Origin: a virus
Virus record (IMG/VR): IMGVR_UViG_3300020154_000130
Coordinates: 1 to 64,000 of that record
Strand: one strand, 5' to 3'
Length of the DNA stretch: 64,000 nt
Below the pieces are notes generated by a model, which did no database searches, had not been told where the DNA came from, and worked only from the letters and a program-made list of their open reading frames with translations. Made by a program: the position numbers and the translations under genes. Positions 1 through 64,000 of the stretch are shown here, piece after piece (position 1 is the first letter of the stretch; every line of letters begins with the position of its first letter).

Positions 1-612
1 ATGCAGGATGAGTCTATAAGACTCCCTGTTGACTTCTGTGAACACCCGCTTTATCCAAAGAAACGATTTACCAAATACGAGGCCTTCCTGGACCTTCTAT
101 TCACCAGCTATCCGACCGGTCAGCTAAGTACTGTAAGGGAGTACGCCGACCGATGGAGATGGCCGATGCCGAAGACATTCAGGTTCCTCAATGACCTAAC
201 TACGATGGAACTACTCTCTAAAAAGAGATTAACGTATTCCGTACGAAAAGCTGAAACTTGGTTTGATGAAGGTGCTAAGGACGCCTCAGAACAGGAGGCT
301 CTGGTTGGTCAGGTTATGATGGAATTTAATCGAATCATGGATCGAAGGGTTTCACTCAACGATGCCAAGAAGCGCGCAATCCGGGCAAGGATCCGCGAGG
401 GAGCACGAATGAAACCGCCTGTAGGTCTGAAGCAATTTGTAGCGGTGTTTGAGTTTAAGAAAAAGGAATGGGCCGGTTCTGAAATGGACCGCCATCTCGA
501 AATAGAAACACTCTGTGCCGCTAAACATTTCTTCAAGTACCTGGATCAGGCTCGTGACGCATTCCGAAAAGGAGATAAAACCAAACTACAAGAACCAGCT
601 TTCAAGGTATGA
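1..612 (+). CDS. Replication initiator / helicase-loader-like protein
   Basis: A 203-residue protein likely to recruit the replicative helicase encoded directly after it. The N-terminal half (about residues 20-75) has the helix pattern of a winged-helix DNA-binding domain (LSTVREYADRW, then KTFRFLNDLT). The C-terminal part (about 145-190) contains FKKKEWAG, LEIETLCA and FFKYLDQ, which fit the conserved C-terminal domain of DnaD/phage replisome-organiser proteins (Phg_2220_C-like). Its stop overlaps the helicase start by 4 nt. The ATG is the first base of the window, so the true start could lie further upstream. Role is inferred from domain pattern and operon position; no catalytic motif is present. 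Confidence 0.65.
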   Translation: MQDESIRLPVDFCEHPLYPKKRFTKYEAFLDLLFTSYPTGQLSTVREYADRWRWPMPKTFRFLNDLTTMELLSKKRLTYSVRKAETWFDEGAKDASEQEALVGQVMMEFNRIMDRRVSLNDAKKRAIRARIREGARMKPPVGLKQFVAVFEFKKKEWAGSEMDRHLEIETLCAAKHFFKYLDQARDAFRKGDKTKLQEPAFKV

Positions 613-2087
613 TAGGATCACGATCGTCATTTTCCTCTGATCAGACCCCTCCACACGACATCGATATCGAGGAGTATGTCATAGGAGCTGCACTTCTGGA
701 GAAGTCCGCTCAACAAGTCGTAGTGGAAATGCTTACCGATAGTGATTTCCATGACTCATGTCACGCTTTAATATTTAGCGCCATGCTTGATATGGCTAAA
801 GACGGACAGCCAATCAACATGAGAAGCATAGTCCACCATCTGAAGACTAAAAATTCTTTAGAAACAGCTGGGGGAGCTTTTAAAATTGCTGAGCTGACAT
901 CAAAGGTTAGTTCTGCTGCAGACCTGAGGTTCAGCTGTCTTATTTTGAAGCAATTCACGATTAAACGATCCCTTATCACAATGGGGATGCAGCTGCAGAG
1001 GAAAGGAATGTTAGACGATGTTGATTCTTTTGACTTGCTGAATGAAGCTGAAAAAACACTTCAGTCCATTACAAACAATCTACCCAAAAAGTCAGAGACA
1101 TCGATCAAGGATATCCTTACCAAGCTCACTAATGCGATCCAGGTAAGAGAAAATGCTGACTATAGTTTAACCGGCATTCCTTCAGGGTTTCCGATGATCG
1201 ACAAGCTGACTCAAGGATGGCAGCGTACGGACCTGATCATTATTGCGGCCAGACCAGGGATGGGTAAAAGTGCTTTCGTCCTTCAGTGCCTTATGAATGC
1301 GGCGGTAGACTTCAAGATACCGGTAGGGCTTTTTTCTCTCGAAATGTCCTCTGATCAGCTAGGTCAGAGGGCCGCGTCAATCGCAACAGAGATACCGTTG
1401 ACCACTATCCGGTCTAGGCCATTTGATGGGTTAGAGTGGACTAATTACGCTAACAAAATTTCCAAGCTGATGAACGCGCCCGTATTCATCGATGATACAG
1501 CGGGGCTTACCATCCTGGAGCTAAGGGCTCGCTGCCGAAGAATGGTTGCGGAACACGGAGTCCAGTTGATTGTAATTGACTACCTGCAACTCATGGCCGG
1601 GGATAAGCAATCACGGGGGAACCGGGAGCAGGAAATCAGTAATATATCGAGAGCACTGAAGGGAATTGCCAAAGAACTCAACATTCCGATTCTAGCACTA
1701 AGTCAGCTCTCCCGCGCTGTTGAAACAAGAGGAGGAGATAAAAAACCTCTTCTCGCTGATTTGCGTGAGTCAGGATCGATCGAACAGGATGCGGACATAG
1801 TTGTATTCCTATGGAGGCCTGAATACTATAGCATCGAAGCTGATTCCATTGGTGAATTCCTCCCAGGTGCAACCGAAGTGAATTTTGCAAAGCACCGTAA
1901 CGGTTCAACTGATAGAGTATTCATCCAATTCGTTCCGAAGTTCACAAAGTTCCAGCATGTAGAATGGCCGTACATCTACAATCCAAAATCAGAACCACAA
2001 CCATTGGAAAGACCGCTTCGGGTTTGGACCGAACCGGAACCCCCTCCATTGTGGACACAACCAGACAACCAAGACACACCTTTCTAA
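609..2087 (+). CDS. dnaB: Replicative DNA helicase (DnaB family)
   Basis: A 492-residue hexameric 5'-3' helicase that unwinds the phage replication fork. The N-terminal DnaB domain (about residues 15-125) begins with IEEYVIGAALLE. The RecA-like domain follows a linker: SGFPMIDKLTQGW, Walker A ARPGMGKS at about 214-221, the FSLEMSSDQL helix, Walker B with LIVIDYLQLM, and the LSQLSRAVE and SGSIEQDADIV motifs. The length matches DnaB (about 450-500). The end is proline-rich (QPLERP, EPEPPPLW) and looks unstructured. The start ATG overlaps the previous stop. No primase domain is fused to it and none was found in the window, so host DnaG or a gene outside the window must supply primers. Confidence 0.95.
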   Translation: MIGSRSSFSSDQTPPHDIDIEEYVIGAALLEKSAQQVVVEMLTDSDFHDSCHALIFSAMLDMAKDGQPINMRSIVHHLKTKNSLETAGGAFKIAELTSKVSSAADLRFSCLILKQFTIKRSLITMGMQLQRKGMLDDVDSFDLLNEAEKTLQSITNNLPKKSETSIKDILTKLTNAIQVRENADYSLTGIPSGFPMIDKLTQGWQRTDLIIIAARPGMGKSAFVLQCLMNAAVDFKIPVGLFSLEMSSDQLGQRAASIATEIPLTTIRSRPFDGLEWTNYANKISKLMNAPVFIDDTAGLTILELRARCRRMVAEHGVQLIVIDYLQLMAGDKQSRGNREQEISNISRALKGIAKELNIPILALSQLSRAVETRGGDKKPLLADLRESGSIEQDADIVVFLWRPEYYSIEADSIGEFLPGATEVNFAKHRNGSTDRVFIQFVPKFTKFQHVEWPYIYNPKSEPQPLERPLRVWTEPEPPPLWTQPDNQDTPF

Positions 2088-2097
2088 TTTTTAACCT
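2086..2097 (+). promoter_or_regulatory. Leader motif AATTTTTAACCT before a start codon (copy 1)
   Basis: The 12-mer AATTTTTAACCT ends one base before the ATG of the exonuclease gene. An identical 12-mer lies at 53250-53261, 7 nt before the ATG of another gene. Related versions precede other starts: tandem AATTTTTAA / AATTTTTAAC at 6230-6247, TTAACCTAACTC before 3250 and ATTTAACAAAAAA before a GTG at 60271. No Shine-Dalgarno sequence is visible at these starts. The motif may be a translation-initiation element, as A/T-rich leaders without Shine-Dalgarno are usual in Bacteroidota, or part of a phage promoter. Confidence 0.45.
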
Positions 2098-2098
2098 T

Positions 2099-2881
2099 AT
2101 GGAATTATCAAAACTACTTTTCCTGGACATTGAAACTGTCCGACAAACAAAGGCCTTAAGCATGCTTGATGAACGTGGCCGGGAGTTATTCAAAAAGAAG
2201 TTCCGTCACCAGATTGATGAAGAATTAAAGCTCTACGTAAGATCTGAAGATCCTGGAGCCGTAGAGCTATTCCGGGAGACTGCAGAGGAAGATGTTTATA
2301 AAACACAAGCCGCACTATCACCTGAGTTCGGAAGGATAGTATGCATCTCCTGTGCAATGATTAAGGGCGATGAACTCAAAATCAAATCCTATTACGGTGA
2401 TGATGAGAACATGATCCTTTCTGACTTCTGCACTAACGTTCTTAACGTTTACGACATCCTGTGCCTGGTTGGCCACAATGGTAAAGGCTTCGACTTTCCA
2501 TACCTCACCATCCGGATGTTGGCCAACAAGTTAACAATACCAAAAAAGCTGCAAGTAATGAACCTGAAACCGTGGGAGATGCCCTTCATGGACACTCAGC
2601 AAATATGGCAATTCGGAAACGGCAGACATTGGGCTTCACTGGATCTTGTCGCCTATACCCTTGGCCTCCCTTCTCCAAAAGATCAAATGGACGGATCACA
2701 GGTTGGAGGCTGGTACTTCGGTGAGATCAAAGATGCCATTCTCCCACCCTTCGAGGAACGCATTAAAAAGATCGCCCAGTACTGCGAAAAAGATACGGCG
2801 GTGATGGCCAATTGCTTTCTCCTTATCCATGGCTACAACGCTATTACTGAAGGTAAAATCAAATATTCTATACACTCATGA
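2099..2881 (+). CDS. PolB-type 3'-5' exonuclease (DnaQ-like fold)
   Basis: A 260-residue predicted metal-dependent 3'-5' DNA exonuclease of the stand-alone family related to the proofreading domain of family B polymerases (PF10108 type). ExoI is LLFLDIET near the N-terminus (D10, E12), ExoII is LVGHNGKGFDFPYL, and ExoIII is YCEKDTAVMA near the C-terminus, giving the usual acidic quartet. The open frame extends upstream to 1964, but that part overlaps the helicase end in another frame. The ATG at 2099 follows an AT-rich leader 11 nt after the helicase stop and begins exactly at the domain, so it was chosen. Its stop overlaps the next ATG. Likely role: proofreading or recombination during phage replication. 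Confidence 0.85.
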   Translation: MELSKLLFLDIETVRQTKALSMLDERGRELFKKKFRHQIDEELKLYVRSEDPGAVELFRETAEEDVYKTQAALSPEFGRIVCISCAMIKGDELKIKSYYGDDENMILSDFCTNVLNVYDILCLVGHNGKGFDFPYLTIRMLANKLTIPKKLQVMNLKPWEMPFMDTQQIWQFGNGRHWASLDLVAYTLGLPSPKDQMDGSQVGGWYFGEIKDAILPPFEERIKKIAQYCEKDTAVMANCFLLIHGYNAITEGKIKYSIHS

Positions 2882-3069
2882 GAAAACCACTTTATAAACT
2901 TCGCGCAAAATCTTCACAACAACAGCCAGAATTAGTCGCAGTCCTGGAAGCCGATCGCAACATTGTAAAATTCTATCCCTTCTCCCCGGAGAAGAGACGA
3001 GAGGATATCCAACAAATGTCTTTTCATGCTTTTTCAGAAAAGTATGTTTTGCATGGATTTCAAAAATAG
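2878..3069 (+). CDS. Small hypothetical protein (63 aa)
   Basis: Basic 63-residue protein, not recognised. The start overlaps the exonuclease stop as ATGA, the coupling used throughout this phage, which is the main support for it being real. No transmembrane segment or metal-binding motif is visible. Its 3' end overlaps the next gene by 17 nt. Confidence 0.55.
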   Translation: MRKPLYKLRAKSSQQQPELVAVLEADRNIVKFYPFSPEKRREDIQQMSFHAFSEKYVLHGFQK

Positions 3070-3238
3070 GGATGAAAAAAAACGCGCTAAGCTGGAAGCA
3101 TTTTACGGCCACATCCAGCTGACTGAACAGGAGGAAAAGGATGCCCTCCTGGAAATGAAGATTCAAAAGTACTTCCACGAAAAAAGCAAACCCTATTGGG
3201 ATGAGCTGGAAGGCAATAAAAAGGGAACAACAACTTAA
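3053..3238 (+). CDS. Small charged hypothetical protein
   Basis: A 61-residue lysine/glutamate-rich helical protein if started at 3053 (MDFKNRDEKKRAKLE). The frame is open from 3026, but that start would overlap the previous gene more deeply and add a segment of different character. Function not recognised. It lies in the replication operon between the exonuclease and the gene at 3250. Confidence 0.5.
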   Translation: MDFKNRDEKKRAKLEAFYGHIQLTEQEEKDALLEMKIQKYFHEKSKPYWDELEGNKKGTTT

Positions 3239-3249
3239 CCTAACTCAAA

Positions 3250-3675
3250 ATGACACATGAAGAATATTTCGCGAAAAGGGATCAGCGAAATCATTGGCGC
3301 TACATGTATAGCCTCACTGAAGATTTTGAAACAGCACGGGATCTATTCAATGAATTCCAGGCACTATCACTAGAGTGCATCGCTCATGAACAGGAGTATC
3401 CTGACATCAAAGAACATTACAGGTTTAAAGCTCCACCCTGGCCAATGGCCACGGACTGTTGCAAGTCAATGTTCTATACTCACTTCGTTGGAGAAAACGA
3501 ATCAGTGCGAAGATCTATATGCTGTAAGTGTGACAACATGACAACACTGCATTACCTCACCGTTGAGGAGTACAATGCCAATTTAGGTACCAGGAGAACA
3601 AAGGAGGAGTTTGAAGAATTGTGGTTAGAAGGCACCGGTCCTTATGTAGCGGAACGTCTAATCACAGCGAAATGA
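3250..3675 (+). CDS. Hypothetical protein with Cys-rich segment
   Basis: 141-residue protein of unknown function. It has a mainly helical N-terminal half and a central cysteine cluster (TDCCKSMF, then SICCKCDN), which could bind zinc although the spacing fits no zinc-ribbon family I recognise. The leader TTAACCTAACTC precedes the ATG and resembles the recurring AATTTTTAACCT leader. The stop overlaps the next start as ATGA. Confidence 0.6.
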   Translation: MTHEEYFAKRDQRNHWRYMYSLTEDFETARDLFNEFQALSLECIAHEQEYPDIKEHYRFKAPPWPMATDCCKSMFYTHFVGENESVRRSICCKCDNMTTLHYLTVEEYNANLGTRRTKEEFEELWLEGTGPYVAERLITAK

Positions 3676-4004
3676 TCCACCTGACATGTGATGAATTTGT
3701 TGCGAAATACGGTACGGATAACACCGTCTTTCTTGAAATCAACAGCCCGACACCGGTTGATATCGTGGAGATGCTTTTTAAAGAACCAGATACACTCCTG
3801 GAGTTCACTGATTACTTCACACTTCTGGATCCGCACTCTGATGATCGGCACTATTGCTCTTATGATGTCGGGTACATATTCCAGAAAGGGATGATCACTA
3901 AGCATCTGGTAAGGGTAACATTCTATCAATCCCGCGATGAGATGGAGTTGTACCAATCCATCGGAAGAACGAAAGACTTAACTCCTCACCCAATCCATAA
4001 TTAG
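3672..4004 (+). CDS. Hypothetical protein
   Basis: A 110-residue acidic protein started at the ATG that overlaps the previous stop (ATGA). The frame is open from 3621, but those codons lie inside the preceding gene. It contains no recognisable domain. The segment EMLFKEPDTLLEFTDYFTLL looks like a folded alpha/beta protein. Tight packing in the early operon supports it as a real gene. Confidence 0.55.
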   Translation: MIHLTCDEFVAKYGTDNTVFLEINSPTPVDIVEMLFKEPDTLLEFTDYFTLLDPHSDDRHYCSYDVGYIFQKGMITKHLVRVTFYQSRDEMELYQSIGRTKDLTPHPIHN

Positions 4005-4005
4005 C

Positions 4006-4347
4006 ATGCTCGGTAGCAGAAAATATGAAACCCAGGCCACGGTCTATAAAGAAATCGGTGGGCCAAACTGGAAAACAAAAGTGACACATGAGAATGCGCT
4101 CATTCTTATCGAAAAGCTGAAGAAAACAGGAATGCAGGATAAACACGGCAATCCGTTGGATCACATGGTTATCGATAAGATTAAACGATTGAAAGAGTTC
4201 CACTCCTACGTAACAGCCGCGCTTGAAAATGGTCACAAGGTGCACTGTGGAACGTGCGGTGGGTTCTTGTACGAAGAAGCAAACACACTGCTCACGCTGG
4301 CTGAATACGAAGGTCGCAAATGTCCCCATCCAAGTAAATGCAAGTAA
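4006..4347 (+). CDS. Hypothetical protein with C-terminal zinc-ribbon-like end
   Basis: 113-residue protein. The first 80 residues are helical and charged (HENALILIEKLKKTG, VIDKIKRLKEF). The last 35 contain HCGTCGGFLYEE and end in RKCPHPSKCK, so cysteines C-x2-C ... C-x5-C could coordinate zinc. The next gene begins inside its last codons and also encodes a zinc ribbon. Exact function unknown. Confidence 0.55.
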   Translation: MLGSRKYETQATVYKEIGGPNWKTKVTHENALILIEKLKKTGMQDKHGNPLDHMVIDKIKRLKEFHSYVTAALENGHKVHCGTCGGFLYEEANTLLTLAEYEGRKCPHPSKCK

Positions 4348-4532
4348 TAATACCAAAATACTGGACATGTCCCAGTTGTAAGAAAACCCACGTGGTCGTC
4401 AAGGATCAGCCCGTAATGTGTAGTGGTCCTGGCCATGATACTTACATCAGTTATGCTTACTGGACTTACAGGGTTCAGGGCAAGGAAGAAAAGGAGACTC
4501 CAAAACCGAATACTCAAACACAATTATTCTGA
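4338..4532 (+). CDS. Small zinc-ribbon protein
   Basis: 64-residue protein with a clear C-x2-C pair (WTCPSCKKTH) and a second possible ligand pair around VMCSGPGH, suggesting one zinc ribbon. It overlaps the previous gene by 10 nt. Small treble-clef or ribbon proteins are common in phage early regions, where they bind nucleic acid or host proteins. No specific role can be assigned. Confidence 0.55.
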   Translation: MQVIIPKYWTCPSCKKTHVVVKDQPVMCSGPGHDTYISYAYWTYRVQGKEEKETPKPNTQTQLF

Positions 4533-4544
4533 GGATTATGATTA

Positions 4545-4976
4545 ATGATAACCTGCAAGAAATGCAAAAGACATGTTCCCATTGAAAATAAAGATACCGG
4601 CCTGTGCGCTTCATGTAACGGTGAAAGCCGCGATCAGTCAGAATTGTATCCGCAGATCAAAAAGGAATTCATCCGTATGGCCATCAAAGCAGGTGCTACA
4701 TGCCCGCGCTGTGGTAAAGAGGTTGATTCAACTTTTGATATCCATCACAAAGCCGGAAGGATCGGTTATGCTGACCAGTGGGCTCGTGATCTTGATATCC
4801 CGCTGCTTCTGGATGTGCGCTTCTTTCTCCCTGTTGATCGGGAATGTCATAACTGGATTGAGCTGCATCCTATCGTGGCTAAAAAAAGAGGTTGGTCATA
4901 TGGAAGACTCGCAATACTTAAAAGTCCTCTGTCTGATGAAGAGCATGACCGGATCAAAAAAGCATTGGGTAAATAA
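4545..4976 (+). CDS. HNH-like nuclease / zinc protein
   Basis: 143-residue protein with two metal-binding parts. Residues 1-30 hold C-x2-C and C-x2-C (ITCKKCKRH, LCASCNGES). From about residue 50 an HNH-like core runs CPRCGKEVDS, FDIHHKAGR, then VDRECHNWIELHP. In HNH families the first HH pair supplies the catalytic and metal-binding histidines, and the Cys pairs form a structural zinc site. It may be a nicking or Holliday-junction type nuclease, but the C-terminal ligands are not canonical and a purely structural zinc protein is possible. Confidence 0.6.
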   Translation: MITCKKCKRHVPIENKDTGLCASCNGESRDQSELYPQIKKEFIRMAIKAGATCPRCGKEVDSTFDIHHKAGRIGYADQWARDLDIPLLLDVRFFLPVDRECHNWIELHPIVAKKRGWSYGRLAILKSPLSDEEHDRIKKALGK

Positions 4977-5251
4977 TGGGGCCACAGAAAATGCCTGAAG
5001 AAAAAGACGATTTAAAAAACAAGAATGAATACATCATCGAAATCAAAGTTTACGAACCTATCCTCGGATATGAGTTACCAGTTTTCCTTCCGCAGGAATT
5101 ATTTCGACACTCCCGGGAGGGCTCCGTAGTCCCTCCTGGATATCACAAACTTCGAATCATTGAAACAAGGGCGGTGGTCGAAGGTGTGATGGAAATGCTC
5201 AACTCCGTCAGAGCAATGAAAGTTATCGGATTACATCAAGTATCATTTTAA
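4976..5251 (+). CDS. Hypothetical protein
   Basis: 91-residue protein, not recognised. Its ATG shares a base with the preceding stop (taATG). A second ATG at 4991 (MPEEKDDL) is equally plausible. It contains beta-rich segments such as EYIIEIKVYEP and FRHSREGSVVPPGYHKLRIIE. Confidence 0.5.
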   Translation: MGPQKMPEEKDDLKNKNEYIIEIKVYEPILGYELPVFLPQELFRHSREGSVVPPGYHKLRIIETRAVVEGVMEMLNSVRAMKVIGLHQVSF

Positions 5252-5259
5252 TAAACACA

Positions 5260-5616
5260 ATGGAAACAACAAGAATCGCAACAATCGCAACAATCGCAAA
5301 AGTATGTCACCAAGCCAATAAAGCTTTTTGTGAAGCCAATGGTGATTTCTCTCAGAGAGACTGGGATGAAGCCGAAGCATGGCAACGTGAATCTGCAATT
5401 AAGGGTGTAGACTACCGTTTAAAAAATCCGGAAGGACCTCCTTCAGCACAGCATGACGCGTGGATGAAGGATAAAATCGAAAACGGATGGATCTACGGTC
5501 CTGAAAAAAATACAGTGACGAAAGAGCATCCGTGCATTGTTCCCTATGAACAACTGCCGGAATTCCAGCGCAAGAAAGATCATCTCTTCCAGGGTATAGT
5601 AGATGCCCTGAAATAA
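5260..5616 (+). CDS. RyR-domain protein
   Basis: 118-residue protein with a ryanodine-receptor (RyR, PF02026) module in its C-terminal part: HPCIVPYEQLPEFQRKKD then LFQGIVDAL at about residues 88-117 match the family's hallmark PxxPYxxLxxxxKxKD helix. Stand-alone RyR domains occur in bacteria and phages, some near nucleotide-metabolism genes, but their molecular role is poorly known. The N-terminus has a short low-complexity run (IATIATIA), and residues 20-50 (FSQRDWDEAEAWQRESAIKG) fit the domain's first helices. Confidence 0.8.
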   Translation: METTRIATIATIAKVCHQANKAFCEANGDFSQRDWDEAEAWQRESAIKGVDYRLKNPEGPPSAQHDAWMKDKIENGWIYGPEKNTVTKEHPCIVPYEQLPEFQRKKDHLFQGIVDALK

Positions 5617-5661
5617 ATCAGTTACTCCATTAATAATTTTTTAGTCACTAAACCCCCAACC

Positions 5662-6231
5662 ATGAAACAACAGGGAACAACATGGATTAATGCTGAAGGG
5701 CAGCAAGTCCCTTCCAAGTATGTGCAGCCTTATGAGAAGATTGCAGAAAAAATCGGTCAGACATTAGCCGCAGAAGCGGAACGCCTGGAAAAGGCACTGT
5801 TTGAAGCAAAGAGGTCTTTCCTTAAAGCGGCCGATGAAATGTATGCCCGGCACAAAGCCAAAAACAACGACCAGGATGTAAACAGTTTTGTATTCTACAC
5901 TTTCGATAAAGGGTATAAAATCGAAGTCGATCGCAAAGCCAAATCAGTTCGCATTTACAGAGCAAACAAGCCGAATCCGAAAGTAAAGGATTATACCATT
6001 GTCATTCTCGAATTCTCATCCATAGGCATCGACACGGCTCCTGAAGTTGAAGAGGCAACCGTTGCTCCTCCAAAGGAAAGAAAACCATTACCTGAAGTGT
6101 TTGATAACTCAGACGTTGATCAGGAGTTAATGATGCTAACAGAACAGCAACATGCAATGGCCGAAGAAAACCAGAGTGAAATTGTAGGTGGCGGTCCTGA
6201 TGGCCCGACTGATGATAAAGAAGAATACTAA
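5662..6231 (+). CDS. DUF3164-like protein
   Basis: 189-residue protein. The N-terminus (TTWINAEGQQVPSKYVQPY, about 7-25) followed by a long helix resembles the start of DUF3164 proteins, found beside recombination or replication genes in Mu-like and other phages. The usual C-terminal half of that family is not obvious. The last 60 residues are acidic and look disordered (DNSDVDQE, GGGPDGPTDDKEE). It lies directly before the SSB-like gene, so a single-strand DNA or recombination role is plausible but inferred. Confidence 0.55.
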   Translation: MKQQGTTWINAEGQQVPSKYVQPYEKIAEKIGQTLAAEAERLEKALFEAKRSFLKAADEMYARHKAKNNDQDVNSFVFYTFDKGYKIEVDRKAKSVRIYRANKPNPKVKDYTIVILEFSSIGIDTAPEVEEATVAPPKERKPLPEVFDNSDVDQELMMLTEQQHAMAEENQSEIVGGGPDGPTDDKEEY

Positions 6232-6257
6232 TTTTTAAATTTTTAACGCAAAAGCAA

Positions 6258-7004
6258 ATGATAGGTTCAAGAAGACCAAAAAGGAAACGTTTCTACGTTG
6301 GAATAAAAGCGTCCGACGAACAAAAGCAACCAGATCCACACTTCGTGATTGAAACACGAAATGATAAAGGTGAGATAGTCACCTTGCCCCGCCTGGAACA
6401 TCAGGAGATTTCTGGTAGAGTAATTAAGCTCAGCAACGGTGAGTATATGTGGGAAGGTGTTAAGCAAAGAACAATACAGATCGTGCTCGTTGATCAGGAT
6501 GAAGAAATGAAGCTTGAATTTAATCTTGATTCTAACATGGGCAGAAACATCGTGAACCGATTATTGAGCACGACTGATTATGGTGCGTTGCTTTATATCA
6601 GGCTGTATATGGGGAAACCAAATGACCAGGGTAAAAAGTATCCTCAGGTGTTTGTTGGTAAATCCCCAAATGACCAGGCAGACCCGGACAGCATCGAATG
6701 GAAATATGCCTACAAAGGAGAATTGGATAAATACGTCACTACGTTCTATAATCCTAAGCTTCAGAAAGACGAAAGGGATTGCTCAAAGCTCAACGCGTTT
6801 CTCCTGGAGGAATGGATCAAGCATTGTAAGGTCGCAAACTCGGAATTCAAATTAACGTCTCCGGATGAAACCGCGGATGATGATACTGCGGACACGATCA
6901 AAGTTGCTACGGAACCGCAGACTTCATCTTACTCAAATCGGGATGATGGTCCTCCGCCGGGGTTCACGCCCCCTCCACCAAACGACGACGATCTACCATT
7001 TTAA
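6258..7004 (+). CDS. Single-stranded-DNA-binding protein (SSB-like)
   Basis: 248-residue protein. The strongest sign is the C-terminus: a proline-rich linker (DDGPPPGFTPPPPN) leading to DDDLPF, the acidic tip that bacterial and phage SSBs use to recruit partner enzymes. The body (about 40-170) is beta-rich, as expected for an OB fold, though its sequence is not close to bacterial SSB. It would coat single strands at the phage fork made by the helicase upstream. Two copies of the AATTTTTAA leader motif precede the ATG with no Shine-Dalgarno sequence. This start is the first in frame after the previous stop. Confidence 0.75.
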   Translation: MIGSRRPKRKRFYVGIKASDEQKQPDPHFVIETRNDKGEIVTLPRLEHQEISGRVIKLSNGEYMWEGVKQRTIQIVLVDQDEEMKLEFNLDSNMGRNIVNRLLSTTDYGALLYIRLYMGKPNDQGKKYPQVFVGKSPNDQADPDSIEWKYAYKGELDKYVTTFYNPKLQKDERDCSKLNAFLLEEWIKHCKVANSEFKLTSPDETADDDTADTIKVATEPQTSSYSNRDDGPPPGFTPPPPNDDDLPF

Positions 7005-7010
7005 TTTATT

Positions 7011-7283
7011 ATGGATAGACCAGCCTGGACAATTCATAATAACACCAAAGGGAACAAACTGGCAACTGGTTATAATTGCCAGTTTGTTTTCACGCGTGAA
7101 TGCGAAGAAAGTCTTATCTCCTCATTAATGAATTTCCTTGAAGTAGAAATTCTGAGTGGAGAACGGTACGAAGAGGGCGATATGATAATCTACAACATCA
7201 ACCTCTCGGAGCAGAAACGGAGAGCACTAACCTTAGCCTTTAACCAGGTCGTCCTAAAGATGGACCCTAACAATCTGAACTAA
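7011..7283 (+). CDS. Hypothetical protein
   Basis: 90-residue protein with no recognised domain. It has a beta-rich N-terminus (YNCQFVFTRECEES) and helical C-terminus (SEQKRRALTLAFNQVVLKM). The spacing to the SSB-like gene is 6 nt and its stop overlaps the next ATG, so it is embedded in the same operon. Confidence 0.55.
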   Translation: MDRPAWTIHNNTKGNKLATGYNCQFVFTRECEESLISSLMNFLEVEILSGERYEEGDMIIYNINLSEQKRRALTLAFNQVVLKMDPNNLN

Positions 7284-8104
7284 TGAACAAATACAATCAC
7301 GCAGAAGCTTTCTGCCATATGCTATATCGTAGCGAAACCTCGAAAACAGAAATTTGGATATGGAACAGTCGGGATGGCGTAACTCCATTTTGTCTTCCGA
7401 TCGATGGAGAAATGTTCCAGCACGTTAATTTTGGTAAGGACAAACAAAATCCTGACTATAAACCGAAACCAGGAGATTACATTTTCAGGACGGTAACCCG
7501 TGAGGATCTTGTTGAGTCATTAACAAAGAAGATTGAGTGGATGAAACAGCAGGTTAAAATAAATCCTCATGATTGGGTTGAAAAAAATGTTCTTGCACGT
7601 CCTGAGGCCTGGATGGAAGATGAGATAAAAGAGCAGATCGAACGCGGGGAACCAACACTGGATAGAATTTTACCAAAGCCAATCACGATCGCAATTGATT
7701 TTGATGGCACCTGTGTAACGCATGAATTCCCTGCCGTTGGAGGCGAGATCGGTGCTGCACCTGTTTTGAAAAAATTAGTTGAAGCTGGCCATCGATTAGT
7801 TCTCTTCACAATGAGAAGTAACTGCGAAGGGAACACCGGTGCTTCTGAAGAATTTCAGGAGGTTATTAATGGTGCCTTCCTGGACGATGCCGTGTCATGG
7901 TTTAAAAAACATGATATCCCGTTATTTGGAATTCAAACAAACCCTGAACAAATCTCCTGGACAACAAGCCCTAAAGCGTACGCACAACTATACATTGATG
8001 ATGCTGCGCTGGGATGTCCCTTGAATTATCCACCAAAGGGAAGACCTCATGTAGATTGGTTCAATGTCGAACTAATGTTAAGGAGACAGGGCATTATTGA
8101 GTAA
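7283..8104 (+). CDS. HAD-family phosphatase with unknown N-terminal domain
   Basis: 273-residue two-part protein. The C-terminal half is a HAD hydrolase: motif I AIDFDGTC with D139 and D141 as nucleophile and acid/base, motif II LFTMRSN, a lysine in KAYAQLYIDD followed by the motif III/IV aspartates. HAD enzymes hydrolyse phosphate esters; phage members include nucleotide and polynucleotide-end phosphatases, but the substrate cannot be read here. The first 130 residues (FCHMLYRSETSKTEIWIW, KPGDYIFRTVTREDLVESL) match nothing I know and could bind the substrate. It is the last gene of the rightward block and overlaps the opposing gene's 3' end by 27 nt. Confidence 0.75.
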   Translation: MNKYNHAEAFCHMLYRSETSKTEIWIWNSRDGVTPFCLPIDGEMFQHVNFGKDKQNPDYKPKPGDYIFRTVTREDLVESLTKKIEWMKQQVKINPHDWVEKNVLARPEAWMEDEIKEQIERGEPTLDRILPKPITIAIDFDGTCVTHEFPAVGGEIGAAPVLKKLVEAGHRLVLFTMRSNCEGNTGASEEFQEVINGAFLDDAVSWFKKHDIPLFGIQTNPEQISWTTSPKAYAQLYIDDAALGCPLNYPPKGRPHVDWFNVELMLRRQGIIE

Positions 8105-8791
8105 GATATATCCGATTCCACCAATAACCATTACACCGCCAGCGATCGCAAGATTCCGCTGGCGTTTGTATTTAATCGCCTCCTTTCTCCACATCTTACT
8201 CTCTTCAGCAAAAGTCATTTCCCGCTGCTCAAGTATCTGGAAGGATAGATTTTTCTGATGAATGATCTCCTCCTGGATTGAAATGAACCGGTCCCGGCGA
8301 TCAATAGATTCTTTCAGCTGGCCATTGATCGTATCGAGTGAGTTTGCATAAGCAATTACAGAATCCAGCCTGGCTAACGTTTGAGCAATCTCGTTTGCCC
8401 TCCACTCTGGAATAACAATAGGCTTTATCGAAGGATTAAAGGTCCGTGGCTTCGGAAATCTTGCTGTTAAAAAACTATCGGTCTGAGCTGCGGTGTATTT
8501 TTTAATCGCTTTGATTTTCTTCTCATAAGCAATGGCCTGTTCCTGTTTTTCATTCTCAAGGTCCTTCACCTTTTCGTCGGATTCATGATACTGCTCCTTC
8601 GCGATCATGGCCACGGCCATCAATGCTTTCTCTCTTTCAAGGGATAAGGTTAGGGCGGTTGTTAATGAGTCCCTTTCCTTGATCACGTCCTCCAACTTGT
8701 CGATATCAACTGAAGGGGCTCCGAATTTGTATCCGCCATAAAATGCGAAAAGGAGCAATAATGCTCCCAGTATAAAATATATGCGTCTCAT
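8078..8791 (-). CDS. Membrane protein with coiled coil, possible spanin
   Basis: 237-residue protein, last gene of the leftward block. It has an N-terminal hydrophobic segment (FILGALLLLFAFYGG), a long charged coiled coil (about 30-200, for example VIKERDSLTTALTLSLEREK) and a second hydrophobic segment at the C-terminus (NLAIAGGVMVIGGIGYILL). Phage lysis cassettes often end with an Rz-like i-spanin of one N-terminal anchor plus periplasmic coiled coil. The second membrane segment is unusual and leaves open a u-spanin-like or unrelated structural role. The start overlaps the upstream holin-like gene by 4 nt. Confidence 0.5.
   Translation of the reverse strand: MRRIYFILGALLLLFAFYGGYKFGAPSVDIDKLEDVIKERDSLTTALTLSLEREKALMAVAMIAKEQYHESDEKVKDLENEKQEQAIAYEKKIKAIKKYTAAQTDSFLTARFPKPRTFNPSIKPIVIPEWRANEIAQTLARLDSVIAYANSLDTINGQLKESIDRRDRFISIQEEIIHQKNLSFQILEQREMTFAEESKMWRKEAIKYKRQRNLAIAGGVMVIGGIGYILLNNALSP
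8137..8173 (+). terminator. Terminator of the left rightward block, inside opposing gene
   Basis: CGCCAGCG at 8137-8144 pairs perfectly with CGCTGGCG at 8157-8164 (12-nt loop), followed on the + strand by TTTGTATTT. It lies 33 nt past the stop of the HAD gene, where a Rho-independent terminator for the early block is expected. The same bases encode the C-terminal membrane segment of the leftward gene. Confidence 0.65.
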
Positions 8792-9147
8792 AGTACTAAA
8801 GGTGGTTCTTCGTCTTTTCTACGATGTTCAATTTCTTTTCCGCGTACATAACTTTTTCCAAGTGTAATGATCCCGAATATTGAATCCATACTCCACCACA
8901 CTTCATGTGGTACCGCTACACCCATCACCGCGATCACGACAAGCGGAACGAATAACATCAACCATACCCTTCCGGCAAGCTCAACAAATTCCCAAATACC
9001 ATTCTTTCCGCGAAGACCGGTGTTAATATCCTTTCTCTCGATGATATGCATCACCAAAATCAAAGTCAGGGTCACAAGCCCAATGCCATAGGCGATGATT
9101 TGAGGCAAGCTTAAAAGCTTGAATTGCTCAATAATGAAATCTTTCAT
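8788..9147 (-). CDS. Putative holin
   Basis: 119-residue membrane protein with two hydrophobic segments (IIAYGIGLVTLTLILVMHII and LMLFVPLVVIAVMGVAV), possibly a weak third, and a charged tail (GKEIEHRRKDEEPP). Size, topology and position next to the predicted lysin fit a holin that would form inner-membrane holes at lysis timing. Holins share little sequence, so this is inferred from context. It overlaps neighbours by 4 nt on both sides. Confidence 0.55.
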   Translation of the reverse strand: MKDFIIEQFKLLSLPQIIAYGIGLVTLTLILVMHIIERKDINTGLRGKNGIWEFVELAGRVWLMLFVPLVVIAVMGVAVPHEVWWSMDSIFGIITLGKSYVRGKEIEHRRKDEEPPLVL

Positions 9148-9749
9148 AATCTGTCGAAGATTGATTCAAGGCGCTTCTTCATCTCCAGTATCTCATCGAT
9201 CTGCTCATCAGTTACCGGATTGTTTTTGTCGAAGTGAAAATTCAAAGTCGCAACCGTCTCCCTGGTTTTTGTGTCGATCAATCTCACATACAAAAGCGAC
9301 TCAACTTCATAAACCTTCATCCAGTCGTATAGGTCCGGGAACGAACCTTTCACATCGCTAACACTCTCAACCAGGTAGTACCCATATTCACGAATACTCA
9401 TGATGATCCGGTGATTCATTTCGCTGATCAGCACACCATCATGATTTTCCTTCACCTTAGAAATAGATCTGCTCTTTGCAACTTCATGGCTTACCGTCTG
9501 CCGTTGTATCGACTGGCCAGTATAGAAGTTGGTACCATTGTGAAACTGCGTGAGGTAAACACGCAACGCAGAGAACTGAAGACATAACTCCCACAGGATT
9601 GGATATATGCGTCCATCGATCACCGCGTTGTGATCAAGCGTATGTTGCTTCTGTTTTTTGCGGGCAAATCGTTGCTTAAGCCATGTTGCGACATAAAGAA
9701 TTCCAACGCCAAGCGTTAGGCCGATATCCAGGTAGTCCTTATAATTCAT
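9144..9749 (-). CDS. Membrane-anchored GAF-like protein in lysis cassette
   Basis: 201-residue protein. An N-terminal segment (IGLTLGVGILYVATWL) is likely a membrane anchor. The rest (about 45-195) contains LYLTQFHNG-like sequence (VYLTQFHNGTNF) and LLYVRLIDTKT with a final helix, a pattern like the GAF-related sensor domains seen in some phage proteins. GAF domains bind small ligands. A membrane GAF protein between holin and lysin could regulate lysis timing, but this is speculation. Coupled to both neighbours by 4-nt overlaps. Confidence 0.5.
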   Translation of the reverse strand: MNYKDYLDIGLTLGVGILYVATWLKQRFARKKQKQHTLDHNAVIDGRIYPILWELCLQFSALRVYLTQFHNGTNFYTGQSIQRQTVSHEVAKSRSISKVKENHDGVLISEMNHRIIMSIREYGYYLVESVSDVKGSFPDLYDWMKVYEVESLLYVRLIDTKTRETVATLNFHFDKNNPVTDEQIDEILEMKKRLESIFDRL

Positions 9750-10348
9750 TGACGTTGAAAAAGTGTATAGGTGAAAAGATTTCCATAAAGCTCTGCAGAG
9801 CGCTTTCCTACGTTAAGCCAGATCGCATGCTCCTTGTCATCACGAACAACCTGACAGCCCGCTGAATATGCCCCGACGATATCTGTATCTGTCTCCTTAG
9901 TGGTATGACCATTGAGCCCGGCTACATCGGTATACAGTGTCCCGGTCATATCCAGCTGACCATCTTTGTCGTTATCGCGGTAACCCTTGAATACTCCGGG
10001 GCCCGCCTGTTGATATGCTTCGTATTGATTTGGCTTTCCGATATGATGATAGCCCGCCTTCCAACATTTCACATGCTGGCCAGGGGCCAGGATGAACGTG
10101 CCGTTAACATTGCCTAATTTGTTTTTGAGGTAATAAAGTCCGGGAAGGGTGGAACCGCGAAAAGTAAGACATTGCTTGATTAGAAATTCATCGAGATAAG
10201 CAACTCCCAGAATGCAGCCAAATTCATTAACCAACGGGTTTTTGGGGCGAATGCCAAACAGGTTAATGTTATACTTCCCCTGATCGTAAAATTTATACCC
10301 GTATTTGGCATAAGACGACTGGATGAAGTCGTATGTTATGCTGCTCAT
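9746..10348 (-). CDS. Putative endolysin (SAGCQV / L,D-transpeptidase-like)
   Basis: 200-residue protein without a signal peptide. It has the signature of a phage cell-wall enzyme family: FGIRPKNP near residue 31, a central GYHHIGK, NGHTT around 148, and YSAGCQV (SAGCQV at 162-167), whose His/Cys arrangement resembles the catalytic ShGC motif of L,D-transpeptidase (YkuD) folds. It probably cuts or remodels peptidoglycan at lysis, with export by the adjacent holin. Family recognition is by motif only. Alternatives are a transpeptidase or a wall-binding protein. Confidence 0.65.
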   Translation of the reverse strand: MSSITYDFIQSSYAKYGYKFYDQGKYNINLFGIRPKNPLVNEFGCILGVAYLDEFLIKQCLTFRGSTLPGLYYLKNKLGNVNGTFILAPGQHVKCWKAGYHHIGKPNQYEAYQQAGPGVFKGYRDNDKDGQLDMTGTLYTDVAGLNGHTTKETDTDIVGAYSAGCQVVRDDKEHAIWLNVGKRSAELYGNLFTYTLFQRQ

Positions 10349-10407
10349 TAATCATGCTCCTCATGAATTTCGTAATGGGTTCAAGATGGCAGAAAAAATA
10401 AAGCAGG

Positions 10408-13400
10408 TCAATATGGCTCCCTGCTATTCGCCAATTCTTCGCGAAAATCGTCGGTATCCCAAGCGCTTTTTATTTGCCTTGCCATCTCCCGAACCTCTTT
10501 CCCGGCCTTGTCTTTAAGCTCTGGAGGAGAATTGAAATAGTCCGACATCAAGGCTTTTAGTTCACCGTAAAAAGGATCTGACCAGTGCACGCCATTTTCT
10601 TCAGCAAACTTGTAAACCCACTGCACGTCTTTAGATTCGTATACAGGGTCGTTTTTAAAGAAGCCAGTTTGTGCCATGCTGAAGGTATATCTTGAATCTC
10701 CCCTTCCGATATCAGAAATTCTTAAAGCAAAATCACCATAGTAAGATCCTGAACTCTTAACGAAATAATCGATCTGCCTTCCATCAACTCCGATCATTCC
10801 CTGGAATAGTTTTCCTATCCTGGAAGCTTTATCCGTATTCCTGTACTCAAGATTAAGTTTAAGCTCATCCGGAGGAATGATATATTTATCGCGGAAGAAA
10901 TCATGGTTGGTCAGGATCTCAACAATTGGCCGATATCCACCTGCTACGGCAGCATCATCCACGGGCATTAAGGATCTTCCGACACTTGCCGCATATCCGT
11001 CCATGGCACTATCCTGATCAAAAACGAACTTGCTCATAATCCGTTCAATCCCCGATGCCATAACTCCAATCTCAAAAGCTTTTGGTATGGATATCCAAAG
11101 GTTCTGTCCTACCGGTATGTTGTAAAATAAGTCACGTCGGTAATCCGGAAGATTCTCATACTCCTCATCATCACCAAGCGCATGGACCACAAGCCTGGTT
11201 AGCATTGTCGGTATCACCGCGAACAAAGCAAATCGAATCGCAAATCCTGCCGGATTCTCTTTCCCTGATCTGATCGTTTTTCTTAGACCTTGAATCGCCG
11301 CGTTTGAGAAAGGAACCATTTGATTGATTACCCGCATCCACTCCCCGGCCACACTGAAGTCCAAAAGATCCCGCGACTGGTATGCAGCATAGACCATAGC
11401 GTTATAATCATCCATGCCCTGGTCTTTTGCTTTTTTAAATGAGCTCCTGTACTCTTCAAGTCTCGTAGAGCGCTCAGCTCCGCTTAAGAACTTTTGGTAT
11501 CCATCCCACATCTTTCCAGGAAGACTCATGATCGTGTTGCTCTGCTTTGTCATCTTGGCCACCGCCTGATCCATCATTTGATAATAGAAGTTGTCATTCA
11601 TCAAATAATAACCGGCCTGGCCACCCCCGAAAAGCTGGAACATGTCACGTGCGTTATTCTTCAGCTTTTTATCAAAGTAGATGTCATAACCCTTGTACGC
11701 GTTTGTGTTTGAAACTACAAAGCGCTGTTGTGTATCACGCACTTTGTTTCTTGCCGCGAACACAGGGAAGTTGGTTACACTCCACCTGAGCAGCTGGGGC
11801 AATGCCGTAAGAACAATTGGTAACGTATAGGCAGTATCAAACAATCCCTTCACCGAACGATAAACATCCGGGTCCAGCTGCCAATACTCCGATGCTCCAT
11901 TGTAGAAGATCTGTACGACATTTTTATCCTTGCTTGTGGCTGGCCGTGCGATATCTGCGGTTAATACCGGCTCTCCCTGGCCCATCGATCTATTTTGCTT
12001 GAACAATTCCCGGAATGCCAGCATAGCTTCATTGCGATCGGATTCACGAATAGATCGTGCCGTAATCTCAACTAAAGATTCGTATGGGTTCTTGATCAGC
12101 GCGGAGCTTCCCTTTATCGAGTGCACAATTTTAGAGGTAGAACCTAATGCTTTCCCGCCTTTGGTGGATTTATAAACAACAATCTCTTCTCCCGGTGCTA
12201 CCTCGAGTATTCTCGACAAAGCAACATACTGAGTGTTGTCAGCCTTGATCTGATCGTATTGGGCTTCCGACATCCTTCCCTTGTCCACCATGTATTGTAA
12301 AACGCGATCGGCATACTCGCGGTACCGCCGAACACCTTCCTCAATACGTTCCTGTTTTGCTTTGGAATAACCTTTAAATTCCGCAATTCGTTGAGAGGCA
12401 ACCTGAACATCCTTGAATATCCCGGCTCCAATACCCGTTAAAAGATCAGCTCTACCAAAACGTGCTGATAGCTCCATGGTACGCTGCGCCACCATGTAGG
12501 AGATGGCTTCCTGTTGCTCTTTGAGTAACGATGCCGGATCAGTAGCATCAAATGGCTGGAGGAGCCATTCAAAGTTCATGCGTTTTCTGCTTACAGGATC
12601 CAAGATTCTTTTGTTCCGTTTGTTAACCAGACCTTCACGGAAAATGTTATCAATCTTTTCGTTTGCTCCCATCAGGAGTTTTGCAAGTAATACAGGATCC
12701 TTGCTTGCATCCACGTTGGTACCGGTAACCTCCTTCAGCCATTTTACAGACTTCTCGAAATACGTTTTATCGTTAAGGAATTTGTTTGACAACCGGTCCA
12801 TCCAGGTTATCTGAAAGTTATCTTTACTTGTTGCGGATGGTTTGAAAAATGATGCAAGTCCTCCTTTTTTCTTCTCCGGATCAAACTGAGTATTAGACAT
12901 CACCTGGTCATGGGCACTCAATCCCGCGAAGGTCCTGATATCGGTACCAAAAGCATCAATGGTTTTTATAGTGGCATCCGGTACCATCTTTTTCAAATGG
13001 GCCGTCAACTCAGGATAAACCTGAGCGGCTTCATTCGGATTAACCAAGTATGCGCGTATAAATTCTGCTACACCTTCGCCATATTGATAATTCTGAGGAT
13101 TAGGATGGCCCTTGGGTGGCTTACTTCCCCATTGAGATAATTGCTTCAGTTCTTTTTCAATTGCAGACTTTCCAGTTTGAGCAATACCCCTTAGAAAACC
13201 AAATCGATCATCCAGAGCGTGGCCTAACTCATGGGCGGTAACGTCAAGATCTCCCTTATACTTTATGGCGATCGCCGCGTTTCCAGGGTTGTAAGAACCG
13301 ATGGACCGCCTGCCTTTAATTGGTGACTTCGTATAGAATACAGGATTCGGAATGCTCTTACTTAAATCAACCATGATATCACGGAGCAGCTTAACCTTTC

Positions 13401-16380
13401 CACCATAAATCGGAGCAACATTGGTCCGGACGGTCTTGACTTTCCTGCGAACCTTAGGAGAGCCCACTGGAGGCTCGTAGAACTTATCGGCGCTGGCCTG
13501 TTCCCCTTCGTAGGTCTTGGATGTTAAATCCTTGTAGCGCTTGTGTAATCGCTCGTGCTTGGCCTTATCTTCAGGGGTTGCTTTAGCAATTTTAGACTGC
13601 ATGTCCACCAGCTTCTTTTTGGTGCTGGCTACTGTAGGCTTTTTGCGTTTCTTGGGGGATTGTTGGGGTGTCTGGCCCCAGTCAGCTGGATAGCCCTTAT
13701 CAGGATCTATTTTTGGACCGGGATCGCTGGTTCCGTCTGGGATTGACTCGCCTGGGATTCCTGTTCCTTCAGTCGTTTCTCCCGGAACGCCTGGAATTGA
13801 GGATCGTCCTCCATCTGGATCATCAAGTCGTAAACCTGAGTCCGCACGGATTTGATCAATTCTTTTGCGTCCTTCTTCGGTGCTTCCATATTCAAATATA
13901 ATTTGAATATTTTTCAAATCATCACCATCAAACAGAAAATCGTTAGAAAGTAGCTCTTGAACCTCAGGATTTTGGAAATTATCCGGGGTTATGCCATTCT
14001 TGTCGATCATATCAAGCGCATACATGAATTTCGCATCACCCGTCAAAGCCTCGTTGACTTCCGGAGTAATGTCGTCGGCCGCTACTTGTTTCTTCTTTTT
14101 GGAAATCAATGATGCGGTTCTTTTGTTCAGCGATTTCCCGGTAAGTTCTTTATACCTCGCGTTTATTTTACTTAAAACCGGGTTTCCATTGGGTTGAAAG
14201 ATTGAGGCTGATCCACCTGGATGATCCTTCATGAATTCCCACACATCATCCGGGCTTATCTCGGTGCCATCACCTTCCGGATTTAATAACAGACTGGCAT
14301 CCTGAGCGACCTGATCAATGGAGGTCCCCTTCTTTACACCGATATATGACTTGGCCATGTTGTTTGATAAGTTATTCTTATCGCCAACGGTTTCCAGGAT
14401 AGAGGACTGAAGCACTCTTACGCTACCTAAAATTTCAGCGATCGCGACCTTCTTAGGTTCTATCGTTGGGGAGGTTACTTCATTGGTGTACAGGTCCGCT
14501 AATTCAGAAGGATCGCTTACATCTTTGTATTTGTATTCTGTTTCTCCTTGCTCAGGGGTACTTGCTGGCATGGGTTCTGGCTTGGACGGCGTAGCCGGAG
14601 GTTCTGCCACTGGCTCTTGAGGCACCTTGTTTTCTGCAGGGGCGAGTTGATGTGGCGGAACAACACTTTCTGCTGAATTAGGATCTACAGGTTTTTGTGC
14701 TGGCTCAGCAGCTTTAGCTTCGGCAAAAGATCTTTCCCCTCCAACTTTATTACGAATCGACTGAGCAACGTCTGTTGCCTTATTTACTCCCTGACCCATG
14801 GCAACAAGACCGGAGCCACCCACAATACCTTGTGCTCCTGCCTCAACCATTTCTGACCAATCCATTTCCGCAAAAGATTCCCCCCACGTCTTTCCTGCCA
14901 TCTGGCTTGCACCAATATCTTCAAGGCCAGTTTGAATAAATTCCGTTCCTCCTTCACGACCTCCGGCTTTACTCACCAGTAATGCGCGCTCCTGGAACGC
15001 TTTGAAGATCTCCTTTTCATTGAATGCATCTTTTACGCCCTTGGCACCAACGCGATCAAGTAACGCAGCGGAAATACCAAAAACCAAAGGAGCTAATGAT
15101 TGATCATCACCATCCTGGATGATTTGATCGAAACTTTTCCCCGACTCTTCAGAGAGTTTTCTTAAGCCATCCATATAGATGGATCCAACCTCCTGAACAA
15201 ATGAAGATCCTCCTCCTGTGGCGATGGTTAATGGTATCTGGCCAGTGGCTTGACCGAGTGCTGAGAATACCCAATTCAGCCCATCAATAGGATCCTGAAT
15301 TTTATCAAGTTTATTAACAAGATCTTTTTTGTATTCAGCTCCCTGGTTTTGAATGGACTCTGCCTGAAGGATTAAATTCAGCTTCTTTTTCAGGTTTCTG
15401 CGCTTCAGTTCTTCAGTAGGATTTTTCCCCTCCCGCATATCTCTGATCTGATCTCCTATTCCTGAAAATTGGCCACCCCCTGTACTTGATTCGCTTATTT
15501 GTGCGGCCGTTAATGACAATGCAGCTGAAGGAATATCATAACGCATAACTCCCCAAAGTGATTTGGCTCCTGATACCAGCGGATTACGTTCTTTGTTTTT
15601 ATCAAAGTCAGCTTCGGCCTGTGCTTCAGCTTCGTATTGCGCTTGTTGCTGTTGCGCTTTCTCTTGCTGAGGGCGAGTTCTTTCGTTGTAACCGGAATAG
15701 TTTTTCTCTAACTCTTCACGATTAATAGTTTGCGCTTTATTAACGATATCACCGTACTGACTGGTTTTTAATTCGGCTTCTCGATCGATCTCCTTTACGC
15801 TCTTGCCAACAAGCATTTTGCTTAACTCCTCTGCAGGGAGCTCCTGCCAGGTAACAGGAGTTCCATCCGGGAATGCATATCCCGATAACTCCTGATTTAG
15901 TTTCTCAAGCTGCTCGGGTTTAAGATTTAGGTCGTTAATTAATTTTGATTGAGCATCAACATCCGGCTTCTGTTTGGTAAGAAGCCTTTTGAAGTCAGCG
16001 ACTTGTTTCTGTTGGGCTGTAGGTGGACCTGCTATTCGATTTTTGGCAGCAACTTTAAGCTGCTCCTCCAGTTCATTAACTTCCGGGGATGAAGCCTGTG
16101 AGCCAATGCCACCAGGTGATCCAGAAAGGTCTTTTTTTTTTAGAGGCTCTGCAGTCTGTTGGTCCATGACGTCATCTCTGAAGCCATCAAAACCAACCTC
16201 CTTCAGCTGAGGATTGTTCTTTGTCAAACCCTCATACACAACACGCAGGTTGTTCTCATCCTGCATATCCTCATAAAAAGCATCAAACCCAGCCTCTTTG
16301 AGCTGGGTGTTTTTTGATGATAAACCTTCAAATATTGCTTTTAACCTTTCGCGTGGATCGGTTTGCACCATCTGTTCCAT
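10408..16380 (-). CDS. Giant polyvalent internal virion protein with zincin motif
   Basis: 1990-residue protein, the largest in the window. It starts with two tandem copies of a repeat (LKAIFEGLSSKNTQLKEAGF and VVYEGLTKNNPQLKEVGF, residues about 12-70). A QEKAQQQQAQYEAEAQ region and a long, probably helical or hydrophobic part (about 280-520) follow, then Pro-rich linkers (about 590-900). A zinc-peptidase motif HELGH lies at 1050-1054 with a downstream Glu in EGVAEFIRAYL. The C-terminal 700 residues resemble large polyvalent-protein domains (LPD38-like: FPVFAARNKVRDT, YNIPVGQNLWISIPKAFE, GYAASVGRSLMP). Its place downstream of tail and gp14-like genes fits an ejected internal protein as in T7-like phages. 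Protease activity is predicted, not shown. Confidence 0.75.
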   Translation of the reverse strand: MEQMVQTDPRERLKAIFEGLSSKNTQLKEAGFDAFYEDMQDENNLRVVYEGLTKNNPQLKEVGFDGFRDDVMDQQTAEPLKKKDLSGSPGGIGSQASSPEVNELEEQLKVAAKNRIAGPPTAQQKQVADFKRLLTKQKPDVDAQSKLINDLNLKPEQLEKLNQELSGYAFPDGTPVTWQELPAEELSKMLVGKSVKEIDREAELKTSQYGDIVNKAQTINREELEKNYSGYNERTRPQQEKAQQQQAQYEAEAQAEADFDKNKERNPLVSGAKSLWGVMRYDIPSAALSLTAAQISESSTGGGQFSGIGDQIRDMREGKNPTEELKRRNLKKKLNLILQAESIQNQGAEYKKDLVNKLDKIQDPIDGLNWVFSALGQATGQIPLTIATGGGSSFVQEVGSIYMDGLRKLSEESGKSFDQIIQDGDDQSLAPLVFGISAALLDRVGAKGVKDAFNEKEIFKAFQERALLVSKAGGREGGTEFIQTGLEDIGASQMAGKTWGESFAEMDWSEMVEAGAQGIVGGSGLVAMGQGVNKATDVAQSIRNKVGGERSFAEAKAAEPAQKPVDPNSAESVVPPHQLAPAENKVPQEPVAEPPATPSKPEPMPASTPEQGETEYKYKDVSDPSELADLYTNEVTSPTIEPKKVAIAEILGSVRVLQSSILETVGDKNNLSNNMAKSYIGVKKGTSIDQVAQDASLLLNPEGDGTEISPDDVWEFMKDHPGGSASIFQPNGNPVLSKINARYKELTGKSLNKRTASLISKKKKQVAADDITPEVNEALTGDAKFMYALDMIDKNGITPDNFQNPEVQELLSNDFLFDGDDLKNIQIIFEYGSTEEGRKRIDQIRADSGLRLDDPDGGRSSIPGVPGETTEGTGIPGESIPDGTSDPGPKIDPDKGYPADWGQTPQQSPKKRKKPTVASTKKKLVDMQSKIAKATPEDKAKHERLHKRYKDLTSKTYEGEQASADKFYEPPVGSPKVRRKVKTVRTNVAPIYGGKVKLLRDIMVDLSKSIPNPVFYTKSPIKGRRSIGSYNPGNAAIAIKYKGDLDVTAHELGHALDDRFGFLRGIAQTGKSAIEKELKQLSQWGSKPPKGHPNPQNYQYGEGVAEFIRAYLVNPNEAAQVYPELTAHLKKMVPDATIKTIDAFGTDIRTFAGLSAHDQVMSNTQFDPEKKKGGLASFFKPSATSKDNFQITWMDRLSNKFLNDKTYFEKSVKWLKEVTGTNVDASKDPVLLAKLLMGANEKIDNIFREGLVNKRNKRILDPVSRKRMNFEWLLQPFDATDPASLLKEQQEAISYMVAQRTMELSARFGRADLLTGIGAGIFKDVQVASQRIAEFKGYSKAKQERIEEGVRRYREYADRVLQYMVDKGRMSEAQYDQIKADNTQYVALSRILEVAPGEEIVVYKSTKGGKALGSTSKIVHSIKGSSALIKNPYESLVEITARSIRESDRNEAMLAFRELFKQNRSMGQGEPVLTADIARPATSKDKNVVQIFYNGASEYWQLDPDVYRSVKGLFDTAYTLPIVLTALPQLLRWSVTNFPVFAARNKVRDTQQRFVVSNTNAYKGYDIYFDKKLKNNARDMFQLFGGGQAGYYLMNDNFYYQMMDQAVAKMTKQSNTIMSLPGKMWDGYQKFLSGAERSTRLEEYRSSFKKAKDQGMDDYNAMVYAAYQSRDLLDFSVAGEWMRVINQMVPFSNAAIQGLRKTIRSGKENPAGFAIRFALFAVIPTMLTRLVVHALGDDEEYENLPDYRRDLFYNIPVGQNLWISIPKAFEIGVMASGIERIMSKFVFDQDSAMDGYAASVGRSLMPVDDAAVAGGYRPIVEILTNHDFFRDKYIIPPDELKLNLEYRNTDKASRIGKLFQGMIGVDGRQIDYFVKSSGSYYGDFALRISDIGRGDSRYTFSMAQTGFFKNDPVYESKDVQWVYKFAEENGVHWSDPFYGELKALMSDYFNSPPELKDKAGKEVREMARQIKSAWDTDDFREELANSREPY

Positions 16381-16381
16381 T

Positions 16382-18088
16382 TTAATATTTGAGTTTAGTG
16401 TAGTCTACTTTGGAAGGGGATGTTCCTCCAGTGTTACCTTTCTTTGCCTTATGAATCTCCGATAAGCGGTCATACTCCTCAACCGGGATCACTTCAGTTG
16501 AGCCATCATGATATGTTACCTGGATCCCTAAATCAGAAGGGAAAAATCCATAGCTTTTTTTCCGGGATACACTTTGTATTCTCTTTCCATTAAGGACCTT
16601 GCCCTTCATTTTATCAAGATCCTGATAACTCTGCCACGATTTTATTTGATCCTGTTCAGCATTGGCAGTCTGTTCATTCATATACGAACGATCAATTCTC
16701 GAAGAAAAGAGCTCATTATCCTTTTTCTGGTTCAGCATTCGTAATTGATCGTACCCAATCTTAAATCCACCTTCCGTTTTAGATGTGTTGAAAATTCCAT
16801 TGAGCTGCGCTGCATTCATTTCATCGATACTGATTCGTTCAGTTTTAGGTCTTCCTCTGTCACTGTACTTAACTCGAAATACAATTTGATCATCCGGGGA
16901 GTTCTCAATCTCATCATCGAACACTTTCATGGCGCCAGGCTTTGTTGTACCTGGAACAAAAGAAGCATCAAGTATCTCACCATCACCAAAACGTGCGTTA
17001 GCAACTATATAACTCAACGCGGCTTGAGCTTGAGGCGATGGATCATCTCTTCGTGATCCGTCCTCATCCCAAAAGGCGTTAAGAATATTCCCAATGTTTT
17101 TCATTCGCTCAGTTGCTTTCGGAATATCCTTTTTGGGTATCCCTGTTTCATCAGGCTGATTGGTGTATGCCCCAGGATAAAACTTAGATCCTGGCCGAAC
17201 ATTCTTATTGAATCCTCCACCAAGTGCTTTGAATCTGCTTGCAAGCCATTCACGCGGATCAATCCCCTGCTCCTCTGCCATCTGTTGCAGTCTCTGCTTT
17301 GCTAATGGACTTCCTGCAAATGAATTCAACACATCATTAGTGATGTTCATTTGAGGATTACCCCATTCGTCTTCCACTACTCCGGAAGTAGTATTTTGGT
17401 CTTTCTGATAAAGCTGGCCTTTAACTTTTAGCTCGATATCGTCAGTTTCCGTTCCTAAAGCTGTGTTTCGTTTTTCAACCCAGTTGAACACGTTATCCTT
17501 GATGTTGCCATAAAAATCTGTTGCATACTTATCCAGATTAAAACCGGCCGGATCTTGCTGATAAACCTGTGCGATTTGATCAACGTTTATCTGATCAAGA
17601 GGCTTTCCATTGCCATGGGCATCCATGATACTATCCCATATCTTTGGAAAATAATACGTTTGGTCCAGGTAAGGATTTTTTTTAATCTCCTCCATGGTCG
17701 CATTGATTTTCTCCTGAATGTAAACTCCTTTCCTGGCCAGGTCATTCACCTTCTCCCATTGCGTCTTGTTCCAGGCTTGGAATTGAGGATTATCAGTACC
17801 TCCACTCGAATAATACTCCATTACCCTGTTCCTGTGCTCCTGAGCTGCATTGAGCACTTGTTGATTGAATGGATGGAAGGTCTTTTCAGGTGATACCGAT
17901 ATCACCTCAAACATTTTTTTGTCGCGTTCTTGTTTTGCCAGCTTGGCTTTCTCCGCTTCAATCGCTTTCTTCTTTTCGATATCTGCCATTCGCGACCTTA
18001 CGGCATTAAAAGGATTCCCCTCTCTGCCAAAAATCTGAGCGGTACCGGTTGCTTCCCTTCCTTGGTAAACTAAAGATTGTGGATCCAT
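16382..18088 (-). CDS. Putative internal virion protein
   Basis: 568-residue protein, not recognised by motif. Residues 30-65 form a charged helix (IEKKKAIEAEKAKLAKQE). The rest is mixed with many Gln/Asn and Tyr. No membrane segment is visible. It lies 1 nt upstream of the giant polyvalent protein and 3 nt downstream of a gp14-like gene, the place where T7-like phages keep gp15/gp16-type ejection proteins, so an injected core role is likely. Confidence 0.55.
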   Translation of the reverse strand: MDPQSLVYQGREATGTAQIFGREGNPFNAVRSRMADIEKKKAIEAEKAKLAKQERDKKMFEVISVSPEKTFHPFNQQVLNAAQEHRNRVMEYYSSGGTDNPQFQAWNKTQWEKVNDLARKGVYIQEKINATMEEIKKNPYLDQTYYFPKIWDSIMDAHGNGKPLDQINVDQIAQVYQQDPAGFNLDKYATDFYGNIKDNVFNWVEKRNTALGTETDDIELKVKGQLYQKDQNTTSGVVEDEWGNPQMNITNDVLNSFAGSPLAKQRLQQMAEEQGIDPREWLASRFKALGGGFNKNVRPGSKFYPGAYTNQPDETGIPKKDIPKATERMKNIGNILNAFWDEDGSRRDDPSPQAQAALSYIVANARFGDGEILDASFVPGTTKPGAMKVFDDEIENSPDDQIVFRVKYSDRGRPKTERISIDEMNAAQLNGIFNTSKTEGGFKIGYDQLRMLNQKKDNELFSSRIDRSYMNEQTANAEQDQIKSWQSYQDLDKMKGKVLNGKRIQSVSRKKSYGFFPSDLGIQVTYHDGSTEVIPVEEYDRLSEIHKAKKGNTGGTSPSKVDYTKLKY

Positions 18089-18091
18089 GAA

Positions 18092-18862
18092 TTATTGGAT
18101 TGATGAGTATAAGTTATGACGAGCGTAACGAGGATCATATATCGACTCCATGCCAAACATTGGGTCTAATTTTTCAAGTCCGAATCCAATCTTCTTTGCT
18201 TTCGGCATCTCAAGTTTATCAAGACCAGCATCCTGGATCTTCCCAGCTTTTTTAAATTGATCAACGCGATCGGCTGATAACATACCTGATTGTTTTTCAA
18301 GCCTTGTTAATCCGGCTTTGTTTCCTAAGGTTGTTTCTTCGAAAGATTTATCCGGAAGGAGTGAGACCATATTTTCTCCCAACGTTGTTATCGCGTTGTA
18401 TTGGTTTCGCATTGACGCACCAAGTAGGGCAGATTTAGTAGCGCGGTAGGCATCCATGTTTTCTTGCTCATATCGTCCTTGATGGAGTAACAATTGATTA
18501 AGATGGTCACTTCTGTTGGCCCGGTATGCTGAATCGGCAACAGACAAATCTTTTAGCAGCTCCTTCTCACGTGCATCCGCATCAGCTACACCTTGTTGTA
18601 TTACCCTGCCGTTTCCGCCAACTCGTTTCATCGCATCGATTGAATCTGTTGTGCTCTGTCGGATCTTTTCAAGTCCACGGGTATAACCAGGACTAAGAGA
18701 GATGGAATCTCTTCTTGCGTTCGACACTGCCTCCTTAACTCCTGCAGGAATGTAGTTGCTGGGCTTAAGGTCTTTTGCCTGTTCCTTTTGTTTGTGGGAC
18801 TGATACATTTGGTATCCGGCTTGTCCTATTGCTACCAAGGCAGGTATTAATGGTGCTGGCAT
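18092..18862 (-). CDS. gp14-like internal virion protein
   Basis: 256-residue protein with an alanine-rich, weakly hydrophobic N-terminus (PALVAIGQAGYQMYQSHKQK) followed by long helices rich in Arg, Gln and Asp (about 60-170). This resembles small T7 gp14-type core proteins, which carry an N-terminal membrane-inserting segment and form the outer-membrane channel during ejection. Family membership is by pattern and position only. The short leader contains an A/T-rich run before the ATG. Confidence 0.55.
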   Translation of the reverse strand: MPAPLIPALVAIGQAGYQMYQSHKQKEQAKDLKPSNYIPAGVKEAVSNARRDSISLSPGYTRGLEKIRQSTTDSIDAMKRVGGNGRVIQQGVADADAREKELLKDLSVADSAYRANRSDHLNQLLLHQGRYEQENMDAYRATKSALLGASMRNQYNAITTLGENMVSLLPDKSFEETTLGNKAGLTRLEKQSGMLSADRVDQFKKAGKIQDAGLDKLEMPKAKKIGFGLEKLDPMFGMESIYDPRYARHNLYSSIQ

Positions 18863-18874
18863 AGTTGAAATTTT

Positions 18875-21800
18875 TTAAATAGAAAATTCTAATGTTTTAA
18901 CTACTAAGTTGATCTCACTCAAAGGAGCTTCATCTATTCTGTTGCAAATCACTTCAAGCTCTATAAAATGCGAAATGATATCATCTCCGGACCTGAGAGC
19001 AAGTTGGTGAGCCTCGACAATTGAATTAATGTCCTTCAGTATCGCGGCCACATACTTTCCTTTCTCAAGAGAAAAGTCATTAGCGGGAATAAATGTTTCC
19101 TGCCCTTGCGGAGTGTAGATGCGAATCACCGCAAATTCATCACTGTTTAAATCTTGAGCGATCTGCCCTCTTAGGTGAACATTTAAGAACAGCTTCTCCT
19201 TTGATAACGCTGGGTTACAAATAAATCGGGCCTTTCTTTCGTATTGAACACCATAGAAATTATTATACGGAACATTTTTGGAGTTGTGAATCCAGATTTG
19301 TCCTTGATTGAAACTGAGGAAGTCATTGTTCAATGCCTGGTACCTCTCACCTAAAAAAGAATACCGGGTTGTCCAGATATTATTTTTAATATTGAACGCC
19401 CAGGTTACTCCTGTGATAACCTTCACTGAATTAACAATAACATCAGGGAAAGTTATCACATATTCTCCGGCGGTGTGATCAAACCCAGCTACTATCTTCA
19501 CCGTGTTCCGGTATGGAAAATACTGAAGTCCCTTCTGTTGGAAATAGTTTTCAAGTCCATAAATGGAAACAGGAAACAACCCTGCCTTTGTATACCTTAC
19601 GACCGCGCCTCTAATGCCATCCCACCACAATGCCATTCCGTCGATTACAACTGCTGACTCTGGATTGATAGTCCCATACCGACCTCCCAGCTGCCTATCA
19701 TCACCGATTACCTGATCGATTTTTACCTGGATGAAATCATTACCCTGTTTTAAGATCCCTTCTCCAACATACAAACTTGTAGTGTTACGCTCATGGATGG
19801 CCAGTAAAACATCCTGTACTTTGAGCAGCATTCTGATCTTTGATCGTTCAACCGCTACAGGATAATTGTTTGTCGCTATGAACGTAGACAATCCATTTAT
19901 CTTAGTGTTCTGGATATAGGGTTCGGAAAATAGGACGTTATTAAAATAGTCCTCTTCTTTTGCGCCTTTTAATTCAGTATGAATTCTACCAAAATCTGCA
20001 GCCGCCTTCGTGTAATCAAGTGTCTTCACTTGCACTCTCGCTTCAGCTTCTCCCGACACTCTTGAGTCCTCTACGTTAACACCAGGTACACCGGTACGGG
20101 AAGTCCTTTTATATTGATAAACAGGAATAGGTGTGGATATTTGCTTTGAGGACAAAATTCCCGATGGCGATTCAATCGTTTTAATGGCGGCCGCATCTGG
20201 TGTTCCGAAATCAAGTTCAGCGCCGGTGATATTTAACTCAACAAAACTATGATCAACTTCACGTGCATTGAAATTGTAAGTATCACCATAAATGAAGCCA
20301 GAAAGGACAGAAAAATTTCCATCAACAACATCAAACACTTCACCAACCTCAAAAAATGTTTCATTCGGTTCCTCGCTGGGCTTAAACACCTCAATGCTGG
20401 TATTGTGATACGACCACCACGGAAACTTATAGTTTTCTCCGGCTCTTGGATCGTCAGGCAGATCATCCCGGGTGTACTTCAGGTCAATCACAAGGAACTG
20501 GCCAATAACATCTATTACAGGAATGATTCTTTTAGCGCCAGTTGGCCATCCCTTTGAATTAAACCTGACATAACACGTTGTGTCAGGTATAAATGGAACA
20601 TTCAAAGGAATCTGCAAATAAACATATTGATATGGCGGGATTACTTGATCAGACCAGGTGGTCATTTTCCTGAACATTTTCCCTTCAAAAAAATAGTGGT
20701 CGGTTGTTTGTGATCCGTCCGTCTCCCCTTCTCTTATGTCCCGAACATATAAATGAGGATTTGTTTTGCACTGAAAGTAATTACTGTAAGTACGCTCATG
20801 AGAAAGTACAATTTGATACTTCGCAGCATAAGCCGGGGGAGTTCCAGATAGGGTCCAGGCAATACGATTCCGCTTTGGTCTATACGCAATGTAGGAATAT
20901 CCACCACTGGTTACGGTTTCTTGATCTGACTCGAAAGCATATGGAACACTCACCGTTTGAGCATTCTCAACAAATGAAGGCTTCCCAAACTGATCGAAAT
21001 ACACTATTCCAACTCCATAAACTCCTCCCTCTTTAAAAAACAATTTACCTGGTAGACTATCTATGCGTTGTAAGTTTAATGCTGCCGTTAAGATTGCTCC
21101 GGAATGCTCATTAAATCCAGATTCATTTTCAAGGATAATGACACGGCTTTCAATTAAGCCTAATGCCTCTGATCTGTCGGGAAGATTATCAAACAACCGA
21201 ACTTCATCAGCACTGGAGACTAAAGTTTTACTCTCGTTATTTCTAAATGTAACTAAGGCGCTTGGTCCTGTCGGATCAAGCACCGTATTGAAAATCGTAT
21301 AATCACCATTATTTCCCCTTCTGAATGCAATCTCAATTTTCTTGACCAAGCCTTCCAGTTCTTCAGGAAAAGGAATGGTTACTTGGATTGCGCGTTTCGT
21401 TGTTATGACAGCATCAACTCCAATCCCTGGCCATACCAACTTACTCAGTGGGCTAAACACCGTCTCTTCATTGTCCCGGTATACAAAGCGATATGCAAAC
21501 TGCCACGTATCATTTGATATTAAACTGATCGACGATACCGTGTCGTCGATTAGCTCAGCCGTTGGCGGCAACAATGGAGGATACAACGCAAGGGAAATTT
21601 CCGCTTCGTTATAAGGCAAGGTATATTCTCCTGCCCTTGCACGTATGATATTTATTCTCCGAATTCTATTCTTCCGATCATTCCAAATGTGCGTAGAGTC
21701 AATAACTCCTCCCTGCACAATCAGAAAGTCCTTATCGTAATTAAGACTACTTCCCTGCAATAATACGCGGAACTGATTGGTTACTTTATCCCATTCAACA

Positions 21801-22087
21801 ACACGGTGATCATTGTTGCTGTTGTAAATGTGATAGATTAGAGTATTCTCTTTTTCGTACTCAAAGGAGCCAATGCAAATATTGTCCCCGGCGGGCAAAC
21901 TGAAGGATTTAAGCTCGTTTCCCGGTGTGTTACGCAATACACCACGTTTATTCGATACGTCAATGTAACGACAGTTTAAAGCATCAACCATCTCCCCAGG
22001 CATATATTCACGCTGCCCATTCTTCTGTGCGTCTGGAGCTGTGTCCTTATTGATCCGAATCGGTATGTATTTCTCTACGTCCGCCAT
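18875..22087 (-). CDS. Large tail protein (nozzle / stabilisation type)
   Basis: 1070-residue beta-rich protein. The N-terminus (YIPIRINKDTAPDAQ, then PGEMVDALNCRYIDVSNKRG) is typical of the large tail stabilisation/nozzle proteins of Bacteroidota podoviruses, comparable in position and size to T7 gp12. Segments such as THIWNDRKNRIRRIN and IDGMALWWDGIRGAVVRY suggest beta-propeller blades. It follows the adaptor-like gene directly, so it probably closes the tail tube distally. Confidence 0.7.
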   Translation of the reverse strand: MADVEKYIPIRINKDTAPDAQKNGQREYMPGEMVDALNCRYIDVSNKRGVLRNTPGNELKSFSLPAGDNICIGSFEYEKENTLIYHIYNSNNDHRVVEWDKVTNQFRVLLQGSSLNYDKDFLIVQGGVIDSTHIWNDRKNRIRRINIIRARAGEYTLPYNEAEISLALYPPLLPPTAELIDDTVSSISLISNDTWQFAYRFVYRDNEETVFSPLSKLVWPGIGVDAVITTKRAIQVTIPFPEELEGLVKKIEIAFRRGNNGDYTIFNTVLDPTGPSALVTFRNNESKTLVSSADEVRLFDNLPDRSEALGLIESRVIILENESGFNEHSGAILTAALNLQRIDSLPGKLFFKEGGVYGVGIVYFDQFGKPSFVENAQTVSVPYAFESDQETVTSGGYSYIAYRPKRNRIAWTLSGTPPAYAAKYQIVLSHERTYSNYFQCKTNPHLYVRDIREGETDGSQTTDHYFFEGKMFRKMTTWSDQVIPPYQYVYLQIPLNVPFIPDTTCYVRFNSKGWPTGAKRIIPVIDVIGQFLVIDLKYTRDDLPDDPRAGENYKFPWWSYHNTSIEVFKPSEEPNETFFEVGEVFDVVDGNFSVLSGFIYGDTYNFNAREVDHSFVELNITGAELDFGTPDAAAIKTIESPSGILSSKQISTPIPVYQYKRTSRTGVPGVNVEDSRVSGEAEARVQVKTLDYTKAAADFGRIHTELKGAKEEDYFNNVLFSEPYIQNTKINGLSTFIATNNYPVAVERSKIRMLLKVQDVLLAIHERNTTSLYVGEGILKQGNDFIQVKIDQVIGDDRQLGGRYGTINPESAVVIDGMALWWDGIRGAVVRYTKAGLFPVSIYGLENYFQQKGLQYFPYRNTVKIVAGFDHTAGEYVITFPDVIVNSVKVITGVTWAFNIKNNIWTTRYSFLGERYQALNNDFLSFNQGQIWIHNSKNVPYNNFYGVQYERKARFICNPALSKEKLFLNVHLRGQIAQDLNSDEFAVIRIYTPQGQETFIPANDFSLEKGKYVAAILKDINSIVEAHQLALRSGDDIISHFIELEVICNRIDEAPLSEINLVVKTLEFSI

Positions 22088-22869
22088 TAAATTTGAACCA
22101 CTAAAGTGTTACCTGATACCAAAGCCTCTCTCACGTCATCAAGGTCCATGTGGGTTATCCGGTGTTGGTATTTGGTCAATGATTTATTGTACGCACTCTC
22201 CGCTCTGGATTTCTCCCCAAGACTATAACGATCATCGTTTTCTTTCCTTTGCCACTTCACCCAATCCTTCAATACCCAGAACGCGTACGGATTAACAACA
22301 GTCATGGCTGATGCGTCTAATCCATCGCTAATGTATTCCAGGTAAACTTTTGTATGTCCCTGCACAGTTTCTTTGAAGTTGATGACCCGCTGCTTCCAAT
22401 CAACATCAAAGTATCCCAGATAATTGTAGTCAATGTTAACCCCATAGTATTTCGCGACACCAACCCCGTTATAAGTATAAAAGGGACTCATGTCCCCGAT
22501 TGCTACTACGTTGTTTATGTCACGGTACGACCTGTTCTCCTGTTTGACTCCATTCACTTTATCATGGAGTTTTGAGATGAAAGAATCTTGAGTGAGAATT
22601 TTTATCAGATCCCCACACTTAAACCCAACACGGACCCAATCCACCATATCCATTGGAAAATCAATTTGCTTCCATGGTTTGATTTCGATTTCGACAGTCT
22701 TAACCTCGCAGGACGCATCAAAACTAAACTCCCGCCATCCTTCCATCGCCAAGTGCAGATAGTACTCAACACGCTCATTTCCTTCATGAAGATCTTTCGC
22801 CACCGAGTAGGCAACCGCGATCAAGGAATAAAATCGGCTACGATCGAACGTCTTACTTAGGTTGCTCAT
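22087..22869 (-). CDS. Head-tail adaptor / ring protein (gp11-like)
   Basis: 260-residue protein. Sequence order fits the tail-tube adaptor fold: an N-terminal helix pair, a beta segment with IEIKPWKQIDFP, and a helical C-terminus after VYLEYISDGLDASAMTV, where adaptor proteins typically have a YxS-type strand followed by a helix (YAFWVLKDWVKWQ). Located between the large tail protein and another ring-like gene. It probably forms a dodecameric collar under the portal. Identification is by pattern and synteny. Confidence 0.55.
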   Translation of the reverse strand: MSNLSKTFDRSRFYSLIAVAYSVAKDLHEGNERVEYYLHLAMEGWREFSFDASCEVKTVEIEIKPWKQIDFPMDMVDWVRVGFKCGDLIKILTQDSFISKLHDKVNGVKQENRSYRDINNVVAIGDMSPFYTYNGVGVAKYYGVNIDYNYLGYFDVDWKQRVINFKETVQGHTKVYLEYISDGLDASAMTVVNPYAFWVLKDWVKWQRKENDDRYSLGEKSRAESAYNKSLTKYQHRITHMDLDDVREALVSGNTLVVQI

Positions 22870-23512
22870 TGACAGCTCTTAGGTTAGGGTTTCCATCTGC
22901 AATACGGTCCTGAGGGAATTTATTCACTACTCGTTGGGCAACGATGTCCCGGATACGCGCTACGTTTTCAGGAAGCACAGGAAGGGGATCGTTATTACCA
23001 ATCGAGTCAGGCGCGGGAACGATCAGTTTTAAAAAGACCTTGAAGATTTTATCTCTCTTGATATCGCGAACGAAAAATATTCGCATGCCCTCCAGGTAAT
23101 ACATATAAATTCCCTCCACATCTCCAATCGGCAGGTGTGCCGATACTTGCGGGTTGGCAACCTGTACCATTGATTGTTGAAGGTGTTTGGCTTCGGGCTT
23201 AACCGGAACCACATCGTGTATGCCGCGGTTATGTTTTAACGAAAGAAAGTTTTCGGACACACCAATATATGCGCGCTTTGATACATCATCGATCAGGACA
23301 TCAACCACGTAGGTAGCAACAAAAAGCCCTACAGAAATCTTGTCATCCTGATGCCCTTGTCTTCTTTGAAGGATTTCAAGTTTAAGGTCCTCCCGCATAG
23401 CATCACGGTACTCCTTTGCTATGTAGTCAGGATCATAGGGAGAATCGTCTGGAACGTCTCCTCCACTAAGTCGTCTGATAATCAGTTCGACTTCCTGGTT
23501 AATTGTCGTCAT
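22853..23512 (-). CDS. Structural protein, putative ring/collar component
   Basis: 219-residue protein. The C-terminal part (NDPLPVLPENVARIRDIVAQ) has a pattern seen in collar proteins of Bacteroidota podoviruses. The N-terminal part has EVELIIRRLSGGDVPDDS. It overlaps the next gene by 17 nt. The domain assignment is weak; the role is inferred from its place in the connector cluster. Confidence 0.5.
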   Translation of the reverse strand: MTTINQEVELIIRRLSGGDVPDDSPYDPDYIAKEYRDAMREDLKLEILQRRQGHQDDKISVGLFVATYVVDVLIDDVSKRAYIGVSENFLSLKHNRGIHDVVPVKPEAKHLQQSMVQVANPQVSAHLPIGDVEGIYMYYLEGMRIFFVRDIKRDKIFKVFLKLIVPAPDSIGNNDPLPVLPENVARIRDIVAQRVVNKFPQDRIADGNPNLRAVNEQPK

Positions 23513-24165
23513 TTACGTTGCTCCTGCGATTTAAACAATTCCATGGCCTGAACCAGTTGGCCCTCTCTGAGATTAACACCAATTACCGAAAGTACCCGGT
23601 GAAGTAAATCAGGGTATAACAACGGACTAAATTCAATGTCTACCGACTCCGCATCATTATACACATACCTGTTGCCTACAACCGTGTATGCGTATTTTGG
23701 CCTATCGGGCATTTTAAAATATAGCAGCTTACATTTTGTTAATGATAAGGGAAGTACCTCAAGCTTTTGAACGGGAGGTACGGCTGTATTGAATTCAACA
23801 CGAGCAATGGGACGATCTGCTGATACCGGACCAATTTTTCGATTAACCCGATATGCCCATTTGTCATCAAGCACAAGGTCTATTTTTGTTGTTCCGTCTT
23901 CCTTATATAAAACCCGATGATGGGCGTAGTCACCTGGAAGAGTTCCTGATCCAGCGGTAAGGGTAATTTCTCTTTGACGTTTGAAGGGAGTGAGAAATGA
24001 ATCTATCTTTTTTGTCTTACCGTAATGATCGATCCATTTATTGTATGTGTCCAACACAGTGAAATATAATGCGGAGTCAATCTTCTCCGGAGGTCGCTGG
24101 CTAGCGATATGATTTCCCTCAACGAAAGAAAGGAACGTATAAAACTCTTGAATAAACTTAGCCAA
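23509..24165 (-). CDS. Structural protein, putative ring/collar component
   Basis: 218-residue protein of the connector cluster. ITLTAGSGTLPGDYAHHR is a striking beta segment with a GDY turn similar to others in phage ring proteins, and the N-terminus is helical (FIQEFYTFLSFVE). Overlaps both neighbours by a few nucleotides, so it is made from the same message. Function otherwise not recognised. Confidence 0.5.
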   Translation of the reverse strand: MAKFIQEFYTFLSFVEGNHIASQRPPEKIDSALYFTVLDTYNKWIDHYGKTKKIDSFLTPFKRQREITLTAGSGTLPGDYAHHRVLYKEDGTTKIDLVLDDKWAYRVNRKIGPVSADRPIARVEFNTAVPPVQKLEVLPLSLTKCKLLYFKMPDRPKYAYTVVGNRYVYNDAESVDIEFSPLLYPDLLHRVLSVIGVNLREGQLVQAMELFKSQEQRK

Positions 24166-24634
24166 TCATATTGTCCCGTTTAAGTAAATACTTTTGAAGC
24201 TTAACTATCACATTAAACGCAAGTGGCCCACTGCCTGTTGATCTGGTTGTGAACGCGTGAAACTGACCATGTGGGATAAATTTGACGGGAGATAACCGAA
24301 CCTTTCTCTTATTAATTGCGGCAAGCTTAACTTCAATCTCAGCCGCTTTCTTGTGTTTCCTGTAACTCCAGGCTACTTCAGTTCGGTTTGCAAGAACATG
24401 CTTCTCCGGGTTCATAATCCCATACGAATTCATGAGGATCTTTATTGCCTCTTTCCGGTTCTCAACAATTTGATCAACACATAACTTCAGATCGATGAAG
24501 TCCAAAAAAACATCAGCATCCAGGCCTGAATTCACGCAGGCTGACATCAATGATTGAAGCTCTGTAACGCTTCTAACCTCAACCTCCATAAAGGCTGACC
24601 TTGGATTTTTAATGTTTTTCGAGGATTCGTCCAT
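24158..24634 (-). CDS. Hypothetical structural-operon protein
   Basis: 158-residue basic protein with helical N-terminal half (VTELQSLMSACVNSG, DFIDLKLCVDQIVEN) and basic C-terminal half (HKKAAEIEVKLAAINKRK). It sits between an esterase gene and the ring proteins. Not recognised. Possibly a small virion or assembly protein. Confidence 0.5.
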   Translation of the reverse strand: MDESSKNIKNPRSAFMEVEVRSVTELQSLMSACVNSGLDADVFLDFIDLKLCVDQIVENRKEAIKILMNSYGIMNPEKHVLANRTEVAWSYRKHKKAAEIEVKLAAINKRKVRLSPVKFIPHGQFHAFTTRSTGSGPLAFNVIVKLQKYLLKRDNMIG

Positions 24635-24659
24635 GACTTATAGACCAAAATTAATTGTT

Positions 24660-25463
24660 TTACAGCTTCGTCAAAGTACAATTCATTTTGAATCGTCCTT
24701 CTTCCGTTATAACAAAAAGGCCATCCGCATTTTTTACAATAGAAACTGGCTCATCAATAACATGAGGTTCTTGAGGCTCTTCTGTGACAGGGGTGCCTGC
24801 TCCATCAATAAACTTAAAGTATTCTTCAGGTTTGTAAGCATGTACCCATACATTGTGATCCACACCTGTATATGTTTTCAGTTCGGCATTTATTCCAGCC
24901 CCAGCTAACGCACTTATAAATTTATCCGCATCGCTTTTTTCAAAAGTTATTGTGTTGTCAGCAAGTCCATGCCACCATTTCACAATGCTTCCTTCGAATA
25001 ACTTGATATCTGGAGTTTGCCCAGTCCAGCCACACACTATCCCATACGATTTAAAATAACCTGGCTTATTGCCATTCCATTCGTAAGCATGTTTTGCGCC
25101 CCCGATGGTTCCGTTGCCTCCGAGGCTTAAGCCAGTCAAATGCTTTTCTTCATAACCGAGCGAATCAAGATAAGCAAACAACGACCTAAATACCGAACGA
25201 TTCCAGGAATCACCATTCAATTGTGGGACAATAATCTCGTGGTCACCTTCGTAGCCTGAAGGGTTAATAACATCGCCTGATTTCGCATCAACTCTCCGCA
25301 ACAGTTTAGGTATCTCGTGCCTTTCCACAATAGATAGAGGTCCTCTGTCGGCAATCTCGCCTAATCCTGGAAGGAAAAGAATTACGCCTTTCGCAATTTT
25401 TGTTTCAGGAGTGTAACGATACAGCTCACCTGATTTACCATATTTTCCGATATGTCTCTTCAT
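24660..25463 (-). CDS. Alpha/beta-hydrolase esterase, likely virion-associated
   Basis: 267-residue alpha/beta hydrolase. The oxyanion segment is LFLPGLGEIADRG; the nucleophile elbow GLSLGG places Ser113; the acid is probably D169 in WHGLAD; the base is H203 in GVDHNVW. This complete triad resembles serine esterases and feruloyl/acetyl-esterase-type enzymes. After about residue 215 a short tail (EEPQEPHVIDEPVSIVK) may link it to the virion. No signal peptide is present. It lies among tail genes, so it probably deacylates surface polysaccharide during adsorption; substrate is unknown. Confidence 0.75.
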   Translation of the reverse strand: MKRHIGKYGKSGELYRYTPETKIAKGVILFLPGLGEIADRGPLSIVERHEIPKLLRRVDAKSGDVINPSGYEGDHEIIVPQLNGDSWNRSVFRSLFAYLDSLGYEEKHLTGLSLGGNGTIGGAKHAYEWNGNKPGYFKSYGIVCGWTGQTPDIKLFEGSIVKWWHGLADNTITFEKSDADKFISALAGAGINAELKTYTGVDHNVWVHAYKPEEYFKFIDGAGTPVTEEPQEPHVIDEPVSIVKNADGLFVITEEGRFKMNCTLTKL

Positions 25464-25465
25464 AA

Positions 25466-25894
25466 TTAAACAAGATTAATGATCCCTTCAGCGTTCCATT
25501 GAAATGTGAGTGTTCCTGCTTGCGCGGTGATTCCTCCTGCCCCAACGTCCTCGACCGCGATTAAAGGTGAAGTTGCCGCGTTACCGGAGTCGAGGTATAG
25601 CACTAGGTAGCGAAATACTTTTTGTGCGGTAAGCGTAAAAGTCACATCGTTTGCATCGAAGACGCCTTCGTTGTCAGTAGTATCAACGGTTGTTGATTTA
25701 CCGGCAAGCGTTGCTCCGCCTGTCGTATAGCCATTACCGTTTGCCAACTCATTACCGTTTATGTCATCCAAAAATTCGTCGGTGTCCAAATTGGGCACAT
25801 AGTCATCTGTAAGCAACATCGCCTTGATGGTGCCTGATCCGAAATTAATTCCCGCGTCGAGAATCTTCTTTTTTGCTGTGTTGTAAATATTCAT
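25466..25894 (-). CDS. Small structural protein of tail-fibre region
   Basis: 142-residue protein of a widespread phage family: a start like YNTAKKKILDAGINF, then IKAMLLTDDYVPNLDT, GNGYTTGGATLAGKS and a C-terminal beta part ending TLTFQWNAEGII. These proteins occur in structural regions of many phages and are probably virion decorations or tail parts; their biochemical role is unknown. It is flanked by two esterase genes. Confidence 0.65.
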   Translation of the reverse strand: MNIYNTAKKKILDAGINFGSGTIKAMLLTDDYVPNLDTDEFLDDINGNELANGNGYTTGGATLAGKSTTVDTTDNEGVFDANDVTFTLTAQKVFRYLVLYLDSGNAATSPLIAVEDVGAGGITAQAGTLTFQWNAEGIINLV

Positions 25895-25906
25895 TGGCGT
25901 TTAATT

Positions 25907-28159
25907 TTATGCGCTTTCTAAGAATTCAAGCAGATTCCATTGCCAGTTTCTAACTGGGGATCCCGTGCCAGAGCACCATGCTTCAATCTCTATCTCGTTA
26001 GATTCATTAGGTGATACCCAGTCAAATTCCATAAAGCGAAAAGTATTAGTCTCCGAGAACTGAACTATAGTTTCATCACCCTGCACCCTTACAGTGGCTT
26101 CAGATTTATCATTATAATTTCCGGATCCAAAACCGTGATAGACTGTTATTTTGTATTGCTTTGAAGGATTGAGAGCTTGAAGAGTCATCTTACCTGGACT
26201 TCCCGACGTTGCTACATTACCTTGAATCCGTAACCCGTCGAAATTGTGAGTTTTCTCAAACCCTGAAAACTTATGGTTGCACCTTGCTGCTGTGTTGATC
26301 CGATCTGCAGGAGCAGAGGCAAACTGAGTGTTGATGAGCAAATCATATGGAGATGCGGCGTTGGTATCATCTGACAGATTGGTAAAGGATGAGAACGCAG
26401 ATCCGGAACTCATGTTCATCGTTCTGCCAACAGTATGATCTGTTGTTAATGTGCTCCCAAAATCAACTATGAACCGACGTCCTCCACCATCAATCACCAA
26501 CTTTAAATTTGTTAACCTTGTCTCAAGGTCTGTTTTGGTTGATCCGGCTGATAATCTTCTTACCTGTTGTTTTGCAAATCTCCAGTTTTGAATAGTGGGT
26601 CGCGTCTCTGCATAATCAACATGAAGTGTTGCATTTTCCTCAACGTCCTGGCTAAGCCTCCATAGCCATTCAACAAAGTCAAACAGCGCCGTTCCATTCC
26701 CATCAGTGCGATATTGTCTGCTGTAACAGTTCGTGTTCCATAAAGTAGAATTATGGCCATTGACCAGAACATTTCCCCAAATAGCCAATGTTTCCGGAGC
26801 AACAGTATAATTTAATGCTTGTGTGCTATTTAATACCGATTGATTTGGTATCGTCGCCGTAGTATCATTGGTGGCGGCGACCCATAACATCGGCGTATTG
26901 ATATAATCAGACCATGTGTGGCCACTGCCAAGATCACTCGCTACAATCACATGCCCTGCACTGCCTGGAACTTCAATCTCTGTTACGCCATCCGACAACG
27001 TCAATGTTCGTGTTTGATTCCTGTCTCGGAGAATTGTCCTACATATAAACCCACCTCGTGACAAGCCGGTGTCATAAATCCGATTAAGGTTAATGCCAAA
27101 TTCCTCATACGCAAATACAATCAGATCATCATAATCAGCGTCTACCAAAAAATCATTTGCCGTTATCTGAGGGTAAAGGAAAATGCCCTGAGTTGGCTGA
27201 TCGAATCCGCGATTGACATAGTATGGATGGCCTGCCTCAAAAAGATCGCTGTGCTGGTACGAAATTGTTATTGATGCTCCATTTGCTGGCGGTGTATCAA
27301 ATAATAAACTGAACGAACCATTGGTGGACGAAACATCCATCGTGCCGGAAACGCCATCGCCTTCAATTGTTCCTCCAATCTTTCCTCTTGCAACTTCAAC
27401 ACCGGCAACCTTAATAACCACTGAAGTGGAAAGAACATCTTCCACACCATTTGCAAAATTACCTCCAAACGTTGTGTCGGATCCATCGCCAGTCCCGACA
27501 CTCAGATCTGTATCCGTACTAACAACTCCTTTTCCTCCATCTCCATGATAAACGATATAGAGAGGAAGATTTGTTAAATCAGCTAACGGAGGAATATACA
27601 CGAGTACATCCTTCATGCTTCCAGCACTATTGAATTTGGTAAAATACAATTGTGCTTCCGGTTGTGGCCCTGGGCCGGATTCATAAATAACTGTTGGAGA
27701 TAATCCAAGGATCAATCCCTGTCCCAACCCAATTGATTTTAAAATTCTTCTGTCGGGTGACAGTCCGTATAACTGAGTAATCCCTAATGAAGATAAATAC
27801 CGTAGGTTTTTCAATGGACTTAAACCATTGACTGAAGTATACACCGGCTGTCTACTAGACACCATTCTCTTTGTTGAATTGATACCACTAATCGAAGCGG
27901 ATGCAATAGAAGCTGTTAATGATATGTTTTTAGATACAGCCAACGCGCTCAGATTCAATTCTCCAACGCCAACATTTACAATTGTTGTTTCCTGGCTTTG
28001 GAGTTGCGGAGAAATTGCATCCACTGACAATTCTGTCGCAGACACAATTATAACTTGCGTTTTAGTAGAGTCAAGTCCGGCTAAACTTAATGAAGCAACC
28101 CCCACAGGCACAATATGGCCTGACGAATGAATTGTTGACATTAATAAGCTACGACTCAT
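25907..28159 (-). CDS. Tail spike-like esterase with inserted beta-sandwich
   Basis: 750-residue modular protein. Residues 1-165 are repetitive (VASLSLAGLD, VGVGELNLSAL, GLSPLKN, GLSPDRR), likely a trimerising or attachment region. An esterase core follows: LYIVYHGDGGKG at about 200-211, elbow GLSRGG with S367, acid D432 in ATNDTT and base H469 in GHNSTLW, similar to polyhydroxybutyrate-depolymerase/feruloyl-esterase types. Residues about 215-305 (beginning VGTGDGSDTTFGG and ending ITISYQH) interrupt the core and look like a beta-sandwich module of phage tail proteins. Residues 560-750 form a C-terminal beta domain that may bind carbohydrate. Likely surface-glycan deacylase. Confidence 0.75.
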   Translation of the reverse strand: MSRSLLMSTIHSSGHIVPVGVASLSLAGLDSTKTQVIIVSATELSVDAISPQLQSQETTIVNVGVGELNLSALAVSKNISLTASIASASISGINSTKRMVSSRQPVYTSVNGLSPLKNLRYLSSLGITQLYGLSPDRRILKSIGLGQGLILGLSPTVIYESGPGPQPEAQLYFTKFNSAGSMKDVLVYIPPLADLTNLPLYIVYHGDGGKGVVSTDTDLSVGTGDGSDTTFGGNFANGVEDVLSTSVVIKVAGVEVARGKIGGTIEGDGVSGTMDVSSTNGSFSLLFDTPPANGASITISYQHSDLFEAGHPYYVNRGFDQPTQGIFLYPQITANDFLVDADYDDLIVFAYEEFGINLNRIYDTGLSRGGFICRTILRDRNQTRTLTLSDGVTEIEVPGSAGHVIVASDLGSGHTWSDYINTPMLWVAATNDTTATIPNQSVLNSTQALNYTVAPETLAIWGNVLVNGHNSTLWNTNCYSRQYRTDGNGTALFDFVEWLWRLSQDVEENATLHVDYAETRPTIQNWRFAKQQVRRLSAGSTKTDLETRLTNLKLVIDGGGRRFIVDFGSTLTTDHTVGRTMNMSSGSAFSSFTNLSDDTNAASPYDLLINTQFASAPADRINTAARCNHKFSGFEKTHNFDGLRIQGNVATSGSPGKMTLQALNPSKQYKITVYHGFGSGNYNDKSEATVRVQGDETIVQFSETNTFRFMEFDWVSPNESNEIEIEAWCSGTGSPVRNWQWNLLEFLESA

Positions 28160-29994
28160 GATTGAACCTGGCTAATTGTATAAAGGATTGTGGTTGAATT
28201 AAAATACTCGCAGATAATAAAATTGTCTACGTTGGTTACGTAAGAACCATTGAGCCTCTTGAATTCTGAAGGCCATGCCGGCTCCTCATCATCGTTATGA
28301 CGAATGGTTTGAGATATCCTTTTTCCATTAACAACCGACACGGTTAATGGTCCTGTAAGCGCAGCTTCTACTCCATAACTACGAAGACGGTCAAAGGTGA
28401 TTTCATTTGATTCTGTCGCGAGAGCGCCAATTTCATTCCAGGCTTCTGGAAGCAACAGGTTAAAACCGAGAAATTTCTGTTGCTTGTATCCATAGATCTT
28501 GAAATAATTTTCAAGAAAGTTAAACGTAATTGGGCTGTTCGGCCTGCCTAAAAAGGCCTCTGGTGAGGTTAATTGAAAACCATCAATGTTGTCGAATTTT
28601 ACTGAACTCAGTGGAAATTGAGGTAGCAACAATTTTACTATCCCCTGAGCAAAACGCCCTCCTGATATGACGCGTATAACAAAATCATCAGACGTGATGT
28701 CGAGAAACAGGCTTTCTTTAGGTTCTAAAAAGCGATCAATCGCTACGGAGTTGAATGCTGAAAAAGTGTGTTGTGTTCCGGTGTCTGTAGTTAGATTAAA
28801 AATAAGTAACGCCTTACCATTGTCACCCAGGATATAAAGGTTGTCTCCTCTTTTCTGGACTGTTCCCATGAATGAAAATAAATCATACACCTCATCGAGC
28901 AGCTCCCCATGATTAGTCACATAATTGTATTTCCATATCTTCCCAGTAAGTAACCCGATATAAATATAGTCGCCATGTTCAACCGCTACCTTAAAAGTAC
29001 TTGTCCCGGGAGCGTCCCCTGTGTAATTGGCTGTTGAGTTATTGATCCTTGTGTTAACATTTGTTGATGGATTAAAGCAATTTAATCCGCTATTTCCTCC
29101 AAAATAAAAATTACCATCATTGGCTTCTATTAAAAAACTTGTAGAGAGTAAATAAATGAGGTCTCCTGTATAGTTTTCCTCCGAATTATGGGCTGAAAAG
29201 TATGTCTGCTCCTCCGTTTCAAGATTGAGCACACCAATTCCGGTTGAATGAGTAAACACAATAGAGCTTTCATCACTGGTTAAGATAAAATTTCCTATGA
29301 TCGAACCCAGCAGACTTATTTTTGAGGATGTCTTATTTACTACATCAAATTTGTATAACTGCGAACTGTTAGCGAAGATGTAGAGATTATCACCTACCCG
29401 GATGGCATTTGTAAACCTTCCATCAGTTGCGTCCGGAAATACCTCTCCAGTATAATTTTCAGAATCGAAAGAGAACTTCTCAAACTGGCCAATGCCATTG
29501 TTTAATTCGTAATACATCCTGAAAATACATGGCTCACATTTAATACCCTGTATTTCGTCAGCATCAAAAATAAACCACTCCTCTAAAATGCCATTTACTT
29601 CATCGTTGATTGTTTGAAAAACATCAACAAACCCATTTGTTTTTAATCTGTCTTTGACAATCTCTTCTCCGGAAAAGACCAGAAGCCCGGCCAACGTACC
29701 TATATCCTCTGATAACTTGTCGGGAGAAAGTACATCTACGAAAAATTGTTGAGTAAGCCTGAACTTATCGCTAGGAGTTGAATAATTTAACCCTGGTGTT
29801 TTCTGGATTAAGTCGTCATCACCGGTGCCGTTCTTCCACCAGTATTCAGTGTCCACAATGATTACCGTTCTTTTTTCCCGAACCGCTTCAGGCACAGCTG
29901 CATTCGCTGCGGCAACAGATTCATAAGGTCCAGTCCATTCACTATCGGGACCTGAGGTAAGCCTCTTTAGGCCAAATGGTATTTCTAAGCTCAT
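28156..29994 (-). CDS. Tail-fibre protein with probable beta-propeller
   Basis: 612-residue protein. The N-terminus (TGPYESVAAANAAVPEAVR) with YWWKNGTGDDDLI is a short module found at the beginning of phage fibre proteins and may attach to the fibre shaft. The middle (about 185-460) has repeated beta-blade-like units (DNLYIFANSSQLYKFD, DYIYIGLLTGKIWKYN, DNLYILGDNGKALLIF), suggesting a beta-propeller. The C-terminus is a beta domain. Coupled by 4-nt overlaps to both neighbours. Probably a receptor-binding or spike component. Confidence 0.65.
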   Translation of the reverse strand: MSLEIPFGLKRLTSGPDSEWTGPYESVAAANAAVPEAVREKRTVIIVDTEYWWKNGTGDDDLIQKTPGLNYSTPSDKFRLTQQFFVDVLSPDKLSEDIGTLAGLLVFSGEEIVKDRLKTNGFVDVFQTINDEVNGILEEWFIFDADEIQGIKCEPCIFRMYYELNNGIGQFEKFSFDSENYTGEVFPDATDGRFTNAIRVGDNLYIFANSSQLYKFDVVNKTSSKISLLGSIIGNFILTSDESSIVFTHSTGIGVLNLETEEQTYFSAHNSEENYTGDLIYLLSTSFLIEANDGNFYFGGNSGLNCFNPSTNVNTRINNSTANYTGDAPGTSTFKVAVEHGDYIYIGLLTGKIWKYNYVTNHGELLDEVYDLFSFMGTVQKRGDNLYILGDNGKALLIFNLTTDTGTQHTFSAFNSVAIDRFLEPKESLFLDITSDDFVIRVISGGRFAQGIVKLLLPQFPLSSVKFDNIDGFQLTSPEAFLGRPNSPITFNFLENYFKIYGYKQQKFLGFNLLLPEAWNEIGALATESNEITFDRLRSYGVEAALTGPLTVSVVNGKRISQTIRHNDDEEPAWPSEFKRLNGSYVTNVDNFIICEYFNSTTILYTISQVQS

Positions 29995-32237
29995 GATGCT
30001 GTTGTAATTTGATGTCGATGATTTGATGAATAAGGAACTCCGACAGTCATCTGATAGATGTTATAGGCCCTATTGGCCCCCCCTGCATCAACCAAGTCGA
30101 TGGTTCCGGTCAGAACATAAGATGAAGTGATATCGGCATTTAAGGCGTCGAGATCAACGACAGAGGATATGGTAACTCCTGGAGGCAACGCCACAAGGAA
30201 TTTCGTTTGTGCTGTCCCTGTCTGTAAATTGAAAGTGGAGGCTCCTGTATGATAAGCGCTATTCAATGGTCTTAAATCGTCTGAATCTTCCGGAAACTCC
30301 GATACGGGACTAAAAAACCGATAGAATCTAGCAGTGATCGTGAAAATTAAAGAGTCAATATCTTGCTCTGTAGTTTCATCATGCAGGATGCCCTTAAACT
30401 GTTGTGTGGCTCCGTTTATATTCAATTGAATTGGAGTGACCTCTACTGCCTGACTTCCGTCATTTGCAGTGTCATTAAGGAGGATTGTCCCCGCAGTAAC
30501 ATCAAAAATATCAATGAAGTCCACATCGCCACTATTCTCATTAATTCCCCATGTGAAAGTTTTGCTCCCTGAGATCGTAGCACCAACCTCCACAGTTACT
30601 GCCTGACCTGAAATTGAAAATGATGTGAAGGCTGGATTCTTATATTTGTTCAGCGCGTCAAGTATAACCTGAACGGCAGTCTTCCCACTTGATGGTATAA
30701 CATCACCATTCTTGTACTTCCCAAAATTTTCACCAGTATCCAATACAACTGTCGTATCAGAAGCAAACAGTGTTGATCCGCCGGTACCTGGAGGACCTTG
30801 CCATGGTAACTCAGAACTCCAATGCCCAGATGCGTCGGATAGTTTTTGATAAATCGTCTGAGGAGACACATCGTTTCGAAGAAAGGTGAATCCCTTTAGT
30901 TGATCATCATATGCTCCTCTGTTGGCAAGAGAGTCTACAGCTCCAATAACAGGTCCGGAACCGGGAGGTCCCGCTGGACCAAGAATGTTGATGGCAAGAT
31001 CTGGAGTGAGGGTATAACCATTCAATCCTAAATACCATCTGATTGGGTTTGGTGGATTCGTACCTGGATTAAGTACTGGCTTACTGCCTGATCCCCCTGT
31101 CCAATCAATTAATTCTAATACACTCTTTGTGGTGCTAAGTTGAGTTACGGCTAATACTGGAGCCCATCCATTATCACCTAAGAACTTAATACCATTATTC
31201 CACCCTGCTGGAACTGTAGCATCCCCGCCACCGGGATTTCTGAAATACAGATATCCGGTATCTTCTTCGAGGAAAGTAAAATTCTCATCCTCTTCATTGT
31301 ATGCAGCTGAAAACCGATCATTCGAATCTCCTCTTGCTGCAACCAGGAAAGGATCACCTTGCTCACCAGTGTCCCCTTTTATCGATCCAAGGCTTTGCCA
31401 CACCTCTTCATCAGAATACCTCCACTCAAGGTCGTCTCCATTGCGCTGTAAAACGATCTCTCTTGCATCATCTGAAGCTAGGGCCAAAATCTGATTATTG
31501 ATCGAATTAAGCACAGACGCCAATCCAGATACATTGGCAATTGAATGCGTGTGCCCGGTTTGAGAATACGCGGCTAATATTGTTGTTAAATCGGCACTGC
31601 TGATTTTAGCATTCCAGTTCGTCCGGTCCTCAGTGCTTACGTGTACTCCCGTGCCTCCAATGCTGTTAAAATGCGTTAACAATGATTGTATTCGAGTTAA
31701 ATCATCAGTCGTCAAAGCATTTAACACAACGCTGTTAGAATGCGTGTGAAGCCTGATATCATCCGTATAAACAACTTCATCCAAAAAGCCAGGAGGCAGT
31801 ATGTCATCCGGACCAACTTGATTGTCTTCAAGTGCCGTAATTCTTGCGCTTAGGTTCGTGTCTGCCGCTATGCGTGCAAGAATTTCTGCAGCCAGATCAG
31901 TAGCCGTTGCGTAACTCCCGGATGGAACGTTTAGATTCTCAATGATCGGCATTGAGAATGAAATGTAATTTTCTGCTAAGACCTTATTAAGCTCAAGCCA
32001 GTAATTGAAAAAATCAATTGTATCGCTAACCTGCCTTTCTGTTAATCCTCCGTAAGCAGAATCTTGCAATAAGTCTATGAAGTCGTAAGTCTCCGAAGCT
32101 TTCAATAATAAGTCGTCACTGCGATCGCTTTGATATCCCGAGTAATCAAACTCTCCAATAAGTTCCTTTTGAAGGGCCCGGACTTTTGTTCGTGCTTTAG
32201 CTACGAATTCAGAAATTTTAGTTGTTAACGTTGCCAT
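29991..32237 (-). CDS. Tail fibre protein
   Basis: 748-residue fibre-like protein. A helical N-terminus (KISEFVAKARTKVRALQKEL) is followed by heptad-like segments (LAAEILARIAADTNLSARIT), HTHS/GHTHSI motifs typical of fibre shafts, a short collagen-like GPAGPPGSG and a module GWAPVLAV ... LIDWTGGSGSKP shared with the next gene. The C-terminal 200 residues (FYRFFSPVSEFPE to the end) resemble the C-terminal domain of the protein encoded at 35345-36166. Likely trimeric and involved in host recognition. Confidence 0.75.
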   Translation of the reverse strand: MATLTTKISEFVAKARTKVRALQKELIGEFDYSGYQSDRSDDLLLKASETYDFIDLLQDSAYGGLTERQVSDTIDFFNYWLELNKVLAENYISFSMPIIENLNVPSGSYATATDLAAEILARIAADTNLSARITALEDNQVGPDDILPPGFLDEVVYTDDIRLHTHSNSVVLNALTTDDLTRIQSLLTHFNSIGGTGVHVSTEDRTNWNAKISSADLTTILAAYSQTGHTHSIANVSGLASVLNSINNQILALASDDAREIVLQRNGDDLEWRYSDEEVWQSLGSIKGDTGEQGDPFLVAARGDSNDRFSAAYNEEDENFTFLEEDTGYLYFRNPGGGDATVPAGWNNGIKFLGDNGWAPVLAVTQLSTTKSVLELIDWTGGSGSKPVLNPGTNPPNPIRWYLGLNGYTLTPDLAINILGPAGPPGSGPVIGAVDSLANRGAYDDQLKGFTFLRNDVSPQTIYQKLSDASGHWSSELPWQGPPGTGGSTLFASDTTVVLDTGENFGKYKNGDVIPSSGKTAVQVILDALNKYKNPAFTSFSISGQAVTVEVGATISGSKTFTWGINENSGDVDFIDIFDVTAGTILLNDTANDGSQAVEVTPIQLNINGATQQFKGILHDETTEQDIDSLIFTITARFYRFFSPVSEFPEDSDDLRPLNSAYHTGASTFNLQTGTAQTKFLVALPPGVTISSVVDLDALNADITSSYVLTGTIDLVDAGGANRAYNIYQMTVGVPYSSNHRHQITTAS

Positions 32238-35200
32238 CTAAATTCCCCATGCTTCAATGAAACCACTATTACGATAAGAAGCCCCTCCTGCAACTCTTTC
32301 AGCTGAAAGGTATATTGTCATAAATTCATTTGCAGGAACCGAAATCATGGCCTCGACAGGAATTACCCTTCCTCGAAAATCAGATCCTTGAATTTCAGTC
32401 ACTCCAACTTTGTTCTCATCTGCCGTCGTCAAAGAGATCGAGGTCCAGTCAGAATCAGGATTGTCTCCCGGTTTGTATCTAATCCGAACTAGTATAAGTG
32501 CTGGATCCCCGGTTGTTGAAAACTTCACAAAGCCCACGGTAGCAAAGACTCTAAACATGCGTGAGGCATTGTGGGTGTTTTGAAATGTCAATCGTCTAAT
32601 AAAAACATGGCCTGACGATTCCGACATTGCTACAGTTGGAAGCGTAGCGCGTAGGCCGCTAAAAGCATATTGCTGTGGCCTCATGTTGGTACTTGGACCT
32701 GACGGACCACGCTTGTCAACAGCATTCGCTAACGTGGTTAATCCGGTTGACCCAACATAAGAAGAATCAGTATTCGCCGCAGGTTTGGTCCCTTGTCCAC
32801 CAACCCAATCAATAACTTTTTCAACTACCCTTTGGTTATCAACTATGTTTGCTATAATAGGACTCCAACCATTATTTCCTGATACCGCAGGAGGTGGAGT
32901 GTCCCCATTCACGCGATTTGGATCTCCGTATGAAGATGATAATGGATTGTAGTTAACTCTTGTTAGAGTGGCCGGGTCTGCAGCAACGTCTGTTCTTAAT
33001 AAGAAAAACGCAGAGCACATATAAGTTGCATCCTGACCACCGGTGCGTGCAGTTTGGCTTATTGTCCATCCAGTAGGAATAAGGGATCCTGTGCTAGGTA
33101 TTGCCGGGGCAGTTGGAATACCATCAACTGACTCTTCAACATTTTTAAAAATGAATAAGTTAATGCCTCCGTTAGGCCTGGCTGATTCTGACCTTAATCT
33201 TATCTCGCCTCCCCATACACCGTTTTCCCGAATAATACAAAACCAAGCATTTGTTCCGGATTCAAAGTAATTAATATTAAGGGCCAGTACTTCTGACTTA
33301 GTTAAGGTTCGTGGTGTAAAGTCTGTCGGGTTTCCAGGATCAGATGATCCGTTGCCCCAATATAGAATTTCTAATCCGACAGCATCCGCGAGATCAGTTA
33401 ATGTGACGCGATCCTCTCTTGTAATCTCTCCAAATTGAGCAACCACCTTAAGTACGGCATATGTCGAAATACTTGAGCCCGAAATGTAAGCCGATGCCGC
33501 CTCTACATCACTGGTCCCTAAAGTGGTTCCATCACTCTTTTTAATTCCATTGGTAATAGCAGCTCCTGTTGAGTCAAGGAGTGTCCATTTGAAAGACACA
33601 TCGGTTGTATCAAGAACGCCTCCTTTGATGAACTGTCCATCAAACTTGTAAAGCCCGGTGTGGTTTCTAAACGTGTTCCCATGGACAGATAAAATATCAG
33701 CAACAAACGCACTTGCGTCATCTTTCGCATCACGTAAAAGGATGTTGGCCGAATATGGTGCACTTGGATTTGATGTGTGTGAAATTTCTGTCGTGTACTG
33801 CTGCGACGTGTTTATCCCTAACGGAAAAACCTTTAAAGACTTGCCATCAGCACTCACCTGGTGATAGGCATTAAAGTTAACACCAAGGTTTATCGCGTAC
33901 CGCGTGTCTTCATCAAACACTATTTCGGTAGTTCCTCTAAACCATTTCACCTCAGTGAATCCTGTGGTAAGCTCAGTTACTCCCTTGAATAATTTCGCGG
34001 TGATATCGATAGAAGCAATGTTGTCTTCGAGGTTTCCTGATGAGTTTCTTACCTCATAAAATATGTCACCGGGAGTAGCGTCGAGCACGGCCAGGATTGC
34101 ATCTAAACCATCAAACCTCCGAGGGAAAGACCATGCCGTTTTAAATGAGCCGTCTGAATATTTCGTACACTTACTCATATACAGGATATGAGTGTCACGG
34201 TTATAATCAGGCGAAGCATCACTCCAGTCGTTTGGACTTGCTCCTCCTACAGGAATAGGCAGTGTCGGGATGGAGCTGGTTAAGTCACCTTGAGTAACTC
34301 CTATCGGAAATGCCTTAAATACAAAATCGTCAAACTCACCACTTTCCTGATCAATCTTACTGATTGTCCAATTCGATGATGATGAACTGGTCCTGCTGGC
34401 CATGTGAGTGTCAAGGCCGGGAGTATAGTATCCCCTCCAGAATGTATCGTTTAAGAAATCGGTATTACCAGGTGTGTTTCCATAACGAACCAGGATAGGA
34501 TCATCACTCACCAGGATAGGAATATCCCACTCTGATTTAAGGATTCCGTAAGGGTTTCTTAACGATTGTGAGCGGTATAAATTTTCGGTTAATATCCTGG
34601 TTTCATAATCATCACCAGGAGTTGTTAACCATCCTGTTGGCAATTGTAGATAGTCAGCAGGTTGTATTGGTCTGCCTGGGGCTGGATCATTTTTATCAAC
34701 CCAACGAAAGATAACATCGATATACTGGTTGGCTTCATAGTCCCCACCCGCTGAAAGAGAAACTGGAATGCCCCATGGCAATGTAGATCCGGATCTTTGT
34801 CTGAACCACACATGGTTCAGCGTTGGATCAAATTCATTAGCCCATATTATGTCAGACGTGTTGCCACCGGTATACGCCGCATCAGTTGGATACCCAGCCT
34901 GATAAGCTTCAGAGGAAATTTCAGTTGGAAGGAATTTTGGCCGCTTACCTTCAAAGCTTGGTGCATATTGGGTTTCAATTGTGCCCTCGAAATTGCTTTG
35001 ACCTTGCGGTACCGGTATCCAGTAATCTGAGAGAACATATCCGGAAACTTCATTAACCCTGGTGTTCTCAGGGGGCATCTGTCTCAGGTAGTACTTTGTC
35101 CTGGGATGAATGGTCCCTCCTGACAGCGCATGTTCCGAAACAATTACCTCCATGTCCTTGGCCAGATTGGAGTAAGGGATATCAGCGAGTGCCTCCAGTG

Positions 35201-35345
35201 TCGGTACCGGATAAGTTGCCGCCTTAATTGTCCGTGCATCTGCAACAGGAAAATCCTCTGACGTGGGCCATATGGTACCTCCAAAAGGCGTAATGCCCAC
35301 AAGGGCATTTTTAATTGAAGTCAGTAAATTACCAAATGCTCCCAT
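32238..35345 (-). CDS. Large tail fibre protein
   Basis: 1035-residue beta-rich protein. N-terminus LTSIKNALVGITPFGGTIWP; central Ig-like or carbohydrate-binding-like segments; then GWSPIIAN ... VIDWVGGQGTKP and KRGPSGPS, a module shared with the downstream fibre gene; C-terminal jelly-roll-like domain (RMFRVFATVGFVKF). No catalytic motif was seen. The start sits one base before the upstream gene's stop. Confidence 0.7.
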   Translation of the reverse strand: MGAFGNLLTSIKNALVGITPFGGTIWPTSEDFPVADARTIKAATYPVPTLEALADIPYSNLAKDMEVIVSEHALSGGTIHPRTKYYLRQMPPENTRVNEVSGYVLSDYWIPVPQGQSNFEGTIETQYAPSFEGKRPKFLPTEISSEAYQAGYPTDAAYTGGNTSDIIWANEFDPTLNHVWFRQRSGSTLPWGIPVSLSAGGDYEANQYIDVIFRWVDKNDPAPGRPIQPADYLQLPTGWLTTPGDDYETRILTENLYRSQSLRNPYGILKSEWDIPILVSDDPILVRYGNTPGNTDFLNDTFWRGYYTPGLDTHMASRTSSSSSNWTISKIDQESGEFDDFVFKAFPIGVTQGDLTSSIPTLPIPVGGASPNDWSDASPDYNRDTHILYMSKCTKYSDGSFKTAWSFPRRFDGLDAILAVLDATPGDIFYEVRNSSGNLEDNIASIDITAKLFKGVTELTTGFTEVKWFRGTTEIVFDEDTRYAINLGVNFNAYHQVSADGKSLKVFPLGINTSQQYTTEISHTSNPSAPYSANILLRDAKDDASAFVADILSVHGNTFRNHTGLYKFDGQFIKGGVLDTTDVSFKWTLLDSTGAAITNGIKKSDGTTLGTSDVEAASAYISGSSISTYAVLKVVAQFGEITREDRVTLTDLADAVGLEILYWGNGSSDPGNPTDFTPRTLTKSEVLALNINYFESGTNAWFCIIRENGVWGGEIRLRSESARPNGGINLFIFKNVEESVDGIPTAPAIPSTGSLIPTGWTISQTARTGGQDATYMCSAFFLLRTDVAADPATLTRVNYNPLSSSYGDPNRVNGDTPPPAVSGNNGWSPIIANIVDNQRVVEKVIDWVGGQGTKPAANTDSSYVGSTGLTTLANAVDKRGPSGPSTNMRPQQYAFSGLRATLPTVAMSESSGHVFIRRLTFQNTHNASRMFRVFATVGFVKFSTTGDPALILVRIRYKPGDNPDSDWTSISLTTADENKVGVTEIQGSDFRGRVIPVEAMISVPANEFMTIYLSAERVAGGASYRNSGFIEAWGI

Positions 35346-36166
35346 TATGAAAGTGTAATTAAGTAGGTCCCAGGATCGAGTTTATTTGCAGTGCGTTTCA
35401 CCCAGCAAGAGATGATAAGAGTTTCATCGTGGATGTTGGTTACATCAACACTGGCGAGATCCAATAGTGGCAATGTCAGACCATTTAGAATCGCTCCTGC
35501 GATTCCCTGTGTTCCTACAGGTCCGCACCAATAAATGTATTTCGCTGTTAATGGTGAGCTTGGAATGACATAAGATTTTTGTCCGCCGTATTGCTGAATG
35601 ATGTTGTCATTCAGTGTTTTCGCAACCAATGCTTTTATCTGCGTTTCTGTAAGTAACGCATCGCTTGCATATCCGCGATAAAAGGCATGTTTAACAGGCA
35701 CTCCGGAGCTTACAATAGTGCTGTTGCCTTGATTATCAATTGCGGATAAAATATGATTCTCCGCTACACCAGGAGTAGTTCTTTTTACATTCTCTTTCTC
35801 GAAAGTAAAAGGTGCTGTAAGATCCAATCCTTCCGGATCTGGACTGATAGACCGACTTGAAATTGTATGAGTTCCCGCCGTTATGCTTCCGGAGAAAACC
35901 ACTGACTCCTTCGTTTCGCCAACCTCCAGTGTGCCGGCATCATTGGTCAATATCACAATAGGCTTAACCAGATTGTAGTCATCGATCTCGAAAACCTTCT
36001 TACCGGCCTCATTGAGTTCGCTAACTTTAATCGGCACATCCAGACCAGGTGCAGTCCGGACAATTATAGATTCAGCTGGATTTAATGGATTGACAGAAGG
36101 AACACCTGATTGCCCCGATCCACAAGAACAGCTTCCTGATGCCGTTGGCAGTGATATGTTACTCAT
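35345..36166 (-). CDS. Fibre-related structural protein
   Basis: 273-residue protein. A Cys-containing Gly/Ser-rich N-terminus (GSCSCGSGQSG) precedes beta segments. LEVGETKESVVFSGSITAG and the C-terminal YRGYASDALLTE, YIYWCGPVGTQG resemble the C-terminal modules of the fibre encoded at 29991-32237. May be a short fibre or fibre-tip protein. Overlaps the upstream gene by 8 nt. Confidence 0.6.
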   Translation of the reverse strand: MSNISLPTASGSCSCGSGQSGVPSVNPLNPAESIIVRTAPGLDVPIKVSELNEAGKKVFEIDDYNLVKPIVILTNDAGTLEVGETKESVVFSGSITAGTHTISSRSISPDPEGLDLTAPFTFEKENVKRTTPGVAENHILSAIDNQGNSTIVSSGVPVKHAFYRGYASDALLTETQIKALVAKTLNDNIIQQYGGQKSYVIPSSPLTAKYIYWCGPVGTQGIAGAILNGLTLPLLDLASVDVTNIHDETLIISCWVKRTANKLDPGTYLITLS

Positions 36167-36857
36167 TTAAAAGTACCTCACTCTCATACTTTAAAATTTC
36201 TTCTATGTTGGTTTGTGCCTCATTAAAGGCCTGATTGCAAAATGCATCCATTGCAGATCGATGAAGCCCATCAACATATAAACACCGGAATCGAGCATCA
36301 TCGAGTTCCTCTTTTGGAATCTCGTTTTTCTTATAGGCGCGAAGCTTCAGAACCTTTTCAGCCAGGAGTTGATTTTTCAATGAAAGAACTGCTGGAGTTG
36401 AAATCGTTGTGTCGCTATGCTGAATAACATTTGCGTTTCCAATGATTTCAGGCAGAGATCTGACAACCCATTCTCCTAAGACCATCTCTTTCACGAAAGG
36501 TTCTGATGGGTTTTCTATATCGTAAACAACGTCACCATCTTCATAGGTAATCTGATCATCATAAAAAGTCAAAGCAAATACAGTATAATCTATTATACCA
36601 TTTACGGCTCTTGACATTGCGATCGTAAAGGTTGCGACAGAAGCGGGGTTGTATGCCTGGACTGACGCGGTTACATTACCCGCAAGTAGTTTATGCACGG
36701 CATAAACTAACAATGCAATCGTGCTCCGCTCAGGATTAGGAGATCCGAAGCCTCCTTCATTCTCCTCCGCATCGTAATCACCTGTTGATTCACGAACCTC
36801 TAAGTAAACTTCAGTTCCAAGAGCATTTTGTGAAGGTTTTGATTTTAGAATTAACAT
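36159..36857 (-). CDS. Hypothetical structural protein
   Basis: 232-residue acidic protein, not recognised. Contains a mixed central part with a repeated Tyr/Val pattern (YEDGDVVYDIENPSEP) and a helical C-terminus (KVLKLRAYKKNEIPKEELDD, ALVAFCNQAF-like FCNQAFNEAQTNIEE). Located between capsid and fibre genes, so a head-completion or neck protein is possible. It begins just after a terminator. Confidence 0.5.
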   Translation of the reverse strand: MLILKSKPSQNALGTEVYLEVRESTGDYDAEENEGGFGSPNPERSTIALLVYAVHKLLAGNVTASVQAYNPASVATFTIAMSRAVNGIIDYTVFALTFYDDQITYEDGDVVYDIENPSEPFVKEMVLGEWVVRSLPEIIGNANVIQHSDTTISTPAVLSLKNQLLAEKVLKLRAYKKNEIPKEELDDARFRCLYVDGLHRSAMDAFCNQAFNEAQTNIEEILKYESEVLLNE

Positions 36858-36875
36858 TTATGAAGATTGTTTACT

Positions 36876-36912
36876 GAAAAAATAAAAGGCCGACCATCCA
36901 AAGTAGTCGGCC
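36876..36912 (-). terminator. Rho-independent terminator after the gene at 36945
   Basis: GGCCGAC at 36888-36894 pairs with GTCGGCC at 36906-36912 (11-nt loop). Read on the minus strand the stem is followed by a U-rich run (complement of AAAAAATAAAA at about 36877-36887). Separates the capsid genes from the fibre and connector genes; read-through must occur or a promoter must lie in the remaining 20 nt. Confidence 0.75.
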
Positions 36913-36944
36913 CTGGCTTGCTGCATTTCAAAGAGCAAAAAGCA

Positions 36945-37853
36945 CTAAACTATTTCTTCGTACCGAAACTCTTCGGAGTGCCTTTTTCTAAGTTCAGCAA
37001 AGTGTTGTGATCCTTCTCTTGTAATGAGAAAACTCATTAAGAACTTACGAGGATCATCACCCGGTTCGACTTTTACAATATTTACCTTACCTGGTTTCCC
37101 GGCATTACGCATCCATACCCACGTCCTTATATCTTCGTGATCAGAGAATAAAATCCATTGATGCTGTATAGCATAGTCAATTATTACTCGAGCTTGCTGC
37201 TCCTCAGATCCGGAGAATAAAAGGATTAATTCAGGATGAGTTTGTGAGAAAGGCTGAAGGAAGTTTCTCAACAATCCACCTCTTAAATTTGTAGGTATGC
37301 TGAGATCCGGTTTCTTCAACGCATTCAGGCGATAAGCAAGGGTTGACAATTCATTATCGTCGGCAGATAATAGGTGTCCTCCTGCATGAATTTTATACTC
37401 AAAAGAATTTTTCGCAACCATGAGATCGCGCTTCTCATCTACTTCGTAGAAGATAACAGGCTTCTTCCTGTTGCGATAAGGATTATCCCGATTCTTGTTG
37501 TGTCGCTTTAAATAGATATACAGATCATTTGATTCCGGCGTGCAAATAATTATACCGCTTCCATCAAACGTCACATACCCTGGCTCCGGCTGCATTATGG
37601 TTTCGCCATTCTGCATCCTGATTGGTTTGAAGTCCTTGATGTTATAGATCAACTTATTCATGCCCGGGCTTTTCTTATCTAAAGCATCCATGATCCGATC
37701 GATACCAGCCAGGGTATAGCCTGGCTTCCGGCATGGTTGTTCTGTGATAGGATCGATTGTTCCAAAAATGGCAAGTCGGAACTCTTGCTTCTGGTCACCT
37801 TCCAATGGTTTAACCTGGAGGCCTTCAGATAAAATGTCGTTTATGCTATTCAT
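36945..37853 (-). CDS. Hypothetical protein downstream of capsid gene
   Basis: 302-residue protein of unknown function. A well-ordered mixed sequence with no membrane segment; blocks such as PGYTLAGIDRIMDALDKK, KKPVIFYEVDEKRDLMV and NLRGGLLRNFLQPF. It is isolated between two terminators, which suggests expression by read-through from the capsid gene at a set ratio. A head protein is the simplest guess. Confidence 0.5.
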   Translation of the reverse strand: MNSINDILSEGLQVKPLEGDQKQEFRLAIFGTIDPITEQPCRKPGYTLAGIDRIMDALDKKSPGMNKLIYNIKDFKPIRMQNGETIMQPEPGYVTFDGSGIIICTPESNDLYIYLKRHNKNRDNPYRNRKKPVIFYEVDEKRDLMVAKNSFEYKIHAGGHLLSADDNELSTLAYRLNALKKPDLSIPTNLRGGLLRNFLQPFSQTHPELILLFSGSEEQQARVIIDYAIQHQWILFSDHEDIRTWVWMRNAGKPGKVNIVKVEPGDDPRKFLMSFLITREGSQHFAELRKRHSEEFRYEEIV

Positions 37854-37882
37854 TTTCGCTTTGCTTTGTTGTTGTAAGGAAA

Positions 37883-37906
37883 GAATGAAAGGGCCGAAGC
37901 CCTTTC
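37883..37906 (-). terminator. Terminator with UUCG tetraloop after capsid gene
   Basis: GAAAGGGC at 37887-37894 pairs perfectly with GCCCTTTC at 37899-37906. On the minus transcript the 4-nt loop is UUCG closed by C-G, the extra-stable tetraloop common in intrinsic terminators. The following run is AUUCUUUCC, only partly U-rich, so termination may be incomplete. Lies 11 nt past the major capsid stop. Confidence 0.65.
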
Positions 37907-37917
37907 AAACATTTATA

Positions 37918-39315
37918 TTAGGCTGCTTGCCACAGTAAGAACTTATGACGGCAGCGGATTTCAAGACCTACATAACGCAGGAAGTGAACTCCTTTTTTGG
38001 CTTGATCGTTTGTTGCGCCCTGGCCAGCAAATGCACCAGTTTCCCACATGAAGTAATCATCCTTGATGATGTTGGAGTTGGATGCAAACGCATTCAACGG
38101 AGGAGTTACTTGCATGATGTATGGAACCTGTGAAGGTGATCCGGCAGCTAAATCAGGATTAGCGTCTCTTGTATATCCAGCAGGGATAAAGATTCCCATG
38201 TGGCGGAACGGCATGCCTTCAGCTCCAAGCGTATCCTTATGAGAAAGGATATCCCACTTCTGGTTATAGAATTCATATTCACCAACAGAATAGGATTTGA
38301 AGTTCAGCTTGATAGCCTGTTCAGATCCACCTGAAAACGGTGTGAATGAAATATTACCAGTACCTCCCTTAGCGAATTCAACTAAGAAATCCTTGAGTGC
38401 CAACTGAAGGTTATGACCTTCACCAATAAAATACTTGTTTTCACCGTAAGAGTTATCCAGGTGAAGCATTACTTCATCAAAGGCAGCTCCATCAGGCTTA
38501 CCAAAGTATTCCAGCTCAGCGCCACCAGAACGAATCTGAGGAATCAGACCATGAGTCGTTTGAACAACGCTACCATTCTTGTTGGTCAACCCGCTAGATT
38601 GGTTAGAAACCAAAAGCGCTAATTGAGTTTGTAACTCAAATCGGTTTGCTGTTGCCTGAATGCCTCTATACCACAGATATTTTTTACCTGGTACCGGTTC
38701 GAACCATGCCTGGTTGTACATCTCCTCATCCGTTACTTCAAAGAACTCACGGATGATGTGAAGCTTATTGGTGAGTTTGGTGTATTGTTCAACGCGGCTT
38801 TCAGTTTGGCCACTTCCTTCCGGCTGACCATTGGAAAAGAACACCATGTTTGTACCAACTACACCTACCGATGCGATATCCTGAGATGGATCTGTTTTCT
38901 TTACAGTGATAACATGGGCACCTGGAGTTCTGACAATGGTTTCCACATAACCAGTGGTTTTTCCATCTACAAACATTACCAGCTGACCCTCTACAACAAA
39001 TGATGTTGCGCCTGCTCCACCAATATCTCCGTGTGCATCTGCAGAAAGAGTGATATCGAATTTTGCACCGTTAGCAGCAATCGCTGAGATCTTCGCGGTT
39101 CCGGCCATGTACTGACCTTCTTCGTAGAAGCTGTAAGAAGAGCGTTTCGTTTTTCTGGTGGCCATACGGCCTTCCATTTTCTTCAGCCAGTTGAGTGACT
39201 GAGGGGTTGGAACTTTCATGGAGAGGTCTTGTGCAACCTCGGTCTCATAAAGGTCCAACGGGTTGAGGAGTGCATAAGTTTGATTACTCTGCACCGCGCC
39301 CAATATTTGATCCAT
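37918..39315 (-). CDS. Major capsid protein
   Basis: 465-residue protein directly downstream of the scaffold-like gene and followed by a strong hairpin. Blocks such as KMEGRMATRKTKRSSYSFYEE near residue 47, REFFEVTDEEMYNQ and YRGIQATANRFELQTQLAL in the middle, and a C-terminal beta end (HFLRYVGLEIRCRHKF) fit an HK97-fold coat protein with E-loop, long spine helix and P domain. Size, position after scaffold and downstream terminator support the call more than sequence recognition. It forms the icosahedral shell. Confidence 0.75.
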   Translation of the reverse strand: MDQILGAVQSNQTYALLNPLDLYETEVAQDLSMKVPTPQSLNWLKKMEGRMATRKTKRSSYSFYEEGQYMAGTAKISAIAANGAKFDITLSADAHGDIGGAGATSFVVEGQLVMFVDGKTTGYVETIVRTPGAHVITVKKTDPSQDIASVGVVGTNMVFFSNGQPEGSGQTESRVEQYTKLTNKLHIIREFFEVTDEEMYNQAWFEPVPGKKYLWYRGIQATANRFELQTQLALLVSNQSSGLTNKNGSVVQTTHGLIPQIRSGGAELEYFGKPDGAAFDEVMLHLDNSYGENKYFIGEGHNLQLALKDFLVEFAKGGTGNISFTPFSGGSEQAIKLNFKSYSVGEYEFYNQKWDILSHKDTLGAEGMPFRHMGIFIPAGYTRDANPDLAAGSPSQVPYIMQVTPPLNAFASNSNIIKDDYFMWETGAFAGQGATNDQAKKGVHFLRYVGLEIRCRHKFLLWQAA

Positions 39316-39334
39316 TGTTGTTACCCTACAATTT

Positions 39335-39352
39335 GGTTAATTAAGATTAACC
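39335..39352 (-). promoter_or_regulatory. Small hairpin between scaffold and capsid genes
   Basis: GGTTAAT at 39335-39341 pairs with ATTAACC at 39346-39352 (4-nt loop). It lies in the 49-nt spacer before the capsid start and has no following U-run, so it may stabilise or process the capsid message rather than terminate. Confidence 0.35.
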
Positions 39353-39364
39353 TGGACTTTTGCT

Positions 39365-40585
39365 TTACATGCCCGCTGTTTGAAAGACTGATTTCGCCAT
39401 CTCATTCATAGGATTGACCGCTTTTGCCGGAGGCGCTGGAGGCGCTGGATTAGGATCAGTCGGTGTGGAAGGATTGCGATGAGTCTTGATCATTTTGGCT
39501 AGCATATCTTCCCGCCCTTGTTTATACGCAGAGTTCGCGAGCTCGTCCAGGAGTTCAATTCTCGTTGCGAAGTCTGCAAACTTCTGATGATCAATTTTTC
39601 CGCTTGCGTCCATGATTCCACGTTCTGTAAGCTTTGTGTCCCACCACTCCATGGGTGAAGAAACAAGCTCAACAACTTTAGGTAGTTGGTTTGCGGCATT
39701 GAGCACGTAGTTGACCTTTCCGGAGACTTTCTCTCCATCTGAATCCTGGGCGGATAAGTTCAGTGAGACTCCTTGAAAGGTTGCAAGCTGTGTCTGAACG
39801 AAGTTCCGGTATTCGGCATTCTCTCTGGCTATCTGTTCAGGAGACTTGTACCCACCCTGGGCACTGTTAAAGTTCTCTTGAATTTTAGCTAATTGTGTAC
39901 GTGCCGAATTGGTTTCCAGCTTTTCTTGGATTTTTTGATATTCGCTAGGGGGATTTTCCTGATCATTCGGATCCCCAAACTTCTGACGATCACTTTCCAT
40001 GAACAAAGTCCTTATCTCATCCTGAGATAATCCTGACGATGTTATTTCCGGTTTCATCTTAAAAGCTTCGAATCGAAGTTGCTGGCCTTGCAACTGTTCA
40101 AGATTTAAGCTTTGGACGCGCATGACGTGCATGGCGGCATCCAGTGGTAAACCATCAATCTGATTCGCTAATTCGAATAGCTTTTTCGCTTTATCCGATT
40201 TGAATGTAGACTGATTCTGGAGTTCGATCAGCTGTTGCTGAAGTTTATCTTGATTGGCCAAATAGGCCTGAAATTCGTCTTGGGTCTTAATCCTTCCTCC
40301 GGATATTGCCGCGAAGTCAACCATTGGTGGAGCCGGGTCAGGAGTAGGTGGAGTTGCAGGATCCACAGGCGGGTTCGCTGGCGGTACTGAATCTGATGAT
40401 GGAGGAACCGCCGGTACTGGTGGCGTTCCTGGAGCAGGAGCAGCTGGTGACGTCACTGGCTCAGCGGGAGGTGTCGCCGGTGGTACCGCAGGATCCACGG
40501 GCGGAGTCGTCGTTGACGTTATCTCTTTGCCGTGAATGATATCCTTGAGCTGATCGGCGCTTAAGTTTGATAGGTTTGGATCCAT
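39365..40585 (-). CDS. Capsid scaffold-like protein
   Basis: About 406 residues if started at 40585 (MDPNLSNLSADQLKD); the frame is open to 40621, 12 codons further. The nearer start follows an A/T-rich run (CAAAAAATT), the leader style seen elsewhere. Residues about 25-90 are extraordinarily rich in Pro, Ala and Val (PAVPPATPPAEP, PPANPPVDPATPPTP), then long helices with Gln/Glu (QDKLQQQLIELQNQ), and a second Pro-rich stretch near the end. Helical, low-hydrophobic and immediately upstream of the capsid gene: typical of a scaffold that templates capsid assembly and is later removed. Confidence 0.65.
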   Translation of the reverse strand: MDPNLSNLSADQLKDIIHGKEITSTTTPPVDPAVPPATPPAEPVTSPAAPAPGTPPVPAVPPSSDSVPPANPPVDPATPPTPDPAPPMVDFAAISGGRIKTQDEFQAYLANQDKLQQQLIELQNQSTFKSDKAKKLFELANQIDGLPLDAAMHVMRVQSLNLEQLQGQQLRFEAFKMKPEITSSGLSQDEIRTLFMESDRQKFGDPNDQENPPSEYQKIQEKLETNSARTQLAKIQENFNSAQGGYKSPEQIARENAEYRNFVQTQLATFQGVSLNLSAQDSDGEKVSGKVNYVLNAANQLPKVVELVSSPMEWWDTKLTERGIMDASGKIDHQKFADFATRIELLDELANSAYKQGREDMLAKMIKTHRNPSTPTDPNPAPPAPPAKAVNPMNEMAKSVFQTAGM

Positions 40586-41096
40586 AATTTTTTGCTTTGA
40601 CTTTGTAAAGGGAAATTTCAAGATCTGAACATCTTGACCATTGATTCGCCTGTTAAATTATCCAACAGGTTTTTCGTCTCAAAATGAAAAAAGTCTAATC
40701 GCGGGAATTTGAAAAAAATCGAAGGTTTTCGACAGTAAAAAGTATAGACAATACCTTTTTTACTTAGGGAAACAACCTTTATAAGAGGTTCTCTTCCTAG
40801 AGGTCATGACCATTGCCTACTATCAAGCCGGATAAGTCTCCCCTCAGAGCAAAAATCGCTTGACGATTCACCATCGACGGCCGGAAATTGTTGTTGTTCC
40901 CGTATGACCAAGTTGACAAGGTGGGTCAGAGCTTGGATTTTTTGGCCGCTTTCGTAGGATAGTGCTAGTTTTTATACGCCGAGTCATACATCTAACCACA
41001 GTGTCAGATTATCCCGTCTACATTCAAATTTGAAGAAGTACGCGAGGCGTAACAGGTTTTTAAGGAGCTAAAATATTTGACGAAATCAACCCCTTC

Positions 41097-41186
41097 TAAC
41101 TGTTAACTGTTGGCAATTAAATAATAATTATTACTTTTGTCAAGACTTTTCGACAGGCCACTTCCAGCCTTTCGTAACTGTTAACT
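41097..41186 (+). repeat. Paired 12-mer TAACTGTTAACT flanking promoter
   Basis: TAACTGTTAACT occurs at 41097-41108 and again at 41175-41186, 78 bp start to start, in the same orientation. Each includes the palindrome GTTAAC. The first copy ends beside the promoter's upstream TTG element and the second lies about 36 bp past its downstream element, an arrangement suited to a repressor binding both operators and looping. Confidence 0.6.
41110..41139 (+). promoter_or_regulatory. Bacteroidetes-type promoter for the gene at 41271
   Basis: TTG at 41110-41112 and TACTTTTG at 41132-41139, separated by 19 nt, match the Bacteroidetes primary sigma-factor consensus (TTTG near -33, TAnnTTTG near -7). Transcription would start near 41146 and run through a hairpin into the rightward gene. 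This is the best promoter seen in the window. Confidence 0.65.
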
Positions 41187-41188
41187 AC

Positions 41189-41220
41189 CAAAAGGGCTTT
41201 TCGGAGCCCTTTTGTGTTTC
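41189..41220 (+). terminator. Leader hairpin / attenuator-like terminator
   Basis: CAAAAGGGC at 41189-41197 pairs perfectly with GCCCTTTTG at 41206-41214 (8-nt loop), followed by TGTTTCT. It lies about 45 nt downstream of the predicted start site and 57 nt before the start codon, so it may terminate a short leader RNA or act as an attenuator. Confidence 0.55.
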
Positions 41221-41270
41221 TAAAATTTTCTACAGTACTTTATGTCAAATTAAACTGTGGGATCTCACAA

Positions 41271-41825
41271 ATGGGACGTCTTATCGCATTAACCGCGAAA
41301 TCAAGAAATGGCCAGAACTTCGCTAAACCAAGAGTGGTTTACGTGCAAGAAGATGCTATTTCGATTACCCCCGGAAGCAAAACCGGAAAGGGTACTAAGG
41401 TCGTAGAAAAACTTGATGGCCGTGAAACGACCTACATAGTCTACGAACTTGCTATGCAAATTGAAGCACAAAGAAATCCGAGCTCTTCGGACGTTCTGGT
41501 GAAACAGCACCTTGCTCTCGGTTTAACAGGAGCTGGCACTACTCAGGCCGCTGGTACCGCCTTAACAAAGTACTTCAATGAGACAACAACAATTGGTGCC
41601 GCAGCAACAGAAGCTTTTAGATTTCCTGCTGCAACGGTCGGAAAAGTAATGGTTGTTGTTAACAATGATGCAGCTGGAGATGCGGCGAAAGTTTTTCCTG
41701 CCGATGATGAGTTTATCAACAACCAGGCTGTTGATACTGTTTACAGCATCTCTGGTGGAAATCGGGTTCACTTCGTTTGTCTTGAAGCTGGCAAATGGAC
41801 TGTTGCTGACGATTTTGGTAAGTAA
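41271..41825 (+). CDS. Lone rightward gene, putative decoration protein
   Basis: 184-residue protein (MGRLIALTAKSRN). The frame is open from 41214, but 41271 was chosen because it follows the leader hairpin cleanly. The N-terminal half has TETYIVYELA-like beta segments; the C-terminal half (FPAATVGKVMVVVNNDA, VFPADDEFINNQAVDTVYS, VCLEAGKWTVADDFG) resembles beta-domains of phage virion surface proteins. It is the only rightward gene in 44 kb of leftward genes and has its own promoter, putative operators and terminator, so it is probably strongly and separately expressed. Head decoration is the best guess. Confidence 0.6.
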   Translation: MGRLIALTAKSRNGQNFAKPRVVYVQEDAISITPGSKTGKGTKVVEKLDGRETTYIVYELAMQIEAQRNPSSSDVLVKQHLALGLTGAGTTQAAGTALTKYFNETTTIGAAATEAFRFPAATVGKVMVVVNNDAAGDAAKVFPADDEFINNQAVDTVYSISGGNRVHFVCLEAGKWTVADDFGK

Positions 41826-41845
41826 TTTAAGTTTTCCATAACGAA

Positions 41846-41879
41846 AAAACCCTGGACATCATCCAGGGTTTTCTTTTTT
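41846..41879. terminator. Bidirectional terminator
   Basis: AAAACCCTGGA at 41846-41856 pairs with TCCAGGGTTTT at 41862-41872 (5-nt loop). T-rich runs follow on both strands (CTTTTTT on +; the A-run 41844-41849 on -). It ends the rightward gene and stands at the stop of the leftward SGNH gene, so it can stop both messages. Confidence 0.85.
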
Positions 41880-43467
41880 ACCAGCCCTTACTTCGGATTG
41901 CATCAGCAATTATTTCTGTCAATCGCATTACTCCAAGATTATTGGGATGCAATCCATCTAAAGTCATTGAGCGAGGGATCCATCCGTTGGCGATATCGCT
42001 AAGATCATTTTCACTTCCATCACCGAATGATTGCATTTTTGTTAACGTGGCCACATAGTTATCAGGGTATTCTGCTAGGAGCCCTGCGTTAATGGCCAGG
42101 TAATTGTCATAGTAGGTACTATCAACCTCATTACCTTCAACTCCGTTCGGGAATGATTGAATGTACAACCACTTAACCGGATCAGTTGTCAAATGCGCAA
42201 CCATGTCATTTATCGCTGTGATCGCGCCTTCTAAAGTTTCATCACCATTAAGTCCACCATCAAGAATAACCAACAGCTTACCGTAATGTTCTGGCGTACC
42301 ATCAAATCGCGTTGCTTCTTGTGATAATGATGATCCGCTTACACCATCAAAACTGTAATCCCGCGGTCGATGCCCTTTAACCGGCAACCACATTGACAGT
42401 GTATTCGGTCCTTCAACAAAACTATCTCCGATGATATGCACCCCATCAGAAGGTTCCCATATTTCAATTTTTGTCACATAACCAACACGAATATTTGTTA
42501 ACCTGTTTGAAGGAGGACTCGATGTCGTTATCGGTAATCTTTCATAAAGATCGGTCGGAATTGCCAATGCACCTCCTGATACTTCAACCCCAGTTCTGTC
42601 ATGAACAGTTCCATCAAAGAGAGTGTACTTAATGTCATACGTGCCATCTGCAATAGCAATTGTTACAGCATCCGCATCACGCGAAGCTGCTCCGGACGTA
42701 GCGACGATGGGAGATGTAGCAAACCCACCTACTTCGTATTGAAAATGGTGGACAATGATTGATGTACCTACTGCTGGAGTATTGAAATTCGGACGTAACC
42801 GCGTACGTCTACGACCTGTGGTTGTTGGAGTTCCCTGAATAACAAATAGCCATAGCCGACCACCGTTCGGACCTTCTCCAAGGAAGATTGCATTGGTTAA
42901 CTCATTCGAAGCGCTTCCAGTATTAACGGTTAGAGTCGGAGTATCGAGGTGCATATTGGATGCAGTAAAACTTAGCACTGCGGCACTTCCGGCATCGGTA
43001 TCCTCAACCTGCATGAAGAAAGATCCGGTGGTTGCCGTGGTCTCCACGATTGCCCAAAGACACTCTAACTGAGACGCAAAATTACCATAGACACTTCCGG
43101 GAGAAGAAAGTATCCCAGTGCTTCCATTACTTACATATTCCCAGGCATCCAAGCCAGGAATAATTGATTCCCTCAGGGTTACAGTAGGTAGGTTTGATTT
43201 TTGCCAAAGGGCATCCTCCAAGTTTGAAGGATAATTAATGTTGGTTCTCGCTGGTTCAAACAATGCCCCCCTATCGGTCCGTCGTAATCCACTTAAAATA
43301 CTCGAAAATGTATTGTCAGCTTGTTGAGCCAAACCTGTAGCAGCTTCTGAATCTTCAACCGTCACAGGTATCCCAGTTTGAAGATTAAGTGATAGTAGTG
43401 CTGATGGAAGATCTGACACCATCACAACTCTTCTTTGAGACCTGCTCCTTGATCGTTTTGATATCAT
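41878..43467 (-). CDS. SGNH/GDSL hydrolase, virion-associated
   Basis: 529-residue protein. The last 185 residues form an SGNH hydrolase: block I GDSF with S349, block II Gly in GVSGSS, block III around DGGLNG and block V DGLH with D504 and H507. These enzymes are serine esterases, often acetyl-esterases on carbohydrates. Residues 1-340 are beta-rich (for example QVEDTDAGSAAVLSFT, GGRLWLFVIQG) with a jelly-roll look, perhaps carbohydrate binding or virion attachment. A basic start (KRSRSRSQRR) is unusual. Location between capsid and portal genes suggests it is mounted on the particle. Confidence 0.75.
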   Translation of the reverse strand: MISKRSRSRSQRRVVMVSDLPSALLSLNLQTGIPVTVEDSEAATGLAQQADNTFSSILSGLRRTDRGALFEPARTNINYPSNLEDALWQKSNLPTVTLRESIIPGLDAWEYVSNGSTGILSSPGSVYGNFASQLECLWAIVETTATTGSFFMQVEDTDAGSAAVLSFTASNMHLDTPTLTVNTGSASNELTNAIFLGEGPNGGRLWLFVIQGTPTTTGRRRTRLRPNFNTPAVGTSIIVHHFQYEVGGFATSPIVATSGAASRDADAVTIAIADGTYDIKYTLFDGTVHDRTGVEVSGGALAIPTDLYERLPITTSSPPSNRLTNIRVGYVTKIEIWEPSDGVHIIGDSFVEGPNTLSMWLPVKGHRPRDYSFDGVSGSSLSQEATRFDGTPEHYGKLLVILDGGLNGDETLEGAITAINDMVAHLTTDPVKWLYIQSFPNGVEGNEVDSTYYDNYLAINAGLLAEYPDNYVATLTKMQSFGDGSENDLSDIANGWIPRSMTLDGLHPNNLGVMRLTEIIADAIRSKGW

Positions 43468-43964
43468 CTATTTGTATAAGATAAATTTGCCCTTACCGGT
43501 TGACGAACTACAGTGATATTCCCAGCTGATATCCGGATTTTCTTGAAAGGAAAAGGGTAGTAAACACCCGCGATAAATTCGGTAGCAATGAATGCGGCCG
43601 TATCAACGTTTTGATTATCCACTTCAAGCTCCGCGATCGTAAGAGGAACCTCGTCGCAGTAAAAACCAAACCCTTCCAGGTGAGCGGTTAAAAGTAAATC
43701 ACCGGTATCAGTTTCATCAAACGTACCCTCAATTTGAATTACGCTTGAGCTGACAATCTTTTTAATCCGATGAATGCCGGCATAATCTCCATCAGCGATG
43801 TATACACATTGTCCTTTCTTCAACGCATGTCCTGCCGCGGTTATATTCAATAAGCCATCTCCTCCACTGGCAACAGCGGTAAAGGCTATGGTTCTTTGAT
43901 TAGTTCCAATTGGAGCAATCCCATGATTGGAAGCCAAGACATCCGGATTGGTGTTGTTGTTCAT
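43464..43964 (-). CDS. Hypothetical structural protein
   Basis: 166-residue beta-rich protein (AGHALKKGQCVYIADGDYAG, VIQIEGTFDETDTGDL), overlapping both neighbours by 1-4 nt. It resembles small beta-sandwich virion proteins in character but no family was recognised. Lies between portal and SGNH genes. Confidence 0.55.
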   Translation of the reverse strand: MNNNTNPDVLASNHGIAPIGTNQRTIAFTAVASGGDGLLNITAAGHALKKGQCVYIADGDYAGIHRIKKIVSSSVIQIEGTFDETDTGDLLLTAHLEGFGFYCDEVPLTIAELEVDNQNVDTAAFIATEFIAGVYYPFPFKKIRISAGNITVVRQPVRANLSYTNR

Positions 43965-46390
43965 TATCTTTTAGGGTTAGATGACATTTTTGATTTTGCC
44001 TTGTTGGCCAGGGATTGTTTCTGAAGATCGAATCTGCCTTTAAGTAGATCACGGGAATAATCATGCATGTAGTTCTTTTCTTCAAAGGTTAACGCATGGC
44101 CATTTTTCATTTTCTCCAATAGGACAGTGTGAAGGAACTTCTTATCCTCTTCACTCATTTTCAGCTGGTGAGACGTTACGAGTTTTTGCTGATCAGCCTG
44201 GATCTTCATCTTCAACTCCTGAGCTTTCATTTGACCTGCCGCGGCTGCATCCTCCTGGTTTTTCTGAGATTGGTAATCCATGTTCTCATAAGTGGATTGC
44301 TGCACCTGACGCATTTTCTCTCTGCGTTTCATCTTCAGGTAATGGATGGCTCTGTAAGGGTTCTCCTCAAGCTCAACATAAACAGCATCTTCCGGATCCA
44401 GTTCCTGACGCTCAATGGCGATCTGTATAGCAAGGCTGATTCGTTCACGGATAAGATCATCCGGACCTTCTTCAACCAGAATACCAATGTCTCTCAGGTT
44501 AAGGTCCCGGTTCAGATTAAAGAATTGCATGGTTTCCATTCCAAGCATCTCCATCATACCAGGCAATACCCCTTGATCAAATGCATCAGGGATAAGATCC
44601 ACAACCATCCTGCAAGCGCGCTCATACATGAATTTATAGGCACGATGCATGTGAGAGATGTTTACCTCAGCGGCTCCAAAGGTCATTTCAGCTACGGACT
44701 TACCAAGACGTTCAGGAGGCGCCTGGCCTTCGACAAGTTCGTTAATGCCCATCATATTTCTGATCAGGTCAAGCATTTGAATCATCACATTGAAGTGCTC
44801 CAACGCACCAGGTGATAACCCATTTTTCAATTCCTGTATAGGGAGATACGGCAACGGCCTTCCCTCATTATCGTATCCATCAAAGACGATGGATCCAGTT
44901 TCCGCATACATCTGCAGGAGCTTTTTCCAGTCAACTGATTTTCCGGCCTGACCGGCCTTTGATCCTGCCTTGATCAGCGCGTTCCGTTCAATAGCAAGAC
45001 CTGGAGGTTTTGATGTTGATAAATGCGATTGGAATTGCAACCAGTTCAGCTGGAAGATATCAAGTGCATTTTCAACATTACCAAACGGACTCATGAAATC
45101 CGTCGTGTATATAATCACCGGCAACTTTGTTTCTGCGATCGACTTTGAGTATCGAGGCATCGAGGTCATCAATCCATAATCGAATGCGTGCTCCGTGTCA
45201 ACAACCCAACTGCACTTATAAACATTCTTCACCTGGTTGCGAATGATACTCTTAACACCGGCATACATCTTATTGTACTCGACGTCACTCATCCCCTTTC
45301 CTTCATTTACACGTTTGTCGCCTTTGAATGGAACATAGTCCCAAGCTTCATTTTTCACACGTGTATTTCCGGCCTCATTTTTATATTCCACGTAAGTGAA
45401 ATCATCTACGCTGTACCAGTAACAAGTAAAAACAGTTACCTTCTCGTGATCATACGCATAACTGTAGGATCCACCATTCCAGTAGTGATCAGCTGGCTTG
45501 TTGTACTTTGAAGCTCCACCTTCAGCGATTGTCCGGGCAATGTTTTTATACTCCTCCTCACCAAACTGCCCCTTTGTGCGTCGCTTCAAATCCGCTACGG
45601 TCATCTCCTGGTATACTCCTACACGAATCATATCGCGGAAATCATTGTAGATACATTTGTTGGCCACAACTCTTTCCGGCATCCAACGTTGCTGCCGGAT
45701 AACGCCAGCCTCATCAATATAAACGTGAAGACACCCGACTCCTAAATCAGCGAAATCTCCTGCTAACTCCTCCCCGATCTGATTCCAATCATTGAGCGCA
45801 AAATTGGCGGTGAGGTAATCTTTGATTTCTAAACTGGTCAGATCCCGGGGGTTCATGTCCATGTAGATATCAAGCTCCTGTGGAGTCATGGCCAGCTGCT
45901 CTTCAGTTATAGCCTGGTCCATTTTGATCTTTGTCAGTTTTTCAAACTCCTGGATCTGGTTGTAGTTAGTCCGGTATTCTTCAATCTGAGACTTAAGCTT
46001 CCTCCGTTCAGTCATAGCCATGTTGTCAATCGTTCTCACACGAGTGCTGTAAGGCTTTGATAAAACGCGGTTGATCAGGTTTGATCGAAATTTCGGAGCG
46101 ACTTTTAGGATTTCGAAGTTCAGGTTCCGGTATGATTTATTTACTTTCCCGGCTTCCTTTTTCAATCCAACCATTTCCTTGTATTGGTTGGGATCCTGTT
46201 GACCACGTGCAAGATTTCGCAGGTGAGTATAGTTCTGGCGATCGCGGAAAATATAAGTCTGAGTCGGGTTCGTCCTGCATTCAGAAACAAACGCTTTCGC
46301 GTGTGCCATGCAGTGCTGTTTTCCCTTTTTGACTTCCGGATCAATAAAATGACTTGGGTACCCCAAGACATTCTTTTCTAGGTCCTTCAT
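43964..46390 (-). CDS. Portal protein
   Basis: 808-residue portal, the dodecameric ring through which DNA enters and leaves the head. Position directly after TerL, size, and segments such as WNQIGEELAGDFADLGVG, WMPERVVANKCIYNDFRDM and IQMLDLIRNMMGINELVEG match the large portals of Bacteroidota podoviruses (crAss-like and relatives). The C-terminal 130 residues are a long helix rich in Gln, Lys and Met (KAQELKMKIQADQQ), probably the barrel that extends into the capsid. Its start overlaps the TerL stop by 4 nt. Confidence 0.85.
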   Translation of the reverse strand: MKDLEKNVLGYPSHFIDPEVKKGKQHCMAHAKAFVSECRTNPTQTYIFRDRQNYTHLRNLARGQQDPNQYKEMVGLKKEAGKVNKSYRNLNFEILKVAPKFRSNLINRVLSKPYSTRVRTIDNMAMTERRKLKSQIEEYRTNYNQIQEFEKLTKIKMDQAITEEQLAMTPQELDIYMDMNPRDLTSLEIKDYLTANFALNDWNQIGEELAGDFADLGVGCLHVYIDEAGVIRQQRWMPERVVANKCIYNDFRDMIRVGVYQEMTVADLKRRTKGQFGEEEYKNIARTIAEGGASKYNKPADHYWNGGSYSYAYDHEKVTVFTCYWYSVDDFTYVEYKNEAGNTRVKNEAWDYVPFKGDKRVNEGKGMSDVEYNKMYAGVKSIIRNQVKNVYKCSWVVDTEHAFDYGLMTSMPRYSKSIAETKLPVIIYTTDFMSPFGNVENALDIFQLNWLQFQSHLSTSKPPGLAIERNALIKAGSKAGQAGKSVDWKKLLQMYAETGSIVFDGYDNEGRPLPYLPIQELKNGLSPGALEHFNVMIQMLDLIRNMMGINELVEGQAPPERLGKSVAEMTFGAAEVNISHMHRAYKFMYERACRMVVDLIPDAFDQGVLPGMMEMLGMETMQFFNLNRDLNLRDIGILVEEGPDDLIRERISLAIQIAIERQELDPEDAVYVELEENPYRAIHYLKMKRREKMRQVQQSTYENMDYQSQKNQEDAAAAGQMKAQELKMKIQADQQKLVTSHQLKMSEEDKKFLHTVLLEKMKNGHALTFEEKNYMHDYSRDLLKGRFDLQKQSLANKAKSKMSSNPKR

Positions 46391-48642
46391 TGTTGTAAGG
46401 CTCTCTGGATTTCGTTAAAAAGATCGTAATCTAAATCGTCGGAATTGTCATCGGGGCCGTCATAAGACTCGACCAAACGGCTCTTTGTTCCGCTATTATC
46501 GAACATTGGCATGTAATTTTCAACCACATCCTTGATTATAGGGGTATAATCGAGGTTTAGCCTATGCTTCAGCGCCATCAATGCATATCCGAATGATACT
46601 ACTAAATCGCTTTTTGTTGGCGCATCAGGATCAAAGTCAAGCATCTGTTTAAGCAGTGCTTTATCCTTTATCCTACGGCCATGGACTTTCATGTAACGAA
46701 TGATCTCCGCGACATAAGTTTCTATTATCTCACTGGTTGAATCAACCGCGTTCTCCATACTCAACGCGTTTTTACTTTTTCCTGCAAACAGGACCTTCGG
46801 ATCAAAGTCCTTCCTGGCTATTACAAATTTCCAGTATCCGCGATCGTATAAGTGCTTGGTGAAATCGGAAAGGTTATTCTCAGGCATTATTCTATGGCCA
46901 AAGAATCGCAGGGCTTTGATGATATTCTCATAATCATCAGTAGGATCAATATGCCGTCCATGGTACTTCCACATCAAGCTATGCGAAAGCCACTCACTGA
47001 TCGGCTTGCTGTTATCATCCAATGTTGAATCCAATTTCCAGAATCCGTGTGCGGCCATTTTCGAAGCGCGCTTGTCAACGGTCTTTCTCCACTTAATTGG
47101 ATCGAGCCCACCGGTGAATAAATCATCATTACATGGTATCCACAGCTTCTTATCCTTCTCTGTTGATGACTGCGAGTACTCAAATCTGCAAGCGTTTAGA
47201 ATTTGCCGATCACCTTGTTTTTTGTCAGGATAATGAAAAATTGTAAACATGCCCGTTGGATCGTCAACGAAGGTTACATCAGAATCAAGTTGTCCTGATG
47301 GGTATTCAAGGTTTCCAATACGACCAACTACCTTTTGTGTTGCTATATCATTTAACGCTGCGTTAATGATAAGAACAGGGAACGGGCAGTCGGATTGATC
47401 TTTAGTGAAGGCATCTTCTTCGTTAAGCGGATCTTTACGCATCCTTGAAGTGAGCTCGATCGGATCATCGGATACCGCGGCTCTATCATTCATCACCTCC
47501 TCGTAAGCTTTTGCCTCATCGACATAGCCATACTTGTCGGCAAACTTCACTTTTGTTTCAAGTGCCGTAACAAGGAACTTGTAAATCTTGCTCTTCGTAA
47601 AACCATTTGAATCTCGCTCCTCCGGATTGGAGTCATCCCAGATAGACTTCGCTTCAGCCCCACCCTCTTTCATGTCTTCAATCGTGGAGGTACACCGAAT
47701 GATTCCACGCTTCACATCATTTCTGAATACTGAACGGATGTTGATACCCAAACGCTTTTTTACATCAGCTTCTTCGCGTGGGTGAGTTTTTCCAATTTCA
47801 TCTTGTATAAGGTCCGCAAGAGTTTTTCCGTCACAGGCCTTCTCTTTCGCAGGGTAATGCTTAACGGTATTCCCGAGCTCAAACAATGGCCCGTACCTCA
47901 TTTTCTTTGAGCCCTTTCCCTTCTTTCTCTCACGCGAAAAGGTGAACCCCTTAACCGGATTTGTTCCGTGGTTGTATTCTGGTTTGAAGAAGTGCGGAAG
48001 CTCGTTGAACATAGGCACCATCTTCTCAACAAAAATTACCGTCTCGGCATCATCCTTTGTCTTGGACTGGATCGCGGCATGTCGTTTATGTGGACCCTTG
48101 GTAATATTTTCAAGCTGGCTCCAGACTTCTTCTGTAGACTTTCCAAACCCCCTGGGCCCGGCGATGAAATAACCAAGTGTAAACGGATCTTCAATACACA
48201 GCTGCCGGAAGTAGAAACGGTCCAGCTGAGACATATAAAAGGTTGGGTGGCCATCGTTATCAGGGGAGTCAATTTTACACCACTGGAGGTAGGTGTAATG
48301 CGTTCCTGTTAGATACACAGGAATACCTTTGTTCATGAACCAATGGCCATATAAACGTCGATGCCATTCCTGTCTGCGATAGCGCTCGCAACGTTCATCA
48401 TAATGTCGAACGCGGTCCATCTCACCGTTATCAACGAGTTCCTGTTCCTGTTTCTGAATCAGCTCCTCTTCTTCACGACGTTCATTATACCAGGATGGCA
48501 ATGGAGTATGTCGCCAATACTGATCTTCTTTCTTCTGTCCCCAACCCTGAATAAGGGATTTATCCTCCGGTACCGGAGGGATGTAGACTGTATATAAGCC
48601 TTTTATTAGGTATGATGTATAGCCTGGTTTTTTAAGGAACAT
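46387..48642 (-). CDS. terL: Terminase large subunit
   Basis: 751-residue packaging motor and nuclease. ATPase: Walker A GPRGFGKST at about 162-170 and a probable Walker B/catalytic DE in LADLIQDEIGKTH. The nuclease part carries GGLDPIKW, an RNase-H-fold acidic start, and SFGYALMALKHRL near the C-terminus. It cuts concatemers and pumps DNA through the portal encoded next. Size matches the large terminases of Bacteroidota podoviruses. The upstream gene may supply a small subunit. Confidence 0.9.
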   Translation of the reverse strand: MFLKKPGYTSYLIKGLYTVYIPPVPEDKSLIQGWGQKKEDQYWRHTPLPSWYNERREEEELIQKQEQELVDNGEMDRVRHYDERCERYRRQEWHRRLYGHWFMNKGIPVYLTGTHYTYLQWCKIDSPDNDGHPTFYMSQLDRFYFRQLCIEDPFTLGYFIAGPRGFGKSTEEVWSQLENITKGPHKRHAAIQSKTKDDAETVIFVEKMVPMFNELPHFFKPEYNHGTNPVKGFTFSRERKKGKGSKKMRYGPLFELGNTVKHYPAKEKACDGKTLADLIQDEIGKTHPREEADVKKRLGINIRSVFRNDVKRGIIRCTSTIEDMKEGGAEAKSIWDDSNPEERDSNGFTKSKIYKFLVTALETKVKFADKYGYVDEAKAYEEVMNDRAAVSDDPIELTSRMRKDPLNEEDAFTKDQSDCPFPVLIINAALNDIATQKVVGRIGNLEYPSGQLDSDVTFVDDPTGMFTIFHYPDKKQGDRQILNACRFEYSQSSTEKDKKLWIPCNDDLFTGGLDPIKWRKTVDKRASKMAAHGFWKLDSTLDDNSKPISEWLSHSLMWKYHGRHIDPTDDYENIIKALRFFGHRIMPENNLSDFTKHLYDRGYWKFVIARKDFDPKVLFAGKSKNALSMENAVDSTSEIIETYVAEIIRYMKVHGRRIKDKALLKQMLDFDPDAPTKSDLVVSFGYALMALKHRLNLDYTPIIKDVVENYMPMFDNSGTKSRLVESYDGPDDNSDDLDYDLFNEIQRALQQ

Positions 48643-49396
48643 CCGTCACCTGCCTGATTTTAAAGAACTCTTCAGGTACATTCAATTCGATAAACACGTT
48701 CTCGGGTGAAACAGGAAATAATTCCTTCTCTGTCTCCTTTTTGAGATCACTATGCTCAGCATAGAAACGTTTGAACAAACTCTCGAGCTCCTCGCGTTTT
48801 CTTTTCGCTTGCAGATCGTAGTTGTTCTTAATGGCAAACTGAAAATCAGTTGCTCTAGTGAATTGAATGTTCTCGAGCTCCTCCTGCAGTTGGATGATTT
48901 CTCTCCAGATCAAATTCTTTTTTGCTTTCAGGAAATCAAGGATGTAGTGCACAGCCATCTTATCCTTCAAGTCGAAGATGTCCAGGATCCAATTTGGCCA
49001 CTCATTACTCACCGACTCTCTTACCCATCCAGCTTCAGCTGCAGCAGCTTCTTTCCGGAGGCGTAGTTCGTCGGGGAATTCATTTACCAGATCAGATTCA
49101 GGATCGTAAGTGAGGACAACGTAAACGATGAATTTTACCAGGTCTGAAGGTTTGTTAAAGAAGTAGGATCCTGGCGTTCCTTCTTCTGTTTTACTTTTAG
49201 AAACTGGATTACCCTCATATTCCCTGATGTTGGTATTCTTCGTACCAGGTACTTTGATTGAGGGAACCTTCTCGGTTGTAACCGATTGGAAAAACCGCTT
49301 TAACCCCGGGAGGAATTGAAATAATTCCTCCGGAGTTTCAGCTTTTATTTTATGAACTGGCCAAGGAAGCCTCGAATGTCTTTCGGCATTGATCAT
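48632..49396 (-). CDS. Hypothetical protein beside TerL (possible small terminase)
   Basis: 254-residue protein. The N-terminal 75 residues are mixed; the C-terminal 130 form long charged helices (ILDFLKAKKNLIWREIIQLQ, LQAKRKREELESLFKRFYAE). Lies immediately upstream of TerL with 11-nt overlap, the usual place for a small terminase that recognises the packaging site; however no helix-turn-helix is obvious, so this is only a positional guess. Confidence 0.5.
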   Translation of the reverse strand: MINAERHSRLPWPVHKIKAETPEELFQFLPGLKRFFQSVTTEKVPSIKVPGTKNTNIREYEGNPVSKSKTEEGTPGSYFFNKPSDLVKFIVYVVLTYDPESDLVNEFPDELRLRKEAAAAEAGWVRESVSNEWPNWILDIFDLKDKMAVHYILDFLKAKKNLIWREIIQLQEELENIQFTRATDFQFAIKNNYDLQAKRKREELESLFKRFYAEHSDLKKETEKELFPVSPENVFIELNVPEEFFKIRQVTDVP

Positions 49397-49752
49397 AAGA
49401 TATCGGTCGCGTCAGAAAATCTGATTTGGTGATACTTGTTATCCTTTTGTTCCAGATATTCCATAGGAACAGCTTGATTGCTGTAGTACTGGATGACCAT
49501 GCCCAGCTTCAGGTCTTCGTATCCCTCAGGAACGAGCGTTCCAAGAGCTACGATTTCTCCCTTTGTAATGTTTTCCTTTTGCACGGGAGATCTCCACAAA
49601 AGGCCACCAGCGATCTTCTCATCAGGTGGAATATTCCTTACAATTAACCTATCCGCCAATGGCTGGAGAGGCAGTGTCGTTTTTTGCGGATCTAGCTCTA
49701 CCTGACTTAGGCTTGCTCTTAGCACTATCTGATCCTTCAACTGCACCTTCAT
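49393..49752 (-). CDS. Phage co-chaperonin (GroES-like)
   Basis: 119-residue GroES homologue. After a 30-residue leader, PLADRLIVRN starts the GroES fold; PPDEKIAGGLLW is the mobile loop, with AGGLL placed like GroES AGGIV, the GroEL-contact tripeptide; then KGEIVALGTLV, LKLGMVIQYY and a C-terminal SDATDIL. The predicted role is to cap host GroEL for folding of the capsid protein, as gp31 does in T4. The 5' 104 nt overlap the upstream gene in another frame, an unusually long overlap; no other start fits. Confidence 0.85.
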   Translation of the reverse strand: MKVQLKDQIVLRASLSQVELDPQKTTLPLQPLADRLIVRNIPPDEKIAGGLLWRSPVQKENITKGEIVALGTLVPEGYEDLKLGMVIQYYSNQAVPMEYLEQKDNKYHQIRFSDATDIL

Positions 49753-50593
49753 TTTTCATTTCCTCAACTTGTTTAGTTACTGATAAATCTTCTTCCGTAG
49801 GCTTGACATCAGCCTGCTTTTCAGCCTCTTTTTCAGGAGGAGCTTCAACAACATCAGTTACTGGAGATTGAGCCGGGAGCTGCGGTGATACGCCATCCTC
49901 CACAACTTGAAGTGTAATTTTTTCCGATGCATCACCAGTTGTCGCAGGAGGTACAACCGTTAAATTTTCTCCTGTTGATTCACCCGGAATCATACTCGCC
50001 AATTGTTCGCCTGAAGGATACAGAGTTTTTGGCACTGCTGGAGGCGTCAGGTCCAGTTCCCCTGATGGTTTACCTTTGCTCATACTGGCCAACAAATCTT
50101 CTAATGAGGATTCAGGCTCTTCTGGTACCAATGGTTCATTACGAATAGCGTCAAGGATCAGACCTAACTCCATTTTTGCATTACAAGCATAAGTCCAGGC
50201 ATTAACGACGCAATTCTGGTACTCTCTTAATGCAGGGAAGATCCTGGTATCATTATCAATCGCCTTGATAACCTTTTCGATTTCGAATCGGAAATATTTA
50301 GTTACGGCGATTTCGTTTTTTGCGTTCACATCCTTTGGAAGAAAGGCATGCAGATTTACATCCTGAGGATCCTCAATGATGTCATTTGAGTACTTAACAC
50401 TATCCGGATAGGGGTTCTGTGCTCCTAAGGCTCCTTTTGCCTTGCCGAGCCACATGAAGGCGTACTTCAGTGTCTTTGAAACTTTCTGTACCCGTTTGAA
50501 TTGGTACACATTCATGAGCAGAATTAATTTGTCAATCTGCTTACGCTCATCACTAAGCTGGAGGAGCGCTTCATTAATTGCGATGTTGTTCAT
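49649..50593 (-). CDS. Hypothetical protein with low-complexity C-terminus
   Basis: 314 residues from the ATG at 50593 (MNNIAINEALLQLSD). Codons further upstream to 50671 would run through a terminator and are not used. The N-terminal 160 residues are helical; the C-terminal half is Pro/Glu/Ser-rich and disordered (PEEPESSLEDLLASM, KSKPKSGRARSAKND). Its end overlaps the GroES gene by 104 nt. Function unknown; the tail might bind partners in head assembly. Confidence 0.6.
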   Translation of the reverse strand: MNNIAINEALLQLSDERKQIDKLILLMNVYQFKRVQKVSKTLKYAFMWLGKAKGALGAQNPYPDSVKYSNDIIEDPQDVNLHAFLPKDVNAKNEIAVTKYFRFEIEKVIKAIDNDTRIFPALREYQNCVVNAWTYACNAKMELGLILDAIRNEPLVPEEPESSLEDLLASMSKGKPSGELDLTPPAVPKTLYPSGEQLASMIPGESTGENLTVVPPATTGDASEKITLQVVEDGVSPQLPAQSPVTDVVEAPPEKEAEKQADVKPTEEDLSVTKQVEEMKNEGAVEGSDSAKSKPKSGRARSAKNDTASPAIGG

Positions 50594-50624
50594 ACTTAAA
50601 AATTGATTGGAAAATTCGGGATGG

Positions 50625-50660
50625 CAGAAAAAAATCCCGAACTTTTTAAGCTCGGGATTT
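50625..50660 (-). terminator. Strong Rho-independent terminator
   Basis: AAATCCCGA at 50632-50640 pairs with TCGGGATTT at 50652-50660. On the minus strand the stem leads into seven Us (complement of the A-run 50628-50634). Lies just past the stop of the secreted protein gene at 50681 and 32 nt before the next gene's start. Confidence 0.85.
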
Positions 50661-50680
50661 CGGTCCAACAATCTCTGCTC

Positions 50681-51076
50681 TTATGTAAGAAGAATGGATT
50701 GATGGACAATATTACTTCTTAAAATATCAGGAAAGTACGTACGCTTGCTTATATAGTTTGATCGCCAGCGTAAATCCAAATTTCGATAAGTAACCTTGAC
50801 TGAATACTGCCCCGATCGCAATGCTTCGGCATCACTTAATCCAAAGACTTCTTTCTCAGTTGAGGATTCGGGCAAGTCAGAACTTCGAATAATTTCGACA
50901 GGTTCACTTGTGGAAACATTCGTAAAAACATCAAATTGAACATCCTGATCGATGGAAAGGCACACGGTTTCACGTGGAACATTTTCCCCACCGAGTCCAG
51001 AACATTCCACAGTGGCAAGCAGGCCGATTGCTACAAACAGCGCCGCCGCAAGGAGGAAGGATTGAACTTTTTTCAT
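50681..51076 (-). CDS. Secreted/periplasmic small protein
   Basis: 131-residue protein from ATG 51076, with a classical signal peptide: KK, then FLLAAALFVAIGLLATV, then a probable cleavage before CSGLGGE. Codons extend to 51130, but they would place 18 residues before the signal peptide. The mature part (about 105 residues) is beta-rich with two early cysteines. It is not a clear lipoprotein because the residues before Cys do not fit a lipobox. Possibly a host-envelope or superinfection protein; no family recognised. Confidence 0.6.
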   Translation of the reverse strand: MKKVQSFLLAAALFVAIGLLATVECSGLGGENVPRETVCLSIDQDVQFDVFTNVSTSEPVEIIRSSDLPESSTEKEVFGLSDAEALRSGQYSVKVTYRNLDLRWRSNYISKRTYFPDILRSNIVHQSILLT

Positions 51077-51130
51077 TAAAAAGAAAGATTTGTTGATAAA
51101 TACGACAGCTAATGTCGGGAATTTTCCCAA

Positions 51131-51328
51131 TTATTCATGCTTTGCGGCTTTTAATGTTGCGTGCCGGTACGCATGAAGGATATCCTTCGCGTTTTGGATC
51201 TTTACGCGTAGCCGAACACCAGCAGCTTTTACACCCTTTTCGAATACTTTCGAATTATCGTCGCGGCATTCCTCCAGCAAGGTTTGTAATTCCGCTAAAA
51301 AATCTCGTGTTGTTTTGTCGTTGCTCAT
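51131..51328 (-). CDS. Histone H1-like (Hc1-type) DNA-binding protein
   Basis: 65-residue protein with an acidic N-terminal helix and a basic C-terminal helix. FEKGVKAAGVRLRVKIQNAK matches the core of the bacterial histone-H1-like Hc1 family (FEKGNKAAGxRxR pattern), common in Bacteroidota. Such proteins bind and compact DNA. In a phage it could condense virion DNA or control late genes. It lies in the leftward block between the two-domain GroES-like gene and the secreted protein. Confidence 0.7.
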   Translation of the reverse strand: MSNDKTTRDFLAELQTLLEECRDDNSKVFEKGVKAAGVRLRVKIQNAKDILHAYRHATLKAAKHE

Positions 51329-51333
51329 AGTTT

Positions 51334-52248
51334 TTACATTGCTTTTTTGTAGGGGATATATCCAGTCACATTGTACTGAAGCATGCGGTGATACTCTACT
51401 CCTTCAAACTCAATCGATGTATCAGTGTTCGGTCTGTACATGACATACATTCCGTCAGATAGTTCACACTTACATCCCTTTAAAGGCGAGCCAATAAATC
51501 TTACCCATCCCATGAGATAGCGGTAATCCGGAGCAACCTTGGTTACAAGCCATTGTTCTTTTGGCTTCATCCGGGGAGTGCCATCTGAATTAACTAACTG
51601 AACACCATTGAGTGTTTCAGGGATCGGAATAGAAATGTCGTCCCAGGTTTCTTTGTCTGGTTCAACGAATACCCATGAGCCTATCATTACCACTTTCTTC
51701 CGATAGTGCGAACAGGAATCAAGTTCATACAGCGCTTCACCTGCAAGTTGAACAGGCTTCAATGAAGACTCCATCCACCATTTAAAAGGCTTTGCGGCCT
51801 GATTGATCCGTTCGTATCTGACCGCCGCATAGATGGAGCTGTATTTAATCCGGAAGTATTGATACTCCACGAGCTTACCGTTCTCCTCTTCCTTCACGGA
51901 ACAAATCCAATCACTGTTGTATAAAGTTGTATGCAGGTCCGGAAGAATACAGTTGTAATTGAAGTAGACTTTATCACCTACCTCAATTTCCATCTGGATA
52001 TCAGCCACACTCATGTAATCGAATTTCGGACTATCATGATAAGCGGGAATGCCATAAGCTTTCCAGATCAAGGGCACGCGTGAGAGAATACGCGGAGTCG
52101 ATACAACCCATCCAGAACAATTGGTGTACTTATTAGGATCGAACGTAACATCCATCAGGATTTTCATACCATTCACGCCGGTGAAATTGGTCTCATCTTT
52201 AAAAATTTTATTGACTTTAACGATACAGTAATCTCTCAGTATTTGCAT
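51334..52248 (-). CDS. Two-domain GroES-like protein
   Basis: 304 residues from ATG 52248 (MQILRDYCIVKV). Two halves each follow the GroES order. Domain 1 (about 3-145): YCIVKVNKIFKDET, loop GVNGMKILMD, CSGWVVSTP, EVGDKVYFNYN, YFRIKYSSIYAAV. Domain 2 (about 188-300): IGSWVFVEPDKET, loop with DDISIPIP, MGWVRFIGSP, LSDGMYVMYR, YHRMLQYNVTGYI. These equal the GroES strands DRVIVKR, GEVLAVG, VGDIVIFN, ILIMSESDILAIV. Upstream codons to 52347 look like leader. It starts the leftward block, next to a divergent promoter region. Function as a capsid-folding co-chaperonin is inferred; a structural use of the fold is the alternative. Confidence 0.7.
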   Translation of the reverse strand: MQILRDYCIVKVNKIFKDETNFTGVNGMKILMDVTFDPNKYTNCSGWVVSTPRILSRVPLIWKAYGIPAYHDSPKFDYMSVADIQMEIEVGDKVYFNYNCILPDLHTTLYNSDWICSVKEEENGKLVEYQYFRIKYSSIYAAVRYERINQAAKPFKWWMESSLKPVQLAGEALYELDSCSHYRKKVVMIGSWVFVEPDKETWDDISIPIPETLNGVQLVNSDGTPRMKPKEQWLVTKVAPDYRYLMGWVRFIGSPLKGCKCELSDGMYVMYRPNTDTSIEFEGVEYHRMLQYNVTGYIPYKKAM

Positions 52249-52399
52249 GGCTGTAGGATATTTTCGACATAAAAGTAAAGATATTTTTAAAAAATCCGGC
52301 ATTAGGCTTGGAAAATTACTATACGTGCGCCTATTTCGCGTAAGCAATCAGCGGAAATTGTAGTAAATATTCGACACCTAAATTTTGAGGATATGAGAA
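52249..52399. promoter_or_regulatory. Divergent promoter region between late and accessory blocks
   Basis: 151 bp separating the leftward structural block from the rightward accessory block. On + a TTG about 18 nt before TAAATTTTG (52380-52388) is close to the TTTG / TAnnTTTG consensus. On - the run TATCTTTACTTTTATG (complement around 52270-52285) is a weaker candidate. Both blocks must start transcription here, so it is a main regulatory point even though the elements are imperfect. Confidence 0.5.
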
Positions 52400-52618
52400 A
52401 TGCTTGAAGTAATTAAGGCCTGGTGGAAAGAAAGTAATCTTACCTTATTCACCATTGTCTGGACGTTAATGTTCATTGGCTTTGTGATTTTTGACCGGAT
52501 GTTTTTCGGTTACTTCAAACCAGAAGTCTTCTGGTTTTTCGGAGGCGGGTATACAATTGCTTACGGCGCTTCAATAATTAGTTACATCATTGAAAACAGA
52601 GGAGGGCGAAGATCATGA
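52400..52618 (+). CDS. Small membrane protein
   Basis: 72-residue protein with two hydrophobic segments (LTLFTIVWTLMFIGFVIF and FWFFGGGYTIAYGASIISYI) and a basic tail (ENRGGRRS). First gene of the right accessory block. Its stop overlaps the start of a second membrane protein by 4 nt, so the two probably work together in the host inner membrane. No family recognised. Confidence 0.6.
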   Translation: MLEVIKAWWKESNLTLFTIVWTLMFIGFVIFDRMFFGYFKPEVFWFFGGGYTIAYGASIISYIIENRGGRRS

Positions 52619-53055
52619 TCGGCGTTCTATTTCTGTTACTCGCAATATTTTTCTATGCTGTTATATCAGTATTGAAATTCCGATACGAACAATCGGTATT
52701 CACCAAATGGCCTAAACTCTTCGGGCCAGATTCCTGGGAGAATAAATACAAAAAGTTCCAGAGAGTAAACTACCTGGTAGCGGCTCCAGATAATTGGTAT
52801 TACAGATTGCTTAATCTTAAATACAGGGAACGTTTTCCCGGCAGCGCTTCAGTTTTTGTCTGGCTTACCGACGGGTTCCACTTCGTTCAAATGCTCTTTA
52901 CTTTTTCTGTGGCCATCACCCTGGGTACCTGGGAATGGAATGCAGAATCTTTAAAGGAGCTCATCTGGATTGTTATCGTTATAAAACTGCTATGGACACT
53001 CATTCATGAGTTCTGTTTCAGTTTTCTATTCATAAAAAAAGTAAAGGGGAAATAG
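52615..53055 (+). CDS. Membrane protein of a Bacteroidota phage family
   Basis: 146-residue protein: an N-terminal membrane helix (LFLLLAIFFYAVISVL), a soluble part with FGPDSWENKYK, then FPGSASVFVWLTDGFHFVQM, and two further hydrophobic stretches (MLFTFSVAITLGTW, LIWIVIVIKLLWTLI). The SxVFVxLTDGxHxxQ block recurs in small membrane proteins of Bacteroidota phages and prophages; role unknown. Translationally coupled to the gene before it. Confidence 0.6.
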   Translation: MIGVLFLLLAIFFYAVISVLKFRYEQSVFTKWPKLFGPDSWENKYKKFQRVNYLVAAPDNWYYRLLNLKYRERFPGSASVFVWLTDGFHFVQMLFTFSVAITLGTWEWNAESLKELIWIVIVIKLLWTLIHEFCFSFLFIKKVKGK

Positions 53056-53268
53056 GGGTAGTATAAGACTCATCCCGGTCTGGAGGAGAGTATGTATTCA
53101 TGCTTTTAGAAATCTTACCGTCCCCAACTGTCGCGTACAGGACTATTACGTGGATTCTATTGCATAAACCTTTACCCCTGCATAAGCGGTGTCAACGGGA
53201 GGAATGAATACAATGACTGACTTAGTGCTCGATTCAAAGTAAACGGGCAAATTTTTAACCTAACACTT
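53056..53268 (+). other. 213-bp gap with possible RNA structure
   Basis: No convincing gene. AGGGGTA at 53054-53060 is complementary to TACCCCT at 53173-53179, which could close a large stem. A GGAGG-like sequence near 53199 precedes a 12-codon ORF only. The 12-mer AATTTTTAACCT, shared with 2086-2097, ends 7 nt before the next gene. Possibly a leader region. Confidence 0.4.
53250..53261 (+). promoter_or_regulatory. Leader motif AATTTTTAACCT (copy 2)
   Basis: Identical to the 12-mer at 2086-2097 and again just before a start codon (ATG at 53269) with no Shine-Dalgarno sequence. Probably the same initiation or promoter element in both rightward blocks. Confidence 0.45.
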
Positions 53269-53850
53269 ATGACCGAAAGAGACATATCACTCCTCAAATC
53301 CAGACACGATGGGTTTCAGAAGATCATAAAAGATAACCTCCGCTTGCCAAAAGATCAACGTGATTACAAAGCAATGGAGGAAGCAAAAAAACGCTCTGCG
53401 GTACTTTCGGCATGGATGAAAGGTGAAGATCCGTTTGCCGTTCCTGAAGCTCCGGTAAAAATCGAATTCAAGGCCAAGCCAAATACCTACGAGAGCATCA
53501 TGGTTCTGGATACAGTTGAGGAGTTGGAGAAGGCCTGGCCAAACCTCTGGAAAAAAAACATTGGTGTGCAGGGTCCTGATGTTGTGTTACAACGGCTTCG
53601 CGAGATGGTAACCATGTATCGCAACCGCGAAAAGATAATGCTGAAGCATAACAACAATCCTACCCATTACTTCTGCGGTGTTGATGAATTTGGTATCACT
53701 TGGAATAAGGTGTACTGGCATTTCATCATGCGAAATACCCAACGAATCAAAGAGGTTATTGAATTACGACTTGGGGTTTCACTGAAGTCCTGGAAATCAT
53801 TTGAGTTAACCAAGACACATCACAGTGTCGCTGGAAGACGGTTAAAATAA
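53269..53850 (+). CDS. Hypothetical protein
   Basis: 193-residue soluble protein, helical and basic at the N-terminus (FQKIIKDNLRLPKDQRDYK), with a conserved-looking C-terminal part (HYFCGVDEFGITWNKVYW, MRNTQRIKEVIELRLG). No domain was recognised. Preceded by the 53250 leader motif and followed 11 nt later by the KGG-repeat gene. Confidence 0.6.
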   Translation: MTERDISLLKSRHDGFQKIIKDNLRLPKDQRDYKAMEEAKKRSAVLSAWMKGEDPFAVPEAPVKIEFKAKPNTYESIMVLDTVEELEKAWPNLWKKNIGVQGPDVVLQRLREMVTMYRNREKIMLKHNNNPTHYFCGVDEFGITWNKVYWHFIMRNTQRIKEVIELRLGVSLKSWKSFELTKTHHSVAGRRLK

Positions 53851-53861
53851 ACAATTCTGCA

Positions 53862-54074
53862 ATGACTAAGAGAAAAATCGGATTTGCGACACTTACTCCT
53901 GAGCAGCTGCGCGAACGTGCAAGCCTGGGAGGCCAAGCTGTAAGCCAGGATCGATCACACATGGCTGAAATCGGTCGCAAGGGCGGCTTAAAAACAGCTT
54001 CAAATAAAGCTCACATGTCTGAGATCGGCCGTAAGGGCGGCAAGAACAGACATAAAAGCAAAACCCCAGGTTAA
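53862..54074 (+). CDS. KGG-repeat small basic protein
   Basis: 70-residue, very basic protein with two copies of the glycine-rich stress motif (AEIGRKGGLKT and SEIGRKGGKNR) spaced about 20 residues apart. This is the KGG repeat of bacterial stress proteins such as GsiB-type hydrophilins (PF10685). Such proteins are hydrophilic and disordered and may protect against desiccation or bind nucleic acid. Its stop lies in the loop of a hairpin. Confidence 0.75.
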   Translation: MTKRKIGFATLTPEQLRERASLGGQAVSQDRSHMAEIGRKGGLKTASNKAHMSEIGRKGGKNRHKSKTPG

Positions 54075-54086
54075 GGGGACCTGGGG
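54064..54086 (+). terminator. Hairpin at end of KGG gene
   Basis: CCCCAGGT at 54064-54071 pairs perfectly with ACCTGGGG at 54079-54086; the TAA stop (54072-54074) is in the 7-nt loop. No U-run follows, so it may be a terminator of a different type or a 3'-end stabiliser. Confidence 0.45.
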
Positions 54087-54262
54087 CATGCAAAGCAAAA
54101 CTCGTAGCGCACAATGGGAACAACGGTGGCAAAATTAGAAAAATCATGCCACACTATAAACCCGCCCACTATGCTCTTTTACTGAGTTTTTAGCTATTCC
54201 CAACTGTGTAAAATATCCACACAACCCCTAAATGTGGACGAAAATAACCAACTATCTATTTT

Positions 54263-54487
54263 ATGAATAGAAAAAAGCTATTAATCAGTGTTCCGGTATT
54301 CTATGCCGTAATGGCGTCAATCTTCGTGCCTATCATCTACTGCCTTTCGGTGCCTAATCCACTGGATACTTTTCTGTCCTGGTATAACAGCCTGACTATT
54401 ACCGGACGCATTTTCCTGTACGCGGCAGGTCTGATCATAATTAAGTCCTGGCAACTATTCATCAAATTCTGGAATGCCCATGAATAG
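54263..54487 (+). CDS. Small two-helix membrane protein
   Basis: 74-residue protein with two hydrophobic segments (KLLISVPVFYAVMASIFV and GRIFLYAAGLIIIKSW). Preceded by 188 bp with no gene, which includes a weak hairpin TCCACA/TGTGGA (54216-54238) and probably a promoter. Next gene starts within its last codons. Not recognised. Confidence 0.6.
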   Translation: MNRKKLLISVPVFYAVMASIFVPIIYCLSVPNPLDTFLSWYNSLTITGRIFLYAAGLIIIKSWQLFIKFWNAHE

Positions 54488-54839
54488 AGTGTTTGCCATT
54501 ATCTCAAGGCTTTCCATTGAAGCTTTTGGAACTGAGTTCATGATTCGGGTAGATCGTGACAATAAAGATCCTATAAACGGAAGGGTATTCCTCCAGGTCA
54601 AGTACCAGGCTCCGTGCACAAAGACCGGACATACCCAGGAATGGAGTGGCCGGAAGTGGTATCTGTCTGAGCACATGACGGATGATGAAGTCGTCAAGAC
54701 TGCATACTCCGCGTTCAGAGCAGCTGTGGAGCACGAGGTAATGGAAGGATTCAAGGTAGACGGAATCATCCTGTTCAATCCTCATGTCAATTTCGAGGAG
54801 CTGCTAAAGGTTTCACATAACGAAGTTAAAAGAGCATGA
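54480..54839 (+). CDS. Conserved phage hypothetical protein
   Basis: 119-residue protein (start 54480; an ATG two codons earlier at 54474 is possible). The block SGRKWYLSEHMTDDEVVKTA and VEHEVMEGFKVDG with ILFNPHVNFEEL is a pattern repeatedly seen in phages and prophages of Bacteroidota. Small soluble alpha/beta protein of unknown role. Overlaps both neighbours. Confidence 0.6.
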   Translation: MNRVFAIISRLSIEAFGTEFMIRVDRDNKDPINGRVFLQVKYQAPCTKTGHTQEWSGRKWYLSEHMTDDEVVKTAYSAFRAAVEHEVMEGFKVDGIILFNPHVNFEELLKVSHNEVKRA

Positions 54840-55168
54840 GCAAACCTTCTATTCACCAAATCGAAATTATGTCTCATGGATTCCAGCTTGTCAGATTGAC
54901 CGGTGATGGAAATGGAGGAGTATGGAGCATGGAGTTCCGCCGTCCAACCAGTATGGGTTTTGATGTTCGACTGAAATGGTCTGCAGATACGCAGCGGTAT
55001 ACGATATCCCGGGACATTCCGACTGAAAGGGACAAAGTATTATTTGAAGGGTTCCTGTACATCGATAAGGATCTGCAATACATTCTCAGCCTGCTTGACC
55101 TCTCGAAGAATTACAACTATGCATCGGTAATTCAAAAACGAAAACTGGATGAGAATGGAAATAATTGA
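54836..55168 (+). CDS. Hypothetical protein
   Basis: 110-residue protein, beta-rich (GFDVRLKWSADTQRYTISRD) with a helical middle; coupled to the previous gene by an ATGA overlap. No domain recognised. Confidence 0.5.
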   Translation: MSKPSIHQIEIMSHGFQLVRLTGDGNGGVWSMEFRRPTSMGFDVRLKWSADTQRYTISRDIPTERDKVLFEGFLYIDKDLQYILSLLDLSKNYNYASVIQKRKLDENGNN

Positions 55169-55169
55169 T

Positions 55170-55469
55170 ATGAACCGGATCAGGGCTGCTCTTCCAAAAG
55201 GGGCCAGGGTAACGATTAAGAAAAAGATGTCCGGAGCTTTATACATCGACTGCCAGGTGTTTCCATCAATCGAATCGGAGATGTTCGAATTATGCAAGCA
55301 ATGGCAACGTGAAATTCTAAAGGACCTGATATATGAATTTTACACAGAGGAGACAGGAAGTCACTGGAAGGTATTTCTAAAACGCGGGCCTTTTGAGTTC
55401 CACAATGTTGAACCGTATGAGAGTCCCGCGGGAACTTTAATTAAAAACGGAAAACTACAAATAGCATGA
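55170..55469 (+). CDS. Hypothetical protein
   Basis: 99-residue protein from ATG 55170 (MNRIRAALPKGARVT); in-frame ATGs at 55149 and 55155 would lie inside the previous gene. The mix of beta segments (ALYIDCQVFPS, SHWKVFLKRGPFEF) suggests a compact fold. Stop overlaps next start. Confidence 0.5.
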   Translation: MNRIRAALPKGARVTIKKKMSGALYIDCQVFPSIESEMFELCKQWQREILKDLIYEFYTEETGSHWKVFLKRGPFEFHNVEPYESPAGTLIKNGKLQIA

Positions 55470-55675
55470 GAGATTTCACTGGCGCCATGGCGGTATTCAT
55501 GCCCTTGCCGGGCTTTGAAAGGCACTTCAAAAATGACCGTCGTTTATTCATCGTTGAATACTCAACTCCTGAGTATCGGGATGCGGCTATGGAAGTATTA
55601 CGGCAAAACTTTCCGGATATCATTCTGACTCCGGAAACACCAACTCAGTTTCAAATTGACTTTAAAGGAGAATAA
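55466..55675 (+). CDS. Small hypothetical protein
   Basis: 69-residue protein (FTGAMAVFMPLPGFE, FIVEYSTPEYRDAAMEVLRQ), started at the ATGA overlap with the previous gene. Not recognised. Confidence 0.5.
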   Translation: MRDFTGAMAVFMPLPGFERHFKNDRRLFIVEYSTPEYRDAAMEVLRQNFPDIILTPETPTQFQIDFKGE

Positions 55676-55691
55676 CTATTGAATCAGTGCA

Positions 55692-55979
55692 ATGAAGCCA
55701 CAACGATTTCATCCAGACCAAAAGGTTATTTGTGTTTCCAAGGGGAATATCTGGTATGATATTGATTCTGGCGAGCCTTCCACCGGACCGATATACAATG
55801 AGATATATACAGTCCGTGGGTATGATGGATATGTCGTCGAGCTCAACACCTGGTTTATCTTCTTGGAGGAATTTCCATTGAATGATGATAGTTGGCCTGA
55901 GAACCTTTTTGAACCTGTCGTAGAAGATCAAGTTTTATCAGAAGCACTAAACGAAATTTTTGAACCCACACTCATATGA
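55692..55979 (+). CDS. Hypothetical protein of a recurrent phage family
   Basis: 95-residue acidic protein. FHPDQKVICVSKGNIW, GPIYNEIYTVRGYDG and LEEFPLNDD give an SH3-like beta pattern met in many small phage proteins (F-x-x-GQ-x-V-x-C ... GP-x-Y-x-E-x-Y-T-V). Function unknown. Overlaps next gene by 4 nt. Confidence 0.55.
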   Translation: MKPQRFHPDQKVICVSKGNIWYDIDSGEPSTGPIYNEIYTVRGYDGYVVELNTWFIFLEEFPLNDDSWPENLFEPVVEDQVLSEALNEIFEPTLI

Positions 55980-56290
55980 ATTACAAATGCAAAGAAGCCC
56001 TTGAGGCAGTTGAAGCGATCAATCAAGCGCTTCACGAAAGCCAGGAAGGTGAAGACTGCCAGGCGGTACTACTAACCTTCTCAACGGATGGCGATGATGC
56101 CATTGTTAAGTTTTTAACTCAGACAATCTTCTTATCGTCGGAAGACGAACGCGAGTTCGATGAGCAGAAAAACGAATGGGAACCAATGCAACAATATCTC
56201 TGGAAGCAAATGAATAGCATCCTGGTTGACATTGAAAAAATCTCAGCTATTACCCACGCAATGGCAACAGCAGGACCGTATGAACGATAA
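55976..56290 (+). CDS. Hypothetical acidic helical protein
   Basis: 104-residue protein, mainly helical and acidic (EALEAVEAINQALHESQEGE, SSEDEREFDEQKNEWE). No domain recognised. Tightly coupled on both sides. Confidence 0.5.
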   Translation: MNYKCKEALEAVEAINQALHESQEGEDCQAVLLTFSTDGDDAIVKFLTQTIFLSSEDEREFDEQKNEWEPMQQYLWKQMNSILVDIEKISAITHAMATAGPYER

Positions 56291-56552
56291 GAAAAGACTT
56301 GCGACCATTGAGCGGTTTATTCATTCCGAGAAGTACCTGAAGGGATTACCCTTCCGCGTTCTCATTTCTCCTGATCAGGTGACCGTGCAGTTTAAGGGCA
56401 TCTCCAAAGAGCAGATGAAAAAACTCCGGAAGAATCTCAATGATGCTGCATGCGATCATATCAGGATTACCAACCTGGACAAACACCAGCAGAAAAAAGA
56501 CAAGAAGAAGGATATCGGAACACTTCACAGGGAAAACGATGTCGAGAATTAA
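56280..56552 (+). CDS. Hypothetical protein with very basic tail
   Basis: 90 residues from ATG 56280, which lies 11 nt before the previous stop; the frame is open from 56226. The alpha/beta N-terminal part (FRVLISPDQVTVQFKGIS) is followed by a basic tail (DKHQQKKDKKKDIG) that may bind nucleic acid. Not recognised. Confidence 0.5.
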   Translation: MNDKKRLATIERFIHSEKYLKGLPFRVLISPDQVTVQFKGISKEQMKKLRKNLNDAACDHIRITNLDKHQQKKDKKKDIGTLHRENDVEN

Positions 56553-56754
56553 TCACACATGGGGCCCGGAGGATGAATCCGGTATTGAGACGTGCGTTAA
56601 GTGCGGCCACCTGCGGAAAAAGAAAGCAAGCGCTCACTTTAACATGAGGCAGAAAGGTGCCAGCAAATGGACACTGCTGTATTCAAAAAAAGGAACAAAG
56701 TGGGTTGAGGAACATTCGGATTGTTCACATGAAAAATTACACGAAGGCACATGA
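56539..56754 (+). CDS. Small zinc-finger-like protein
   Basis: 71 residues from ATG 56539 (MSRINHTWGPEDES). ETCVKCGHLRKKK and C-terminal HSDCSHEKLH give C-x2-C ... C-x-H, a possible zinc site; the middle is a beta hairpin (KWTLLYSKKGTKW). Similar short zinc proteins recur in the accessory regions of Bacteroidota phages. Role unknown. Confidence 0.55.
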   Translation: MSRINHTWGPEDESGIETCVKCGHLRKKKASAHFNMRQKGASKWTLLYSKKGTKWVEEHSDCSHEKLHEGT

Positions 56755-56978
56755 AGATTATTAAGATTTTAAGCCAGTCACGCAGAGATTTTGTCGCAAT
56801 GATGCATTGTGAGTTCTGTGAACAGAAATGCATAAATAATGAAGGTTATGACGACCGTTACTACCACGACAATGTAATTCCGGATATGAAGTGTGAAAAA
56901 TGCGGAAAGTCAACCAATTCAGAAGGAGGTAAGATTGACCACACGCCAACTAAATACCCCGAGGGAGAACAATTATGA
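56751..56978 (+). CDS. Zinc-ribbon protein
   Basis: 75-residue protein with two Cys pairs: MHCEFCEQKC, then GYDDRYYHDNVIPDMKC and CEKCGKS. This is a known small phage zinc-ribbon layout (GYDDxxYHxxVIPxMKCxxCGK), probably one zinc. Coupled to neighbours by 4-nt overlaps. Confidence 0.65.
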   Translation: MKIIKILSQSRRDFVAMMHCEFCEQKCINNEGYDDRYYHDNVIPDMKCEKCGKSTNSEGGKIDHTPTKYPEGEQL

Positions 56979-57157
56979 ATTTTCCATGCTGGCTAATCGG
57001 CCACAAACAAAAGGTAGTCAAATACTACAGCGACAACGTACAGAAACTCCAATGTCAGAGATGCAAAAAGCACTTTGGAATTTGTCATGATGTCCGGGCG
57101 GTTCTTCCCTGGGACGATGAGTTAGAGCGCGCCATGAAAGTCGCTTATCCCCATTGA
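56975..57157 (+). CDS. Small zinc-binding protein
   Basis: 60-residue protein. PCWLIGHKQ near the start and LQCQRCKKHFGICHD give C/H ... C-x2-C ligands. The C-terminus (RAVLPWDDELERAMKVA) is helical. It probably binds one zinc. Its TGA stop overlaps an ATT codon that appears to start the next frame. Confidence 0.6.
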   Translation: MNFPCWLIGHKQKVVKYYSDNVQKLQCQRCKKHFGICHDVRAVLPWDDELERAMKVAYPH

Positions 57158-57431
57158 CACGACATGGTGCACCGAACAATTTTTTGAAGATCTGGGGTAT
57201 TACAAAGTCAAGGACGACGGAACCTACGGTGAGTATAAAGCCAAACCTTGGACCATTAACAGTCCGACTTATGGTATGACTCCAATGGATAAGCGCCAGA
57301 TCAACTTCAATCGAGATGAAAAATACGGTGTGTTCATCTCCATTCGTGAAGATTGGAACACCCGCAACGTATTCGTTGGACTGGTTAACAATCCATTGCA
57401 ATTCAAAGTCATTGCCAACTCAGTAACCTAA
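57153..57431 (+). pseudogene. Protein-coding frame without ATG/GTG/TTG start
   Basis: The frame is open from 57138 to the TAA at 57429-57431 and reads like real protein (WCTEQFFEDLGYYKVKDDG, MDKRQINFNRDEKYGVFI, EDWNTRNVFVGLVNNPLQF). There is no ATG until 57276 and no GTG or TTG at all upstream. An ATT at 57153-57155 overlaps the previous TGA just where other genes here use ATGA, giving about 92 residues. It may be a true gene with a rare ATT start, a gene with a mutated start, or a shorter 51-residue gene from 57276. Protein family unknown. Confidence 0.45.
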
Positions 57432-57438
57432 ACCACCT

Positions 57439-58086
57439 ATGAAATATTTTATCGACACCGAATTCATCGAAGGTTTTCACAAACCTCTCTTTGGCAAACG
57501 CCGTCACTTCATTGACCTGATCAGCATTGGTATTGCAGCGGAGGATGGTCGGGAGTATTACGCAATCAGTAATGAGTTTAATCCAAAGATCGCCAGTCAA
57601 TGGGTTAAGGATAATGTCATATCAAAACTGCCCGCGCAAAAAGTTAGTTTTCATGACTCCCCACGGGCAAGAATGGAAAGCTTGCTTTGGAAGTCCAACA
57701 AACAGATCGCCGAAGACATTGTTCGTTTTTGTTTACCATGGACATACGGCATAGGTAAAGAAAGGGAATTGCCTATGGCAGACGGATCAACAATGGTGCA
57801 ACCATCCAAACCGGAGTTCTATGCCTATTATGCGGATTACGATTGGGTTGTATTCTGTTCGTTGTTCGGAACGATGATGGGTTTGCCTAAAGAGTTCCCG
57901 AAGTATTGCAGAGATTTAAAGCAAACACTGGATGAAAAGGCAGTCGGAAGAATGCCCCTTTCACTTGAGAGCAATATCGATTTTATTAAAAAGAAACCAG
58001 ATTATCCCAAGCAATCAAACGAACATAATGCATTGGATGATGCAAAATGGAATAGGTCCTTTTACAGATTCCTTCAGAAGCTTTAA
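57439..58086 (+). CDS. 3'-5' exoribonuclease-like protein
   Basis: 215-residue protein of the Rv2179c-like DEDD exoribonuclease type (PF16473). Exo I is FIDTEFIEG (D6, E8), the Exo II-like aspartates lie in YADYDWVVFC, and Exo III is EHNALDDAKWNRSFY near the C-terminus. These enzymes trim RNA 3' ends. In a phage it may degrade host RNA or recycle nucleotides. It follows the AT-rich leader after the ATG-less frame and has its own ATG. Confidence 0.8.
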   Translation: MKYFIDTEFIEGFHKPLFGKRRHFIDLISIGIAAEDGREYYAISNEFNPKIASQWVKDNVISKLPAQKVSFHDSPRARMESLLWKSNKQIAEDIVRFCLPWTYGIGKERELPMADGSTMVQPSKPEFYAYYADYDWVVFCSLFGTMMGLPKEFPKYCRDLKQTLDEKAVGRMPLSLESNIDFIKKKPDYPKQSNEHNALDDAKWNRSFYRFLQKL

Positions 58087-58092
58087 TCCCTG

Positions 58093-58344
58093 TTGAGAAA
58101 GCGATCGGACAGTGAGGTTCAGAACTTATTCCGCGGAGATTACCTGTACTGCCAGGCCTGCGGACATTCGATCTGGCATAGCCATCCGACAGCTTTAACA
58201 TTTAAAGTCCAGGATATCACCTGGGCATACCAGAGTCACATAAAGCGATGCTGGCCACTGAAACGATTGATTATAACAAAACGCCGTAACAATGAAAAAA
58301 TACATACAAAACAATCCTCCACACCCGGGAGCAATACTAGATGA
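58093..58344 (+). CDS. Putative zinc-binding protein (TTG start)
   Basis: 83-residue basic protein that must use TTG at 58093. YCQACGHSIWHSH, then SHIKRCWPL gives C-x2-C ... H-x3-C, a plausible zinc finger. It overlaps the antitoxin gene by 53 nt, more than usual here, so its end may be an artefact or it may be translated at a low level. Support is moderate. Confidence 0.4.
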   Translation: MRKRSDSEVQNLFRGDYLYCQACGHSIWHSHPTALTFKVQDITWAYQSHIKRCWPLKRLIITKRRNNEKIHTKQSSTPGSNTR

Positions 58345-58603
58345 GTGTTATTTGAAAGCACTAAATCTATCTGTGACCAACGCCGCGAAGGTGTTATTAA
58401 TTAGCCGTCCCCGGTTGTCAACCATTATCAATGGTAAGGCTGGGATTTCTGCTCTAATGGCTTTAAAGCTGGCCAAAGCTTTCAATACAACGCCACTATT
58501 TTGGCTAAACCTCCAAAACAGTTATGATCTGTGGAATATCAGGAATGATAAGCGCGCCAAAGTGAAAAAGACCTTATGGAGAATCAAGACCAATTTGATT
58601 TAA
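58292..58603 (+). CDS. HigA-type antitoxin / XRE regulator (orphan)
   Basis: 103-residue protein of the HigA/VapI addiction-module antidote family: PPHPGAILDECYLKALNLS is the family opening, followed by a helix-turn-helix (VTNAAKVLLISRPRLSTIIN) and ISALMALKLAKAFNTTPLFWL. HigA binds its own operator and neutralises HigB. No HigB-like gene adjoins it. It may block a host toxin, or act as a phage regulator. Confidence 0.85.
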   Translation: MKKYIQNNPPHPGAILDECYLKALNLSVTNAAKVLLISRPRLSTIINGKAGISALMALKLAKAFNTTPLFWLNLQNSYDLWNIRNDKRAKVKKTLWRIKTNLI

Positions 58604-58833
58604 AGGATGTGCCAAAGTTCATCATGGATTGTCCTGTGTTTTTTGATTGGACAGTCTACAAGGGAGAAACGTACTTCGCGATGTTGAACTACGAAAGGTC
58701 CATTCAGGCAAAACGGCCAATGATAGACCTGGCACATTGCGCCACCCGGGGAATGAATAATATCGTGCTCAAGACAGTCGCGTATTCGAAGAAGCATTTC
58801 ACAGAGTCAAAACTAGCCTGCACTAACAAATGA
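58576..58833 (+). CDS. Hypothetical protein
   Basis: 85-residue protein (FIMDCPVFFDWTVYKGETYF, RPMIDLAHCATRG); overlaps the antitoxin gene by 28 nt and the next by 4 nt. Too large to be a typical HigB and without its motifs. Not recognised. Confidence 0.5.
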   Translation: MENQDQFDLKDVPKFIMDCPVFFDWTVYKGETYFAMLNYERSIQAKRPMIDLAHCATRGMNNIVLKTVAYSKKHFTESKLACTNK

Positions 58834-59063
58834 GAACCTGGAGAGATTCAGCCCGGCCGATCATAGCCAAAGTATTGAAAGAAATGCATGGCCAGCCTGA
58901 AAAAGAAATCAAGAAGGCATTACGCAAAGCGTACCCCTTTGGGGCAAGGTCCATGCACCCCTATAAGATCTGGCTCGATGAAATAAAGGTGCAGACGGGA
59001 AAACGGAAATTCAATATGAGGGCAAAGGATATAGTGCCTGAGAACCAAGGACAATTATTTTAA
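58830..59063 (+). CDS. Conserved small phage protein
   Basis: 77-residue basic protein. The block SARPIIAKVLKEM, KALRKAYPFGARSMHPYKIW and LDEIKVQTG recurs in phages and prophages (W-x(n)-RP-I ... AYPFG-x-R ... HPYK-x-W). Probable nucleic-acid-related role by charge only. Confidence 0.6.
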   Translation: MRTWRDSARPIIAKVLKEMHGQPEKEIKKALRKAYPFGARSMHPYKIWLDEIKVQTGKRKFNMRAKDIVPENQGQLF

Positions 59064-59069
59064 CGAGCA

Positions 59070-59249
59070 ATGAAACGAATTCAACTGACTAAACATGCTT
59101 CCGCCCGCGTTGAGGACGATGTTTCAAAGGAGACGATCAAAGCCCTAACCAAGATGGCATCCCTCGCCTATAGGAAGATCGTGAAGGAAAAACCAGTCTT
59201 AACACCGGAGGAGGCTAGAAAACTTAAAACAAGGAAGAAACGGAAATGA
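59070..59249 (+). CDS. Small basic protein (59 aa)
   Basis: 59-residue lysine- and arginine-rich protein (MKRIQLTKHASARVEDD, ending RKLKTRKKRK). It fills the gap between two coupled genes: it starts 6 nt after the previous stop and its TGA overlaps the next ATG as ATGA, which is strong support. Helical and basic, probably a nucleic-acid-binding protein; function unknown. Confidence 0.6.
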   Translation: MKRIQLTKHASARVEDDVSKETIKALTKMASLAYRKIVKEKPVLTPEEARKLKTRKKRK

Positions 59250-59767
59250 TCATAGCACAAAGAGAACTCAAATTCAGAATCTGGAACCCGTCTGGAAAAA
59301 ACATGTTGCATGACATTGAGAATGTTTACGATTGCTTGAAGCAGCAACATGCACATGATAAAACCCAGCCGCAACGTGGCTTTACCATTCCTTATGATCA
59401 TAAGGCCGACGGAATGGTCTGGATGCAATTCACCGGTCAGACGGACATAACCGGAAAAGAAGTCTATGAAGGTGACATTGGAAGAGTAACGGAAGAAGAA
59501 GAATTCGGGGATCATAACATTTATCTGATCTGCGCCTGGATCAAAGAATGGTCAATGTTCGCCTGGGTTGAGCACAATGAATACTCCAATTACCTCAATA
59601 AAGGTGTATCAGCACTCGATGAATTTATGTTTTGGACCTACAACATGGAAGACTCTGGAGTAACAATTTGCGGGAACATCTACCAGCATCCGGATTATAT
59701 CCTCAAATGTCTCAAGGAAGAGGAGAAAACAATGACCGATACTTTGAAAGACGACGACACTGAATAG
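59246..59767 (+). CDS. YopX-family protein
   Basis: 173-residue protein. RELKFRIWNPSGKNM at the start, MQFTGQTDITGKEVYEGDIG in the middle and ICGNIYQHPDY near the end are the three hallmark blocks of YopX proteins (PF09643), common in phages of Firmicutes and Bacteroidota. The family's biochemical role is unknown. Its tail is acidic (LKEEEKTMTDTLKDDD). Confidence 0.85.
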   Translation: MIIAQRELKFRIWNPSGKNMLHDIENVYDCLKQQHAHDKTQPQRGFTIPYDHKADGMVWMQFTGQTDITGKEVYEGDIGRVTEEEEFGDHNIYLICAWIKEWSMFAWVEHNEYSNYLNKGVSALDEFMFWTYNMEDSGVTICGNIYQHPDYILKCLKEEEKTMTDTLKDDDTE

Positions 59768-59772
59768 CCAGC

Positions 59773-60033
59773 ATGAAAAAGCGACATCTTCATTTCACGG
59801 AGAAAGAAAAGGATGCTGTCTTGAAGCGGTTCATGAAAGAGTTCTTCCATTTCCCAACGCTGTGCAAAGCCGGCTTTTTTACGAAAGAAATGAAGGGAGA
59901 TTATAAAGCACAAGCAGAGAGAGTGTGCAAATTTTTCGGTTACAAGACTGTTTATGAATATGGTTTAACCGCGAAGCACACCACAACAAATAATGGATTT
60001 AGCTGGAAAATGGAATCAATTTATGAGTCGTAA
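59773..60033 (+). CDS. Conserved small phage protein
   Basis: 86-residue protein with CKAGFFTKEMKGDYKAQAER and VCKFFGYKTVYEYGL, a pattern that recurs in Bacteroidota phages. Basic and aromatic. Function unknown. Confidence 0.55.
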   Translation: MKKRHLHFTEKEKDAVLKRFMKEFFHFPTLCKAGFFTKEMKGDYKAQAERVCKFFGYKTVYEYGLTAKHTTTNNGFSWKMESIYES

Positions 60034-60256
60034 CGGAGTAGGAAGACCAAAAAAGGACGGATCTGATTTAATCCCCATGGCTGAAAAGCCATGTTCCCAT
60101 CATTATCCTGGCGGGAAGTTGCCTTATCTGCAATGGCATGACTTTGCCGACAGACAGAGACGGAAAGGAATAAAACAGAAGCAATGCCCGGTTTGTGGAA
60201 GATGGCTATTTCCCTCAGAAGTGGGCGGAATATTTTTTGGAATAAAAGTGGAATAA
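60023..60256 (+). CDS. Small zinc-binding protein
   Basis: 77 residues from ATG 60023, 11 nt before the previous stop; the frame is open from 59993. Ligands CSHHYPGGK and CPVCGRWLF give C-x2-H ... C-x2-C, consistent with one zinc. QWHDFADRQRRKGIKQKQ is basic. This type is frequent among Bacteroidota phage genes. Role unknown. Confidence 0.6.
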   Translation: MSRNGVGRPKKDGSDLIPMAEKPCSHHYPGGKLPYLQWHDFADRQRRKGIKQKQCPVCGRWLFPSEVGGIFFGIKVE

Positions 60257-60270
60257 AATTTAACAAAAAA

Positions 60271-60486
60271 GTGAACTCTATTATCGAAGCCCAACAAGAT
60301 TTTTTTGAACATAACTGGATCCCACAGATCATGGCACCAGGGTTGAGGATGCATCGTATCCGTGACCTATCCGGACGCCCTCTCGTTGATATTGAGCAGC
60401 TCACCGATCGCGTATGGGAGAAAGAGAACACCAGACTTAGGCAAGAACTTAAAACCCAGAGATGGGATAATCACCTCGCATCATGA
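60271..60486 (+). CDS. Hypothetical protein (GTG start)
   Basis: 71 residues from GTG 60271, which follows ATTTAACAAAAAA, close to the TTTTTAAC leader motif of other genes here; an ATG at 60184 would overlap the zinc-protein gene by 73 nt. Sequence helical (EAQQDFFEHNWIPQIM, WEKENTRLRQELKTQR). Stop overlaps the next start. Confidence 0.5.
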   Translation: MNSIIEAQQDFFEHNWIPQIMAPGLRMHRIRDLSGRPLVDIEQLTDRVWEKENTRLRQELKTQRWDNHLAS

Positions 60487-60713
60487 AACTCAACGTAATT
60501 ATTGAAAAGAACGACACTGAGCTTTACGGCCGCATCGAAGGCATCGGCAACTTTATGCCTGTAGTAATCGGAGAAACACCCGAAGACGTCCAGGAGAAAC
60601 TCCTCGCGTTGATCAGGGACTACCGGGAGCACGAAGGCAAGGAAGACACCGCCTGGTTAAGCATCGATTTAAAAACCGTGGAGTTTGAAATTCACGATGA
60701 ACCGGAATCCTGA
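60483..60713 (+). CDS. HicB-like-fold small protein
   Basis: 76-residue protein with the beta-alpha arrangement of HicB N-terminal domains (MKLNVIIEKNDTELYGRIEG, GNFMPVVIGETPEDVQEK). It lacks a DNA-binding tail and there is no HicA gene beside it, so antitoxin function is doubtful. Possibly a stand-alone HicB-like domain. Confidence 0.5.
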   Translation: MKLNVIIEKNDTELYGRIEGIGNFMPVVIGETPEDVQEKLLALIRDYREHEGKEDTAWLSIDLKTVEFEIHDEPES

Positions 60714-61579
60714 TGGAAGAAAACAAAACACCGGTTGGCCAAATAGGCGAAGGATATCGCGTTCCAACCATCGATGAGTTTGTCCAGGACTTTGAGTTTG
60801 AAATAGCCAGAGAAATGGGCATGTACATACCAACGGGCGAAGGCAAACTAAAACGAGTCGGCGTATCTCATTGGCATTGGGCCCCCATGAAGGTTACATG
60901 GAAATGCGATCCGGATGAGCTTTATAGTGAGAAGGATGGAGAGTATACAGTCCATTCACGGGGATCATTCAGGAATTTTTTCAAGCCAATCAATGAAGAA
61001 GCCTTCATAAAATCTGGCATGGTCCGCGTTAAAACAAATTCAAAAACGATCTCCGCCTGGGAGTACCTAAAGCTGCAAGGCCTTCCAACTGACATGGTTG
61101 ATCGGAGTGAACAGATGGCTAAAGAAATCAGCGAGATTATGAGAACGCAAACACCGCAAAGCAACACTGATCAATACAACCAAGCAAGAAAGGACTACCT
61201 GGAAGGGAAGGTTGACAGACCTAATTACCCTCTGGCGCACATAAGACATGGAGACGACTTCATTACAGCATTGGGATACGCCCTTAAAGCCCTTGATCCG
61301 CAGCCAACGCTTGAGGTAGAGAAGCCTTTTAAGTTGTTCAGTGAGGATTTGTTACAGGAATTTCTTGATTACAACCCCTCGCCTCCACCCCACCGTGGTC
61401 CCGGAGCTGACTGGAATGCCGTATGCGAGTATGAGCGGAAACGACTGCACGAACGGATTGATCGGATATTCAACCCTCGCCCCTGGCCACCACAAGGAGT
61501 TTCGGATTTTATGCTAAAAAAAGGATTCGAGGTGAAGAACGAACCGAAATTCATTACAACAATAGATCCATTCGATTAA
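60713..61579 (+). CDS. Hypothetical protein
   Basis: 288-residue protein without recognised domain. N-terminal part (PTIDEFVQDFEFEIAREMGM, HWHWAPMKVTWKCDPDEL) is mixed alpha/beta; a Gly/Pro-rich short stretch (NPSPPPHRGPGADWN) precedes the C-terminus. Coupled to the genes on both sides. The largest protein of this block without a domain. Confidence 0.55.
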   Translation: MEENKTPVGQIGEGYRVPTIDEFVQDFEFEIAREMGMYIPTGEGKLKRVGVSHWHWAPMKVTWKCDPDELYSEKDGEYTVHSRGSFRNFFKPINEEAFIKSGMVRVKTNSKTISAWEYLKLQGLPTDMVDRSEQMAKEISEIMRTQTPQSNTDQYNQARKDYLEGKVDRPNYPLAHIRHGDDFITALGYALKALDPQPTLEVEKPFKLFSEDLLQEFLDYNPSPPPHRGPGADWNAVCEYERKRLHERIDRIFNPRPWPPQGVSDFMLKKGFEVKNEPKFITTIDPFD

Positions 61580-61588
61580 ATTACAACT

Positions 61589-62179
61589 ATGAAACTATCA
61601 ACAGGAAAGGACTTTAATCCCTTATTCGGCATTGTTGGATTGTCCGATGATTTAAGCGCAATCCATGAGGGAGCTGTTCAACCAATAACCCACATCGAAA
61701 AGCCGGAATACGCTGACGACGACTGGGCGCCAGATCTAACACTGGAAGAAGCAATCGAGGTCACCGAGATTATGATATCAAGGTGGGTACAACTTAAACA
61801 AAAACTGATGGCGAGGGTCAGAACCGTCCGTTATGACGTCAATGGCCAGGCCTTTATTTTAGATAAAGAAATGCTCGACAAAGCCGATGCGTTTGAAAAG
61901 AACCATCCACTCACAAAAGCCAGCGAGGCTGCTATTGAAGAATATAAAACAAACCAATTTCGATACATCACCCCGCTCCCATTACTGAAAAAGGACAACG
62001 AGTTCAAACTTAATGAGGAAATGGCTTTAGATATGTTCATTGAGCGCTACACCACAAAATCCCTGCACACCCTAAAGCTCGGAGTTAAGTATGCCGCAGT
62101 AAACCTCAAAGATCCATTCACCTTCTGGGAAAAAATGGATGAGTGGATTGAGTATTTTCCAAACACTACACCTGAATAA
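61589..62179 (+). CDS. Hypothetical protein
   Basis: 196-residue soluble protein, mainly helical (LTLEEAIEVTEIMISRWVQL, NHPLTKASEAAIEEYK). No motif recognised. Its stop shares a base with the next start. Confidence 0.5.
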   Translation: MKLSTGKDFNPLFGIVGLSDDLSAIHEGAVQPITHIEKPEYADDDWAPDLTLEEAIEVTEIMISRWVQLKQKLMARVRTVRYDVNGQAFILDKEMLDKADAFEKNHPLTKASEAAIEEYKTNQFRYITPLPLLKKDNEFKLNEEMALDMFIERYTTKSLHTLKLGVKYAAVNLKDPFTFWEKMDEWIEYFPNTTPE

Positions 62180-62724
62180 TGAGTCTTAATACCAATTTAA
62201 CGCGGAAATTCCAAGGGCAACCCACTGGCCGGACTGACCGGGATGGAAACATGATCTTTTTTGGAGATTTCGTAGAAATCCACACATCCTTCTGTATCGG
62301 AGGAAAAGCGATCGGATACAAATCAGGATGGGATCATGAAGTCAGAGAAGTCCTATATCATGAAGATGCCAAATGCCCGACCCTATGGCTGAAGGCCCTC
62401 AATGGAATAACCGATCCGGAAGATTGGGAGAACTCGACCACAGGATATTTAATCCGGATTAGCCCCAATGAAACAGACCATCGCATCACCTGGCTGAAGG
62501 AAAATGGTTATTATGACGAAACCTGCGAATTTGAATGGCTTGCCCAAACCACGGCAAATCAAGATCCGGAGGATAACATTGAGATAGCCCTTTATACAGG
62601 CTTTAAATTTGACGCTGATTTGACTGAGGCTCTTAAAGGGATGAATTCTGAATACACAGATCGACCAACAATAAAGGATTTCGATGATGTCATGAAAAAA
62701 CTTAGTGATCTGGACAGAGACTAA
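62179..62724 (+). CDS. YopX-like hypothetical protein
   Basis: 181-residue protein. TGRTDRDGNMIFFGDFVEI resembles the GxxDxxGxxIxxGDIV block of YopX proteins, but the other YopX blocks are not evident, so the relationship is weak. Acidic overall. Confidence 0.5.
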   Translation: MSLNTNLTRKFQGQPTGRTDRDGNMIFFGDFVEIHTSFCIGGKAIGYKSGWDHEVREVLYHEDAKCPTLWLKALNGITDPEDWENSTTGYLIRISPNETDHRITWLKENGYYDETCEFEWLAQTTANQDPEDNIEIALYTGFKFDADLTEALKGMNSEYTDRPTIKDFDDVMKKLSDLDRD

Positions 62725-62727
62725 ACA

Positions 62728-63048
62728 ATGGGACTTAACATCATAGCATACCGGGTTACAGGGATAGGACCACTTGAGGCTCCTTTCGGAGGGGGAGGAT
62801 GCCTTGAAACAGAAAGATACCCCAATTTCGACACGGGCCGTTACACCGGAGACAGGGATTTCGCAATGGAGATTGACTGGATTCATCATCCTGCCGAACC
62901 CGAAGATAGGCATTACCGCCCTGAAGACTTTGAAGCAGCAAAACAATGGGTCCGAGACAACATCTCTCCAGGAAACCAGGAGCGGTTACTCAACCTCCTC
63001 GACGCAATGGAGAAAGATCCAGACCTCCACGTTTATTTCTCCTGGTAA
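62728..63048 (+). CDS. Conserved small phage protein
   Basis: 106-residue protein with ERYPNFDTGRYTGDRDFAM and HYRPEDFEAAKQWV, a pattern repeated in phage accessory genes (MGLNI-Y ... YRP-x-DF). Mixed alpha/beta. Function unknown. Confidence 0.55.
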   Translation: MGLNIIAYRVTGIGPLEAPFGGGGCLETERYPNFDTGRYTGDRDFAMEIDWIHHPAEPEDRHYRPEDFEAAKQWVRDNISPGNQERLLNLLDAMEKDPDLHVYFSW

Positions 63049-63067
63049 AACCCTCGATTCTCTCGAT

Positions 63068-63494
63068 TTTTCCCGGCAAAACACCGACATTTCATGAGAT
63101 ATGAAATACAAGCCCGGAACACGCATCAAACTCCTCTTCACAGGCCATCCAGGCACCATACAAGACATTACTTTTGATGGCATCTCAGGTCACCGGTACC
63201 GCGTTCGGTTCGATGACGGCTACGAAATGCGCGTAAAAGAAGAAGATTGTGCCGCCTTCAACAATCCAATACACGCGTATATCGATAAACTAAAAGCAGA
63301 AATGCTCCAGGGTGGATTCAAATACCTCATCCTCGGCATAAATGAAGAAGGATTACTCCGAAGTGTCATGTTCGCCTCTCCACGTCAATACGAAGCCGCC
63401 AAAGCATCCATTCCAGGAGTCATATGGAAACACTATTGGGAATTAAAGGGCGATCAAAAACCGCGAAAATGAAGAGTTTTCCCGGCAAAACACC
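63068..63494 (+). repeat. 18-bp direct repeat flanking the last gene
   Basis: TTTTCCCGGCAAAACACC at 63068-63085 and again at 63477-63494, perfect over 18 bp, 409 bp apart, each just after a stop codon (19 nt and 4 nt). They bracket the gene at 63101-63472, suggesting a gene cassette bounded by recombinable copies or a repeated 3'-end signal. Confidence 0.65.
63101..63472 (+). CDS. Hypothetical protein with SH3-like N-terminus
   Basis: 123-residue protein. The first half (RIKLLFTGHPGTIQDITFDG, YRVRFDDGYEMRVKEEDC) has the alternating beta pattern of a small SH3-like barrel. The second half is mixed. No exact family recognised. Flanked by an 18-bp direct repeat. Confidence 0.55.
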   Translation: MKYKPGTRIKLLFTGHPGTIQDITFDGISGHRYRVRFDDGYEMRVKEEDCAAFNNPIHAYIDKLKAEMLQGGFKYLILGINEEGLLRSVMFASPRQYEAAKASIPGVIWKHYWELKGDQKPRK

Positions 63495-63498
63495 AACG

Positions 63499-63896
63499 GC
63501 CTTGATGGCCTTGTAGAAAGTTATCGACGAGCCAACGCTGCCACTATCTGATATTATAGTACCCCGTGTTCATTCGTTTGGGGATCGAAAATCTGCACCC
63601 CACGGGGTCCAAAATCGCCAAAAGGGCATCCGGGACTCCTAAACCCGTATTGTGAACGCGTTAAACCGCTTAAAAAGGTGGGATATTAGTGATAGGAATA
63701 TCCCACGCTTCCAGGATCAAGGGCAAATGCGCTATTGATAAGGGGAAAATGGGTAAATCTCCTTTAAAATATGCACATGTATGTTCCTTTGTGGGCTATA
63801 TGGGCGCTCCGTTTGCGATTTTGGGGCGCTCCACGAATCTAAGCCTAACTACGGGGCGTAGATGATAGGTCTATATTAAGACAAGGCCACCAAGGC
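63499..63896. repeat. 16-nt inverted repeat around a non-coding region
   Basis: GCCTTGATGGCCTTGT at 63499-63514 is the reverse complement, 15 of 16 positions, of ACAAGGCCACCAAGGC at 63881-63896. Each arm also contains an internal repeat (GCCTTG ... GGCCTTG). The 366 bp between arms has no gene and no clear promoter. Possible protein-binding sites of an origin, packaging or recombination region. Confidence 0.6.
63678..63706. repeat. Perfect 10-bp hairpin
   Basis: GTGGGATATT at 63678-63687 pairs with AATATCCCAC at 63697-63706 around a 9-nt loop. No U-run follows on either strand, so a simple terminator is unlikely. It is central to the 63499-63896 inverted-repeat region. Confidence 0.55.
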
Positions 63897-63920
63897 GTTT
63901 TAAACGCGCTCTAAGCGCTC
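63804..63920 (+). repeat. Repeated GCGCTC words, iteron-like
   Basis: GGGCGCTCC occurs at 63802-63810 and 63824-63832, 22 bp apart; GCGCTC occurs again at 63906-63911 and 63915-63920. All are in the same orientation, within 120 bp, next to the inverted repeat. Short and few, so their significance is uncertain. Confidence 0.4.
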
Positions 63921-64000
63921 TTATTCTTACCCATTACTTTGGTGTCCTGGATTGCTTCCGCTCTATCCTTAGCCTCCTGAAGTATTACCTTACTTAGTTC
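63911..64000 (-). CDS. 3' end of a leftward gene leaving the window
   Basis: Read on the minus strand from 64000, the frame is open for 29 codons and ends at the TAG at 63911-63913: ELSKVILQEAKDRA then EAIQDTKVMGKNKSA. The composition is coding-like (helical, charged), and a gene is expected after the long non-coding region. Start and function lie outside the window. The alternative is that this is a chance frame. Confidence 0.4.
   Translation of the reverse strand, partial: ELSKVILQEAKDRAEAIQDTKVMGKNKSA

Follow-up and report, generated by a model that had tools for sequence, protein, structure and literature searches.

Three predicted serine esterases of two folds in the structural gene block of an uncultivated virus

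What would a virus do with three esterases encoded among its virion genes? This question is raised by a window of 64,000 nucleotides, the whole stretch analysed here (positions 1-64,000 of IMG/VR record IMGVR_UViG_3300020154_000130, which derives from an uncultivated virus and is 76,327 bp long). The original prediction described three unrelated esterases in a virion gene block, all with complete catalytic residues. Reading frames of 267, 750 and 529 amino acids (aa) lie exactly where it had placed them: P0001, a stand-alone alpha/beta-hydrolase esterase (24660-25463); P0002, a fibre-like protein with an alpha/beta-hydrolase core (25907-28159); and P0003, in which a lectin-like domain of the head-spike-fibre type precedes a C-terminal SGNH hydrolase (41878-43467). 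All three are on the minus strand, as are the other features located in the window below, and the plus strand across the three genes has many stops. Among the window's open reading frames longer than 200 aa, only these three have a GxSxGG or GDS...DxxH signature, and the part of the record from 60000 to 76327 contains no further frame of either kind.

The identity of the virus frames any reading of these genes. No close relative of the record was found among GenBank phages, and single-sequence searches of IMG/VR with the three esterases and the capsid protein likewise returned no close relatives; a single-sequence search of genome contigs with P0001 found none. The distant relatives are Cellulophaga phages phi38:1, phi18:3 and Calle_1 and Maribacter phage Panino, a placement that rests on the terminase (25-27%), the capsid, the portal and a 1070-aa structural protein. 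The best explanation of these similarities is a podovirus-type phage that is a very distant relative of the Cellulophaga/Maribacter podoviruses, and by analogy with these relatives its host is likely a member of the Bacteroidota. At the contig end, just beyond the window, PRTRC plasmid-system genes (PRTRC_E, 2.7e-11; PRTRC_B, 5.9e-24, below its cut-off; PRTRC ThiF, 3.7e-70) adjoin a tyrosine recombinase gene (together at 10603-11613, 13378-14073, 14070-14939 and 15045-16328, counted within the record part 60000-76327), so that this virus may integrate or may live as a phage-plasmid.

Comparison with these relatives reveals a common gene order of terminase, portal, scaffold, capsid and neck/tail proteins. 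In the window, homology identifies the large terminase (46387-48642), the portal (43964-46390) and the major capsid protein (37918-39315; PHROG 13704), the last matching the capsid proteins of Cellulophaga and Maribacter phages at 24-29%. Relative to these phages the window has two insertions. The first, between portal and scaffold, consists of a gene for a 166-aa protein (43464-43964), which overlaps the P0003 gene by 4 nt, and the SGNH gene itself; the second, located after the capsid region and before the neck genes, is a fibre block that includes both alpha/beta hydrolases together with three fibre genes (612, 748 and 1035 aa; 28156-35345), the latter two with PHROG tail matches. The 748-aa and 1035-aa proteins (29991-35345) also have in common a segment of ~70 aa with 35% identity, pointing to domain shuffling within the block. 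Adjoining P0001 is the gene for a 142-aa protein (25466-25894) of PHROG 644, whose mycobacteriophage homologues are annotated 'minor tail protein'. Downstream of the fibre block are tail/neck structural genes with phi18:3 matches (18875-24165); specifically, 23509-24165 (a weak match) and 18875-22087 match gp112 and gp114, which are virion proteins by MS/MS. The portal, capsid and neck gene products of phi18:3 have also been detected in virions by this method. Because of this synteny, with neighbouring genes verified in virions, the esterase block can be regarded as structural. A side observation concerns PANI_CDS0069 of Panino (8229-13718; 1829 aa), which occupies the position of the relatives' largest structural protein and matches the 1990-aa protein of the window at 1e-6; its annotation as a 'tRNA methyltransferase' looks doubtful.

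Of the three proteins, P0001 is the clearest as a predicted alpha/beta-hydrolase esterase. Its nucleophile Ser113 (codon 25125-25127) is in a GLSLGG elbow, and Ser113, Asp169 (24957-24959) and His203 (24855-24857) are all invariant in an alignment with esterases from Flammeovirgaceae and Parabacteroides; residues 221-267 form a short C-terminal tail. When a profile of P0001 and bacterial esterases was compared with the PDB, it matched 3doh at 3.3e-37 and another esterase structure at 1e-29. An alpha/beta-hydrolase profile of 72 bacterial sequences also recognises P0001 (77 bits, 2.6e-23), as expected given that these sequences were collected with it.

P0002 has a more elaborate architecture. 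In its N-terminal region (27665-28099), probably a shaft, an LxGLSP-like unit of ~20 aa recurs about seven times, and its C-terminal beta-rich domain (approximately residues 515-750; 25910-26617; weak fn3 match, 0.047) is probably carbohydrate-binding; these two features make the earlier description 'spike-like' a reasonable one. Between them lies the hydrolase core (residues 165-505; 26645-27667), with an HGDGG oxyanion region, S367 in GLSRGG, D432 and H469, and within the core is a beta-rich domain of ~95 aa (approximately residues 213-305; 27245-27523) with a weak DUF2460 match (E 0.016). With this domain removed, P0002 scores 20.7 bits (5.7e-6) against the 72-sequence profile, compared to 12.4 bits (0.002) at full length and to a best score of 6.1 bits (0.17) among 500 shuffled controls. 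The profile recognises only the half from the oxyanion region to the serine; the Asp/His half is matched by no profile. The top PDB match, a weak one, is to the solved esterase LC-Est1C in two collinear segments, and there is a PHA-depolymerase match around the serine. A further weak match of P0002, in a 735-kb phage, fell in a glycosyltransferase-like region and was judged to be chance.

This evidence, weaker than that for P0001 but significant, identifies P0002 as a putative diverged member of the same family. Because one profile recognises both proteins, the three esterases cannot be called unrelated: they represent two folds, with P0001 and P0002 sharing one family. The kinship is visible only through the 72-sequence profile; direct BLASTP comparison of the two found no similarity, and hhalign with a three-sequence profile aligned only the serine elbow (probability 15%). 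AlphaFold2 models of P0001 and the P0002 core, run without an alignment, reached a pLDDT of 33, too low to establish the geometry of the triads.

The SGNH hydrolase domain of P0003 (residues 341-529; 41881-42447) contains all four blocks expected of this fold: S349 in HIIGDSF, GVSG, N407 in GGLN, and D504-G-L-H507. S349 is also kept in the Mwe-Yong1 tail spike, and the Asn block aligns with two phage SGNH proteins. The score against Pfam PF13472 (Lipase_GDSL_2; 17.1 bits, 0.0079) misses the gathering cut-off of 32.9, which is a database threshold rather than a biological criterion; membership rests instead on the motifs and on phage and PDB homologues. Specifically, the domain alone matches a solved tail spike at 5.8e-8, residues 280-529 match a Microcystis phage tail spike at 7e-7, and the protein matches PHROG tail-fibre families at 1.4e-10, such that P0003 is well supported as a predicted SGNH hydrolase. 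In the SGNH domains of MT835592 and MT835603 an extra domain separates block II from block III; P0003 has no such insertion. Thus, all nine catalytic residues proposed for the three enzymes are in place, although in P0002 D432 rests on a local alignment with another alpha/beta hydrolase and H469 on a GHN motif only.

Is such a set common? It had been suggested that most phages carry one such enzyme, but profile searches found none in any of the four relatives (phi38:1, phi18:3, Panino and Calle_1) in the stretches compared. Negative results for Pfam PF10503, PF13472 and PF02230 in the relatives carry no information, because the proteins of the window itself do not reach the cut-offs. From the compared stretches of these four phages, the three-esterase set looks like a feature of this virus's lineage and not of the wider group. 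Taken singly, the enzymes are of known kinds; three of them in one phage are unusual, though in principle not without precedent.

Two folds, the catalytic residues and the position in the structural block are what the sequence itself provides; from these we infer virion location, esterase activity, a glycan substrate and the timing of action. The reading that we favour, as moderately probable, is that these are serine esterases of the structural block, with P0002 and P0003 on the virion deacylating a host surface glycan and P0001 either virion-bound or free. P0003 would combine an SGNH hydrolase with a preceding lectin-like domain of the capsule-binding head-spike kind, and P0002 would carry its alpha/beta hydrolase inside a fibre, between a shaft of repeats and a C-terminal beta domain. 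Most likely both are on the particle, where they would take ester-linked acyl (probably acetyl) groups off the glycan during reversible attachment and leave its backbone uncut. P0001, whose gene adjoins that of the minor-tail-protein homologue, would either be bound to the virion too or act as a free enzyme. This proposal is supported by the catalytic signatures, the esterase profile and PDB matches, the lectin-SGNH fusion, the gene order, the PHROG 644 neighbour and a recurring pairing of enzymes described below; counted against it are the lack of a fibre domain in P0001, the signal peptide of a P0001 homologue and the Asp/His half of P0002, which has no profile match. The best reading, that virion enzymes would take acyl groups off polysaccharide at the host surface, has experimental precedent in SGNH fibres.

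The location of P0001 is uncertain, and a serious possibility, somewhat short of even, is that the particle carries just two esterases and that P0001 is a free enzyme, released at lysis here and secreted in relatives, that edits envelope or biofilm glycan of the host after replication. P0001 has no obvious fibre or attachment domain, and its nearest viral homologue (39%, with the same C-terminal tail), found on IMG/VR contigs 3300049201_000010 and 3300031911_000039, starts with a clear signal peptide as read from the sequence. The homologue directly follows a LamG+SASA fibre gene (region 5792-8642 in 3300049201_000010 and 4679-7529 in 3300031911_000039). Just downstream of it come a gene for a small membrane protein and a DUF5675 gene, a setting that points to secretion or a link with lysis in that lineage; because of the signal peptide, the small esterase may act outside the virion there at least. 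In contrast, P0001 has no signal peptide (its stop-to-stop frame extends by only four residues), and its gene sits between the minor-tail homologue and structural genes. The same contigs provide the recurring pairing. SASA is an SGNH-type carbohydrate esterase, and since the LamG+SASA fibre gene adjoins the homologue, the combination of an SGNH-type fibre and a P0001-type esterase occurs in a second lineage. This lineage resembles the window in having both genes, there directly adjoining, and differs in the signal peptide on the esterase, the DUF5675 neighbour and a different portal family.

The original prediction offered two readings of the set, stepwise loss of acyl groups from a heavily modified capsule and the use of several receptors, and both are conjectural. 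It is conceivable, if rather unlikely, that the set matches alternative receptors, found on several host strains or as phase-variable capsules, and that its members do not work one after another on a single glycan. Their three architectures and differing accessory domains are consistent with this idea, and there is general precedent for phages that bear more than one receptor-binding enzyme; yet P0001 and P0002 are so diverged, with no BLASTP similarity, that their sequences argue neither for nor against a common substrate.

A different placement is raised by residues 69-265 of P0003 (42673-43263), which match the NCBIfam GTA_spike_fiber domain NF048003 at 2.1e-12 and 47.9 bits (curated cut-off, 36). 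The 166-aa protein, a candidate adaptor or spike base, and P0003 could form a capsid-mounted spike that binds and deacylates capsule while the alpha/beta esterases act from the tail; if so, glycan esterases would be present at both ends of the particle. We consider this doubtful. The same region of P0003 also matches a PHROG annotated as a tail protein, which means that the domain is no proof of a position on the head, and the 166-aa protein has no homologue in the PDB, with no spike base matched even at E 10; because of this we do not file P0003 as a head spike. Finally, a purely carbohydrate-binding role for some of the hydrolase domains, with no catalysis, is very doubtful: P0002 has indeed diverged far and its core is interrupted by another domain, but no nucleophile, oxyanion or His/Asp motif has been lost, which argues for selection on catalysis.

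Deacylation of capsule by phages is known mostly from SGNH fibres. If virion-borne glycan deacylation is the correct reading, an SGNH protein accompanied by alpha/beta esterases in and next to fibres would add to the enzyme types known to edit glycans at adsorption, and the set of three would suggest that host surface glycans are multiply acylated. Since an SGNH-type fibre and an alpha/beta esterase are found paired again in a second lineage, cooperation between such esterases becomes a testable idea. The novelty indicated by the sequence is modest and is in the combination, as the components are of known kinds; the glycan function is plausible.

Comparison with characterized systems places each component. 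P0001 shares its fold, GxSxGG elbow, HGxxD and HNxW with the bacterial LC-Est1C/3doh/feruloyl-esterase-like group, to which P0002 has a weaker match; unlike these bacterial enzymes, the phage versions are encoded among structural genes and have no signal peptide, and P0002 is part of a fibre and has an insertion. The C-terminal SGNH segment of P0003 (residues 401-529) aligns end to end with the PDB tail spike 9sij/9sim, at only ~35 bits and with the upstream domains unmatched; a tentative identification of 9sij as RcGTA TspA was dropped because neither 9SI codes nor SGNH appear in the preprint. The head spike fibre of RcGTA, Rcc01080, for which NF048003 is named and which binds capsule (PMC10218006), belongs to the same lectin-like family as residues 69-265 of P0003, above the curated cut-off, but is not reported with an SGNH domain, and its spike base has no homologue detected here. 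Klebsiella prophage fibres also contain SGNH esterase domains, two of them shown to be active on p-nitrophenyl acetate (PMC13123978); those phages are temperate, and the sections consulted do not mention alpha/beta-hydrolase companions. Functional parallels are the SGNH fibres gp63.1 of Escherichia phage G7C and gp66 of Pectobacterium phage Possum, for which deacetylation of host polysaccharide is proven (PMC9569702). Like these, the window has an SGNH domain in a predicted receptor-binding protein, for which we propose O-deacetylation of a glycan; unlike these, the SGNH domain of P0003 follows a lectin-like domain of the head-spike type, its gene is between portal and scaffold, and the window adds two esterases of another fold.

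Follow-up and report, generated by a model that had tools for sequence, protein, structure and literature searches.

A reversed gene with its own predicted promoter and terminator hairpin in the portal-scaffold interval of a crAss-like phage

How is a single gene controlled when it runs against the structural block of a phage, behind a promoter flanked by repeats and a strong hairpin? The question arises from a 64,000-nucleotide stretch of viral DNA (the window), which covers positions 1-64,000 of IMG/VR record IMGVR_UViG_3300020154_000130 (76,327 bp in full). The phage is crAss-like, of the group infecting Bacteroidetes: its terminase, portal, scaffold-position and major capsid (MCP) genes lie in order and are homologous to those of crAss-like phages, and its portal has a relative in Maribacter phage Panino. 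The original prediction had described a self-contained, separately controlled unit, governed by looping, attenuation or a short leader RNA. The genes around it are these:

37918-39315, leftward: major capsid gene
39365-40621, minus strand: scaffold-position gene, the left neighbour, upstream of the MCP gene; the portal, scaffold-position gene, MCP order is that of 107 crAss-like loci
41271-41825, plus strand: the lone reversed gene, whose 184-aa product is probably a fibre/decoration-like protein of the virion surface
41846-41872, unstranded: strong hairpin bearing a T-tail on each strand, a bidirectional terminator that separates the lone gene from the convergent leftward one
41878-43467, minus strand: right neighbour, tail-fibre/SGNH-like protein
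43964-46390, leftward: portal gene
46387-48642, leftward: terminase gene

A terminase scan reached relatives at about 26-36% identity only, and single-protein scans with the lone protein and with the portal found no close ones. The comparison was made on 107 loci holding both portal and capsid genes, with opposite-strand open reading frames (ORFs) counted from at least 70 codons. At that threshold the portal-capsid interval has no opposite-strand ORF in 102 of them; the five exceptions are the window, G001 (L089; IMGVR_UViG_3300032272_000007, a 74.8-kb contig) and three loci (L174, L184, L187) whose small reverse ORFs are unrelated and were rejected as homologues of the lone gene. A second relative, G002 (L245; IMGVR_UViG_3300046791_000283, 79,156 bp), was found later by a search with a capsid alignment. 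Its map is probably complete and circular, since it carries a 127-bp terminal repeat, and the contig ends fall within the lone gene. The control regions of the window and G002 have no DNA similarity to phage records.

The lone gene is, as first claimed, the only convincing rightward ORF between 8105 and 52399 (about 44 kb). It lies between the portal and scaffold-like genes, and its place and its orientation against the structural block are the same in the window, G001 and G002. Its start is ATG 41271 rather than GTG 41214, which overlaps the leader hairpin, because all three homologues align from ATG 41271. The scaffold-position gene likely has its true start at ATG 40585. On the other side, the right neighbour and 43464-43964 are part of an accessory insert that is absent from G001, with no homologue found in any of the loci compared. 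Since L174, L184, L187, L194, L199 and L220 have an additional 4-6 kb of genes between their portal and scaffold genes, the interval is an insertion hot spot. In crAss001 it is occupied by the genes for head fibre, tailspike and lysis, which share a single strand; the slot is therefore accessory, and the orientation is the special feature here.

The encoded protein is 63% identical to its G002 homologue and about 31% identical to that of G001. It matched no family and was not found in bacterial genomes, and a structure prediction from two sequences was unusable (pLDDT 34). The G001 homologue matches a protein adjoining the tail-fibre gene of an environmental siphophage (E 0.08). The window protein, which was outside that search, aligns to the same region of the siphophage protein (pairwise E 2e-7), and a three-sequence profile compared with it gives an hhalign probability of 88%. 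The similarity is weak and concerns the C-terminal half of the lone protein. Because of this fibre-adjacent similarity and the genomic position, a virion surface protein is the most likely role, a suggestion and nothing firmer.

Upstream of the gene, the following elements were recognized:

41110-41139, plus strand: P1, predicted Bacteroidota-type promoter TTG-N19-TACTTTTG (TTG at 41110-41112, -7 box at 41132-41139)
41146-41217, plus strand: predicted short RNA of about 72 nt, with a weak hairpin, then single-stranded R2 (see below), then the terminator hairpin; the 75 nt from 41146 to 41220 fold with z -3.4
41189-41214, plus strand: intrinsic-terminator hairpin CAAAAGGGCTTTTCGGAGCCCTTTTG with a T-rich tail, and a weaker tail on the opposite strand
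41236-41248, plus strand: P2, candidate promoter TACTTTATGTCAA, a one-insertion copy of P1's TACTTTTGTCAA

Bacteroidetes sigma-A reads TAnnTTTG (PMC9723704, PMC7366714), and the host RNA polymerase is believed to transcribe the late genes of Crassvirales (PMC10136315). P1 has what such a promoter needs: it lies in noncoding DNA ahead of a gene, and its TAnnTTTG is preceded by a TTG at a distance of about 19 nt. It shares with the Bacteroidota type (TTTG/TTG, about 19 nt, TAnnTTTG) the -33 TTG, the 19-nt spacer and the TACTTTTG -7 box, but its -33 element is TTG, not TTTG, and its activity is a prediction. The near-consensus promoter first reported is present, and neither strand of the 76,327-bp record has a second TTG-N19-TAnnTTTG. 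With spacers of 17-23 allowed there are 10 matches, 3 of them noncoding, though noncoding DNA makes up just 4.9%. The sequence continues as TACTTTTGTCAAGACT. The longest noncoding stretch in the record (63866-64540, 675 nt) contains a promoter-like TTG-N18-TACATTTG at 64331-64359.

G002 has TTTG-N19-TACCTTTG in the same interval and on the same strand, again of the exact TTG-N19 type; its 79 kb hold five TTG-N19-TAnnTTTG sites, one of them at the lone-gene locus. G001 has the promoter box TATATTTG (also given as TATATTTGATCAAACT) 32 nt before the lone-gene ATG; its scaffold gene is served by TATTTTTGATCAAACT, which points the other way. A Bacteroidota-type TAnnTTTG promoter, as read from the sequence, is therefore present on the lone-gene strand in all three phages, with the -7 box 139 nt (window), 628 nt (G002) or 32 nt (G001) from the ATG. 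Between the scaffold-position gene and the first repeat, the window has about 475 nt (40622-41096) with no convincing gene on either strand, a gap unusually long for this genome. Its leftward strand has no strict TAnnTTTG box for the capsid operon, and it was rejected as a structured RNA (z -0.15 on the plus strand, -1.9 on the minus).

The hairpin before the start codon was also borne out, with 11 perfect pairs and a loop of 4. A GC-rich stem of at least 5 pairs, a short loop and a U-rich tail make it an intrinsic terminator. When the GGGCT/AGCCC core is taken as the stem, the tail is TTTTGTGTTTCT and scores 4.05. The site is among the best terminator-like ones of the genome, and a similar terminator-like hairpin (AAAGGGC-TTCG-GCCCTTT, 37886-37907) follows the capsid gene. 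The exact 24-nt hairpin core was matched in one Treponema MAG contig only, which was taken as chance. At the other end of the unit, the hairpin at 41846-41872 is the bidirectional terminator that had been proposed, and a hairpin terminator follows the lone gene in all three phages. The recurrence in G001 and G002 of the reversed gene, its hairpin terminator and a TAnnTTTG promoter supports the idea of a self-contained, separately transcribed unit.

These observations lead to our preferred reading, to which we give about an even chance: a fibre/decoration-like virion gene in an insulated transcription cassette of its own, reversed and set in the portal-scaffold accessory slot. The host-sigma-type P1 would start rightward transcription at about 41146, a position inferred from its -7 box. 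Most transcripts would stop at 41189-41214, about 44 nt downstream; P1 transcripts would thus probably end at the hairpin as an RNA of roughly 72 nt. The lone gene would be fed by read-through or by the weaker downstream P2 (41236), which stands where G001 has its promoter and may start the gene directly. The terminator at 41846-41872 would then close the unit against the convergent operon. P2 lies 35 nt before the ATG, and the word TACTTT(A)TGTCAA that it shares with P1 (41132 and 41236) occurs only these two times in 76 kb. Because its -7 box is a poor match (4 of 6), P2 is only a candidate.

P1 may not serve the lone gene at all, since G001 lacks the leader hairpin and the G002 promoter is separated from the ATG by 628 nt that include a 46-aa ORF. 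P1 and the hairpin could instead form a separate small-RNA gene, the lone gene being expressed only from a proximal P2-like promoter and the hairpin also insulating it from P1. We regard this as possible, though on the unlikely side. In its favour, P2 is at the position of the G001 promoter, the most structured lone-strand segments of the window are those immediately downstream of P1, and the RNA that would start at the exact-type promoter of G002, well away from the lone gene, has an exceptional predicted fold. That RNA (L245 865-981, minus strand) is predicted to form a closed three-way junction of -51.6 kcal/mol and z -6.35, a score somewhat favoured by selection, as the segment ends were chosen after reading the sequence; fixed 110-nt windows over the segment give z -2.8 and -3.1. 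Against it, the window and G002 RNAs are not recognizably homologous in sequence or structure: a covariance model of the G002 RNA found no copy at the window locus or in other relatives, and its best match in the window (14.7 bits, E 0.14) is away from the locus. The control region of G001, only about 85 nt long, has no room for such an RNA. Rfam gave nothing credible on the control regions of the window and G002, only two sub-threshold chance matches.

A bolder form of the idea is that a new, small and structured phage RNA is encoded at the locus and transcribed from a host-sigma promoter next to the reversed virion gene. Its sequence would change fast among related crAss-like phages but its promoter, strand and place would be kept, and in G002 it would fold as the closed three-way junction. 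We think this rather improbable. The 12-bp ends of the G002 segment form an imperfect inverted repeat with ATCG on both sides, and the segment could conceivably be a small mobile element. The G002 reversed unit also holds an AntA antirepressor-like gene (L245 1090-1395, minus strand; Pfam E 1.9e-7) and the 46-aa ORF (about 465-605, minus strand) between promoter and lone gene; neither was found in the window.

The insulated cassette leaves the repeats around P1 to be accounted for. The repeated words of the control region are:

41097-41108, plus strand: R1, first copy of TAACTGTTAACT, extending to the tandem AACTGTTAACTGTT (41098-41111), which overlaps the -33 TTG
41147-41156, plus strand: S1, TTTTCGACAG; the identical word also occurs at 40726
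41175-41186, plus strand: R2, second copy of TAACTGTTAACT
41226-41235, plus strand: S2, TTTTCTACAG, a near-copy of S1

Two identical copies of R do flank the promoter, and a search of the 76,327-bp record found R only at 41097 and 41175, even with one mismatch. A 12-mer pair within 120 bp arose in 0.7% of simulated 649-nt regions of the same composition. R is not the sole repeated word here: the S words (41147, 41226) share the consensus TTTTC[G/T]ACAG, and words that match at 9/10 positions and are spaced like the two R copies arose in 0.6% of simulations. The distance from R1 to the P1 -7 box is 35 nt and that from R2 to the P copy is 61 nt, a difference of 26, which is exactly the length of the hairpin. 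Most likely, to judge from these short words and their spacing, the R repeats are parts of a locally duplicated promoter module (R-35-P), and the simplest reading has the second R-P copy split by the hairpin. Against this reading, the S words fit a competing 78/79-nt register and the segments between the words do not align; for want of that alignment a simple 78-79-bp tandem duplication marked by the R and S words was rejected as well.

The R repeats might possibly be binding sites as well. A dimeric phage or host regulator could bind R1, which overlaps the -33 element, and R2, and so repress or loop P1. R is unique to the locus and contains the dyad TAAC-T-GTTA, and R1 abuts the -33 TTG; in G001, the word TTTGATCAAACTA occurs only twice in the genome, at the divergent promoters, where it may simply be the start of each. 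The two copies are inverted at the lone-gene and scaffold-gene promoters (L089 15209-15270), the only exact occurrences in the 74.8-kb contig, and TTTGATCAAA in the -7/start region there is a perfect palindrome. The paired operators and looping of the original prediction nonetheless gain no support: R is missing from both relatives, which do have a promoter of this type, and that is the outcome the original prediction had itself named as refuting. It is missing from G001 with one mismatch allowed; G002 has no copy with fewer than two mismatches and none at the lone-gene locus, despite the 63% identical gene product, although its control region cannot be aligned to that of the window, a divergence that limits the force of this absence. 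The R1-R2 spacing of 78 bp, about 7.4 turns at 10.5 bp per turn, does not favour a tight loop, without strictly forbidding one. Operator control is accordingly a distinctly unlikely explanation; the R repeats, as far as sequence comparison goes, are local to the window phage rather than a conserved paired operator.

Classical conditional attenuation, in which an antiterminator or a translated leader relieves the hairpin, would suit a terminator between a promoter and its gene and is known from leaders in flavobacteria (PMC9723704), but it is very improbable here, for the leader has no mutually exclusive antiterminator structure (its best pairing with the terminator arm, -8.6 kcal/mol, is equalled by 17% of shuffled leaders, p = 0.17), the ~43-nt segment between predicted start and hairpin has no ATG and therefore no ATG-initiated leader peptide, and the hairpin is not conserved in G001. 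What the locus shares with leader terminators and attenuators is the intrinsic terminator between promoter and start codon; an above-chance antiterminator, such a peptide and conservation are what sets it apart by their lack.

The proposed cassette can be compared with known accessory loci. Like morons (Juhala et al., 2000, discussed in PMC7067206), the lone gene stands singly against the direction of the lytic genes around it, comes with a promoter and a terminator for itself and is missing from most relatives. Morons are mostly described in prophages and are dispensable for lytic growth, whereas the protein made from the lone gene resembles one of the virion surface. The head-fibre genes of Crassvirales (crAss001 gp21 adjoins portal gp20; PMC10172136) share with it the portal-to-scaffold accessory slot and a narrow distribution among crAss-like taxa, but the crAss001 slot is all on one strand and the lone gene is reversed with its own promoter. 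The lone protein has no sequence similarity to crAss001 gp21 or gp29. The locus is thus a variant of known things (a moron-like cassette, a Bacteroidota promoter, an intrinsic terminator) in an unusual place.

In Crassvirales, early and middle genes are transcribed by a virion RNA polymerase and late genes probably by that of the host, and promoter mapping in the group is poor. The window phage illustrates that striking repeats flanking a promoter can belong to a single phage. The candidate short RNA, if real, would be among the few small RNAs proposed for the crAss-like group. Finally, a virion-type gene that has a near-consensus host-type promoter and keeps its reversed orientation across three diverged phages would stand out as one whose timing or dosage is set apart from the structural operon.
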